Assembly (NCBI RefSeq): GCF_032884065.1
Contig: NC_088868.1
Location: 40,439,677 to 40,503,676 of the forward strand
Reading direction: 5' to 3'
Origin: Artemia franciscana
Lineage: Eukaryota > Arthropoda > Branchiopoda > Anostraca > Artemiidae
Length of the DNA stretch: 64,000 nucleotides
Position 1 is the first letter of the stretch, and the number at the start of each line of letters is the position of its first letter. Made by a program: the position numbers and the translations under genes. The notes beneath the pieces were generated by a model. That model had not been told where the DNA came from. It made no database searches and worked only from the letters and a program-made list of their open reading frames with translations. Shown here in pieces: positions 1 to 64,000 of the stretch.

Positions 1-897
1 AAAGCTTAAATTTTGTCCCAACTCCTTAAGAATGACCTCTGAATCACAAAGGCCGTAGAATTAATGGTTGAAATTACTAAAAATACTTTAGCGTAAAGAG
101 TGAGGTATAGCAAGGAGGTAAACCCCTCATATGCATAACAATTTTTGTTCGTTTTAAGTTTTAATCCTGCTCCTTACTTTCAGTAGAAAAAACTTTTCAT
201 ATCTATTTTTCATTGTTATTTGAAATAATGCTAGAAAATCTTGCGGCCCCTTCATTGAAATTCTCTTCCCCCATGAAAAGTTTCTCCATGGAAATATCCT
301 CCAACATAACCCCCCTCAACTCTCCCCCCTAAACCAAAAAATCCCCCTGAAAACGTCTGTACACTTCCTAGTAACAATTACTATATATAAACACAGGTCA
401 AAGTTTGTAACTTGCAGCCCCTCCCACGGGGACTGCGGGGGAGTAAGTCGTCCCTAAAGACATAGTTATTAGGTTTTTAAACTATGGTGAATAGACTGGC
501 TATCTCAGAATTTTTTTTCCGGTGACCTTTGGGAAGAAATGAGCGTGGGAGGGGGCCTAGATGCCCTCGAGTTTTTTGGTCACTTAAAAAGGGCGCTAGA
601 ATTTTTAATTTCCGTTAGAATGAGACTTCTTGCGACATTCTAGGACCACTCAGTCGATACGATCACCCCTGGGAAAAAAAACAAAACAAAAAAAAAACAA
701 AGTATGACTTTTAGGGGGTGTTTCTCCCTATTTTCTAAAATGAGGCAAATTTTCTCAGGCTCGTAACTTTTGATGGGTATAACTGATCTTGCTGAAACTT
801 ATATATTTAAAATCAACATTTGAATGCGATTCTTTTGATATAACTATTGGTATCAATAGTCGCTCCTTACTACAGTTCATTACCACGAACTGTTTGA
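1..897 (+). repeat. Interspersed repeat family A, copy 1 (cut by window start)
   Basis: Shares with 7,505-8,806, 57,980-59,033 and others the ordered anchors TTAAGAATGACC, CTTTAGCGTAAAGAG, CTTCCCCCATGAAA, GTTTGTAACTTGCAGCCCCT, GAGCGTGGGAGGGGGC, GGTCGATACGATCA, and a common 3' end CTCCTTACTACAGTTC...GAACTGTTTGA. No coding capacity; the class is unknown to me. Confidence 0.9.
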
Positions 898-905
898 AAA
901 CTTGA

Positions 906-907
<2 letters not shown>

Positions 908-970
<63 letters not shown>
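908..970. repeat. (TA)n microsatellite
   Basis: About 31 TA units directly after the 3' end of a family A repeat. Confidence 0.97.
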
Positions 971-971
<1 letters not shown>

Positions 972-1139
972 GATGGAGTAGTAATTGATGGAGTTGGAGC
1001 ATATTGACTTTAGGCTAGTTAACCATACCACTCAACCAGCCTGAAAGTATTGACTTGACGCTCGAAGCTATTCCTAAGATACAGGTGATAACACCCTTTA
1101 GACAAACTGCAGGTACACAGTGTTTTAAATGTTTTAAAT

Positions 1140-1560
1140 TTAGTTTCACAGCTAGTTAGTATGTCTTAAAAGTTTAAACTACATACCCTAAGCCGTTCCT
1201 GCAAAATTTCCGATCCGTTTTGACCACATGCATGCACAAAGTACGTTTAAATTAACTAAACATTCCTCAAAATTTTCACCTTCAATATCCTTAAGGTTTG
1301 AAGAGTCAAATATGCTCCGATTTTCAAAAATCGATTTCTAGGTGTAAATGGAGGAGAATATTCATAGCATATCGCCCATTTTCCAAGGGCTATGTGGGTC
1401 ATGTCACTTTCAGAGGAAAAGCTAAGGTATCTTTCAACTATGCTGTGGAAAATTAATACCTCAAAATTTTGATGTGATGTCTTTGAGGCGAGGCACCCAA
1501 AAGTGGAATGGAACAGGGGCTCGTTAGCCTCTAATCATTTTTGAATCTTAAAAAGCGAAC
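1140..1560 (+). repeat. Interspersed repeat family E, copy 1
   Basis: AAGCCGTTCCTGCAAAATTTCC, GACCACATGCATGCAC and CATTCCTCAAAATTTTC resemble segments at 13,420-13,560, 32,740-32,900, 41,770-42,010, 42,370-42,470 and 43,090-43,240. It looks like a degenerate ~125-bp monomer family. No ORF. Confidence 0.55.
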
Positions 1561-1899
1561 TAGAACTACCAATTACTCTCTTAGGTTTTTCGTAAGAAAT
1601 GGGTTAGTGAACAGAAAAAAAACAACAACACATAAATCCAACATCGCTCTTTACTTAGGCAAAGTAATTGCATCGCCTACAAAAAAGCAGTATCCATTAT
1701 AAAGTGATATTTGAAAAGGAATATAAAGAAGAATTGGGATACTAATTATACTCTTTAAAAAACAACACTACTCTTATTTTATTTTTTCCTTGACTTCCTT
1801 GATTTTTACTATTATTCTTTCCTTTTAATTTCTTTATTTTAATTTTATTATTCTTGCTCTGGATAAATTATTTTCCTTGTGATTTTTAATGCGTTTTTT

Positions 1900-2425
1900 T
1901 TTTTTTTTTCGTATTCTTTCAATTAAGGAGCAGTCACTCTGGAGGAAGAACAAAATTTGGTCAAGAGCCACAAGGGTGAATTATCTTTAGAAATTTTTTT
2001 GGTTTATCTTAGTTTTCTTAGTTAATCTAAGATACTTAGTCAGTATGTCTAATTATATTTCTTTTAGGAATAATCTTACTCTTTCTTTATTTAATCTTTG
2101 ACTTTTTTTCTTACTCTTATGGTTTGTCCATACCATCTAACTTCTTTTTTTTTTCATTTTATGCACTGGTTTCATTATTTATATTATAATTTTTATTTTG
2201 TTCTATTCTGTTCGCACTCTTTCAATTCTAGGGCTGTCACCTTGGACGAAGAAGAAAAAGTTGGACAAGAACCACAGGAGCGAATTTTCTTCAGAAGATT
2301 TAATATTTTGAAGAGCCTCTTGTCAACTGCCACTGTCATTAAAGCAAAAACAGTTTCAACAGTAAAAATAACTGTGTTTGCCACTTGCACACCTCAGTAT
2401 GGTCCTATCCATCAGTGCTAGAACC
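1900..2425 (+). repeat. Two diverged copies of a ~300-bp segment with a short coding-like stretch
   Basis: GCAGTCACTCTGGAGGAAGA at 1,930 and GCTGTCACCTTGGACGAAGA at 2,232, each after TTCTTTCAATT. The first reads AVTLEEEQNLVKSHKGE, the second AVTLDEEEKVGQEPQERIFF and continues open to 2,421 (ending TPQYGPIHQC). I do not recognise the family. It could be an exon remnant or part of an unknown element. Confidence 0.4.
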
Positions 2426-3649
2426 ATATAAATTTTTTATTTTTGGTTGATTTCTTACTCTATAAATCTGTTGGGAAGATTTGAGTTTATATAAATTTAG
2501 TTCTTTAGTAGTTGATTTGCTGCAAAAAGTTGTTGCGTTTACCAGGGCCAATTTTTTTTATGATAATAAGGGAGCAGCAAAATAGTCAAAAAAGCTGTCT
2601 AGTGTTCACTAAATTATGCAGAAATTTTAAAGCTGATTTTTTTTTTATCGAGAATGTACATTAAATGAATATATTTGGTGAGAAGTATCAAACACCGCAT
2701 TTGAACAAGCTGTGAGCAGGGTCAATCTGCATTAATACTAATCATAACTATAAGAATAAGCAGTTTGCTAACAACATTTGCATAAAAACCATTGCTATTA
2801 CTACTAACCATTGCTATTACTATTCCTGATTTGTAGTGCTCATTAAATTTGAATTTACCAATCAAGATTTGCAAGCCTGAGAAAAATTTTCTAATTTTAG
2901 AAAATGAGGGATATAATTCCCGCTAAGAGAATATTTATTTTTATAAAAATTACACTGTTGAATCTAGTTGCTTTCAAGTGAATCTAGGGTTTCAAGTTGC
3001 TTTCAAGCCGCAACAAAGTGATTTGGAAGGGTGTGCAAAAGCAAAAAATGGCTGGCCCCAAGCAATGTCACAGCACTTCCTGGCTGAAGGGTCATGAAAC
3101 AGAGATCAGCCCCGCCGGTTTAGACCTTAGGGGTCGTAGTGCCGTCATCCTCACTTATTTTTTTTTTACAATAAAGTGATGTTTTCTGCCATTGTGTGAT
3201 GCTAAAGAAAAATTTTGACACCAAAAAACCAAAATCCTATAAGAAAGTATCCAATCACTCTAGAATCCTCTGAAATTAGAACAAACATTAAACATCATAA
3301 TGCCAAGTGTTTGCAAATCAGATCATTAAGGTACTTGAAGTCCGTGCAGAAAGAACGACAAAAACTATTGTCTTTGGTATTTATTAACATCGGCTAATTT
3401 TTTTTCAGTTCCCATAAAATTGTGATTGTTTTGTGTAACTACAAATCATCCATTACGTAAGAGGGTAATTAAACCTCTTGATGAGGGAAGAGGGGCTTCT
3501 TGAAGCGGCAAAAAATTTATTTAAAGCCAAAGATTTTAAAATATAGGCTGGTCTTCAGATAGAAAAGAAAGGGTGATGGCAAGCAGAAGTTGACAGGTAG
3601 ATTTTGATCTTTACTACCCGTTCACTAACAGTTTTTATGACACTTGGTA

Positions 3650-5835
3650 TTGACCAAATGACATATAGCGATCGCAAATTCTGTCGGTCTGTCTGTCCCA
3701 GTTTTACTACTTTAGGCACTTTCAGGTAAGCTAGGACGATGAAATTTGGCAGGCGCATCAGGGACCGGACCGAATTGAATTAGAAATAGTCGTTTTTTCC
3801 GATTTGACTATCTGGGGGGATTGGGGGCCGGTTAATTCGGAAAAAAATGGAGTATTTTTAGCTTATGAACGGCTGATGGGATCTTAGTGAATTATGATTT
3901 TTGGAAGGTTATCGTGTTTAGAGCTCTTATTTAAAATGTCGACTAGATCCGGTGACATTGGGGGTAGTTGGAGTGGGGAACCTAAAATCTTGGAAAACGC
4001 TTAGAGTGGAGTTATCGGGATGAAACTTGATGGAAAAAAACAGAAGTTCTAGATACGTTATTGACATAACTGGAACGGATCTGTTCTGTTTGGGGGAGTT
4101 GGAGGGTGGGTTAATTCTGAAAAATTCAAAAAAATGAGGTATTTTAAACTTACGGAGGAGATATCGGAACTTAATGAAATTTGAAGTTTGGAAGGATATC
4201 GTGTCTCACAGCTCTTATTTTAAATCTCGATTGGATCCGTTGAAATTTGGGGGAATTGAGGGGGGACCTAAAATCTTGGAAAATACCTTGAGTGGAGGTA
4301 TCGGGATGAAACTTCATTCAAAAATAGGCACAAGTCCTAGATACGTGATTAATATAACTGGAATGGATCCTCTCTCTTTGGGGGAGTCTTTGGGTCCTCT
4401 CTCTCTCTTTGGGTATCAATTCAGAAAAGTTAGAAAAATGAGGTATTTTTAACTTATGAAGGAATGGTCAAATTTTAATGAAATTTGATGTTTGGAACGA
4501 TATAATGTCTCACAGTTCTTATATTAAATTCCGATCAGATCCAGTGAAGGGGAAGTTGGCGGGGTGGAAAATGCTTAGAGTGGAGGATCAGGATGAGACC
4601 TGATGGGAAAAACAAGCACAAGTCCTAGATACAGGAATGACATAACCAGAACGGATCTGCTCTCTTTGGGGGAGTTGGGGGGGGGGGGGAGGGTTAACTC
4701 TAAAAATTGTAAAAAATGAGGTATTTCTAACTTGCGAAAGAGTGATCGTATCTTAATGAAATTTCATATTTAGAATGACCTCGAAACTCATATCTCTTAT
4801 TTTAAATCCTGAGTGGATCCAGTGTCATTAGAGGGGGGCGGAAATCTTGGAAAACACTTAAAGCGGAGAGATCAGGATGAAACTTGGTGGAAAGAATAAT
4901 CACAAGTCCAAGATAGGTGACTGACATATCCGGACCGGATCCACTCTCTTTGGTGGAGTTGGGGGGGGGAGGGAGTGATTCGGAAAAATTAGAAAAATTA
5001 GGTATTTTTAACTTACGAACGGGTAATCAGATCTTAATGAAATTTGATATCTAGAAGGATTTTGTGCTTTAGAACTCTCATTTTAAATCCCGACCAAATC
5101 TGGTGACATTGAAGGAAGTTGGAGGTGGAAGCCAGAATTCTTGGAAAACGTGAAAATCAAGGTATCATACGAATGGGTGGTGGGGGTGAGGGATGGGGGG
5201 GGAACAGAAATCTTGGAAACCGGAAATCTTGGGAAACGCTAAGAGTGGAGAGATCAGGGTGAAACTTGATGGGAAGAATTCATTCTCTTTGGGGGAGCTG
5301 GGGGTTGTGTAATTTGGAAAAATTTGAAAAACTGAGGTATTTTTAACTTAAGAACGGGTGACCGGATCTTAATGAAATTTGATATTTAAAAGGAACTCAT
5401 GTCTCAGAGCTCATATTTCAAATCCCGACCAGATCTGTTGACATTGGGGGGAGTTGGAGGGGGAAACCGGAAACCTTGAAATTGCTTATAGATGTCGTAA
5501 ATACGTGATTGACGTAACCGGACTAGATCCGCTCTCTTTAGGGGAGTTAGGTGCTTTGGTTCAGTGCTTTGGCGAGTTTGGTGCTTCTGAACGTGCTAAG
5601 ACGATGAAAAAATTTAGGCATGTCAGGGAGCTGTACAAATTGAATTTATAAAGTCGTTTTTTCCGATTCGACCATCTTGGGGGCTGAAGGGAGAGGAAAA
5701 ATTTAGAAAATTTGAAGTATTTATAACTTACGAATGGGTAATCTGATCTTAATGAATTTTGTTATTTAGAAGGGCCTCGTGACTCAGAGCTTTTATTTTA
5801 AATCCCAACCGGCATTAAGTCTCTGACTTTCCTTT
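3650..5835 (+). repeat. Satellite-like array S, about seven ~280-bp monomers
   Basis: Landmark TTAATGAAATTTGA or close variants at about 3,887, 4,170, 4,477, 4,754, 5,034, 5,370 and 5,748 (steps of 277-378). Each monomer carries a CTCTTATTTTAAAT-like segment, GGATC(C/T)GGTGACATTGG, CTTGGAAAACGC, AGATCGGGATGAAACTTGAT, CTCTCTTTGGGGGAGTTGGG and GAGGTATTTTTAACTTA. Monomers are strongly diverged. A leader (GTCGGTCTGTCTGTCC...GCTAGGACGATGAAATTTGG) precedes at 3,680-3,790, and GAGCTC-rich sequence follows to about 5,960. Confidence 0.8.
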
Positions 5836-6189
5836 TGAAGCAATCTATTGATTCTTAGAATTTTGCTAGAGCTCATACCATATGAGCTCTTGGCTTTTGG
5901 CTCTTCCAACCTCGTCACAGTGCCATATGAGCTCTTAGCTCTTGTTCTTATTAAGCCTGTTCCGCTCTTCCCTCTTATTAGAGGAATAATTTTAGTGGAA
6001 AATACTTTTTATTGTTTTGTGCATAGCTACCTTGAAGAAGACCAGTAAGGAACAAGTTACCTTTGTAAATAGAGACCCCTTGCGATGTTTCAGAAAAGAA
6101 ATCATAAAATCTCCCCGCCCAAAAAAAAGAAAGAAAAAGGGGTGATTTTCATGAAAATTACAGATAAAATACACTAAGCATACGCAAAA

Positions 6190-6660
6190 TGTTTGTGGAC
6201 TTTATATCAAGTGCTGAGCAGAAACTCCACCTAACTACACAGTGATTCGAGCCGAGTATATTATTTTTTTCACTAAGGCACTTTCTTTAGAAGAAGTAGC
6301 GTAGTTCTGGCAGGAATTTATCTGACGAAAATTGAAAATTCTAATACTCTTCTAAGAGTCCATTGATTGGAGGGCATCCAAATTTGATATAGCCATTTTG
6401 TTCAAAATAGTCGAAAAATCAAGTAACTCTGGTTTTATGGCTTACACGCCCATAGCCCCCGAGCGCAGGTTTTAAGCTGCACAATTTCGTCATTGTTGAA
6501 ATGTAAATTTTGAAGGGAAAGGTGGCTGTATAAACTTTGGAGGAGACTCATTCGATTAAAAGTCGAAAGTTCCTCTACCATTTTTTGGAGTAAAAAGTGA
6601 TCGGATATCCCCTTCATCCTGCTCATAAGGTTTCACCTTAACAGTTGAAGTCTTTCTGGA
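6190..6660 (+). repeat. Interspersed repeat family D, copy 1
   Basis: Aligns with 32,100-32,610: TCAAGTGCTGAGCAGAAAC, TATTATTTTTTTCACTAAGG, GAAGAAGTAG, TTTATCTGACGAAAATTGAA, GGCTGTATAAACTTTGGAGG and GATATCCCCTTCATCCTGCTC. No coding potential. Confidence 0.8.
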
Positions 6661-6722
6661 GATTGGCCTACTCAACAGACAATTGAAAAAAAAATGAAAA
6701 CTGTGACCTCGAAAACTCTTTT

Positions 6723-6796
6723 AGCATCTTTTAAGATGCTAATTTAAGATGCATCTTAAATTCAACTCGTAGAGTTGATCAACTCGTAGAATTGCC
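6723..6796. repeat. Cluster of short palindromes
   Basis: An 18-nt hairpin with a 2-nt loop (6,723-6,740), a perfect 22-bp palindrome (6,741-6,762, centre GATGCATC) and GAGTTGATCAACTC with doubled CAACTCGTAGA lie side by side. Confidence 0.8.
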
Positions 6797-7019
6797 AAAC
6801 ACAAAAGGTATCACACAAAAAAGAGACACTATTATGTTACTGTCACTTCTTTACAGTTTTTCAATAGTGTTTGAAGACAATTTGGCTAAATAACCAATTC
6901 CCCTTTGCCCCAATTTGTGCAGATCTCAATCTGATCCCCCATATGAAGATCAATTTGTGAAGATCCTCGCTCTTTACGCTATAGCTGTTAATTGTTTTAA
7001 AAAGTAGAATTATGGCAAA

Positions 7020-8806
7020 GAGTCAAACTTTAGCGTAAAGAGCGAGGGATTGCGGAGGGGACAACCCATTTCATATACGGAGTAATTTCTGTTCGTTTTA
7101 AGTTTTTATGTCGCTCCTTACTTTCAGTTAAAAAAAATAGTTTATTTTTATTTAATTTCTGAACGTTTTTGAATTAATGCATATTTGATTTTGGCTCTCC
7201 GCATACAAATAATTAAAATGAAATTTGTATATTAATTCTATTTTGGCTAAATGACTTTCTCTAAGTTTTGATCAGACGATTTTGAGAAATAAGGGGTGAG
7301 GAAGGAGGCCTAGTTGCCCTCCAATTTTTTGGTTACTTAAAAAGGCAACTAGAGCTTTTAATTTTTAACGAACGTTTTTATTAGTAAAAAATATACGTAA
7401 CTTAAGAATTTACTTACGTAACACACTTTTATATTCTTATATTTTTATTATGTATAGGCGAGGGTTTTTATCCTCGTTAATACCTTGCTCTTTATACTAA
7501 ATCGTAAGTTTTGTCCCAATTCTTTAAGAATGACCCCTGAATTAGAAAGGCCGTAGAATAAATAGTTGAAATTACTAAAAAATACTTTCGCATAAAGAGC
7601 GAGGTATTTATCTCCTCCTAAATACCTCGCTCTTTATGCTAAAGTATTTTTAGAACCCCTCACATGCGTAATAATCTCTGTTCATTTTAAGCTTCAATGC
7701 TATTCCTTACTTTCAATTGAAAAAACGTTTTCATGTTTATTTTTTCATTGTTTTTTACAGTAATGTTAGAAAATCATGCGCCCTTTTCATTGATTTTTTC
7801 TTCCCCCATGACATATTCCTCCAAGGAAAGATCCTCCCACGTAGCTCCTTCCCCTCAACCCGCCCCCCAAACCAAACAAACCCCCTGAAAACGTCTGTAC
7901 ACTTCCCAATAACCATTACTGTGTGTAAACACTGGTCAAAGTTTGTAACTTGCAGCCCCTCCCCTAGTTTTTTTTTACAGTAATGCTAGAAAGTCCTGCG
8001 CCCTTTTCATTGAATTTCTCTTCCCCCATGAAATATTCCTCCAAGGAAAGATCCTCCCATATACCCCCCTCCCCTGAACCCCACACCCAAACCAAAAAAA
8101 TCCCCCTGATAACGTCGGTACACTTCCCAATAACCATTACTGTGTGTAAACACTGGTCAAAGTTTGTAACTTGCAGCCCCTCCCCTGGGGATTATGGGGG
8201 AGTAAGTCATTCCTAAAGACATAGTTTTTATGGTTTTCGACTATGCAGAACAAAATGGCTATCTCAAAATTTTGATCCGTTGACTTTCAGAAAAAATGAG
8301 CGTGGGAGGGGACATAGGTGCCCTCCAATTTTTTTTGGCCACTTAAAAAGGGCACTAGAACTATTCATTTCCGTTAGAATGAGCCCTCTTGCGACATTCT
8401 AGGACTACTTGGTCGATACGATGACCCCTGGGGAAAAGAAAAAAAAGAAATAAACACGCACCCGTGATTTGTCTTCTGGCCAAAAATACGAAATTCTATA
8501 TTTTTGTAGATAGGAGCTTGAAAATTTTGCTATAGGATTCTCTGATACACCCAATGCGATGGTGTGATTTTCGTTAAGATTCTATGACTTTTAGGAGGTG
8601 TTTCCCCTACTTTCCAAAATAAGGCAAATTCTCTCAGGCTCGTAACTTTTGATGACAAAGACTAAATTTGCTGAAACTTATATATTTAGAATCAGCATGA
8701 AAATCCAATTCTTTTGATGAATCTTTTAGCATCAAAATTCCGTGTTTTAGAGTTTCGTTTACTATTGAGCCGGGTCGCTCCTTACTACAGTTCGTCAGCA
8801 CAAAGT
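7020..8806 (+). repeat. Composite repeat B+A, copy 2
   Basis: Family B part (7,020-7,500: CATATACGGAGTAATTTCTG, CGCTCCTTACTTTCAG, CCTCGTTAATACCTTGCTCT) followed directly by family A (7,505-8,806). The same B-then-A order is seen at 57,505-59,033 and 60,065-60,838, so B and A are parts of one element. Inside, a 220-bp block is tandemly doubled (7,761-7,980 and 7,981-8,200), which gives the two proline-rich false ORFs. Confidence 0.88.
7575..7653. repeat. Short hairpin in family A copy 2
   Basis: Arms of about 36 nt (ACTAAAAAATACTTTCG... and ...AAAGTATTTTTAG) share GAGCGAGGTATTTA / TAAATACCTCGCTC around an ~8-nt loop. Confidence 0.85.
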
Positions 8807-9374
8807 CTTTGATTTAGACAAGTAAGAAAATTATAATTTAGCATAGAGTGAAGGGAGGCGCCCCTGCCACCACGGAAAACGAAAAACTATAAAAAGTTTC
8901 ACCCTGGTCAGGAACCAGGCTGCTGCGTATACTTGACTTTCTACTACTTTCTTTCTGCTACTTTCTTTCTGCTACTTGGCTTCTCCTACTTGACTTTCAG
9001 ATTTACCCAAAACAACAAAGAAATATCCATCACCAGACTGATAAGAAGTGAAAAGTTTACTTTAAAAACAAAATATGTTCAAAATTTTGAAAACTTAGTT
9101 TTTTTATTATAAAAACAAAACAAAATTATTTCAAAAGTGACAGTGAATTGGATTTTGTTGGTTTATCCGAAGATAATATATTACAAATCATAAGTTTATA
9201 TTCTTTTAACCTTTTTTGTGACTTTAAAAGTCAAATTTTTCCATTTGCTATCAAACGACCTTGTCAAGAATTTTGACTATTTGTGAGCTTAAAAATCTAA
9301 TAACTATATAATTACAAATGCTTAAGGCAACATATTGTTTGTAATTACGTGATCATTGATGCACTAGAAGCATT

Positions 9375-9516
9375 GGGTCCTGTGGTGACGCAGGGGGTTT
9401 GACCTTAGCTTGGTAATACGGGACCCAGAGATCGAATCATGCTGCAGAAATGCACTGCAGGGCCGACGCAGGGACCTTAGTAGTCAAGAAGCGTCGTTAA
9501 TCTGATACAATACAAT
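9375..9516 (+). mobile_element. tRNA-derived SINE with 12-bp target duplication
   Basis: Starts GGGTCCTGTGGTGACGCAGG (A-box-like) with a B-box-like GATCGAATC about 45 nt downstream, the spacing of an internal RNA polymerase III promoter. The tail ends in GATACAATACAAT (short ATACA repeats). ACTAGAAGCATT lies directly before (9,363-9,374) and after (9,517-9,528), a perfect 12-bp target site duplication. The body is about 142 bp. I see no other full copy in the window. Confidence 0.85.
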
Positions 9517-9526
9517 ACTAGAAGCA

Positions 9527-9700
9527 TTTGGTGTTGCTAAACCGCAAACCGGTTCATCTTGCCACCGAAAATATCAATCCACGTAGTTTGAAAACCTTTG
9601 TGGATCTTGACGCAGAGGTAGGTATCAATTACTATGATACTCTACCTTTTACCATTTGGTGTTGCTAACCCACAAACCGGTCCATCTAGCCAACATCGTT
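9527..9700 (+). repeat. Two copies of a ~38-bp unit with a short hairpin
   Basis: TTTGGTGTTGCTAA...CAAACCGGT...CATCT occurs at 9,527 and 9,653. Between them lies GGTAGGTATCA...TGATACTCTACC (9,618-9,648), a small imperfect hairpin. Confidence 0.6.
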
Positions 9701-9849
9701 TTTGATCCATTTAGTTGGAATATACGGCAGATACTTTTGTATTTGGACAGGGAGTTAAAGTCCCTGTGGACAGGGAGTAAGACAGGGAGTACATTTTAAA
9801 TGCAATATTATCAAACGACCTTGCCAAGAATCGTGGCTGTTTGCAACCA

Positions 9850-10360
9850 ACGCTGAGGTCCCTCAGGCGAACATTCGAAGGGTCCCATCTCCCTCTCTGG
9901 GGCCAGAATGTCAATGATGTTCAGGCTTGTCAACTTTTGCCCAGACAGGTCACTTCTTATGGGATTTTGAGAAGCAACTTGATCATCCATGTCCTTACCA
10001 GCCTCGAGTCTCCTCGGTCAAACCTTTGGAGGACCAAATATCCCCTCCAGGAGGTCCCAAATGTCAATAAATCTCATGCTACTTAGCTTTGTCTGCTTTA
10101 AATCAATTAATTTGAGATGGGACTTGCGATCGTCCATGTCCCCATCAACTCAGAGCCCTCCCCTCGGGCGAACATTCGGAGAGACCCTTGTCCTTCTTCA
10201 GGGGCCCCAATGTCAATAAATTTCGTATTAGTGAATTTTTCCCCTATGAACCAATACGTATGGGAATTTTAGAGGCAGCTTATTGTCATCAATATCGCCA
10301 CCAACCTAAGCCCCCTCGGGGCAACCTTCGGAGGTCTCCCTCCAATTCTTCCCCAAACTT
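9850..10360 (+). repeat. Tandem array, about four ~150-bp units
   Basis: Landmark GCGAACATTCGAAGG and variants at about 9,868, 10,017, 10,158 and 10,319. Other landmarks: AATGTCAATAAAT (after 10,060 and 10,210) and TCATCCATGTCC (9,982, 10,130). The two overlapping ORFs here read the repeat and are not supported as genes. Confidence 0.65.
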
Positions 10361-12179
10361 TTCTTAAATTATTTTTTCTACCTCGCTAAAACACCGTGTA
10401 TACTTGTCATATAGTTTTGGCATGCAATTTTTTCTGGAGCGTGAAATGAAAACGGTATACTTTTGTTATTTATGATTTTTTTTCTAGTTGAAGGTTAAAA
10501 AAAATATTATTTCAGTGTTAGTTCCTTTGTAATGAACTATGTTATACTAATTTTAAAATTAATGAAGGGTACAAAACAAATAATATACAAAGCATATCAT
10601 ACCCAATGGATTATCACAGTCCAAGACACTCCCAAGTCATGTGATGCTCCACGGCAGTTCATAGTCTCTGAAAATTTGCGTCAGTCTAGTGTATGTTTTC
10701 ATTCAGTACAAACAGTGGTTTGGTAGAGTAAAAACTTGCATCTCATTTTAAAAAGTGGAAAAGAAATATTTAAAGAAAACTAGCATACACTATAGTGTTA
10801 CCCTTGCATTGAATGCTCGAAAAGACGAATGTTTGAACTATGAGAGAAGCACCAATGGAGAAATTATTGGAAATATATGCGTGCGTTGCCATAAGTGTGA
10901 GATTAAATTTCTTTGGAGTACCAAAAATATCATGTCGGATGACCTGTGGATATGCGAGATTAACATTTCCCGAAAGATAATGTAGATCTAAAACTGATAG
11001 TTGATGAAGAAGTCAAACTTCTTGCTATTGGTTGTGGTAAGACATTGCCAGTTTATAAATTTTGTTATCAAAATAATTCAAATATTAGCATTCACAGGAA
11101 GACGAGAAGAACAAAATAATATGATCAAGGAAAAAGCAAAAACCAAAAAAACAAATGCGGAAATTACAAGAAAACCATGAAAAAACGCCAAAATTAAATA
11201 AAAACCAAAAATTAAAACAATTAAAATCCAATACCTAACAACAATAAAGTGATAGTTCGCCAATATCTGCGATTTGCACAAAATCCAAATTAATATGAAC
11301 TGCCAACGACGGATACTAACGAAGAACTAAGAAATAAAAGAAAAAATTCCCTCCACTCAAACAAACGAAGCAGCAATTGAAAAAATTGGCGAGCTAGGTC
11401 ACCTGATTTTTTATTTTAACCATTGCATTTCTTGCATATTCACTTTCTGTGTTTTGTTCAATATTTTTATTTGGCCTTTAAAAACCCCATTAAAACTGAC
11501 AGGAAGTGGACCATTCCACATAGGGTCTAGAGATGTTATTCCTGTGGCATATATGCAACACTTGCAAGAATGAAGATTTATGTGATCTAGGTATGTATAT
11601 CTAAGTATCTATGTGATTTATGTAATCACAATACAATACTCCTTATGATTAACCAATTTTGTTATACTAATTACAACATACTTGAAACAATTTGGTTAGT
11701 TTTATTAATCCTACTTTTTGAATAGTGTTTTATAGTCTTATACGTTAAATGAAGTTGAAGAAAAACAAAGAAACAAAATATACATGTTGAATACACCAGA
11801 TTCCAACCACAGGTATTCCTCGTGTATTTCGACACGTGTCAAATTGGGTTCCGACTTGCGTTGAAAACGGTAACTTTTTTGCTGTGTAAAATATGCAGGT
11901 GAAAATACTCCGCTTTCGAAAAATTAGATTTTAGTATACTTTTCTGATAAAACTCCAAACTTCTCATCAAACAGTTCGATTCCAAGACGTTTTTCCTACA
12001 TACTGAAACTCCTTTCGAACCAAAAGTCTTTAAATTAGGACTACTGGGGTAGAAAAAGTATTTTTTAAACTGTTGGATCATCGGTACATTTACCCCAGAT
12101 AAGATATTGTTGATATGTCCTTTCGATAACCTCTATGCTCATATACTTCTTGAAATTCTTATCTTAATGCTCTTGGTCT
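10361..12179. other. No recognisable gene
   Basis: AT-rich sequence. Two ORFs (10,532-10,726 and 10,755-10,985) are short; the second has a CVRCHKCE motif but no recognisable domain. 11,090-11,260 is A-rich, with a Phe/Leu-rich antisense ORF typical of low complexity. Confidence 0.5.
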
Positions 12180-12290
12180 TACAAGTAGTTGCAATAGAAG
12201 TAGCTAGTAGCAGTTTGAGTACTTTAGTAGCAGTAGTACTAGTAATAATAGTACAAGTAGCAATGGTAGTAGTGTTAGCAGTGGCATATT
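12180..12290. repeat. AGT-rich imperfect trinucleotide tract
   Basis: A run of AGTAGC and AGTAGT units with interruptions, directly upstream of the LINE remnant. The small plus-strand ORF here is a product of the repeat. Confidence 0.65.
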
Positions 12291-12299
12291 AACTTTTCG

Positions 12300-13315
12300 T
12301 CCAAGCGTTCGATTCTGTTGATAGAAGAGCTTTAGCAAAGGTCTTATCCTTATATAGTATACCAGACAAATACATTAAAGTGACAAATGACATGTACGAG
12401 AATAATGCTGCTGCACTTAAGATAGGAAATGAGGTTAAAAACTGGTTTTGTATTAACCCAGGAGTAAAGCAGCGTTGTGTTCCATCCCCCTTTATATGAA
12501 TCATTTTGATGGACTTTGTCTTAAGGAGCACAGAAAAGGCAACGGGAGACCACGGTATCAGATGGGGAGGAAAAACTATCCTGGACTTTAATTATGCTGA
12601 TGATTTAACCATCTTAGATGAAAGTGGTTTAAAAATTAATTTTAGGAAGACTAAGCCACTAAGGCTAGGAATCAGTGAAGATGAAAAGGTGACGTCGGGT
12701 AACGATAAGATTGATCAGGTGAGCAGCCCTACCATGGTAGTATTATTAGTAAAGACGGTGGGAGCAGTGAAGATGTTAAAAGTAGATTAGCCAAGCACAG
12801 GGCGTTTTTACACAATCAAAAACAGTTAGAAAGAATAGGAAGATAATTCTGCAAACCAAGATTAAAATATTAGAAGGTACAGTAATGACAGTGGTTAAAT
12901 ATGGCTTTGAAAAGGGGATAAAGATTTACTATATGTTTTCCAGAGAAACTGCCTGCAGATTGTTCTGGGTACACGGCTGACTGATCGTATTTCAAACAGT
13001 AGGCTGTATGAAAAGTGTGGTTCAATCCCTCTTTTTAGGGCAACAACGAAAGAAAAGGCTTAGATGGTTAGGGGATGTTCTACAGATGAAAGAGTGTCCT
13101 TTTTGGCCAACCGTCTAGGGCTAAAAGGAAGGCAGGTCGTCCTCGTCTGGGGTGGGAGGATGTCATAAAAAGAGATTTAAAGGAAATGAGAACTTTTTGG
13201 GAGGGTGTATACAGGGAGGCTCTGAAGAGACTGGGATGGAGGAGGAGCGTGCGTAGCTGTGTTGGCCTCAGGCGGATTGGTGCTGCTGTCAGTTGTTAGT
13301 AGTAACATCAGTTGT
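12300..13315 (+). mobile_element. LINE remnant (reverse transcriptase and C-terminal part), 5' truncated
   Basis: Starts within RT motif A (QAFDSVDRRALAKVLSLY), then IPDKYIKVTNDMYENNAA, a motif B region (PGVKQRCVPSPFI, with R where G is usual), ILMDFVLRSTEKA, DFNYADDLTILDES (YADD near 12,594), LKINFRKTKPLRLGISEDEK, FQRNCLQIVLGTRLTDRIS and SNSRLYEKCGSIPLF. Several stops, shifts and an internal deletion after YADDLTILDES. The 3' end has a doubled 19-bp unit (TCAGTTGTTAGTAGTAACA, near 13,287-13,328). The class is RTE/CR1-like with a C-terminal RLRWLG-type domain; I cannot place it exactly. Confidence 0.85.
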
Positions 13316-13384
13316 TAGTAGTAACATTTAGTGTTGCCACTTCTTCGGGTAAAACTACCATCTCAGCTGAACGATCATCTCAGC

Positions 13385-13560
13385 GTACACATATTGCCTT
13401 TCGGTCATTTGATAATCCCTCAATCATTCCTTAAAAGTTTCAACTTAATACACTGAGCCATTCCAGAGATACACCCTTTTGACCACCTACATGAATGTAT
13501 TTTGATTTATTTCAATTTTCTTACCAATATGCTCTGAAATTTCCTCCTTCATACCTTAAG
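13385..13560 (+). repeat. Interspersed repeat family E, copy 2
   Basis: CCTCAATCATTCCTTAAAAG, TTTCAACTTAATACACTGAG, CCATTCCAGAGATAC and TTTTGACCACCTACATG, directly after the LINE remnant. Confidence 0.55.
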
Positions 13561-13640
13561 TCTTAGTTGTATTATTCAATTCATTATTTTTATTAATACA
13601 CTACAAATAAAAACACCAAAACAAAGTTACAAAACGCTAA

Positions 13641-14042
13641 ATGGCCCAAATATTATTTTCCTTTTTTCCAAAACTAGCACTGGACAGCTACCCATATTCT
13701 TTGGTCAGTCATCTTTTGGATTTTCTAAAACTTAAAACTTTATTAGCAGCTGATAGCACAAAACCTAATAAATTCAGGAGGCCTCTAGAAGCAAAACAGG
13801 CTAATGAGTTAGCAAACGCAAGAAATTTTTGGCTCAGAAGCATAGCAGCTTTGAATTTACACAACAGACAAAAAAAAATGGCAACTATGACTTCCGCATT
13901 TACATTTCTTTTAGCATTTGTAAGGTTACTCATAAAATTGCAAATACAACATCCGTCTCAAGGTAGGTGGCACTATACCTTTGTCTGTTTATATTATTTC
14001 TCTAGTTTATATTGTTTCTGTTTCTGCTCATATTGTTTATAA
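13641..14042 (+). other. Unrecognised 133-codon ORF
   Basis: The longest non-repeat ORF outside the zinc-finger genes. The middle (RRPLEAKQANELANARNFWL) looks protein-like, but the C-terminal third is poly-Phe/Tyr/Cys-rich and probably read from T-rich DNA. No motif is recognised, no splice context is convincing, and a 74-codon ORF runs antisense. It is followed by T-rich sequence and AATAAA near 14,332. Treat as unproven. Confidence 0.15.
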
Positions 14043-14578
14043 TGTTAGAGATTTTCTAGCTAGTAAATAAATTTTCTTTTTATTCTAGTTTCCCTTGGAG
14101 TTGATGTCTCTGGATTGAGTTGGATATTTAATTGAATTGGTGAAATCATGTGCTACCCCCTGCCTAGCTTGTCATTTTTGGGGATTATTAAGGTGGGCGA
14201 CTCAATTCTTTTTTGGATTTTGTTATATTTTTTGTGTTGGTATTTTTTCTCCCCTGTTCTTTCCCGGCCATGGAGCCTTATGGGGGAGATTGTCTTGAAC
14301 TAATTTTTTTTGTTTATGAAATTTATTTTTAAATAAAGAACTCAGAACTCTGCAATTTTCGGAAACAATTTGGCCCAGCAATCAAAATTTATACCCTTTG
14401 CCCCTGTTTCTCAAGATCTCCATGAACAATTTGAAAAACTAAAACAACATTTTCAGCCCTCACATAGATGCAGCAACTAATGAACAAAGGCAATTTTACT
14501 TATTGGCTTATGCTAGAATTTATTGATGATGAGCATATAACACCAGTACAACTTTACTTTATGAGACTTAAATCAGAA

Positions 14579-14892
14579 CAGAGGCGCCATTTGGGCCAAA
14601 TCTTGGGGTGGGCATGGGGCATTTGACAGAATTTGAGACTTTATCTAACCTACTTTCAAAGTTTACAATGATTAATAGCAAATAGCGTAATTACCCCAAG
14701 GGTCGTCAGGTAATTACGCTCTTTGGCTAATAGGCATGCAGTTAGTTCAAATCATTTGAACAGAATGGATTATGTTGGACATAATGGATAATTATGGCCG
14801 GAAAAGGGCCCTTTGTGATGGAAGCTTGGGCCCCCCTGGAAAATCTGGGGTGGGCATTTGCCCACCCCTGAACCCCCCAAATAGCGCTTCTG
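14579..14892 (+). mobile_element. hAT-type MITE with perfect 8-bp target duplication
   Basis: The termini CAGAGGCGCCATTTGGG and (reverse complement of the right end) CAGAAGCGCTATTTGGG form imperfect inverted repeats. The 8-mer AATCAGAA occurs immediately before (14,571-14,578) and after (14,893-14,900). An 8-bp duplication and CAG..CTG termini are hallmarks of hAT transposons. At 314 bp there is no transposase; it is a non-autonomous element. The internal part contains GGGGTGGGCATTTGCCCACCCC, an additional short palindrome near the right end. Confidence 0.9.
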
Positions 14893-15091
14893 AATCAGAA
14901 ATACTGTTTTGACCTTATTGGCCTTTTTTTAACAACAGGATATATAATTGACTAAATGGACTAAATGGAGCCATTGACTAAATGGAACCAGCACATTAGA
15001 CTTGAAGCTTTGTTTAAAGCTGTGGCCCTAACATGGAATGGACATACTGCGCCATTGATAGAGAGACTCTACTCTCAAAAGATGTGAGCCC

Positions 15092-15509
15092 TAGGGTTGC
15101 CAACAGCGGTAAAATTGTACCATTTTGGTACATTTCACCTCTAAAGGTATATTCCGGTATATTTTCTGGTACAGTTTACAAATGTGGTACAATAAGGTTT
15201 GACTGGGCGCCCGGACGCAGCAAGCGGAATTGTAATTTTATTTCCTTTCTCTTCTAGAGTTTAAATTTTTCCTTTACACATTTATTTAAGTGCCATGGTA
15301 TAGCACGAAGCAGCAGAGCCATTACGGTAAGTGCGAAATAGGTAGGCAACTATTTGGAGGAGTGACACCAAAATGGTCACTGCAGGGGAAAAAATTTTTA
15401 GTCTTGCCCATGGCACAACACACAAAAAAATACATATGGTACAATTTTTTATCAGTGGTATTTTAGGGCGTTTTACGGTACTTTTTTGTTTGAAGCGTTG
15501 GCAACACTG
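15092..15509 (+). mobile_element. Second hAT-like MITE with perfect 8-bp target duplication
   Basis: Ends TAGGGTTGCCAAC and, as reverse complement, CAGTGTTGCCAAC (11 of 13 matching). The 8-mer GTGAGCCC flanks it at 15,084-15,091 and 15,510-15,517. Length 418 bp. The interior is rich in GGTAC and TGTACC motifs close to both ends. No transposase ORF. It belongs to a different family from the neighbouring MITE. Confidence 0.9.
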
Positions 15510-16387
15510 GTGAGCCCCAGGCTATACGAAATGCTACAAAATTTCATTAAAACAGTAAATTAATAAAAGGACAGCTACTAAAGTTAAAGCTCTTGAATGT
15601 TCTGTATGAAAAAATGGGCTTGAAGCATACAACACTACTGCTGATACACATTGCATAATTCATAGAGAACTTAAAATGTATTGAATATTGTCTTGTATTC
15701 AAGTTAAAACTTAAATCAAAACAAAGCACAGAGAGAGATTCTTGGGACTTATAAATTTGAAATGTGCAAAGATTTTTTCCTTCAAGGCAATTCTGAGTCA
15801 AATTGAACAAGTGACAAAAGTATGTTTGTTTTATACCACTATAGACAATAATGAAATCTCCCAAGACTATTCTGCAGGCCCACTGTAGAAAATAATGATG
15901 TACAAAACTTTTTCATAACAAATTTGCAATAGAGCTTAAATTAGAAAATTTCCTAACTTTTTCTTAACAAAATTGTAGTTTATTCCTGTGTCTAAACTCC
16001 GAATCATTAACTGCTAATATTTCTATTAAATCAAAATCTGTTTTAGCAGATCAAAAAAAATCCTGAATGTTCTCAGTAATAATAAACTCACGCACCTAAT
16101 AAAAAAAGTGTTTTGTCTTACATAGTTTTGAGACTTATACTATTAGTCAACTAAAAAAGGTAAAGAATTACAACGGCATTGAATAAAATATCTGAAACCA
16201 AAATTAAGTGAAATAATCGAAGCAGGAAAGAAGATAGTTTAGAAAATATAGTTTGCACGCACCATCTAATCCTGAGTATACTGTCGAAGGAAATGCAAAC
16301 ATCTTGTGATCTAAAGTGCGGTGTGACCTAAAAGGGTGGTGTACATAAATTAATACTTGAAATGACAGGTCTCTTACACAAAACAGA

Positions 16388-16473
16388 TTAGAAAGGATTT
16401 ACGAGAGAACGAGTTCTTTGATGCCGAGACAGGTGTGTTTTACGGGGGAATCTTTTCCCACACATGTGCCACA
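16388..16473 (-). pseudogene. Remnant of a 14th zinc finger beyond the stop of gene 1
   Basis: Immediately after the gene 1 stop codon the minus strand still reads CGTC, then, after a two-base frame offset, GKRFPRKTHLSRHQRTRS and a further stop. This is the pattern of a type A finger. Its end aligns with the last, intact finger of gene 2 (...RHQRTHTSENSL at 36,974), and the sequences past both ends are similar too. Gene 1 has therefore lost its final finger through a premature stop and a small shift after the duplication, or the ancestor was repaired in gene 2 (less likely). Confidence 0.75.
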
Positions 16474-17747
16474 TCAGAAAGGCTTTTCTTTAGTACAAAT
16501 TTTTTTATGGTACGATAAACCAGAACTTGAAGAAAACGATTTCTTACATATATAGCATAAAAAAGGTTTTTCTTCAGTATGAGTTTTCTTATGATAAGAT
16601 AAACTGGAACTTGAAATAAAGCATTTATTACATATATCGCATTTGTAAGGTTTTTCGCCAGTATGAATTCTTATATGATAAGATAAATTGGCATATAGAG
16701 TAAAACATTTCTTACATATTTCGCATTTGAAAGGTTTTTCTCCGGTATGAGTTCTTTGATGACCAAATAGGTGTTCTTTTCGGGAGAATGTTTTCTCACA
16801 CATATCACATTCGTATGGTTTTTCTCCACATTGAGTTTTTTTATGATAAAATAAACTGGAACTTGAAGTAAAGCATTTATTACATATATCGCATTTGAAA
16901 GGTTTTTCTCCGGTATGAGTTCTCTGATGACCAGATAGTTGGGCTTTTAGACAGAATGTTTTCCCACATACATCACATTCAAAAGGTTTTTCTCCAGTAT
17001 GAGTTTTTTTATGATTAGATAAACTGGAACTTGAAGTGAAACATTTATCACATATTTCACATTCGAAAGGTTTTTCTCCGGTATGTGTTCTTTGATGATA
17101 AGATAGGTGTTTTTTTCTAAGGAATGTTCTCTCACATGTATCACATTCGAAAGGTTTTACTCCAGTATGATTTTTTTGATGATCAGTTAAGCTGGAACTT
17201 GAAGTAAAGCTTTTATTACATATTCCGCATTTGAAAGGTTTTTCGCCGGTATGAGTTCTTTGATGACCAGATAGGTGGTCTTTTCGTAGGAATGTTTTCT
17301 CACACACATCACATTCAAAAGGCTTTTCTCCAGTATGAGTTTTTTTATGATAACATAAACTAGAACTTGAAGTAAAGCGTTTATTACATATATCGCATTT
17401 GAAAGGTTTTTCTCCGGTATGTATTCTCTGATGACGAGATAGGTGTGCTTTTTGACAGAATGTTTTCCCACATACATCACATTCGAAAGGTTTTTCTCCG
17501 GTATGAGTTCTCTGATGACGAGATAGGTGGGCTTTTTGAGAGAATGCTTTCCCACATTCATCACATTCGAAGGGTTTTGTCACATCATTTACAGCAAATA
17601 CATCAATGTCATTTGGCACCTCTTGGGATTGTTGAAAATCCGAATTCATTTCTTCTTTCACACATGTATTTGCAAATTCATATATGCTGGATAATCCAAA
17701 TGCTCGTTTGCTAATATCATTATTATAGAATGTTGCAGCGGGGAGAA
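16474..17747 (-). CDS. Zinc-finger gene 1, last coding exon: 13 C2H2-type fingers
   Basis: Encodes the DNA-binding part of a poly-zinc-finger protein, presumably a nuclear transcription regulator (family inference; targets unknown). The acceptor TTATTTCAG precedes 17,747 and the frame enters in phase 1. After about 50 residues of low-complexity leader (motif QQSQEVPNDIDVFAV) come 13 tandem 28-residue fingers of the form F-x-C-x2-C-x12-H-x3-H joined by HTGEKP linkers, from about 17,573 to the stop. Type A fingers (CGKTF, then xKAHLSRHQRTHTGEKP) mostly alternate with type B fingers (CNKCFTSSSSLSYHKKTHTGEKP). Finger 9 ends HKKTQC and finger 13 ends HKKIC, so a Cys could replace the last His as zinc ligand. 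The stop follows ...KEKPF; remains of a 14th finger lie just beyond. No KRAB, BTB or ZAD domain is seen. An ATG-less reading from 17,661 would begin at GTG, so the true start is in an upstream exon. Antisense and other-frame ORFs over the array are shadows of the repeat. Confidence 0.93.
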
Positions 17748-18079
17748 CTGAAATAACATAAAATACTCTTAAAATGAATAATGAAGTCTTACGTTTTTTA
17801 TGCTATCTTTTATTTGGTGCACTTTGGTTTTAGCATTCCTAACCTTACACAGTTATCATAAATTTAATATTACTAGCTCTTACCCCAATAATTAATTTGC
17901 AAGTCAATGTGATGCATTAATTTTATTACACTGTGAATTGTGAATACCTTTTAATTTTAAATTCTTCAGGTTGAGGAAGTACACAGTTTTATTTAAACGT
18001 GGTTTGTCTAAAAAAAACCATCGCTGTACTATGTCATGCAAGTAATACATGAACTCCCGACTTCTATCAATAAACACAA

Positions 18080-19480
18080 TTTTTTAAATAGAATAATCTA
18101 CACTCTTTAAAAGAGCAATAATTGTGCATATTAAATTTTTTTCTCGAAAACAGCTCCATGTTTTTTTTTAATTGACAGCCTGAGTTTTTCAATTTATGAA
18201 ACACGCTTCATTTAAATGACGTCACCAGTTATGTTGTAAGTTTTTATGCATGTTAGAGCCATTAACCAAGTTATGTTAAAAATTATTCACATCCTGATAT
18301 CTATTTCAATGATAGCAGAGAACTAACTATGTGAAAGAAAAAACTATCAGTCTATTTTCAAAAAGCTTTTGGAACAGCTATATAATTATAAAAAAGAATT
18401 GATTATGTAGCTAAAACCCAGTCTTTTATCTGGTTTATCCAAGTATTGCATTAAATCCCGGCTTTTGTAAATTAATATATATTTTTTCCAATAGAATAAT
18501 GTACCCTCTTAACAGAGATTAGCAGGCTTAGCTGATTAACAGAACCCCCTGACAGAACCCCTCTTTCCTGGTACTTATATTTATTTCGGACAATTTTTTT
18601 TCTTTTTAGTTATACTATAATATGTTTATATAATTTTTTACTATACCCAAACAGTTTGTCAAGGGTGGTCAAAGCAATCGAGGAATTATCTTATGAGAAA
18701 ATAACAGATTTCTGATATAGCTCTTTTTAGGTAGATCTTTCCAAAACAACGAACTATTATCGATGGTACAAAGAATCTCCATAATGCAATGACAATGTGA
18801 AATTAGGATTAAAAAAACAGATATCTTAAACCAGGCTAGTGTACAGTTATGTTTTTTAGAGGGAGGGAAGCAAAAACAGCTTGATATGGTTCATTTGAAT
18901 AAGAAGTGCAAAAATTTGGGACATTAAGGATTTCGGATAGAGTCAAGAAGTATTTTACATCTTTTTAATGCATCAAAATATTTTTGTGTACATTTTTACA
19001 AATTAGAAGATCTTGAAAGGGGGTCAAACCTGGGACCCCCTCCCTCTCTAAATAAAACTTTGATTTTGTAGCTAAAACCTGATCTTTTATCCGATTTATC
19101 ATTAACTCCAAACTTTTGTCAATTAACACATTTTTTCTTCAATTAGAATAATCTACCCTCTTTAAACAAGGAATAATGATACGTTTTTTTCTTGAAAACA
19201 GCTCCATGTATTCTTTTTTTTGAAGATTAAAACCCTAAGATTTTCAATTTTGGAAACACACTTCATTTAAATGACATCATGTTTGCACCAGTGTTCTAAT
19301 GACATCATACACTATTATAATAGTTTATACATGGTAGAGCAATAAACCACGTTACGTTAAAATCACTCACATCATCATATCTATTTTAATGCCGATATTC
19401 ATAGCAGAGAACTAACAGTGTAAAAATAAATCTATCAGTCTATTTGTCAAAAGCTTTTGGAACAGCCATATTGCCATCAA
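18080..19480 (-). repeat. Old ~1.05-kb tandem duplication in intron 2 of gene 1
   Basis: A block at 18,080-18,460 (anchors CAGCTCCATG, CATTTAAATGAC, CAGAGAACTAAC, AGCTTTTGGAACAGC) recurs at 19,130-19,480 with an offset of about 1,050-1,090 nt and visible divergence. A single version is expected in gene 2, where most of it is deleted. No coding potential is seen. The region between the two copies matches gene 2 intron 2. Confidence 0.65.
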
Positions 19481-19780
19481 AAAATATACCTACACGAAGA
19501 TCCAAAGCGAAAATTTACAATTGTTACAAATGATGATTTGATGGAGCAACGAATCATTACTGTATAAATATAATGATATAATGAGATATATAATATAATG
19601 AACCGACAAATAAAAGTTCAAAAGGGATATATCCTTTTAATTGACAGTTGTAATTTATAAAAAAGGTGGATATTCCAGTTACATGAGCAGTGACTGTACA
19701 TCAGCAAAAACACTGCTGCTGAGGTGAATGAAACAAATGTTAAAATTGTCAATCGCTGACTTAAATTGTTATAAAATTAT

Positions 19781-20632
19781 GATTCTGAAAGAAATAACAG
19801 GAAGAAAGAATCCAATTCACTCCGAAATTACTTAATTCAATTGACACTGCAGATTTGCCACCCTATTACTTAAAATAAAGAAAAAACAATAGTTATGCTT
19901 ATGCATAACTTAGACATTCCAGAAGGGATCTGTAATGGAAGCCACCTAATTATTATTGGATTATGTTTAAACATATTTTTGTTAGAATTATGTACAATTT
20001 TAATCCAATAAAAGAGAATCCAGCAAGCCACGTGCTGATCAACAGGACCCCATGGCAGAGCCGCTCTCCTGGTACTTATATTTATTTTGAATAATGTTTC
20101 ATCTTTTTAGTTATACTGTCATATGCTTAGATAATTTGTTACTATATCCAAGCAGTTGTCAAGGGTGATCAAAGCAATCAAGAAATTATTTTACAAGCAA
20201 AATTATGATTCTGAAAGAAATAACAGGAAGAAAGAATCGAATTCATTCCGAAATTACTCAATTCAATTGACACTGCAGATTTGCCACCCTATTACTTAAA
20301 ATAAAGAAAAAACAATAGTTATGTTTATGCGTAACTTCGACATTCCAGAAGGGAACTGTAATGGAAGCCACCTAATTATTATTGGATTATGTTTAAACAT
20401 ATTTTTGTTGGAACTATGTACAATTTTAATCCAATAAAAGAGAATCCAGCAAGCCACGTGCTGATCAACAGGACCCCATGGCAGAGCCGCTCTCCTGGTA
20501 CTTATATTTATTTTGAATAATGTTTCATCTTTTTAGTTATACTGTCATATGCTTAGATAATTTGTTACTATACCCAAGCAGTTGTCAAGGGTGGTCAAAG
20601 CAATCAAGAAATTATTTTACAAGCAAATAACA
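19781..20632 (-). repeat. 426-bp direct tandem duplication (two copies)
   Basis: The segment starting GATTCTGAAAGAAATAACAG at 19,781 begins again at 20,207 and the two copies are nearly identical to about 20,632. It includes a block (ACTTATATTTATTT...CAAGGGTGGTCAAAGCAATC) also present at 18,565-18,720. Gene 2 has only one, diverged counterpart (39,890-40,075), so the duplication happened after the genes separated and appears young. Confidence 0.85.
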
Positions 20633-21786
20633 GATTTCTGATGTAGCTCTTTTTAAGTAAGTTGAAAACAATTTTTTTACAGTTTTGAAATACCTTAGTT
20701 CTAGAATAGACAGTAGGTGTTCTGAATTGACTTCATCCCTCTTTTTACCACTATAAACGTGTGAACCTATTTTTTCGTTAATTATGAAGGCGTTTCTGGT
20801 GATCAAAAAACTAGTGACATAAAATAAACTAGAAATAAATAAACCAGATAAACTAAAATAAATAAACTAAATAAACTATTTAAATAAAATAAATAAACTA
20901 AAATAAACCAGAATAAAAAAAAAACCGAATCGAGTCTCAAAGAAACTCATCCGCCTACAACACAACAACCCTAAAGTTTTCATTATGCAGTTGACAACAA
21001 TTATGATACCCCTGAAATCAAGAAATCAAGCAACCTTGAAAATAAGCAATTATCATTTGTGTCTTTCAAATCCAACGGTTGCATGTGACCAAGAGGAGTC
21101 ACATCAAAAAAATCGAAAAAATTCACGGAATAGTGTCAAGCCAAACATAGGCCACTGGTAATTAAAACAAATGCTAAAATATCAAATTCACTGAGCACAT
21201 TATGCCCATGATGCACTTTCAGTTTTAGAAAAGGCAACATTTCTAAAAAAGCAATAATTTTTTGTTTTTAAAATCAGCCTTGCACCAAAGAGCCTAATTA
21301 AGCCTCATATAAATTATTCACTTCTTTTGTGACAGTGTTGCATTAAAAGCAAATGAAACTAAAGCATTTTAGAAATAATCATTTGACTACCGATTGGTAT
21401 ATTGGCATATTATCAAGGCATAATTCCTAGAACAAGCATATTATTTTAGTTGCATATGTCTTAATCCGAACATAAGAAACAAGAGCATACATATCTTAGT
21501 TTGAAGAATCTGTGAGTTCTAGCTAGATCCAAAGCTAAAAAGAAGGTTTCAATCGAAATAAAGTTTGTCTTTTTGTTTTGGGTTTAATTGGGATATAAAT
21601 TTTTATTTTCAAATAATTAGTCACCCAGGACTATTTTTTAACAAAATGTTGCCTTTCAATTATAGCAAGTACACTCAGCTCCAACAGACACATATCCCTC
21701 ACACCCTACCACAATTTAGAAGATACACCTAAATTATTTTGAAGACTCACAAAACAAAACAAAAATTCAGGATAACTGAAGCATAC

Positions 21787-21957
21787 CTTTGTCCAGGCCA
21801 ATATTTGCGTCCAGATTAATATGGTTAGCATCAAGTTTACAACTTTCAGATATCCCAGGAGAAACTGCTAACAGATTGGCTTCAAGCTCCATAAATAATA
21901 TAGAATGTGTACTTCCAAAAATATCTTTGTGATCATTTGAGAGAGAATCTCCATCTT
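21787..21957 (-). CDS. Zinc-finger gene 1, coding exon 2 (57-codon N-terminal domain)
   Basis: A 171-nt exon with acceptor ATTTTTTAG before 21,957 and donor GGTATGC after 21,787. Both borders are phase 1, so the exon could be skipped without a frameshift. It encodes an acidic segment containing DIFGS, ILFMELEANL and SPGISE, ending GLDK. The same exon, the same length and the same phases occur in gene 2 (40,407-40,577), with 39 of 57 residues identical by hand alignment. The flanking intron is much less alike, which supports coding function. I recognise no named domain; it might be an effector or protein-interaction segment in the place where KRAB or ZAD sits in other zinc-finger proteins (inference). 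It lies 4,039 nt upstream of the finger exon. Confidence 0.82.
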
Positions 21958-22230
21958 CTAAAAAATTATAATAAAAGTCAAATAAAAACACTTACAAAAA
22001 TACAAATCTGTTACTTATAAAACGTTTTGAATTCCACAATATTTTATACGGTACTTTATGGATAAGTAAAATTGGATTGGTTCTATTGACATCTAGAGAC
22101 TTCATAAAAAAAAATTAATTGACTGATTAAGAGATAATTTAAAAACCCAAAGAATGTCAGAGGATAATCATCAATTGTCATAAGTTGTTTCAAAAGTTTC
22201 TCCATTATGGTCGAAGAGATAGCTGCAACC

Positions 22231-22450
22231 AAGGAAAGAGGAAACTGCAACCCAGGAAGGAGGAACTGCAACCCAAGGAAAGAGGAAACTGCAACCCAGG
22301 AAGGAGGAGCTGCAACCCAAGGAAAGAGGAAACTGCAACCCAGGAAGGAGGAACTGCAACCCAAGCAAAGAGGAAACTGCAACCCAGGAAGGAGGAACTG
22401 CAACCCAAGGAAAGAGGAAACTGCAACCCAGGAAGGAGGACCTGCAACCC
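22231..22450. repeat. Minisatellite, five 44-bp units
   Basis: Exactly five units of 44 bp start at 22,231, 22,275, 22,319, 22,363 and 22,407. Each unit is two imperfect half-units around AACTGCAACCCA. Because 44 is not a multiple of three, every frame stays open and produces false ORFs on both strands. It lies in intron 1 of gene 1. The same intron position in gene 2 (about 40,850-40,880) has only a single degenerate half-unit between the same flanks (ATAGCTGC... and ...TAGCAGCAGAAT). Confidence 0.93.
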
Positions 22451-22894
22451 ATAGCAGCAGAATGCTTAAAGACTATTCTTCAAAAAAAGCTGACCAACCA
22501 GAAAAATAAGAGGTGATTGGAGACTCACCCCTCAGGTGATTATACTGATATAATAGAGCGGAGACTACTATTACTTTGAACTATGCTGTTAGTGAAAAAT
22601 TGGTTTAATTGAAAGATCCCAATTGGAATTATCATTGTCACTGAACGTTTTAAGCTGCTGCTACTAAAAATCTAAGAGGATCCTAGTAGCAACTAAAAAG
22701 ATAAGGTAGTACCATTTGCAGTTGCCTTTTAGTCTGTTCAACAAGCTAAAAGTTTTAGTTTGTTCAACAATCTAATATGAACACACAGTTTATTAAAGGG
22801 ACATATCAGCAATGTCATAACAATGGCTAATTTTAATAGGTTGAAACTTCCAAAGAATTAATGAGAGGGATGTTTAATTGACCAATAGGCAATA

Positions 22895-22985
22895 TGCTAA
22901 TACTACTGCTGCTACTGGTACTACTGCTATTACTATTAACAGTATTACTAGAAATACCAATAATACTAATGTGACTAGTATTACA
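22895..22985. repeat. Imperfect ACT/AAT trinucleotide tract
   Basis: A run rich in ACTACTGCT and ATTACTA triplets with many interruptions, in intron 1 of gene 1. Similar AGT/ACT-rich tracts occur at 12,180-12,290, 42,020-42,110 and 42,300-42,345, usually next to family E repeats. Confidence 0.6.
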
Positions 22986-23208
22986 ACACCGCCTAAGGGT
23001 ATGAAGGAGAAATTCTCAAGCAGTTTTGGTAGGAAGTTGAACTGAATCACAACAAACCATCTGTATATGGGTCGTCAAAAGGGTGCAACAGCTACATCTT
23101 AGGAACAGTTTGGCGTGTGAAGTTGAAGCTAACAGGGCTTATTATGGGGGATATTGAACAACCCAGGGTAATATATTTGCATCCTAATGTTTCTGCTTTT
23201 ACTCATAC

Positions 23209-24170
23209 TGCTACTACTGGTACTCTACTTTTCTATAGCCCAACTATGGATTTTTATGGAAAAAAAACAAACAAAAAGATATAACATATTTTTTTGCCTG
23301 AAAAAGGATACAGTATGTCAATAAAAAACGAACAGTAATTAATTTTAAAAAATATCATAAAGCAAGTTTTTTAAAGAAGAATAGAGCTCCATTAAACCAA
23401 AAAGAAGCAGACAAAAAGTCAAATAATCTCCCAAGCATAAAAATACCTACTGCTACTGGTACTCTACTTTTCTATAGCCAAACTATGGATTTTTATGGAA
23501 AAAAAAAACAAACAAAAAGATATAACATATTTTCTTGCCTGAAAAAGGATACAGTATGTCAATAAAAAACGAACAGTAATTAATTTAAAAAAATATCATA
23601 AAGCAAGTTTTTTAAAGAAGAATAGAGCTCCATTAAACCAAAAAGAAGCAGACAAAAAGTCAAATAATCTCCCAAGCATAAAAATACCTACTGCTACTGG
23701 TACTCTACTTTTCTATAGCCAAACTATGGATTATTATGGAAAAAAAGAACAAACAAAAAGATATAACATATTTTTTTGCCTGAAAAAGGATACAGTATGT
23801 CAATAAAAAACGAACAGTAATTAATTTTAAAAAATATCATAAAGCAAGTTTTTTAAAGAAGAGTAGAGCTCCATTAAACCAAAAAGAAGCAGACAAAAAG
23901 TCAAATAATCTCCCAAGCATAAAAATACCTACTGCTACTGGTACTCTACTTTTCTATAGCCAAACTATGGATTTTTATGGAAAAAAAAAAACAAACAAAA
24001 AGATATAACATTTTTTTTGCCTGAAAAAGGATACAGTATGTCAATAAAAAACGAACAGTAATTAATTTAAAAAAAAATCATAAAGCAAGTTTTTTAAAAG
24101 AAGAATAGAGCTCCATTAAACCAAAAGAAGCAGACAAAAAGTCAAATAATCTCCCAAGCATAAAAATACC
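23209..24170. repeat. Tandem array, four ~240-bp units
   Basis: Units begin with TACTGGTACTCTAC at about 23,216, 23,455, 23,696 and 23,937 (steps of 239, 241 and 241). They differ by a few single bases and by A-run lengths, so amplification was recent. The unit holds CAAACTATGGAT, GATATAACAT, CAGTATGTCAATAAAAAACG and a segment shared with the A-rich stretch after 24,070. No ORF of note. It lies in intron 1 of gene 1 and is absent from gene 2. Confidence 0.93.
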
Positions 24171-25536
24171 GCAAATTACCAGCATCAAACAGAAATTACA
24201 ATAAATAACCAAGACAAATTCAAAACGAGCAAATATAAACATAAGTAGGGGTGATAACCCTTGTGCCATAGGAGGACCAGAAAATAATTTGGACTATATT
24301 GAAAACAAAATGCATTTCAAAAGCTTTCCCTTTTTTACTTTAACAACAGAAAATTATAAAGACTTTAAAGAATAAATATCAGTATATGTATATTAAACAG
24401 GCAATCCATGGTTATTAGTTTGTTTTTAATTTGTATAATAATTTCAAAAGTTCATTAAAAAATTGTCACTGTAAGAGGCTGCTTTAAAAAAAAACAAACA
24501 TAACCATTTTTCTAATGTTATTCAAGACAGTGCAAGGGAACTGAGTACAATAAGATTCCTCAAGAACTTTTCATACATTCTGTAAAATATTTGTCATATT
24601 TAAAAAAAAAAAATACACAACACTTTTATGAAGACCTGTATTTCAGTTGCTGAATATAGGAAGGAGCCTTCAATTTTTAAATAAACTTGTAATGTAAACA
24701 TCAATATTGGCCTATATTTATTTTTTGCTTTCTGGTACTCTAAAAATGAATAATAAACCTCAGACAGTTCATGTTTGGGATCCGCCTAAGCTGTTGAGGA
24801 AGGGAGACTGAAACAGCTGTTGCAGAAACATCAACTGCAACAGCACCTTCCATATTAAGTGACTTTGAAGAAAAAAATGTAAAAAATAATACATTGAACC
24901 CACTTTGCTCTATACTCAAGCAGTACAATGAATAATGCCTGTGAAAACACCTTAAGATTTTCATTCTATTCAAATATGCAACAATGTTTTGGTTAGAGAC
25001 AAGATCCTAGTTCTATCAGTTTATAAACAAAGGATGTATACTTCCTGTAAAAGCAATGCAAATTAACCCTCAAGTCAAAAAATCATGTTTCATGTTCCAT
25101 CTCTTTTGCTCAGCACTATTTATCCTGTAAACTAGATAAAGAAATTGCAAGAGGGAGGTCTAGATGATCCCCATTCTCTGAAATGTCAAAAATTATACAT
25201 AGAAAACTAGCTAGAAGCCTCATTTTTGCATACTTCTCACCATATAAGGGCAGAAAGACAAAAGGGGTGGGGGTAATTTAAGAGTCTGATGGGTAAGGTG
25301 GTTTTTAAATGTGTGGGTTATTAGTTTTAGCAAAGGCAATACAAACAAAATGTTGACAAGATGATGGTTTGGAAACTTCTTTGTTGAAATGTTTATGACT
25401 TTTATAGTCTGTTTACTCGGTTTTTCAAGTAAAAGTAGCAGATTTAAGTAGGAAATTGTAATGAATGTCCTAATTTTCTACCAAATATAACAAAAAGAAG
25501 CAGCAAATTGAACCAATCAACTCTAACACCAATTAC

Positions 25537-25579
25537 CTTGCTTAACAACAGTGGTGCCAAACAGCTGAGGTGCTTCCAT
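25537..25579 (-). CDS. Zinc-finger gene 1, start exon (coding part)
   Basis: The ATG at 25,579-25,577 opens MEAPQLFGTTVVKQ plus one base, then donor GGTAATTG. Joined to exon 2 (phase 1) it continues as E-DGDSLSNDHKDIF. An in-frame TGA lies two codons upstream of the ATG, which favours this start. A possible acceptor (ATATTCCAG before 25,645) suggests that the exon carries about 66 nt of 5' UTR and that a further non-coding exon lies upstream, not located. With this exon the full coding sequence is 43 + 171 + 1,274 = 1,488 nt, that is 495 residues plus a stop. This is a manual prediction without transcript support; the phase fit and total length are the main arguments. Confidence 0.62.
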
Positions 25580-25649
25580 GCTTCACAAATTGAGTCTCAA
25601 ATGCACAGTCAGCTTCTCTTGACTGCTCTAGGCAATTGGAAATATCTGG

Positions 25650-27370
25650 AATATAAATAACTATATCTTTATAACAGTATTACATATTCCTAAGAAAACA
25701 AAGTGCAAAAATCCTTTAAAAAGTTTGAAGATACAGACACAAAAATGGTACAGATTCCATTGTTGAATATGGATATATTGAAATTTGTAGGTAATGACAT
25801 TTGTAATATATTGATATTTGTAATAATGCTACTAAATAGTACTTTCTACTTATAGCACTTTTTACAACAGTTTACTTCTTTAGCTGGACCAACAGGACCA
25901 ATGTATTTTTATTTCAATTTGCTGAATTTTAGATTTTTTAGATAAGCATTAAGTATTTAGCCAGGACAGCACAGAAGCAGCCCATTCAACCAAGAAAAAT
26001 AAAAAACTGTAAAATATCTTAAACTTCAGGGACTAGGCTGCTTAATATTTCCTTTAATTTGCCTTTTGATTTACTAAAAAGGACCAAGAAATTTTGATAA
26101 CCAAGCTGATGAAAAGTGAAAGACTTATTTAAAGAAAAAAAAAACTTACTTTAGAAATGGTTAAGCAGCCTACAAGCACCAAATCACTTCCAGTTTTAAT
26201 CACATCAATATTATTATGATAAACCTTTGAGATATTAGATAAATTAGATTTTTCTTAGATTAATATTGTTTTTGTGAGCATGTTGAATCACATATTTGGA
26301 AAAACAGAGGTGCAGCATAAAGCTCATGCACTTCAGCATTTCTAATCCAGTTTCTAGAGTCAGCAATCTTATGCTGCCCAAGCAAATACCCAAAAAAGAT
26401 AGTTTTTTTTACCTAATCTTTTTTTGGATAGAAGGGATAGTGATAGTAATTTTGGAAGGTTCTCAATAGATTAAAAATTGTAAATTCCAGAACCTGAATT
26501 TATTATTATGTTTGATTTGTTATATTAGGCTACAGTTATCAAAATGGCATTTCTGCAACATCTCATAAATTACTCATCAGGATGAATTAGAAAGGTTGAG
26601 GAAGAACTTGAGCAAGAGGGTTTTGTATTTTGTACATACAGTAAAGGGATGTGGGAGGCAACATGTGTCTGCCTCTAATCTGCCTAGGAGTTTAATCTTA
26701 TTTAATGGAGCTAACATGAGCATGTTGGTGTCACTCTCCCTTAACTGGGGACTGAACATTCTAAGCAACCCCTCAATCTCAGGCTCTCTCCTCTTCGGTG
26801 TCAGCAACACTGGACCAAAAAATAAAGGAATGGTGGTTGAAAAAAAATTTACAAAACTAACCTTATGTGTTAGTTATAGTGAATGTGTGGGATTAGCCTA
26901 CTTAAGGCTGGTCCTAGACTAGCCTGGCTCACTACAATCTTGGAAAAATATTAATTCAGACTACTATTTCCTTGGGCCTAGACTAGAATCAAGTAATCCC
27001 ATAAATATGCCTCATAGGTTTAATGATGCCATTTCTCATCTTCTATTGTTTAAAATATTTAAAAAAATAATAAACTAAAAAAAAGACTTATTCAACTTCA
27101 ATTTTTATTTAGTCATAAAATTTGAAATTACCAAATATTATTAGTTAAAATTATTCATTAAAAGAGCTAGGTGTAGATTGTACTAATCAATTAGCCTTGG
27201 TCAATATAGTCAAAACTAAAGTCATTGGCCTGAATACCAGTCAGATAAGCAGCTTGTGCTTTATAGACAGTAACTAGAAAAAAATGAAAGCTTCATTATC
27301 TTGGCTTGCTAGTAGATTCTTGTGGAGGCTGTGACCTCTGTAAAGATTCTTTATTAATATAAGTATACTG
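25650..27370. other. Upstream of zinc-finger gene 1; nothing firmly identified
   Basis: AT-rich with repeat-like stretches. 26,570-26,925 is open on both strands over 75-105 codons without a recognisable motif. The promoter and any 5' non-coding exon of gene 1 may lie here. Confidence 0.4.
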
Positions 27371-27374
27371 TCTA

Positions 27375-27715
27375 TACTGTAAAGAATAGAATCAACAAAA
27401 CCCAAGCCATACTTTCTCAGCTTTGCTATAAAGCATTGGGTCTGTTCTATTCTATGCAGTTGAGACCTGGCCACTGAAAGCACTTCATCTCCATGATTTG
27501 CAAGTCATTTGACCAGTGCTGTTTATCAAAAATCCTGAGGATTTGATACTCCAACACAATCTCAAATGCTGAAGTGCATCACTACTCCTATATAATCTAG
27601 CCTATAGCCAGGGGGTTGACTTTGCCACATCATGAGAAGACTCAATGACTGCATCATCAAGCAAGTGCTTCTAGCTACTCCTCTGTCAGATTTGTACAAA
27701 TGCGGGGGGGGGGGG
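27375..27715 (+). mobile_element. Decayed LINE reverse transcriptase C-terminal fragment
   Basis: Broken plus-strand frames give INKTQAILSQL, SVLFYAVETWPLKALHLHD (compare the usual RSVLLYGCETWPL of LINE C-termini) and further downstream HIMRRLNDCIIKQVLLATPL (compare LGHVLRM...). Multiple stops and shifts. It ends near a G run at about 27,703-27,716. Confidence 0.55.
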
Positions 27716-27956
27716 GTCAATTGAGAATTTGGTGGGCAGCTGTCAGAAACAGATATCCACCATATGGCAAATATGGGGTAAAGTTCATTTGAGATGCAAA
27801 TGAATATTACATTTAGAATCAGGATGCAATTCCTGGTATATATTTGCACAGTAGGTGGGTTGGGGGTAGCCTATATTCTCTGTAAATATGTAGGCTGGAT
27901 TCTAAGGAATTCATGAATTTCTAAGAAAACCTGGAAAAACAAGGAAAGAAGAGAAT

Positions 27957-28590
27957 ATAAGTGGGTAAAATTCTAGTTAATTGACTTCTTGCTATCTTGG
28001 AAAGGGTTTAGGTTAGGAAAATGAAACTTTCAGGGATGAGTCTGCAGGCTAAAATATGTCCTGGGAAGGTATTTTAAAGTACCCATCTCTACTCCTTCTC
28101 TCTCTAGAGGGCCTTCCTACATGACATGTCTATACCTATTGAAATTTTGACACAACATCATTTTACCTTAATTTTCAGTTACTAGTTGCTTTTTCTCTGC
28201 CTTTAGCTCTGAAAATGCAATTCCTGTTATTTGAGCAGAATTTTGAGCCATATTAATGATTTTTTTCAAAATTTAGGAAATGTATTTGCATATCTTTAAA
28301 ACCTTATAAAATGGAATTGAACAAAGTTATGAAGCTGAAAACAATTTGTTGTACTTCAATTAAGCAGAAGATCTATTTTGCAAGGTTTCATTTTTATAAC
28401 ACACATATTTTTAAAGGGCATCAAAGGTCAGGGCCCTCAAGAGGGAGAAGGAGTGGAGGTAGTTGCTTCAAAATACCTTCCCGGGACATACTTTAGCCTG
28501 TAGTTTTATCCCTAAAAGTTTCATTCTCATAACCTAAACCCTTTCTGAGATAGCAAGAAGTCAATTCACTAGAATTTTACCTATAAGTGT
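27957..28590. mobile_element. Fold-back element with ~165-bp inverted arms
   Basis: The left arm 27,957-28,118 (TAAAATTCTAGTTAATTGAC, TTCTTGCTATCT, GGGTTTAGGTTA, TGTCCTGGGAAGGTATTTT, CTCCTTCTC, GAGGGCC) pairs with the reverse complement of 28,424-28,590. The ~305-bp interior has no clear ORF. No target duplication could be made out. Class unknown (MITE or fold-back). Confidence 0.82.
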
Positions 28591-29825
28591 TATCTTCCTG
28601 CAAAATGAGCTATCTATGATTATTCTGCATATTATGGAGTAAGAATTGTTTTCTTAACAAGTTTCCTTATGTCCATCTGGGCTCCAAAGCTTATAATGTT
28701 GGTTGGCTAATTTAAAGATTTGTATACATACTATCAAATAAGCCATCTGGTAGTATTGATCAGAAATGCCTCAATATGATTGGTGGATTTCAGAAGTGGA
28801 TTGCTGCTAGCTCCACTTTGCTGAATAGGTGGCACGAAATCGCAACAAATGGGAGTCAACCATACGGGCGAGGCGTTTAAGTCTGATCCTGCAGCAATGG
28901 CAAGTACAAGTAACATATTAGTCTAGGCTACTTTATTATTTATAAAATGAAAAAAGTATTTTCTTTAAATTGAAGTATTTTCTGTCCCTGGAAAAAATTT
29001 AAACATTAAAGAAAATAAATTATAAAATGAGAGAGAATAAACTAGACGAACCGACTGCTTTATTATTTGTTAAGTAATAAAATCCATTTTGTATGTTCTT
29101 CATATTGGTTCTTTTCCCTGAACTTGGCCTGAAAAAGTCAGGTGAATCTGGCCACAAATAAACTGACACATCATATTCTTCAAAAAAAGTAAATGCACCC
29201 TTATCTTCCTCGGGAGAGACACTCGATCGAATTTTAGATCCAAAGGTAGAGTAATGTTCAGAAGCTTATTCGATATTCCCGCTACCAGGAGAAATTCTAC
29301 CCACAAGACTGATCTGGTTTAATCACAGATTTAATTAGCCTTCATGTTTTTCCAGGATTACCTTCTGTTTCTCTGAAGGGCTTGGTCACAACGTGGTTCT
29401 CAGCACTTGGTGATGCTCTTCTATAGGTAAGAGTCAAAATCCTAGATAGCACAAAGTCTCCATTCATTCCGGAGGTCTAACGGACTTCTTACTGCCCGGT
29501 CCTAAGCCGGCTTAAGCACTTCGGTGTGGACTTGAGAAAATGTGCTGGTTAACGTCCTGTATTGGTATTTGGGACCAGTGCTTTTCCTGAGGCCAAAAGA
29601 GTCTCAATGATTTAAAGCACATGACAATTACAACTGGCACTCTTAAGCCTATTACCTCCGATTCATTGTGTATTCATGCTTACAAATATTATGCTACTAT
29701 GGGGAGGCAACACATAGCAGACAAATTAGCTAGAAAGAGGTTTTTCAGCACGAAAACAGATCCAGCCCAGAAGAACTATCCTTTAATTAGAGTCCTGTGC
29801 GATCGCTCTGTCTGTTTACTTGGCT
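28591..29825. other. No recognisable gene
   Basis: Includes one arm of a ~110-bp direct repeat (29,055-29,165; TGCTTTATTATTTGTTA... TTTTCCCTGAACTTGGCC) whose partner is at 30,985-31,085. 29,430-29,830 is less AT-rich, with an 82-codon ORF of unknown nature. Confidence 0.45.
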
Positions 29826-30120
29826 ATAATTCCTTGAAGGGTACCACTCCTCAAGGGGGAATAGAGTGACCTTGCAAATGAGGACCTTGCAGGTACCCAA
29901 AATGGTCGAAACAGCCCTTTGCAGGGGCCATCGTCCATAGATCTGGATTTTACGCCCTGTCGTAGTTGTTCTCCTATAGATGATCCTCCCACAATGGAGT
30001 AAATTTCCTTCTTCCTCCTCCACCAGTATTTACGGCCTCGGTTTCTATTATTTACCCATAGGGACAAGGTCTCCTCTTGGTCCGTGCCCCAAATGGAGGT
30101 ACCCTACATATCTTTACGGC
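29826..30120 (-). mobile_element. Fragment related to the 5' leader of the RTE LINE
   Basis: The minus strand reads AGATATGTAGGGTACCTCC, GGTGGAGGAGGAAGAAGG, TGGGAGGATCATCTATAGGA and ACAACTACGACAGGGCG in order. These match the first ~300 nt of the LINE at 47,415-47,720 (AGATATGCAGGGTACCTCC, GGCGGAGGAGGAAGAAGG, TGGGAGGATCCTCCTCAGGA, ACAACTGCGAAAGGGCG). No endonuclease or RT part follows. The small ORFs listed on either strand here are not coding for a known protein. Confidence 0.75.
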
Positions 30121-32099
30121 GTTCCCCTATTGCCACCTTGGGACACACTGAGTGACCTGGGAGAGGCCGATACTGAGTAGTAGACTCATAAATCAAAAAT
30201 GGATATACATATATACATAAATACATACATACAGTCTGGCTCTGACTAACGGTTGAGATAAGAGATGATCGCACTGTTTTTATTTCTCTAAAGGGTGCGA
30301 GAGCAATAGTTTAGTTTTTCCAATTTTTCCCTCTGTCACTGATTTCAGTTTATTGTGAGACATTGCTTCTTATATCAACAAGTGAGTAATTTGCTGTTTT
30401 AGTTATTATTTTAGAATTGGAGCGAAACCTTACAATTACCGATAGTACAATAAATAGCCTGAAAGCCCTCGAAAAAGGCATCAGATCAAAATCAAAGTTG
30501 TACCATCGGAATCGGTATGGTCAAAAATATATACAGGATAATTAGACCCCACCTTGAACAACAAAGAAAATCATTTTTTTTTTTTTTTTTTTTTGCATGG
30601 GCAACACTAATCTGTCTTTTTTCCTTTTCTTTAACCAGAGCTAGCGAGTTACCAGAACACCAAAAAGAGATGTGTAATGGCACATTCGAACGGAAACTAA
30701 AATTGCCCGCGCCTTCCAAGCAACCAAAAAGATTGGAAGATAGCTACGCCCCCTCCCTAAGGTCTCCTTCTCCTAAAGTCGGTCGATCAGGATTATGAGA
30801 TTGCATTTTCCCCAGTCATAGTCAAAAGGCCCAAGAAACACACCCTCGGCGACAACCCGACGCTCCACAGGCCCCCGAAAAGGGCTGTAAATTACCCAGT
30901 TATAGTCCTATAAAATCCAAAAGACTAAACTAGATTCAATCAAGAGGGTTGCAATAATTATTATTTGAAACGGAATGAATTAAAAAAAACATTCCTTTAT
31001 TATTTGTTACTTGAAAAAAAAGTTTTACATATTTTCCAATTAGTTATTTCCCCTGAATTCGGCCCTGGATACGTCATGCGACTCGTCCTTTTGAGCATCT
31101 CCACTCCTATATTTTAGCAATAAGAGACATAAAATACAAGGTTATGTCAAAGGGATATTTAGAAGCCGTGGCTCTAGACGTGGATAGCTTCTTTATTTTA
31201 AGGCTTTATTGTTAATAGCCAATTATTGCAATATTTTGATTCGAAAATGTACTATTTTTTCGCAAGGACCATTCGTATACAAACTGTCGTAGAAACTTCA
31301 GAAGGAGCACATTGAAATGGAAATTGAAAGTTTTAGTGCGTTTTAAAAGAGTCAAAAGGGATTGAAGGGCATCAGACCCCACAAAATCCCTTTTCTACCA
31401 AATGTATCTGATCAAAATTTTGAGATAGCCATAATGTTCTAAGTAGTCAAACAGCCTTATCAGACAACAGCTATAATCTATGTAAGTTTCCCATTGTTTA
31501 GATATCAGTTTTGTGGAACGAGTAGTCGCCGAAGCCTTTGATGTTCATTCGATTGAAAATCCAGTGTTCAGGTTTCAAATTTAAAAGGGATAAAAAAAAA
31601 TAGCTCCCACCCCCTTCCTTCTCTTCCTTTTTCCCCAAATGCATCTAGTAAAAATTTTGAGATTAACATTTGTTCAAAATACTCCAATTTTCAAATGAGT
31701 ATGCCTCTGATTTAATACAATCCCCTCATGGGGCAAGGGTTGTAAGCTACACAAGTTTCAAATTGTTATGGTATAATGTTTGAAATATTCGGTCATGGGA
31801 ATGTTTGAAAGTCCTGGGCCAGCCCAGAAAACAGCGGACCGCAGATCACTTCTTGATTTTGAGGCAATGTGGTTACAACCCAAGGGCATGATCTATGCAA
31901 TTTCTAGATTTGTTTTCTTCTTTTCCTCTGATTTATTCCTTTATTCATAATGGGTAAATGAAAAATGATAACGCAAAAAATGCGTTTGCGCCGTAGCAAT
32001 AGCGAACGGAGTGTAAGATGTGGGGTTAATACAGTATAATAGATAAATCCTCCCTTTAGTTAATTTTTATATTCAAAATAATTTGAAAGGGGGAACATG
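30121..32099. other. Repeat-derived sequence, no supported gene
   Basis: A TACA-type short repeat at 30,200-30,235; an 18-nt T run at 30,576-30,593 inside a 93-codon ORF whose C-terminal half (ELPEHQKEMCNGTFERKLKL) is protein-like but unplaced; a direct repeat partner at 30,985-31,085; decayed family D text at 31,300-31,710. Confidence 0.4.
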
Positions 32100-32610
32100 T
32101 TTAAGAAATATTTGTACACTTCAGATCAAGTGCAGTGCAGAAACACCATCTAAGTTAAGAGAAATGTGGACAGAGTGTATTATTTTTTCTTACTAAGGCA
32201 CTTCCTACAGAAGAAGTAGTCGTAGATGTTTGGTAGTAATTTATCTGACTGAAAATTGAAAGTTCTCATGCCCTTCTAAGAGCTAAGTGACTGGGGGGCA
32301 ACTTGCCCCTATGCACTTTTTTCCCTAAAAGCATCCCATTCAACTTTTGAGATAGCTATTTTGTTCAAAATAGTCCAACATTCAAATAATTTTGATTCCA
32401 TGGTACCCCCCTCCACAGGGCCCCGGGCTGTACACTCTGCAAGTTTTTCATTGTAGAAATGCAAATATTGAAAGGAAGGTTGGCTGTGTAAACTTTGGAG
32501 GAGGCTCACTCGATTGAAAATAGAATGCTACAGTACCATTTTTTTGGGGGTAAAAACTAATCAGATATCTCCCTCAACCTACTCAAAGATTTCACATTAA
32601 TAGTTTAATA
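32100..32610 (+). repeat. Interspersed repeat family D, copy 2
   Basis: Partner of 6,190-6,660. A related, more decayed stretch is at 31,300-31,710 (GATAGCCATAATGTTC, GAGCATCAGACCCCAC-type text). Confidence 0.78.
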
Positions 32611-33739
32611 AATAGTTAAATTGAGTTATCACAGAGAGCATGATAACCATTTGAAAATTTCGATCGGATGTCTTGATTGGCAGAGCAGATAAAACTGGCA
32701 CGGGAGGAGAACTGGTTGACCTCCAATAGCTTTCTCATATCCCCAATAAGTTTCAACTTCATACCTTGGGCTGCTCCTGAAACATTTCAGGTATGCTTTT
32801 TATCAACCGGATGCACATGTGTTTTTTTTTAGCTTAGTTCAACATACCCCTCAACATTTTCGGTTATAACTTTTAGAAACAGCCAGAATAATACATTTCA
32901 CCTTTTCCAAGTTAAAATACTGCATCTGAATAAATAGGCAAAATTTCATCTAGCAGAAGGGGCCGGGTATGCATGACATCCCCGGAGAAATAGTTATTAA
33001 GCGTTTTTTCATTTTTAACAGTATAGTTTTTTCAAAATTTTCGATCAGCGTTGAAGGGAAGATGCATATATTAAGGAGCAAAGGATGCTGGTGCTTTTAA
33101 GCGGATATTTTTTGTTTTTCATGTTCCGTTTTCAATTATCTAGAATAGTTTATCTTTCAACACGTGGTTTAAATTTAGCTTTTTCACTTGATTAACCTCA
33201 TTATGTGAGTTTAAGTGATACTTGAAAACAAAACAATGTTGGTATCATTTTATATATTTTTCTTGCACAATAATATTGGCATGTTTCTTTTTTGCTAGAT
33301 TCAAAAATAATGACATTGAATTGGTTTTTGCCACCTGTAGGATATACGTAGATAATTTCTTAGACCAAACTGTTTTTCCATTTACAAGAGTTTAAGAAAG
33401 TTGAAGAGAGAAAAACGGGTGTAATATAAATCAAGCTGTGAACAAAACGTACTAAAAAAAAGAACAGAGCAAAAACCATTAATTAACAAAAAAATTCCCA
33501 ATATTTCAGCCCCACATCCATGAGCCTGTATCGACAGTAAAAAAGAGAGAAAACAAAAATAATTTGATTCATAAAAAAAACCACACACACAAGAAGGAAA
33601 GAAAAAAACAAGCAAATAAATAAAACTTAGTTGTAACACAGAAAAGAAACAACGGAATCTCTAGATATTTTTCCTCAATAGGATCAGATTGGCGAATGGA
33701 ATCTGTCTAAAATAAAATACTATATTTATTTCAAAGAAA
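32611..33739. other. Family E segment and A-rich sequence
   Basis: TTCAACATACCCCTCAACATTTTC at 32,846-32,869 belongs to family E. 33,400-33,640 is A-rich; the antisense Phe-rich ORF there is low complexity. No gene is seen. Confidence 0.45.
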
Positions 33740-34805
33740 TTAAAAACAAGAGCCAAGAGCTCATACGGGACTTGTGGCAAGAGCCAAGAGCCAAGAGTTC
33801 ATATGGCATAAGCTCTATAAGCAAAATTCTAAGAATCTATAGACTGATTTAAAAGGAAAATAAAAGCCTTAATGCTGGTCGGGATTTAAAATAAGAGCTC
33901 TGAGACACGAGTTCCTTCTAAATATCAAATTTCATTGAGATCCGGTCACCCGTTCTTAAGTTAAAAATACCTCAATTTTTCCAAATTAACTACCCACCCC
34001 CCAACTCCCCAAAAAAGACCGGATCCGTTCCAATTATGTCAATCACATATCTAGAACTTGTGCTTATCCTTCCCATTAATTTTCATCCCGATCTCTCCAC
34101 TCTAAGTGTTTTCTAAGATTTCCGGTTTCCAATATTTCTGTTTCCCCCTCCAATCCCCTATGTCCCCGGATCCGATTCAAATTGAATATGGAGCATATAA
34201 GACTTAAAATATTTCTACATATCAATTTTCATTAAGGTCCGATCACCCATTCGTAAGATAAAGAAATCGGAATTTTTCCGTTATCCAAGATATCTGGTTT
34301 CCCCCTCCAACTTCCCCCAATGTCACCGGATCTAGTCGTGATTTAGAATAAAAGCTCTGAAGCCCAAGATTCTTCTAAATATCAAATTTCATTAAGATCT
34401 GATCACCCGTTCGTAAGTTACAAATACCTCATTTTTTCTAATTTTTCCGAATTAACACCCCCCCCCCCCCCCAAAAAAAAAAAAACAAAGAAAGTGGGTC
34501 CCGTCTGATTATTTCAGGCACGTATCTTGGACTTGTTATTTTTCTTCCCATCAAATTTTATCCTGATCTCTCCACTCTTTTATAAGATTTCCGGTTGCCA
34601 CAACCCCAACGGCCCCCAATGACACTGGATCCGGTCTGAAATTAAAATAAGAGATCTGAGTTACGAGGTTCTTTCCAAGTTACGTTCCAATTATGTCAAT
34701 TCTATATCTAGAACTTGTGCTTATTCTTCCCATTAATTTTCATCCCGATCTCTCCACTCCAAGTGTTTTCCAAGATTTCTGGTTTCCAATATTTCTGTTT
34801 ACCCC
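33740..34805 (-). repeat. Family S in reverse orientation, about three monomers
   Basis: Reverse complements of the S landmarks (TTTCATTAAGATC at 33,925, 34,225 and 34,385; CATCCCGATCTCTCCACTCT twice) and of its GAGCTC-rich end (CCAAGAGCTCATA, 33,755-33,815). It abuts the Penelope-like copy at about 34,805. Confidence 0.8.
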
Positions 34806-34814
34806 CTCCATATA

Positions 34815-36380
34815 ATAATATTAAGAACCAAAAAATAAAAACCTTAAGAACCAAGAACTTTGAAAGATCTAAAAACAAATGATTCTCTAATAATAACGAA
34901 AGCTGATAAGAGGAATACTGAGGCAATTCTAGAAAGAGATGAATATGATAATAAAATGGAAACAATTCTAGAGGATAGTTCAAATTAAAAAATAATAATA
35001 CAGACCCGACTGAATTGTAAGTAGCAAAATTAAGAAAGGATTTAGCAGACCTTAAGACTAACGAAAATATCTCACCACAAATATATTGTGGTTCCTTCCG
35101 AATAGGAAAATTCCTTATCTTAATTCCTTAATTCCTTATCCGAATAGGAAAATTCCTTATCCGGAAGGATAAGTTCCTTCCGAATCGACCAGTCTACCCA
35201 AGAATATACGGTGTGCCAAAAATACATAAAATTGCTATTCCTCTGAGACTTATAGTGTCGACTACTAGCTCAGCAACTTATAAGATTGAAAAATGGGTAG
35301 TAAAGACACTTAAACCTTTACAACATCACCAAAATTCTTACATTGAAAACTCGGAAATTCAAAAAATAGGTTTATAAATGTTGAAATATCAAACGAATCT
35401 GGGTTGTTTAATTTTGATACAAAATCAATGTATACACATATTCCTTTTGATAAATCTTTTAGTATTTTATCCAAGACACTTGAAGAACATAAAGATGAGG
35501 TAGAGGATTCATCTGCGGGAATCGAAATAGAAACTATATAAAATTTAGTTGAAATAGCTAGTAATTATACGAACTATTTTAAATTTAGAGATAATTTTCT
35601 CCATCAAATTAGGGGTTTACCAATGGGAGGACTTTAAGAATTAACAAATTTAGACCCATATTTGTTAAAACATAAGTTTTGGGGAAGATCTTTGGATGAT
35701 ATTTTAGGTATTTTAAGTCATAGAGAATCTGAAATTACGGGTTTTCTAAAATATTGAAAGTTTTTAGAAGGGGACTTCGTTTTTACACAATTGAAAAAGA
35801 AACAGGCAATAAGTCACCGTATTTGGATATCTGGATAATAATAATAATAATAATAAATTAGCTTTTGGATAATAATAATAATAGCTGGATAATAATAATT
35901 ATTTAATAATAATAATAATAATAATAGATAATAATTATCATTATTAATAATAATAATAATAATAAATTAGCTTTTGGATAATAATAATAATAGCTGGATA
36001 ATAATAATTATTTAATAATAATAATAATAATAGATAATAATTATTATTATTAATAATAATAATAATAATAAATTAGCTTTTGGATAATAATAATAATAGC
36101 TGGATAATAATAATTATTTAATAATAATAATAATAGATAATAATTATTATTATTAATAATGATAATAATAATAAATTAGCTTCTTCAATTTACCGTAAAC
36201 CGACCAACAATAACCACTATTTGTCTTTCATGTCAAATCACCGAATCCAAGTAAAAAGAGGAGTCCTAGTTCATAGGGCATTACATTAGCATCACCAGAA
36301 TACACAAGTAAGGAACCAATTTCCATTAAGGACATTTTAATAGGTAATAGATACCCTGAATGTTTTATTAAACAGGGTAT
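34815..36380 (+). mobile_element. Penelope-like element copy 1, broken
   Basis: Plus-strand pieces in the order expected of a Penelope-like RT: SLIITKADKRNTEAILERDE (from 34,878), PRIYGVPKIHKIAIPLRLIV (about 35,197), FNFDTKSMYTHIPFDKS, LPMGG, KFWGRSLDDILGIL and, after an expanded AAT-rich block (35,835-36,178), KLASSIYRKPTNNNHYLSFM. IYGVPKIHK and YRKPT are signature Penelope-like motifs. Several breaks make it inactive. No GIY-YIG endonuclease part is seen before the zinc-finger duplication begins near 36,385. Confidence 0.85.
35835..36178 (+). repeat. Three ~106-bp AAT-rich units inside the Penelope-like copy
   Basis: AAATTAGCTTTTGG starts at 35,855, 35,964 and 36,070, and a fourth, variant AAATTAGCTTCTTC at 36,173 (steps of 109, 106 and 103). 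Each unit is mostly (AAT)n on one side and (ATT)n on the other, so single strands can pair. The last junction continues into the element's KLASSIYRKPT sequence. Confidence 0.9.
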
Positions 36381-36973
36381 CCTTAAGGTATACGCTTTTT
36401 GTTTTATACCAATACAAACAATAAGGAAATCTTCCAAGACCGTTCTGCAGGCCCACTGGAGGAGACAATTGTGTATAACACTTTTTCATATCAATTTATA
36501 GCCTAGCTTAAATTAGAATATTCAATATCTAACCTTTTCCTCAAAAAATGTTGTAGTGTGCTCCTATGTCTAAACTGCAAAAAATTAAATGTTAGTATTT
36601 TTATTAAATCAAAATGTGTTTGAGCCAATCCAAAAAAACAAACACTTCCAAATGTTCTCAGTAATAATAAACTCACTCACCTAATAAAAACTAAATGTCC
36701 CTTATATTACATAGTAGTGAAACTTATATATTTAGTTAATTAAAAAGGGCAGAGTATTCCAACAACATTAGAAAAGAAATATGAGACTGAATTAAAGTGA
36801 AACGAAAAAAGCGGAAAAGAAGATAATTTAGGAAATATAGTTTGTAAGCATCGTCTAGTCTTGAATATACTCTCGAATTCAACTCCAGATATATTGTGAT
36901 ATGAAGTGCGGTTCCACAAAGAGGTAAGGTATAAATTGATGATTGAAATGAAATATTTCTTAAATAAATCAGA

Positions 36974-38328
36974 TTACAAAGAATTTTCGCTAGTATGAGT
37001 TCTTTGATGACGAGATAGTTGGGCTTTTAGACAGAATGTTTTCCCACATACATCACATTCGAAAGGTTTTTCTCCGGTATGAGTTTTTTTATGATAACAA
37101 AAACTGGAACTTGAAGTAAAACATTTATTACATATATCGCATTTGAAAGGTTTTTCTCCGGTATGAGTTCTCTGATGACCAGATAGTTGGGCTTTTACAC
37201 AGAATGTTTTCCCACATACATCACATTCAAAAGGTTTTTCTCCAGTATGAGTTTTTTTATGATTATATAAACTGGGACTTGAAGTGAGGCATTTATCACA
37301 TATTTCACATTTGAAAGGTTTTTCTCCGGTATGCGTTCTTTGATGACCAGATAGGTAGTCTTTTCGGAGGAATGTTTTCCCACATACATCACATTCGAAA
37401 GGTTTTTCTCCGGTATGAGTCCTCTGATGACCAGATAGATGGGCTTTTAGATAGAATGTTTTCCCACATACCTCACATTCGAAAGGTTTTTCTCCAGTGT
37501 GAGTTTTTTTATGATTAGATAAACTGGAGCTTGAAGTGAAGCATTTATTACATATTTCGCATTCAAAAGGTTTTTCTCCGGTATGAGTACTTTGATGATA
37601 AGATAGGTGTTTTTTTCTAAGGAATGTTCTTTCACACATATCACATTCGAAAGGTTTTACTCCAGTATGATTTTTTTTATGATCAGTTAAGCTGGAACTT
37701 GAAGTAAAGCTTTTAGTACATATTTCGCATTTGAAAGGTTTTTTGCCGGTATGAGTTCTCTGATGACGAGATACGTCGGTTTTTGAACAGAATCCTTTCC
37801 CACATATGTCACATTCGAAAGGTTTTTCTCCGGTATGAGTTCTTTGATGATAAGATAGGTAGTCTTTTCGGAGGAATGTTTTCGCACACACATCACATTC
37901 GAAAGCTTTTTCTCCAGTATGAGTTTTTTTATGATAACTAAAACTGGAACTTGAAGTAAAGCGTTTATTACATATATCGCATTTGTAAGGTTTTTCACCG
38001 GTATGTGTTCTCTGATGACGAGATAGTTGTGCTTTTTGACAGAATGTTTTCCCACATACATCGCATTCGAAAGGTTTTTCTCCGGTATGAGTTCTCTGAT
38101 GACGAGATAGGTCGTAATTTGAACTGAATGTTTTCCCACATACATCGCATTCGAAAGGTTTTGTCACATCTACAGCAAATATATCAATGTGATTTGGCAT
38201 CTCTTGGGATTGTTGACAATCCAAATTCACTTCTTGTTTTAGACATACTCTTGCAAGTTCAGGCATACTGGATAATCCACACACTCTTTGGCTGATATCA
38301 TTATCATAGGATGTTGTAGCAGTAAGAA
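36974..38328 (-). CDS. Zinc-finger gene 2, last coding exon: 14 C2H2 fingers
   Basis: Paralogue of gene 1. The acceptor ATTATTCTAG precedes 38,328 and the reading frame enters in phase 1, exactly as in gene 1. The leader reads LTATTSYDNDISQRVCGLSS and then QQSQEMPNHIDIFAVDVTKP. Fourteen complete 28-residue fingers follow, all with C2H2 ligands, linked by TGEKP (one TGKKP, one TGVKP, one TGEKA). The A/B order is A A B A A B A B A A B A B A, against A A B A B A B A B A B B B in gene 1, so fingers were gained, lost or converted since duplication. The protein ends HTSENSL. Expected role: nuclear sequence-specific DNA binding (family knowledge); the target is not predictable by eye. A start at 38,284 would be internal to this exon; the real start should be in an upstream exon. 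Confidence 0.92.
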
Positions 38329-40406
38329 CTAGAATAATATTAAATTTACTTAAAATAAATCATAAGTAACACATTTTTATCATATCATTCATTTGGTACA
38401 CAACTCTGGTTTTAGCATTCCTAACGTTACACAGTTGCCATAAATTTAATATTAATCACTTTTACCGCGATGATTAATTTATAAAAGTCAGTATAAGACA
38501 TTAATTTTATTACACTATTGTTTCTTAATTCCGTTTTATTTGTAGTTCTTCAGCTTGAGTTAGTACATAAATTTACTTAAATGTGGTTGGTCCTTAAAAA
38601 CATCTCCCTTTAGAGAAATAAATATATCACTATTATTTATTTCAACTATATTGAAGAAATTATTTTAGTCTAATTTTCATAAGACTTGTGAGCAGCTATA
38701 ATAACCAAGAGGAAGATCCAACAAATGAAAATTTATAAATGTTAGTAACGAATCATCCTCAAAGATGCAAAGAATCTGCGTAATACAAAGGTAGCGTGGA
38801 ATTAGGAATAAAAAAAAACTAAATATATGACATCAGGCTTTTGCAAAGCAATGTTTTTTAGGGAGGGGGATACAAAAAAATGTTTAATTGGTTCTTTCGT
38901 TCAGGGTTTGAGATAGGGCCGAGAAGTGTTTTAAAAATTTTCTAAAAGATGCATCAAAAATCTTTTAATATACATTTGTGTTACGTTTTTACAACTCGGA
39001 CCAAATTGGAGGGGAGGGGGGGTCAAACCTAGCAGCCCCTCCCCCTTTGGATATAGCCTTGATTGTGTATCTAAAACCCGGTTTCCTAACAAGTATGAAC
39101 CATGGATGGATGATAGACTATCTATCAATAAGTGAAAATGAAATCATTTTTATACAATCCTCAATAGGGATTATGCCAGATTTGCCTCTCACTCAGACTA
39201 TCTGTCTAAGCTCTTTTCTCCAATTAGCCATGGCTTGATAGCATTTGGATTTTAATTCAAAAGTCAACAGACTCCGTCGTACATCAGCAAAAGTATTTCT
39301 GCTGAGGTTAGTAAAATAAATGTGAAAATTGTGAATCCCTGTTACTAAATATTATAAAAATTATGATTCTGTAAATGATCCTTCAAAATGAAGAAATATG
39401 TATAAAAAATTGGATAATTAATAAATTTTAAATTTTATTTCTCTTAAACAAAGAGGGTTACTTGTGCTTTATTCTGTAGGCTGTATCACTTTCTTAATTT
39501 TTTTTCTTTTATTTTACATCGAAAGAAAATTATGTGAAATCAAGAAGCAAAAGTTGACAATGCAAGTGCAAATTTTCAGGCGCTAAACAAAAACAATTTT
39601 GAGCAAAATGAACATTTGTGCTGTTTCGTCTTTGGAATCTTTGTTAACATTGATAAATTTAACCACTAAGGGAGGGGTGGGAGATGAATATACGAAGCTT
39701 CCAAAAATGGAGGAGGGGAGGGGTCTAAGAATATTTTTGTAGTGAGAGGCCTTGAAACAAAAAACTCATTTCTAGTTCCATTTTTATCAATTTTTTTCTC
39801 GAAGTATCCTTCATGTTGGTCTTTGGATGACTTAAATATAAAGAAAGATACGATAGTTATGCTTATGCGTCACTTAAATATTCTGAAAAGGAATAGCAAG
39901 AAGAAGGAATTGAATTCACTCCAGAATTCCTTAATTCAATTGATACTGCAGATTTTCCACCCCATGACTTAAATATAAGGAAAAATACGATAGTTATGCT
40001 TATGCGTAACTTAAATATTCTAGAAGGGACGTGTAATAGAAACCACCTAATTATTACTGGATTATGTTTAAACATACATTAAACGACTTTACTTGCTTTA
40101 TTAACTACTTATTGCAAAAAACTATACATACACACAACGGCCCAGGGAAGGCTCACACAGCCTGATGTTGGACGGCTAAGTTATAATGAACTGCTATAAT
40201 TTTACCATAGGTTTTTGTTTTCTAATAATTAGAATATTCCAGGACTATTGTTTACAAGATGTTTCATTTCAATTGTAACAAGTACACTCAAGTTCAAAAA
40301 ACACACATCTTCCACACCCTGCCACAATTTACAAGGAAGAGCAAGATTCACCTTTTCATTTTGAAGACACAAAAAACAGAATAAGTTCAGGATATCTTAA
40401 GCATAC

Positions 40407-40577
40407 CTTTGTCTATGTCAAAGCTTGCCTCGGGTTTAATATGATTAGCGTCAAGTTTATAATTTTCAGATATTCCAGGAGAAATTGCACTCAGATTGGC
40501 TTCAAGTTCCATAAATAGTATAGGATGTGGACTTCCAAAAATATCTTCATTATCATTTGAGGAGGTATCTCCAAGTT
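40407..40577 (-). CDS. Zinc-finger gene 2, coding exon 2 (57-codon N-terminal domain)
   Basis: Counterpart of 21,787-21,957: the same 171 nt, acceptor TTTTTGTAG, donor GGTATGC, phase 1 at both ends. It encodes ELGDTSSNDNEDIFGS, then ILFMELEANLSAISPGISE and ends FDIDK. The DIFGS...ISE core is the best conserved part against gene 1. It joins in frame to the finger exon across a 2,078-nt intron. The upstream exon carrying the ATG was not found; homology to the gene 1 intron runs to about 43,050 and stops before an N gap. Confidence 0.8.
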
Positions 40578-41739
40578 CTACAAAAATCAGAGTAAAAACC
40601 ATATAAAAACGGTCAAAACAATAGAAGTCTGTCATTTATAACACATTTAGAATTCCAAATATTTTTAAATGGTACTTAATAGAGTAAAGTTGAATTGATT
40701 CAATCGACATCTAGAGACCTCGTCAAATAAGAAGATAAAAGTGAATGAAAAAGAGATAATTTTAAAACACAAAGAAGGTTGGGAGGATAATCACCAATAA
40801 CCATAAGCTGTTTCGAAAAGTTTCTTCACTATGGTTGAAGACATAGCTGCTACCCAGGAAAGAATAAACTCCAACCCTTAGCAGCAGAATACCTAAGACT
40901 AGTCTTGAAAAAAATCTGACCAACCAGGAAAATGAGACCTTTTACCCTGATTGGAGACCTCGGGTGACTATGCTGATATCCCAGAGTAGGGACTATTATT
41001 TCGAACTATGCTGATAGTAAAAGCTTGCAAGGAAACATAGTTTAAGCAAATGAAAAAAAAAACTATAAATTCGCAACGAATGGGAATGGAAAGATCACCA
41101 TAGGAATTACTATTGTCACTGAAGATTTTAAGCCACTGCTATTAAAAACCCAAGAAAATCCTACTTTAGGCTGCGGGTCGCTGATGTCTCTTTGTGTGTA
41201 CCTAGCATTCTTTTGATATAAACATGGTTCAGAGCCTCGGCAGTAGGTTTACAGTCTCCTGTCTCGACTAATTCTCCTCTTAGCCCCTTTAGAAGCTAAA
41301 ATACTCGTTTTGATAAAAACATCCAAATAAAAAATAACACTAGGTTTACCCCCTGAAAGAAACAGCTTCCCGACAAGCCTATTACGGTACCTTACGCCAA
41401 AATGAAACGATAATTATATCATTTTCTCAACAAATTCGAAACCTGTTGTTGTTTCAATGACTTTTAACTAATTAACTATCTAAAAAAAAACAATATAAAA
41501 CAAATTTAAAAAATTCAAGGTTTGACGGAGTAAAATATCGGCTAGAAAGATAAATTAAATTGTCATCTTACGTTGCAACAATAAAACTAAGAGAAAAACA
41601 ATGTACTAACAATTTCGAATAATAAATGGACGTCTGTAGGCCTATACCATTTTGAGCTATGTCTCCCCCAGCAGGCACAGTAAGGGGTGAGAAATAAATT
41701 GCTGATTTTTGAATCTTACTTAATACTCCAAGGTTTTCT

Positions 41740-42480
41740 TTTTGCTGGGATGTTGCTAATGCAATCTTTCATAATCCACGTGTACATAGTGTGTTTGGTT
41801 CAGTTCGGCATACCTTTAAAATACCCTAAAAACTTAACGTTAATATTTTAAGTATTTACTTAATATTATATATGGAGTATTTAATATACAATAATATATA
41901 TTATAATAGTATTTATAATAGTAATTTGTAATTTATAATAGTATTTAATAGTAATCTATAATAGTATTTCTTTAATAATAACGTTACAAACTAGTTTTCC
42001 TGAAAATTTTAACCTAATATCCTTAGTACTAACAATAGTACTAGTTGCAGTAGTAGAACTAATAGTATAAGCATTGGAAGTAGTCCTATAGAAGCACTGG
42101 TAGCACTAACATTAACATTGTGCCTTTTTGGTCTAGGCTAGTAAAAAAAAAGAAAAAAAAGAGAGAAAAAAAGAAGAAAAGCAAATCATGAAATATTGCT
42201 TATACATCGTTTTGATAACCCACATTTTTATATTGCCCTTTGATTTAGTCTAAAAACAACTTCAACATTCCTCCGAAATTCTATCTCAATTACCATTACT
42301 CTTAGTAATAGTGAAAATAATAGCAGTAGAAGTACTATTAGCACATTTACATTTTCGCATTACATAGTACAGTTTTATTAGTTCAAGATCCCCCTCAATA
42401 TGCCCTGAAAGTTACAACCTAATGCTCTAAGCTGTTTCTGAGATATTTCTGATATGGCCTCTTCACAGCCTACTATAGAT
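41740..42480 (+). repeat. Family E segments and AGT-rich tracts in intron 1 of gene 2
   Basis: TTTGGTTCAGTTCGGCATACC (41,797), AGTAGTAGAACTAATAGT tracts (42,020-42,110; 42,300-42,345), CCTCAATATGCCCTGAAAG and TAAGCTGTTTCTGAGATAT (42,395-42,445). Between them is AT-rich sequence with repeated ATTTATAATAGTA (41,890-41,975). Confidence 0.5.
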
Positions 42481-43513
42481 TACTCCCTACCATAGATACT
42501 ATAGACTACTCCAGTGATATAGCTGTTGTGCTTTTTTTTTGTTGATTTTTGAATTAAAATGGAATAATTGTGGGCATCAAGTCATGGCTGATTGTAGAAA
42601 AAGCCAAGACAGATATTCCAATTGAGTGATAAGCAAACCTGGCATTAATTCCCCCCTTATTAGGATTGTATAAAAAGGAGGTTAGTTTATTTGTTAAGAG
42701 ATTAACAAATTTATGTTAATAGATTTAATGTTCTAAGATTCAAATCTATGTTAATAGATTTGAGCGCCACTCTAAATGAAATTCACCAAAATGTCGGTCA
42801 AACAGTCAATCATAGAAAGCACAATAACAACTTAAAGAATACTTTTAGGAAAACTTGTAGCCACTTCATTAGATAAAACAACTGTTTCAGCCACTGGAGA
42901 TAAGAAGGAGCATTTAATTTTGAAATAAACAAGTAATTTAAAATCAATATTAGCCTATATTTGTTGTTTGTTTTCTGGTACTCTAAAAATGACTAATAAA
43001 CCCAATATGGCTCATGTTTGGGATCTACCAAAGCTGTGGGAGGGGGACCAGAGAATTTTTAATATCTCAGCTCTAGCTGGTTCCTAAAAAAATCACAGAT
43101 ACGAATTTTTAACAACCTGCAAGTACATGGTGTTTTGTTTTAGTTCACTACTCTCCTCAAAATTCCCTAGAAGCTCCACCAAAATACCCCTTTTTGGTTT
43201 GAATCCCAGAGATCAAAGATGTCCTTTTTCCCTGATAACAAATACTATATGTAAATAGTGGGGACACTGCATAGCTTACATCCTTGCTCTGAGGGCTGTG
43301 GGGGATGGAAATTTCAAAAGACATAATGATTGGACCTTTGTTAAGCAAAATAACTATCTCAGAATTTTATGAGGGGGCAAGTTGCCCTATAATCGCTTTT
43401 GACTCTTATAAAAAGTACTAGAACTTTCAATTTCCAATCAAATAAACTTTTTTCGAAATTTCTAGAACAGCTCCTTCCATATGAAGTGCCTTTGTAAAAA
43501 CTAATGAGAAAAA

Positions 43514-43613
43514 NNNNNNNNNNNNNNNNNNNNNNNNNNNNNNNNNNNNNNNNNNNNNNNNNNNNNNNNNNNNNNNNNNNNNNNNNNNNNNNNNNNNNNN
43601 NNNNNNNNNNNNN
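43514..43613. other. Assembly gap of exactly 100 N
   Basis: A run of 100 N, the usual placeholder for a gap of unknown size. It follows the end of the zinc-finger duplication by about 460 nt. Confidence 0.99.
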
Positions 43614-44373
43614 GGATTTTTTTGTTTACACAGACAAACAAAGAAAGGAAAATCTATAAGAAGGATTATATCCTGAAAACTTTTTGGAAAGGTTATTCTG
43701 TATCCTAAAATAAATACTTTGTGATTCTCGACATCTTTTGTTTAGGCTTTTAGAACATTAAGAAGCAATATTAACCTTAAAAGTTTCATTTTCAGGCAGT
43801 AGTGCCCTCTTTGAAGGAAAAATATTATTTTATGGCATACATTGGAAGATGACGTTGCAGCACAGCCGCAGAATCTTTGCTTTTACTTTAAAAGTGTCCT
43901 AGACAGCGTGACTTCCTTCAAGTAAGATCTTTCTCATCCTTCTATGACTACTTGTTCTGAAAAATAACCCCCAAGGCGAAAAGTAAGATAAAAAAAACCG
44001 ACATGAATCGTTGGTTTCGTTTCGGCCCAACGCCATTTTTGAGGGATTCAAGAATTCTTCCGATTCTAGAGAATTCTTACACTTTGTTTTTTTTTATACT
44101 AAGCTTTTACTATTAAGAATAATTGAAATAATATGTACCATTGATTTCTTACTAGACAGTTTTGTAATTTACATAAATATAATATTTGCACACAAAAAAT
44201 ACATCTGATAGGTCTTTATTGTATTTTGTAGGAAAGGGTACGGACAAAAGAAACAAATTTGCAAAGTGTTGTAGATTTTTCATGTATCTGTCTGACATTG
44301 CAGTGACCAATTCCACTCATTCTTAATTTTTGTCTTATTAGAATCCTATCAATATCTTTGTTTATGTGCAATC

Positions 44374-44545
44374 ATCATTCTAACCTTTTGTCTCTAACTT
44401 AAATCTTGTTTTAATCATAATCAAGATTAGATTTAATATCAAAAGCTTCTGCACGGCCCAAATTGTCCAAGACAATTTCATATCTTAATAATTTTGTTAA
44501 ATATTCTTATTTAGATGTTTAAATATTTGTGGGGTTTTCCTCTTG
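44374..44545 (+). repeat. Direct repeat, unit 1 (~170 bp) upstream of the retroelement
   Basis: ATTCTAACCTTTTGTCTCTA through ATGTTTAAATATTTGTGGGG recurs at 45,039-45,200 with small changes. The second copy runs straight into the RT region. Confidence 0.85.
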
Positions 44546-45038
44546 TTTAATTTGACAGTAACGACTGAAAAAGGAATGTTAAACTGTACAAAAATATAAT
44601 AAAATAGAATGATGATAAAATGAAGCATACCACAGTGTGAAAGCATTGGCATGGTTGAAAGTGAAAATAGAATTCAGCAAGTGCAATAATTCTTATGCAA
44701 GGATCAAGGTCTTTTGTGGGTCAAAATCCACACAATTTTAATTTTTTTAACATTTACCATTTCTTAGGGTCGTCTATCGTTTGTAATTCTTATTTAAACA
44801 CCAGCTATTATCGATATTATTTGAGTTCAGTTCCATTTATTTTTTCAATTAGATATACACAATATACTATGTATTTATCTGGCAGAGAGACCAATTTGTT
44901 TTGCACAGACAAATCAACTAAAGTGAAAAATAGCGATTCATAAGGATAATCAGTCAAAGAAAAAAGAAAGTGAAAAAAGAATAGCACAATATTAATCACT
45001 CATCATGCCATAGCAGACATTTCAACCGAAGACAAACA

Positions 45039-45199
45039 ATATTCTAACCTTTTGTTTCTAACTTAAATCTTGTTTTAATCATAATCAAGATTAGATTTAA
45101 TATAAAAAAAAATCAGCACGGCCAAAATTGTCCAAGACAATTTCATATATCAATAGTTTTTAAATATCATTATATGGATGTTTAAATATTTGTTGGGTT

Positions 45200-45200
<1 letters not shown>
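45039..45200 (+). repeat. Direct repeat, unit 2 (~165 bp) next to the RT region
   Basis: Partner of 44,374-44,545, offset 665 bp. It could be a terminal-repeat-like piece from a partly tandem Penelope-type insertion, or a simple local duplication. Confidence 0.85.
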
Positions 45201-51254
<6,054 letters not shown>

Positions 51255-51839
51255 ACCTGTGCACGCTTAATTTACTAATTAAATCAGATAATAACGAATT
51301 CACATAAACTAATTAAATCACATAATAACTAATTCACATAAACTAATTAAATCACATAGTCAAGAGAGAGAAAAAAAAACAGTAACATGCATAATACTCA
51401 CGAGGAACCTACTCTCATCCTGAATCTCAATGAAGAGAAACCCTTTGGCCTAAGATTCAAATGACAAAATTAATTCAGAGCCCTAGTGCTGTCCGGGTGG
51501 CTATTAGATAAGGGTACAACCATGCGTCATTCCAAATGGTATGACTGCACTGTATAGTATTATAATTTATAAGCTTATCGGAATTCAATGTGTGATACAG
51601 ATCATAAAACAAAGTAGAAAAAATTCCATAAAATATATTGTTGTAACCTGTCTAATGGTACTGATTTTTTCCAGTAGTGGACTAACCTGACATGAGCCCA
51701 GTTTGCTGGTTTTTACGATGACAGTTGAGTTACTTTACTGCTGGTTTAGTTGAAGGCAGTAGTTTGTTTGACACTTGAAGAAAGAATGGCAAAGTGTTTG
51801 CCAGTTGCTGATAGTAGAGTTATACTATAATAGTTGTTA

Positions 51840-53400
51840 CATTCTGCTTTGATTCCTTTCTTCTTTTACACTGGCAGAAGTAAGCCTGTCTTCCAGTCAC
51901 ATGGGATCATTTCTGAGTGCCAAAAAGTAATAAACAGTTTTTTCATCCAAATGTTTATGGATGGATCGCTGTTCTTCACAACCTCTGATGTCAGGCCAAA
52001 CCCATCCGACACCTTATTGTTTTTCAGCTCTGGGACAGTAGCTCCAATCTCTATTGCTGTATATTTAGAGTTAATGGGGGAAGGAGTAGCATTGGGATCA
52101 ATACCAGTAGGCTTGTTGTCAATTTTGTCGGATGGCTCTGGGCTTAATAGCTTCTCGAAGTAGTCTACCCACTGGCGGAGGCACTGTGACTGGTCGTAAA
52201 TATTTTTGCCACTGGCGTTTCGGAGATACCCCGTAGTCTGGGTATATTGACCTGAGAGCTGACATATAATCTTTTATTTGGCTCCTTTGTCCTTTTTTGA
52301 CAGTTTCGTGAAGCTCGCTTTCTTTTTGTCAATAAAGCCCTAACAATTTTTTTTTTGGAATTATTTTGCGCTCTTTATCTAATTGCCTGTATGCTGTCCT
52401 GTCCCCATAAAGGTGGGTTACCCGTCTGCAACCAATTCAGTCTTCCTACGTGGCTTCACTCCGTGAATACTAGTTGCGACTGAAAGAACATTCCCTTTGA
52501 TGGCCTTCACTATCAACGCCATCCTTAAGGACCTCAAAGTGGTTGAATATTTTGACATTTTACGACTCATCCAGGGCAGGCTCTTAAAGGACACGATAGG
52601 TATCAATTTTTGAGATGTTTGGCTGGTTTTTGAAGCTTTGATGTGAAGCATTACTTCGGCTGCAACACGCCTATGGTTGGTGCTCCTAATTTTAGGAACT
52701 TGGAAGGTGTAGAAATTCCACACATACGACAGCCATCACTGACGTATGATGGTGTAGTCGGTCATCTTCTTTGTTGATCCATCATTGTTGATTGAATTGA
52801 TACGACTCAGCCAGGGCAGGTTCTTGCTGGATACAAAAAGTATTAATTTTTAAAATATTTGGCTGTTTTTTGTAACTTTAAGGCGATGCCTGATTTTGGC
52901 TGCAGCAAGATTGTAACTGCAACCTATGGTTGGTGTTCTTAACTTTAGTGGCTTCGTAAATATGAAAATTCTGCTTATACGACAGCCATCGCTGGTGCTT
53001 GATGGTGTAGTCGATCATCTTCTTCGTTGGTCAATCATTGTTATACCAGCTATACTTGGCTAAGTTGAGTCTTTGGAACCATGAGTTGAAAACTCTAATA
53101 TTCTCTCCTTGTGGTCATTTAGGCTATCTACCGTTACTGGTCCAACGGCAAATCCCACAGATGACACTCATTTTCAATGCTAGCATTTATATCTCCTAGA
53201 AAGCCAAGGTAATCATGGGAGGTACTAACAAGGTTTACGAACATAATAAGGCATAAAAATTATCCTGATCTTCTTCCTTGGCTTCAATTCTTGGGACACA
53301 ACAGGTCATGATGGTTATTTTTCATGTTCCCCATCGAGTCTTGCTCTCAGGTGCCTGGATGTTATTAGTGCTAATGACAGGAGGCATGTGTTTTCAGGAA
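51840..53400 (-). mobile_element. Decayed LINE, endonuclease to RT start
   Basis: Read on the minus strand from 53,400 down: an endonuclease region (MTCYVPRIEAKEEDQDNFYA), WFQRLNLAKYSWYNND, TKKMIDYTIKHQRWLS and a ...TNHR motif near the DH catalytic site, then the linker and the RT start (WVDYFEKLLSPEPSDKID, ELKNNKVSDGFGLTSEVVKN, WHSEMIPCDWKTGLLLPV near 51,855). It stops there; palm and YADD are missing. Around 52,690-53,030 the TKKM(I/T)DY...TNHR segment occurs twice, about 260 nt apart. Many stops. Confidence 0.8.
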
Positions 53401-54559
53401 TTATTTATTTTATCTATTTACAATTTAATTTTATTTATTCTTTTATGAAAGCGTTTCAAATAAATTATAATCTTCCATTAAAACTTGGTCTTTTGAGATA
53501 AAGAAAGTACAAAATATAAGTAAACTCCAATGAGTCCCAACTCTAAACATGACAAAGTGAGTCCAAACCCTTAATGACAACTAATTGCTTTCAAGATATA
53601 AAATGTCAAAATTTTGACATTTAAATATTTTGAAAATTTAGTCAAAATTTTTGACTAAGGCAAAGAATTCTACAGCCCTGAACTGAATTCCACCATCAAA
53701 TGATGGGAATCTGGTTTATCTGAGTTAATTATATTATTGCAAACTAACTACAAACTAATAAATTCAAACTAATTGAATTGTGAAGAAAAATTCAATGTTT
53801 CAGTTTCATTGTTAAAGTTGCAATTTTTACTTAACCTAACAAACCAATTCTCTTTGAATTCACTGTTGCGGTCCTTTTCGTCACTTAATTCAATTTTAGA
53901 CAGTCGGGATTGACAGAGTGCAAGTTTTAAAACTTATTGCATTCGACTCCTCAGCGTCATTTGATCAAGATGGTATTCGGTTGACTACAAATTAATTTGG
54001 ATACTATTTTACAGAAAAATTTAATCTGAAACAATAAGGGAGATGAGGTGAAAAAAGTGATTTTGATGCCCATTATATTCTAATACTGCTGTTTGAGAGT
54101 GATATATACAAATATAAACTTAAGAGCAAGATCGTGAAAAAGGATATATATTCTCAGCTGTCAAAAGAAGCTGAGGGAAAAAAGATTCTTTTTACCAAAC
54201 GACGAAAACTCGGCCATTAATAATGCGTAAGTAAAAGTCAAGTTTTTAAAAGTACTTGCAGAAACATTAAAGATGCCAAAAACAAATTGGCAAAGAAGTA
54301 AAAAAAATTCTTTGAAGAGACGGATAGGATCCGGAGTGACAAACATTCGAATTTCCCCAATTACAGTTCCTGATACAATGGTCAAAATTCAAATTTAAGA
54401 CTATACTAGTGGTTATCTGGTTTCTGTAATCAAGGGTATATATGGTATAATAAGATAATATATAGAGGAGTGCTTTTATTGACGTTAAAAGTAAAGATCG
54501 CCATCTAGTAGAGTCTAAGACTAATTTAAAGCTTAAATTTTGGAAGGGTGGCTATCTTC

Positions 54560-55190
54560 GGGGAAGTTATGACATTGATAGACTCTGGGATGGAAATTAG
54601 AGAGACAATTGCTAGGAACAGTTGAGAATTAAATTAAAGTGTTTGAAACTTGACAATGTAAAAGATGGATGGAATACTCTTAGGAAAATACCTTGTAAAG
54701 TGGCTAATGGTGTCTCAGGGATGAAAGTTAGAATCACATTAGGAAATATTAGTTAACAATTCTGAATATTTAATAGAGAGGAGAAGGGTCTTTTACAAGA
54801 AATTTCTAAGTGATATATAGATCCGAAGAAACCAAGAGAAATGTAAAGCAAGTCGAGAAAACACTAAAATTTGAACTAAGAAGGTGCCAAGTGGAGGCCA
54901 TGGATAAAATGCCGAGGATCTGAAAGATGCAGCTAGACGGCATAATAATAAACTATTGTACGAGCATAAAAATGGATAGAGAATCTGGAATTGTCCCAGT
55001 TAAATATAAGAATAAGGCAGCAGCTGGTGGTGAGGAAAGAGTTAAAGAGAGATGGTCTGAACGTTTTAAGAATTTGGTAAACCAGGATAGAATTGCAAGA
55101 AAAAATATAGAGAAAATAAAGTTTGTGACACCTTGGACGCGAAGGAAGATTTATTTTATGAGGAAGAATTAGCGACTTGCATGTGAAAAA
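54560..55190 (+). mobile_element. LINE linker-region fragment
   Basis: Plus-strand pieces LRIKLKCLKLDNVKDGWNTL, IFNREEKGLLQE, EKTLKFELRRCQVEAMDKM, ESGIVPVKYKNKAAAGGEER and VKERWSERFKNLVNQDRIAR are typical of the segment between endonuclease and RT in the same LINE family as the 12,300 remnant (from memory of the family). Broken by stops. It ends before the RT. Confidence 0.7.
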
Positions 55191-55199
55191 AGTAGAATT

Positions 55200-56099
55200 T
55201 TGCATTTTTTTTTGCCATAAGAAAGAAAACGGGTTGTATTTTTTTTTTGTAGTGGGAGGGGGCTTATCGAATCAATAGTCATAGAAGATCAGGAGACGGC
55301 TCCTTCGAATGGAAATTCAAAGTTTTACTGCCTTTTACAATTGGCCAAAAAAGTAGCACAGTAACAAGTCCCTCCCCAAAGGTTTTTCCTCCAAAACCGT
55401 CTGATGAAAATTTTGATGTTTACTGATTTTGATTTTGTTCAGCATAGTTAAAATGCTCAATGAACATGCTTTTGGGGATAACAGGACCTCCTGACGTTGG
55501 GAAAGGATGGTAATTTAATAAGTTCACTCATGGTTATATATTGTAGAATATTTCTAATTTTGAAGTATAAAGATATTTTTTAGGCGGGGGGGGGGGGTTT
55601 CTCCAAGACAATTTATTGTTGGAGGGCGTAAGTTTCTGGTGATGAGCTTTCAGATAAAACTTTTACACACAGAAAATTGCTGAGAATTCATATACGGAAT
55701 TCATTTTATTTATCCTACTTTCTCTTTGGCGACTTAGTTTTAGATTTGGAGACGGTTGAAGAGAGTTGCCAGGGAAAAATTTTCAGGCAGGTCAGAATTC
55801 TCTTGGGAATTCGCTTAAGGGGGAAGAAGTACACTACTGCGCAATTCTTCAGATTTTTGATATTGAAATATTGCGTGGGAGGAACTATCCATGGGAGGGG
55901 GGAGGTTCACGGTGAAACTGTTCAACAATTTTTTGATAAAAAATTTAAAACATCAAAATACAAAAAAAAGTAAAATTTATTTTAATAAAACTGAGAGGGA
56001 AAACAATTTGTTTCTCAATTGTTTTCTTTGCAAACTTTTTTTTTGGTAGAAATACGAAAAAAAGCATTTTTCTATTAAATACTCCTAAGATCCATTTTC
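55200..56099. other. No recognisable gene
   Basis: Degenerate repeat sequence resembling families A and D. A 98-codon ORF (55,677-55,973) ends in Lys-rich low-complexity sequence and shows no motif. Confidence 0.4.
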
Positions 56100-57049
56100 A
56101 AACTTTTTAAACTCCTTACTTTTCAGCTGAAAGTAAGGAGCGACATAGAAACTTTATTACGAATATGAGGGAGGTTGCTCCGCCGCAAAACCTTGCTTTT
56201 TATGCTAAAGTTTTTTGTTCTTTACAAAAAAGCTTTTTATTTTTCTAATTAAACGAAGTGTTTCAAGAGTCGTTCCTACAGAACTGGAACAGAATTCAAA
56301 CTTTAGCGTAAAGTGTGAGGTGTTGAGGAAGAGCAGCTCCCCGCGCCTTGTTTAGGATACGTAATAGTATCTGTTCGGTTTAAGTTTTAGTGTACCTCTT
56401 CACTTTCAGTTGAAAATACTTTTTTTTACGTAATTTCAGATCGTTCTAAGTAGTCTCAGGAAATCTGGCTATACCTCCACGGATAAATCTCTCCTCCCCA
56501 AGGATTTATTCTCTAAACAATTCAATTTGGGTGAAAATTTTCCCTGGACAACTTAGTCGGCTATTAGAAAGCAAGACATAAGAAGAATTGTGTACAAATT
56601 TTCTGGCAAAGACCCCTAACGTTAAATTTTCCCTGGAAAATTCACCCTCTGAAGACTTCCCTCCACACGGAAAATTATCCATTTGGAAGATACCACCAGC
56701 AAAAAATTCACCCCCCCCCCCAGAAAAAATGTATGTATACTTTATACAACAAACGTTATACGAAAACGATGGACAAATTTTTTATATTAAGCCTTTCCCC
56801 ATGGACTTTGTGGAGTTGTGATATTTCCAAAGGCATGTTTATTCGCCTTTCAACTATGCTGAACAAAATAAATATTTCAAAATTTTAATCAGATCCTTTT
56901 AAGCAAAAAGGGAGCGTGGGAGGGGGCCTAGTTGCTCTCCAATTATTTTGGTCAGTTACTAAGGGCATTAGAGCTTTTAATTTTTCTTTTATTGAATTAT
57001 TCCCCGAACGATATTCTAGGACCACTTGGTCGATACGATCATCCCTAAG

Positions 57050-57082
<33 letters not shown>

Positions 57083-57345
57083 GCCCGTGATCTTCCTTCT
57101 GGCAAAAATTTCAAAACTCCATGTTTTTCAGATAGAACCCTGAAACCTCTACAGAAGAGTTCACTGATACGAGGAATCTGAGGGTGTGATTTTCAATAAG
57201 CTTCTGTATCTGTTAGGCGGGTTATCTCCTTTTTTTGATACAATTGATATATCTACTGGAATCAAAACTCCGTCTTTTAGAGTTTTGGTTACTATTGAAT
57301 CGGGTTGGTCCTTTACTACAGATCGTTACAATGAGCTGTTCGCAT
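56100..57345 (+). repeat. Diverged family B/A copy
   Basis: Begins with an inverted B piece (GAAAGTAAGGAGCGACAT), then B forward (CTTTAGCGTAAAGTGTGAGG, TTTCAGTTGAAAA), then A anchors (GAGCGTGGGAGGGGGCCTAG, GGTCGATACGATCA, TACTATTGAATCGGG) up to a degenerate 3' end at about 57,340. A 30-odd-base A run lies at 57,051-57,080. Confidence 0.8.
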
Positions 57346-57504
57346 AAATTCGGAGGAACCTCTTCCTTGCTAGGATTTTCCTGGAATAAAGATTAAATTG
57401 CGATTTCAATTAACTCTTTGTTAAAGTTTTCCTTAGTAGTTGTCCGAGGTGATACCAATTTAAGTGACTTCTTTCCTCTTATTCTTAAGGATTAAATAAA
57501 AAAA

Positions 57505-59033
57505 GGGTTTAAAAAAAAGAGCTGGCCCTTGAGGAAGGAACAGCCCCTTTCTTATACGGAGTAATTTTTGTTCATTTTAAGTTTTAATGTCGCTCCTTAC
57601 TTTCAGTTAAAAAAAATTTTTTTTCATTTAATTTCTGAACATTTTGGAATTAATGCATGTTTTGATTTTGGCTCTCCACAAATGAATTATTAAAACGAAA
57701 TTTGCAGATTTTTTTTTTTTTTTGGCTCAATGGCTTTCTCTTAGTTTTGATCGGAGGACTTTCAGAAAAAAAGGTTGGGGGAGGAGGCCTAGTTGCCTTC
57801 CAGTCTTTAGCTACTTGAAAAGGCCACTAGAACTTTTAATTTTTTACAGATATTTTTATTAGAAAAAAGTATACGTAACTTACGAATTAACCTAATTAAT
57901 GAATTTCTATATTCGTATATTTTTATTACGTATATGAGAGGGTTTGCCCTCTTGTTAATACCTCGCTCTTTATACTAACGCTTCAATTTTGTCCAAATTC
58001 TTTAAGAATGGCCCCTGAATCACAAAGGCAATAGAATAAATAGGTAAAATTACTAAAAATACTTAAGCGTAAAGAGTGAGATATTTAGGGGGAGATGAAC
58101 ACCTCATATGCATAATAATTTCTGTTCGTTTTAAGTTTTAATGCTGGTCCTTACTTTTAGTTGAAAAAACTTTTTCATCTTTTTTTTATTGTTTTGTTTT
58201 TGAATTATGCGAGAAAATCCTGCGCCCCCTTCATGGAAATTCTCTTTCTCTATGACAAATTTCTCCATGAAAAGATCCTCCCACGTAACTTCCTCCCCTC
58301 AACCCCTCTCTTCCCCCAGAAAACAAAAAAAAACTGAAAATGTCCGTACATTTCCCAATAAACATTACTATAAGTAAACTCTGTTCAAAGTTTGTACCTT
58401 GCAGCCCCTCCATCGGAAACTGTGAGGGAGTAAGTCGTCCGCAAAGACATATTTATTAGGTTTTTTTCTATGTTGAACAAAATTGCTATCTCAAAATTTT
58501 GACTCGTTAACTGTGGGAAAAAAATGAGCGTGGGACTAGCTGCCATCCAATTTTTTGGTCACTTAAAAAGGGCACAAGAAATTTTAACTTCCGTTGGAAA
58601 GAACCCTTTAGTGACCTTCTAGGACCACTGGGTCGATACGATCATCCCTGGGAAAAAAATACAAATAAACAAACACGCAGGAGTGATGGGTCTTCTGGAA
58701 AAAATTATAAATTCCACATTTTTGTAGATAGGAACTTGAAACTCCTACATTAGGGTTCTCTGATTTGCTGAATCCGATGGTGTGATTTTCGTTAAAATTC
58801 TATGAATTTAGGGGGTGTTTTTGCCCTATTTTCCAAAATGAGGCAACTTTTCACAGGCCCCTTAAATCTTGATAGTTAATATTAAATTTGATGTAACTTA
58901 TATTTTTTAAATCAGGTTAAAAATCTTATTCTTTTGATCTATCTATTAGCATCAAGAATACGTTTTTTAGAGTTTGGTTTACTATTGAGCCAGGTCGCTC
59001 CTTACTACAGTTCGTTACCACGAACTGTTTGAT
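57505..59033 (+). repeat. Composite repeat B+A, copy 3
   Basis: B at 57,505-57,978 and A at 57,980-59,033, with the shared 3' end GTTACCACGAACTGTTTGA. The small ORFs in it are spurious. Confidence 0.88.
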
Positions 59034-59659
59034 ATTGCATAGCTTCTATACTAACTCATCCCATTTGGGATAGTTCAATATTTAGTCAGTAAGATGAGCT
59101 AAAGTGATGCATTGAAAATAAATATAACAAAGATAAAAACTAAAATTACTTAAAATCAAATAAAATTCCAAACCAATAACTAAAAACCACAAATACCAAT
59201 ATTTACAATTGTCGCTACTGTAAGTGAGCACCGCGGAAGCTAATGGAGTTTTTCAAGATAAAACCTTGAAAAATAGATATGAAATTTTATTTTTTTTGGT
59301 AGATTTGAACATAAAATTATTCTCGAGAGATTTATTCCACGATTAAAATAAATTCGTAGTTCAGAAAATTTTGCCTGCTATATATTCATCTTCTCAGTAA
59401 AACGCAAAAAGTTCTCAAGTAAGCTAATATTGGCACATATGTTTATATAATTCTTTTTTATATATTGGATTGTTTTATAATTGTAACCGTACCAATTTTG
59501 AAGCCTGTGTCGTTATAAAGGTTTCCAGAGACTAATACAGCAGTTTACTTTCTAACCCAACATGGTATTTCAGGGAAATTGGACCGTTAAAAAAAAAATT
59601 TTGGCTTAGATGTTAATTGCAGTTTAACACAGATATATATAGTTTTATGGTTTGTGTTT

Positions 59660-59830
59660 TTTTTATCGAAATACATGTATTTTACAAGCTTCACATATCA
59701 CAGGGATTTTATATTCACTTGGATTCTACTATAGGTACAACGCTTTGCCTGGTTGAGGAATTTAAAGTTCAAAAACTAATATTGGCAGTAGTGTATTTTG
59801 CTAAAGACTCCTGGTAGAAGCTATTTCCTC
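59660..59830 (+). mobile_element. Decayed 3' fragment of the same retroelement family as 45,200-47,056
   Basis: TTTGCCTGGTTGAGGAATTT, AAAGTTCAAAAACTAATATTGG and GTGTATTTTGCT align with the 3' region at 46,690-46,760 (TTTGCCTGGGTAGAGAATCT, GTGCCAAAAACC, GTGTATTCTCCT). The 66-codon ORF across it is probably not a gene. Confidence 0.45.
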
Positions 59831-59928
59831 GGGAACAAATAATTAATTTGCTTTTATTTTTGAGTGTATGTTAAACTCAAAGAATCTGTATTTGTCTTTG
59901 AAAATATTAAATAAAAAAAACAAGTTTT

Positions 59929-60177
59929 TTAACTGCAAGTAAGGAGCGACATTAAAACTTAAGACGAACAGAAATTATTCCGTGTATGAAAGGGGTCGTC
60001 CCCTCTTCAACGCATCGCTCTTTACGCTAAAGTTTGACTCTTTCTCACAACTCTACTTTTTAAAACAATAAAAAACTTTAGCATAAAGAGCGAGGCGTTG
60101 AAGAGGGAACGACCCTTTCATATACGGAATAATTTCTGTTCGTTTAAGTTTTAATGTCGTTCCTTACTTGCAGTTAA
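59929..60177. repeat. Long hairpin 1 (inverted B-type arms of ~107 nt)
   Basis: The left arm starts TTAACTGCAAGTAAGGAGCG and the right arm ends CGTTCCTTACTTGCAGTTAA. The arms share private variants (CTTGCAGTT instead of CTTTCAGTT; CCTCTTCAACG / CGTTGAAGAGG). The loop is about 35 nt of AT-rich sequence near 60,035-60,070. Confidence 0.9.
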
Positions 60178-60838
60178 AAAACATGTTTTTTATTTAATTT
60201 CTGACGGTTTTTTAATTAATGCATGTTTTAATTTTGGTTCACCTCACATGAATAATTAAAATGAAATATACATATTATTTTTTTTGGCTAAATGGCTTTC
60301 TCATAGTTTTGATCGGACGATTTTGATAAAAAAAAAAAGGAGCGGGGGAGGAGACCTAGTTGCACTCCTATTTTTGGTAAATTAAAAAGGCAACTAGAAT
60401 TTTTTTTACGAACGTTTTCATTAGTAATAAATGTATGTAACTTACAAATTAACTTACGTAACGAAATTCTACATTTGTATATTTTTATTACGTGTATGAG
60501 GGGGTTCTTCCCCTCGTTAATACCTCGCTCTTTACAATAAAGCTTCAATGTGGTCCCAATTCTTTAAGAATGACCCCTGAAGCACAAAAGCCATAAACAA
60601 ATAGTTTGAGAATGCTAAAAAATACTTTAGCGTAAAGAGTAAGGTATTGTGGAGGAGACAAAGTCCCTTATATACGTAATAATTTCTGTTCGTTTTAGGT
60701 TCTAATGGTGCTCCTTACTTCCACCTGAAAATAATGCTAGGAAATCCTTCAGCCCCTTCATGGAAATTTTTTTCCCTCATGATAAATTCCTCCATGGAAA
60801 GATCCTCCCACGTAACCCCCTCCCCCGACCCCCTTTAA
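60065..60838 (+). repeat. Composite repeat B+A, copy 4, 5' part
   Basis: B at 60,068-60,545 and the first ~300 nt of A, cut at about 60,838 in the CCCCTCCCCC region. The missing 3' part of A resumes at 62,298 after a hairpin and the Penelope-like copy. Confidence 0.8.
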
Positions 60839-60846
60839 CGTGAAAA

Positions 60847-61061
60847 CGACATTAAAACTTAAAACAAACAGAAATTACTTCGTATATGAAAGGGGCTGCT
60901 TCCTCATCTACGCCCCGCTCTTTACGCTAAAGTTTTTTACTGTTTTAAAAAGAAGAGTTGAGAGAAAGAGTCAAACTTTAGCGTAAAGAGCGGGGCGTTG
61001 ATGAGGAAGCAGCCCCTTTCATATACGAAGTAATTTCTGTTTGTTTTAAGTTTCAATGTCG
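60847..61061. repeat. Long hairpin 2 (inverted B-type arms of ~88 nt)
   Basis: The left arm CGACATTAAAACTTAAAACA..., the right arm ...TGTTTTAAGTTTCAATGTCG. The arms share GCCCCGCTC / GAGCGGGGC and CTTCCTCAT / ATGAGGAAG, which differ from hairpin 1. It lies just upstream of the Penelope-like copy. Confidence 0.9.
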
Positions 61062-61084
61062 CTTCTTACTTTCAGTTTAGAAAG

Positions 61085-62297
61085 CTTATTTTTTTTTATT
61101 TAATTACCACTAAAGTGTTACCCTTGTCTGCTTTTGTAATAATAATAATAGATTCACTCCTTCTTAAATTATTAGGAATCTTTATGTCTTTAATAGAATT
61201 GTTAGGGATTTCTGGTTTTAAAGCAAACTTTGAAAGGCTTTTAACTGTAGGATTACATTGAAAATTCGTCAAAACTTGTAAAAAAAAACTAAAAGACGTG
61301 AAAATTTTTTCAAATTCTATAATGTCAAGTTTCGACATAGTGTCAATATATACGAGTATTGATGTAAAAGCCGCAGACATTCTTCTTGAAAGAAAGATAT
61401 TAAGGAGTTTGGACATAATTAGTGGTGAAACAGTTCTGGAAGTCGGTGTAATTATGAATTTAGTTAGGTTGTGCAATACGTTCTTTTATTTTTTTAATTC
61501 AGAGCGGTTTTTTTTAACAAGTAAATAGTTTACCCATGGGGGCCCTCTCAAAGTCCTTTAGCAAATTGTTTTGTAGGAAATATTGAAACATTAGCGTTAG
61601 ATTCATATTTCTAAAACACAAATTTTGGGGGAGATACATGGATGACATATTTTCAGTATGGAATTATGGGGAGGAGGAATTAAAAAGTTTTTTAGAACAT
61701 CTTAATTTTTGGGAAGGTGTTTTAAAATTTATAATAGAATTAGGAGAGGATAAGAAACATCCATTTCTGGATGTTCTTCTTTTAAAAAATGAAAATAGTC
61801 TGGATTTTAAAATTTTACAGAAAACCTACTAACATTAATAGATTTTTGTCGTTCTTCTCTGGTCATGCTCGCCAAGTAAAAATTGGTTTAATCATATCCT
61901 TAACTGACTGCTTTCTTAGAATTTGTTCTCCAAATTCATCGAGGAGGAATTCTTGTTGTTACAGGAGAGTTTAATAAGTAACCATTATCCAGGCTGGTTA
62001 ATTGACCAGACTTTTTCAAAAAGAAGGAAAAAGTTTCTAGAATTTTCTAACAATATTCTGGAAAAAACAGAAATGAAAGATGTTTTTTCTTCTTTACCAT
62101 ATGTTCCAGTGCTGAGTGAAAACCTTAAAAGAATTTAAGAGCAACAAAGTGGGGTTTATAAAATCCCAAGTGCTTGTGGAAGATCTTATGCGGGAAATAC
62201 TAACCAGAATTTAAAAATGAGATTACTACAACATCATAAATCTATTTCATCGTCCTTAAAGCAAAATTCCAAACCTGAAGATTTCATGTCGGTTCTA
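61085..62297. mobile_element. Penelope-like element copy 2 with its 5' part inverted
   Basis: Plus strand from about 61,318: SSFDIVSIYTSIDV, LPMGALS, KFWGRYMDDIFSVW (RT motif C, near 61,628), KHPFLDVLLLKNENSLDFKI, RKPTNINRFLSFFSGHARQV, and from about 62,151 GVYKIPSACGRSYAGNTNQN, a GIY-YIG endonuclease motif with conserved Cys, Gly and a downstream Arg. The N-terminal signature (LRRSESIIIITKADKGNTLV) is on the minus strand at about 61,098-61,160, upstream. The segment that should lie between the halves (PKIHK region) is missing. Broken in several places. Confidence 0.85.
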
Positions 62298-62632
62298 TCA
62301 AAAATACAAAATTCCACATTCTTGTAGATAGGAGCTTGAAAATTCTACAATAAGGTTTTATGATACGCTGAATCTGATGGTGTGATTTTCGTTAAGATTG
62401 TATGATTTTTAGGAGGTGTTTCCCCCTATTTTCTAAAACGAGGCAAGTTTTCTCAGGGTCTTAACTTTTCATGGGCAAGACTAAGGTTGATGAAACTTAT
62501 ATATTTAAAATCAGCTTAAAAATGCAATTCTTTTGATGTAGCTATTCGTATCAAAATTTCATTTTTAGAGTTTCGGTTACTATTGAGCCGGGTCGCTCCG
62601 TACTACAGTTCGCTACCACGAACTGTTTGATT
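62298..62632 (+). repeat. Family A 3' part, probably the continuation of copy 4
   Basis: ATTCCACATTCTTGTAGATA through GGTCGCTCCGTACTACAGTT and ACGAACTGTTTGA. It is flanked on the left by the GIY-YIG end of the Penelope-like copy. Confidence 0.8.
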
Positions 62633-64000
62633 AATGCTGATAATTATAATGCTGATGATGAACACTGTATATGTGTTGGAAATATCCAGTTAAAACATTT
62701 TTATATATGTTCACTGTTGATTAAAAGGTTACATTCCTATTTTGAACTGTTATACTTTCATCATGGATAGGTAGTGTGGTCTTCGAAGTTATCTAGGTTT
62801 ACATTGACCCTTTTTTGAATAGGATTTATTAGTTTAAAACCTATCTTTCCTGTTATTTTAATACATTTATTTTTGATTGTTTCTGTTATTGTCTTCCCAT
62901 TGTTAGCTTTTCAATTCTTACAATGTGAATTGTTTTCAATGCTATTCAAGGTTATAACTTCACACAAAATTAATCTCTTGCATCACAGAATTACTAGAAG
63001 TTAAATTGCATGTTAAAAATCATGTTGAGGGGAATGGTTAATTTTTTGTGTTTATACTTCAAATCGTAAAACTATGGTGGTCAAAATTGATTTGATCCTA
63101 TAAAAGTCAAAAGTTTACAGACAATTTAAATCCTTTCATCAGAACAATATCTAAAGTACCAATACATCCAAACTCTTGTAAATAAGATATATTTTCAAGA
63201 CACAGCCAATAAGACATCATAAAAAAATACCCTTATCACAATCCTAAAACAAAGTATCCACGATATAGACAGCGAAATTCTTCAACAAAGAAATAAAAAT
63301 ATTGACAGATACTCCTCTTATCAACCAAAAAATATAATTAACGATATATCTGGATTACAAAACGAAATTAAACTGTAATATTCTTGGGTTCTTGATGGGC
63401 ATGGTATATTCGTATATGTCCACCCTTAGGTTTGTAGGGTGATTGTTCTCAGATATCAATATACCGTATACAAGTCTAAAGTTGAAAATTTCTCAATATT
63501 TGAATGATAAATAATAAGTGAATAATAGTCGAATATTAAATTCTTATGTATAGTTTCATTCCACTAGATATTAAGCACAATATTTGCTATATAAATTAAA
63601 CTTTTATAAATACAATAACATATAAATTCAATAAACAAAAGCCTTAGAAGACATAGTCATAAAGCAATCACACAATACTGATCCTACACTGATAAAATTA
63701 TTTTAAAAAATTTTCCAGGTTTTCGCTAAAATTTAAGTATCAAGCCAAAGATTCTTGATAGAATTACAAAAACATGCTTATAACCAATTCTTTAACAATA
63801 TATAAAAATTGTACCAGTCAATAACAAGCTAAACTAAGGTCATAGAAAAAACTTTGCCATAAAATAAGTTACTCATCGGAGCTTAAGAGCTATTCTAAAT
63901 TTAAGACGAGCAGAAATAAAGTCAAATAGTACATTTAAGCAGAAAATTAATGTAGATCACTAAAATTGAATAAGGAAAACCCAAAACTAACAGAGATTAA
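62633..64000. other. AT-rich sequence without recognisable genes
   Basis: No ORF of 60 codons or more and no repeat family I could match. 62,640-62,950 may be 3' untranslated sequence of the Penelope-like copy interrupted by the family A piece. Confidence 0.35.

Follow-up and report, generated by a model that had tools for sequence, protein, structure and literature searches.

Genes A and B, two minus-strand C2H2 zinc-finger genes of Artemia franciscana, are members of a head-to-tail series of three paralogues (order C-B-A) and belong, together with gene C, to a large Artemia family marked by a leader exon. A and B lie in a window of 64,000 nt (the whole stretch of DNA analyzed), which is part of scaffold C6 and is located 49 to 113 kb from the scaffold end. 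The structural part of this account (duplication, gene anatomy, third copy and genome-wide family) can be regarded as practically established. The best explanation of the whole, which we judge to be probable, is that C, B and A arose by segmental duplication and that the leader family encodes DNA-binding repressors. Gene C, the presence of exon 1 of gene B on another contig and the recognition that the leader exon marks an Artemia family are new here.

The genes follow a three-exon plan: a short exon 1, a phase-1/1 leader exon and a terminal exon that encodes a short leader plus 12 to 14 counted C2H2 fingers (Table 1). In each of A, B and C the leader exon matches the family consensus and is followed downstream by a leader-type finger exon. 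An earlier reading from sequence only (the sequence-only reading) described A and B as a minus-strand pair with the same exon sizes, phases, leader, finger types and ordered intron blocks. Dot-plot and exon comparison confirmed this description except for the exon sizes, which hold for exon 2 (171 nt in both, with equal phases and the donor AAAG/GTATG) and fail for exon 1 (6 nt apart) and for exon 3 (different finger number). Exon 1 is 43 nt in A, 49 nt in B (C6:38930603) and 40 nt in C (C6:38911208); the donor is identical and the end phase is the same in A and B. Exon 2 of gene C is 162 nt (phase 1/1). A tblastn search of the locus with the N-terminus of two Artemia proteins, P0004 and P0010, also picked up gene C; its other matches were mostly finger noise.

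Table 1. Features of the A-B locus (window positions unless given as C6; for A-B blocks, position in A / position in B)
Feature	Position	Strand	Remark
Gene A exon 1, coding part, 43 nt	25537..25579	-	MEAPQLFGTTVVKQ + first base of next codon; donor CAAG/GTAATT; aligned with exon 1 of B and C
Gene A exon 2, 171 nt	21787..21957	-	phase 1-1; leader-exon family member
Gene A exon 3	16474..17747	-	leader part + 13 C2H2 fingers; stop at 16474-16476
Remnant of extra finger past gene A stop	16388..16473	-	resembles last finger of B; by alignment, ends approximate
Gene A 3' flank	15815..16400	-	common to B and C
Gene B exon 2, 171 nt	40407..40577	-	phase 1-1
Gene B exon 3	36974..38328	-	leader part + 14 C2H2 fingers
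Gene B 3' flank	36398..36970	-	also found in A
Assembly gap, 100 N	43514..43613	.	terminates contig carrying gene B; exon 1 of B absent there
Inverted second copy of 15652..43513	C6:38939899-38967205	.	read as contig overlap
A-B block 1	15825-18028 / 36398-38612		76.7% identity
A-B block 2	18748-19079 / 38747-39078		
A-B block 3	19696-19790 / 39279-39374		
A-B block 4	19782-19975 / 39880-40076		
A-B block 5	21595-22253 / 40207-40877		77.6% identity
A-B block 6	22412-22602 / 40838-41027		
A-B block 7	22607-22685 / 41085-41163		
A-B block 8 (intron-1 block)	24641-24808 / 42885-43048	-	81% identity
A-B block 9	24839-24886 / 43466-43513		

The dot-plot of 15.8-24.8 kb against 36.4-43.1 kb shows similarity that extends outside the fingers, with colinear introns. 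Nine blocks were found in a single shared order (shorter finger-on-finger matches are left out of Table 1). A whole-genome search with the intron-1 block, in which very common words were skipped, gave four places, one each in A and B and one in the second copy of each. As the search found this block only in A, B and the near-identical second copies, we read the similarity as segmental duplication, the origin proposed in the sequence-only reading; colinear blocks in the introns and on the 3' and 5' sides support it. A search with the 3' flank gave A and B with their second copies, gene C and one additional weak match on C21. A and B are sisters in the leader tree (SH-aLRT 98). It might be argued that generic finger repeats and dispersed intron repeats, rather than one duplication, make A and B alike: several repeats do lie inside the introns, extra A-B matches were traced to a 426-bp tandem duplication in A, and three weak matches in the dot-plot fall outside the common order (E 1e-4 to 3e-7). 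This argument is extremely improbable against nine blocks in one order, an intron block seen nowhere else in that search, and agreement of exons 1 and 2 and the 3' flank. The end of the duplicated unit had been placed at 43050, which is wrong, as the similarity continues into the assembly gap. Via the other contig, colinear similarity to the upstream side of A reaches about 27.05 kb of the window, and we put the upstream limit there. A limit at 31.4 kb was dropped because of repeats; matches beyond 28.9 kb are repeat-laden and mutually overlapping and were not counted toward the duplication.

The second copy of the locus is inverted, about 99% identical (three main blocks at 98.9-99.6%, one piece of 0.7 kb at 97.4%) and 1.5 Mb distant on the same scaffold. 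Both ends of the match abut gaps (43513 before the gap at 43514, and C6:38967205 before the gap at 38967206). Since the match is bounded by gaps at both places, it was read as an overlap of two contigs that were left unmerged; the locus seems to be present twice in the reference scaffold, which also splits gene B. A genuine inverted duplication, giving a genome with two A-B pairs, would account for the placement of the second pair at C6:38.94-38.97 Mb and for its divergence of about 1%, but it is very unlikely: the match stops exactly at a gap in both places, as overlapping contig ends would, the window lies close to the end of its scaffold, and the A. franciscana assembly paper reports that haplotigs were purged and that the contig N50 is 383 kb. 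The other contig carries exon 1 of gene B (C6:38930603-38930651, outside the window) and the third head-to-tail gene, C. With the locus apparently doubled and gene B broken in the reference, long reads are needed for copy counts and gene models in this region. The sequence-only reading overlooked gene C, the break in the assembly by which B loses its first exon, and the role of the leader exon as a family mark.

Paralogues of exon 2 and of the finger exon were searched for in the genome. The consensus leader query matched 110 places at E<=1 and 81 at E<=1e-3 (a count of places, not of genes, since second copies like the C6 pairs are included), while the reversed query matched 0 places at E<=1. 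The 81 places are spread over 11 of the scaffolds C1-C21 and three small scaffolds, mostly in local clusters. They were compared with finger-exon starts taken from the best 150 of 2356 candidates; rows matching fingers only were excluded, as were five leader-like rows that were weak or contained a stop (one each on C16, C107 and C2; two on C6 at about 10.7-10.9 Mb), leaving at least 86. Among the starts listed, a leader-type finger exon begins within 10 kb downstream at 54 or more of the 81 places, upstream at one and on the other strand at none; widening the distance to 30 kb blurs the pairing (63, 15 and 14 of 81, respectively). In-frame AG and GT were present at all 55 loci read for splice signals (53 distinct, as L035/L040 and L036/L038 are each one exon picked twice), a count that is weak alone because the reading could choose among 13 acceptor and 17 donor positions. 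The exons were read as 171 nt in 26 cases, 168 nt in 16 and other lengths in 13; nearly all of the 168-nt exons become 171 nt with the outer AG, and some odd lengths are misread (L051 with a stop, L061 and L074 with odd donors). These three were dropped from the leader tree and two sister leaders were added as outgroup. The tree groups leaders by scaffold (15 changes vs 26.2 shuffled); 26 of its 46 inner branches are open and the outgroup is joined by long branches. The A-B pair had been proposed as one node of a crustacean-specific expansion. A node it is, but the scope is narrower: all nine protein matches listed for the leaders are from Artemia franciscana, in a search that relies on shared 5-residue words and scores a capped list of candidates, and relatives in other branchiopods are possible. 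Significant matches to the leader were not found in Pfam, in PDB or, in that protein search, outside Artemia. With the leader alignment, members of this class can be annotated, counted and targeted for knockdown.

In tetrapods, cyprinid fish and insects, ZNF families restricted to one lineage carry an N-terminal module of their own. KRAB-ZNF genes of tetrapods form clusters of tandem copies with one finger exon and a separate leader exon, a layout that resembles the Artemia family. The ZAD-ZNFs of insects, a poly-finger family expanded within one arthropod lineage, have an N-terminal module with a characteristic set of cysteines; the Artemia leader consensus, which includes DKDIFGSxHPxLxM, has one cysteine. 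The sequence-only reading had stated that both modules are absent. A scan of the sequence beyond exon 1 (14-16 codons), namely the finger-exon frames of A and B and the leader exons (n=38), gave no match to KRAB (PF01352) or ZAD (Pfam zf-AD). Wells et al. (2023; PMC10547256), who also mention ZAD-ZNFs, give about 700 FiNZ-ZNF genes in zebrafish and describe the 28-residue FiNZ as unique to cyprinids. Compared by the text of that paper, FiNZ-ZNFs and the Artemia family share a lineage-specific, short and acidic N-terminus that has a separate exon ahead of a single finger-array exon; the crustacean leader differs in having 57 residues on a phase-1/1 exon and a separate exon 1. A likeness within the same species is that to the ZFP2-like proteins P0004 and P0010, which have a leader of similar length with a colinear alignment (hhalign against a two-row profile: probability 83%, E 8.8e-6) and a VKxE ahead of it. 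They differ by an additional GIWRC...CPICLCE block between leader and array, and they have 133 matches of their own, some weak.

The exon-2 leaders are acidic (mean 21% D+E and 7% K+R, n=38). In the AlphaFold model of P0128 (alignment of 8 rows), pLDDT is 22-34 over leader residues 1-180 and the fingers are folded. The SUMO consensus [VILMF]KxE occurs 27 times in 10 leaders, which are related and whose sites are not independent, vs a shuffled mean of 2.1 and a maximum of 7. An MKHE motif at another position of exon 2 accounts for four of the 27; a site is missing from exon 2 in gene A and from exon 3 in gene C, and P0004 and P0010 alone showed no excess. In the proposed mechanism, the fingers of A, B and C would bind DNA and the acidic leader, with no predicted fold, would recruit a silencing partner, most likely via the SUMO sites (hydrophobic-K-x-E), often one per exon. 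Duplicated copies would diversify into repressors of different sequences, as in the KRAB- and FiNZ-ZNF families. That the leader mediates repression is a tentative reading of its motifs, somewhat short of even odds, and transposons as the targets of the family are a rather doubtful proposal. The leader could also be an acidic transactivation domain and the family activators, given its composition and the hydrophobic residues beside acidic ones in the consensus; we hold this unlikely, as the leaders carry SUMO-consensus sites, which are more usual in repressors. Repressors remain our preferred reading. A further extension, which we hold unlikely, is that Artemia has its own leader-exon class of repressor ZNFs, an independent arthropod counterpart of KRAB- and FiNZ-ZNFs, in which a string of SUMO-consensus motifs on same-phase exons, multiplied by duplication or cross-gene splicing, would silence transposons in a two-thirds-repeat genome. 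A separately marked branchiopod family would let one ask whether ZNF-array silencing re-evolves with different recruiting modules.

Cross-gene splicing would make the leader exons movable modules, the same-phase leaders of neighboring genes being joined into multi-leader proteins. The exons are phase 1-1, two leader exons lie 0.5-2.5 kb apart at several places, and the deposited model P0121 matches exons 1C-2C-2B-2A-3A exactly. P0121 is, however, a prediction that includes no more than the first fingers of A's array, and the gene finder may itself have chained the exons; we consider such splicing improbable.

Finger-only homology searches were swamped by vertebrate ZNFs and gave no useful guide to kinship. 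Diversification of contact residues between A and B was rejected: differences at 8/36 contacts vs 19/171 other finger residues are not a significant excess (Fisher p = 0.10). Point estimates of dN/dS between A and B are 0.56 for exon 2, 0.73 for the exon-3 leader and 0.56 for the fingers, with open frames, and 1.07 for exon 2 between B and C. These values are not low, and some copies may be under relaxed constraint.

The window was placed at C6:40439677-40503676 (C6 is a numbered scaffold) in an assembly of 1.27 Gb and 6468 contigs. It holds two neighbouring poly-zinc-finger genes, A and B, each with a 171-nt exon upstream of the finger exon and with identical phases. Nine matching blocks were found between A and B in a single order, covering introns, exons, the 3' flank and the 5' side; off-order matches were weak and numbered three. 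A and B are products of segmental duplication. The sequence-only reading, which proposed a head-to-tail pair from one such event, is upheld by these colinear blocks, and the dot-plot comparison shows colinearity outside the fingers, intron blocks included. Across the genome, the block at 24641-24808 matched nothing but A, B and the second copies of both (a near-identical inverted A-B stretch on C6), a uniqueness that is strong and not absolute as the search skips very common words; three further matches to a query containing the block touched its neighbouring part only. The two finger types (FECDVCGKTF.. and FKCDICNKCF..) mostly alternate, and 168 bp is among the periods reported. A finger-by-finger matrix shows the arrays to be colinear at the start and rearranged further on. 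A decayed finger past the gene A stop codon is the counterpart of the last finger of gene B. The gene A introns contain tandem repeats of 426, 44 and 241 bp (19773-20627, 22223-22451 and 23214-24170), and these could explain some of the A/B difference in unit size.

Exons of genes A, B and C (window positions unless a scaffold is named)
Feature	Position	Strand	Remarks
Gene A exon 1	25579-25537	minus	MEAPQLFGTTVVKQ
Gene A poly-C2H2 exon	16474-17747	minus	13 fingers
Gene B exon 1	C6:38930603		MESSNMETFGSTAVKQ; on other contig
Gene B poly-C2H2 exon	36974-38328	minus	14 fingers
Gene C exon 1	C6:38911208		on other contig
Gene C exon 2	C6:38912561-38912722		on other contig
Gene C finger exon	C6, from about 38914580		on other contig; open frame, 12 fingers by pattern used

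Window 15652-43513 is repeated in inverted orientation at C6:38939899-38967205, with 98.9-99.6% identity in three main blocks, 97.4% in one 0.7-kb piece and repeats interrupting the alignment over short stretches. The matching stretch ends at 43513, where the window gap starts, and at 38967205, where the other gap starts. Two overlapping contig ends would give such ends at both gaps, so the sequence to the right of window 43613 need not be the true neighbour of gene B. The other contig continues the similarity to the upstream side of A (24839-25159, 25441-25739, 25826-26248, up to 26964-27053); between the counterparts of the first two pieces B has about 9 kb absent from A. Past 28.9 kb the matches are either repeats or mutually overlapping. 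The same contig carries a third head-to-tail paralogue, gene C. The 3' flank is present in A, B and C and weakly matched at one place on C21. What was proposed as a pair can be refined to three genes within an Artemia family marked by its leader exon. P0121 (QYM36_013889), a deposited Artemia model, chains C exons 1 and 2, B exon 2 and A exons 2-3, and is either a fused gene model or a real read-through transcript. Elsewhere on the scaffold, C6:4080652-4261967 has finger genes on both strands in near-mirror order with similar frame lengths, and may represent a palindromic cluster or a further overlap of contigs.

Synonymous-site divergence between A and B is 0.26-0.34, far above the ~1% between second copies. 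As point estimates, A-B dN/dS is 0.56 for exon 2, 0.73 for the exon-3 leader and 0.56 for the fingers; the B-C point estimate for exon 2 is 1.07. Change between A and B is not significantly enriched at the finger contact residues. As genes, the three are what tandem duplication ordinarily produces; it is their private leader exon that makes them interesting.

A 115-residue leader query gave 124 genome matches at E<=10, and leader exons bounded by an in-frame AG and GT were read from 55 loci. The consensus of a 38-row alignment (ExEDxSSNDDKDIFGSxHPxLxMExEANLFAxSPGISxDCxxNxDHLKLESNIDGDK) matched 110 places at E<=1, of which 81 at E<=1e-3; the reversed consensus gave no genome match at E<=1. The 81 places lie on C12 (31), C20 (12), C8 (10), C18 (9), C6 (5, including second copies), C21 (3) and eight other contigs. 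A leader-type finger exon starts within 10 kb downstream on the same strand at 54 of the 81 places, upstream at one and on the other strand at none; the counts are 59, 6 and 4 within 20 kb, and 63, 15 and 14 within 30 kb. In the leader tree (26 open among its 46 inner branches), A pairs with B as its sister (SH-aLRT 98) and C falls outside the pair, its placement not fixed. The tree groups by scaffold, needing 15 changes against a shuffled mean of 26.2 (0 of 200 shuffles that low), so the family has grown mostly through local duplication and in part by relocation from one scaffold to another. Paired leader exons 0.5-2.5 kb apart (C12:36099045/36099554, 36134402/36134955 and 39451576/39452427; C18:31607671/31610127) have the appearance of one gene with two leaders; C12:36134955, second of its pair, opens with an in-frame stop.

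KRAB and ZAD gave no match in the A or B finger-exon frames. Scanned against Pfam, at most three of 38 leader exons matched anything, and what they matched was unrelated and scored weakly (best E 0.052); a PDB search with leaders gave none at E<=1. The gene A leader had one match in the protein database. A seven-leader query had nine, all from Artemia franciscana, among the best 7990 candidates by common words; with scoring confined to these, absence of the leader elsewhere is not proven. Several of the eight matched proteins besides P0121 look chimeric or frameshifted. A second Artemia finger subfamily, typified by the ZFP2-like proteins P0004 and P0010, has a weakly similar, longer leader with a GIWRC...CPICLCE block and occurs on C14, C13, C16, C20, C5 and others; its query, with 132 of 1256 candidates scored, gave at least 133 matches at E<=0.01, some only 34-46% identical. 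Within the literature searched, the leader family is undescribed: among the papers listed for zinc fingers, family expansion or genome assembly in Artemia, brine shrimp, Anostraca or crustaceans, none describes it in its title or the opening of its abstract, 'zinc' is absent from the main text of two Artemia genome papers (PMC8406910, PMC11492255), and the main text of Wells et al. 2023 has neither 'Artemia' nor 'crustacea'.

In the AlphaFold model of P0128, a deposited leader-bearing protein, the fingers fold as C2H2 arrays and residues 1-180 have pLDDT 22-34 block by block (8-row alignment). Exon-2 leaders are acidic (D+E 21% vs K+R 7%). The motif [VILMF]KxE, the SUMO consensus, occurs in 27 of 38 exon-2 leaders (shuffled mean 2.9, maximum 10 in 2000 shuffles). 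Ten longer leaders have 27 occurrences against a shuffled mean of 2.1; for P0004 and P0010 by themselves there is no excess, their counts being equalled or exceeded in 196 and 189 of 1000 shuffles. All eight leaders of the same exon structure (A, B, C, P0123, P0125-P0128) have the motif at the exon-1 end; six have it in the exon-2 KLE part and six early in exon 3, and four further occurrences are MKHE in exon 2. Since the leaders are related to one another, these occurrences speak for conservation and not for independent events. From these motifs we infer a function for the private leader exon: A/B/C-type proteins, and the leader family with them, would be repressors whose silencers are recruited through SUMO. 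An arthropod precedent is a Drosophila ZAD zinc-finger protein reported to guide H3K9me3 (PMC9822104).

At C1:62117001-62124500, continuing to 62137802, seven finger ORFs spaced 3331-3332 bp apart are among the matches listed, and self-identity over 7.5 kb is 99.9% at a 3331-bp offset. This is either a macrosatellite-like array of zinc-finger units or an effect of the assembly; on inspection by eye, the 367-aa frame is without a leader of the A/B/C kind. In the window, a run of separate open frames at 47887-50970 (plus strand) resembles a broken non-LTR-type retroelement; one of the frames has a reverse transcriptase domain (PF00078, 49492-50409). Long (TA)n tracts flank the run on either side, at 47057-47414 and at 50980-51253.
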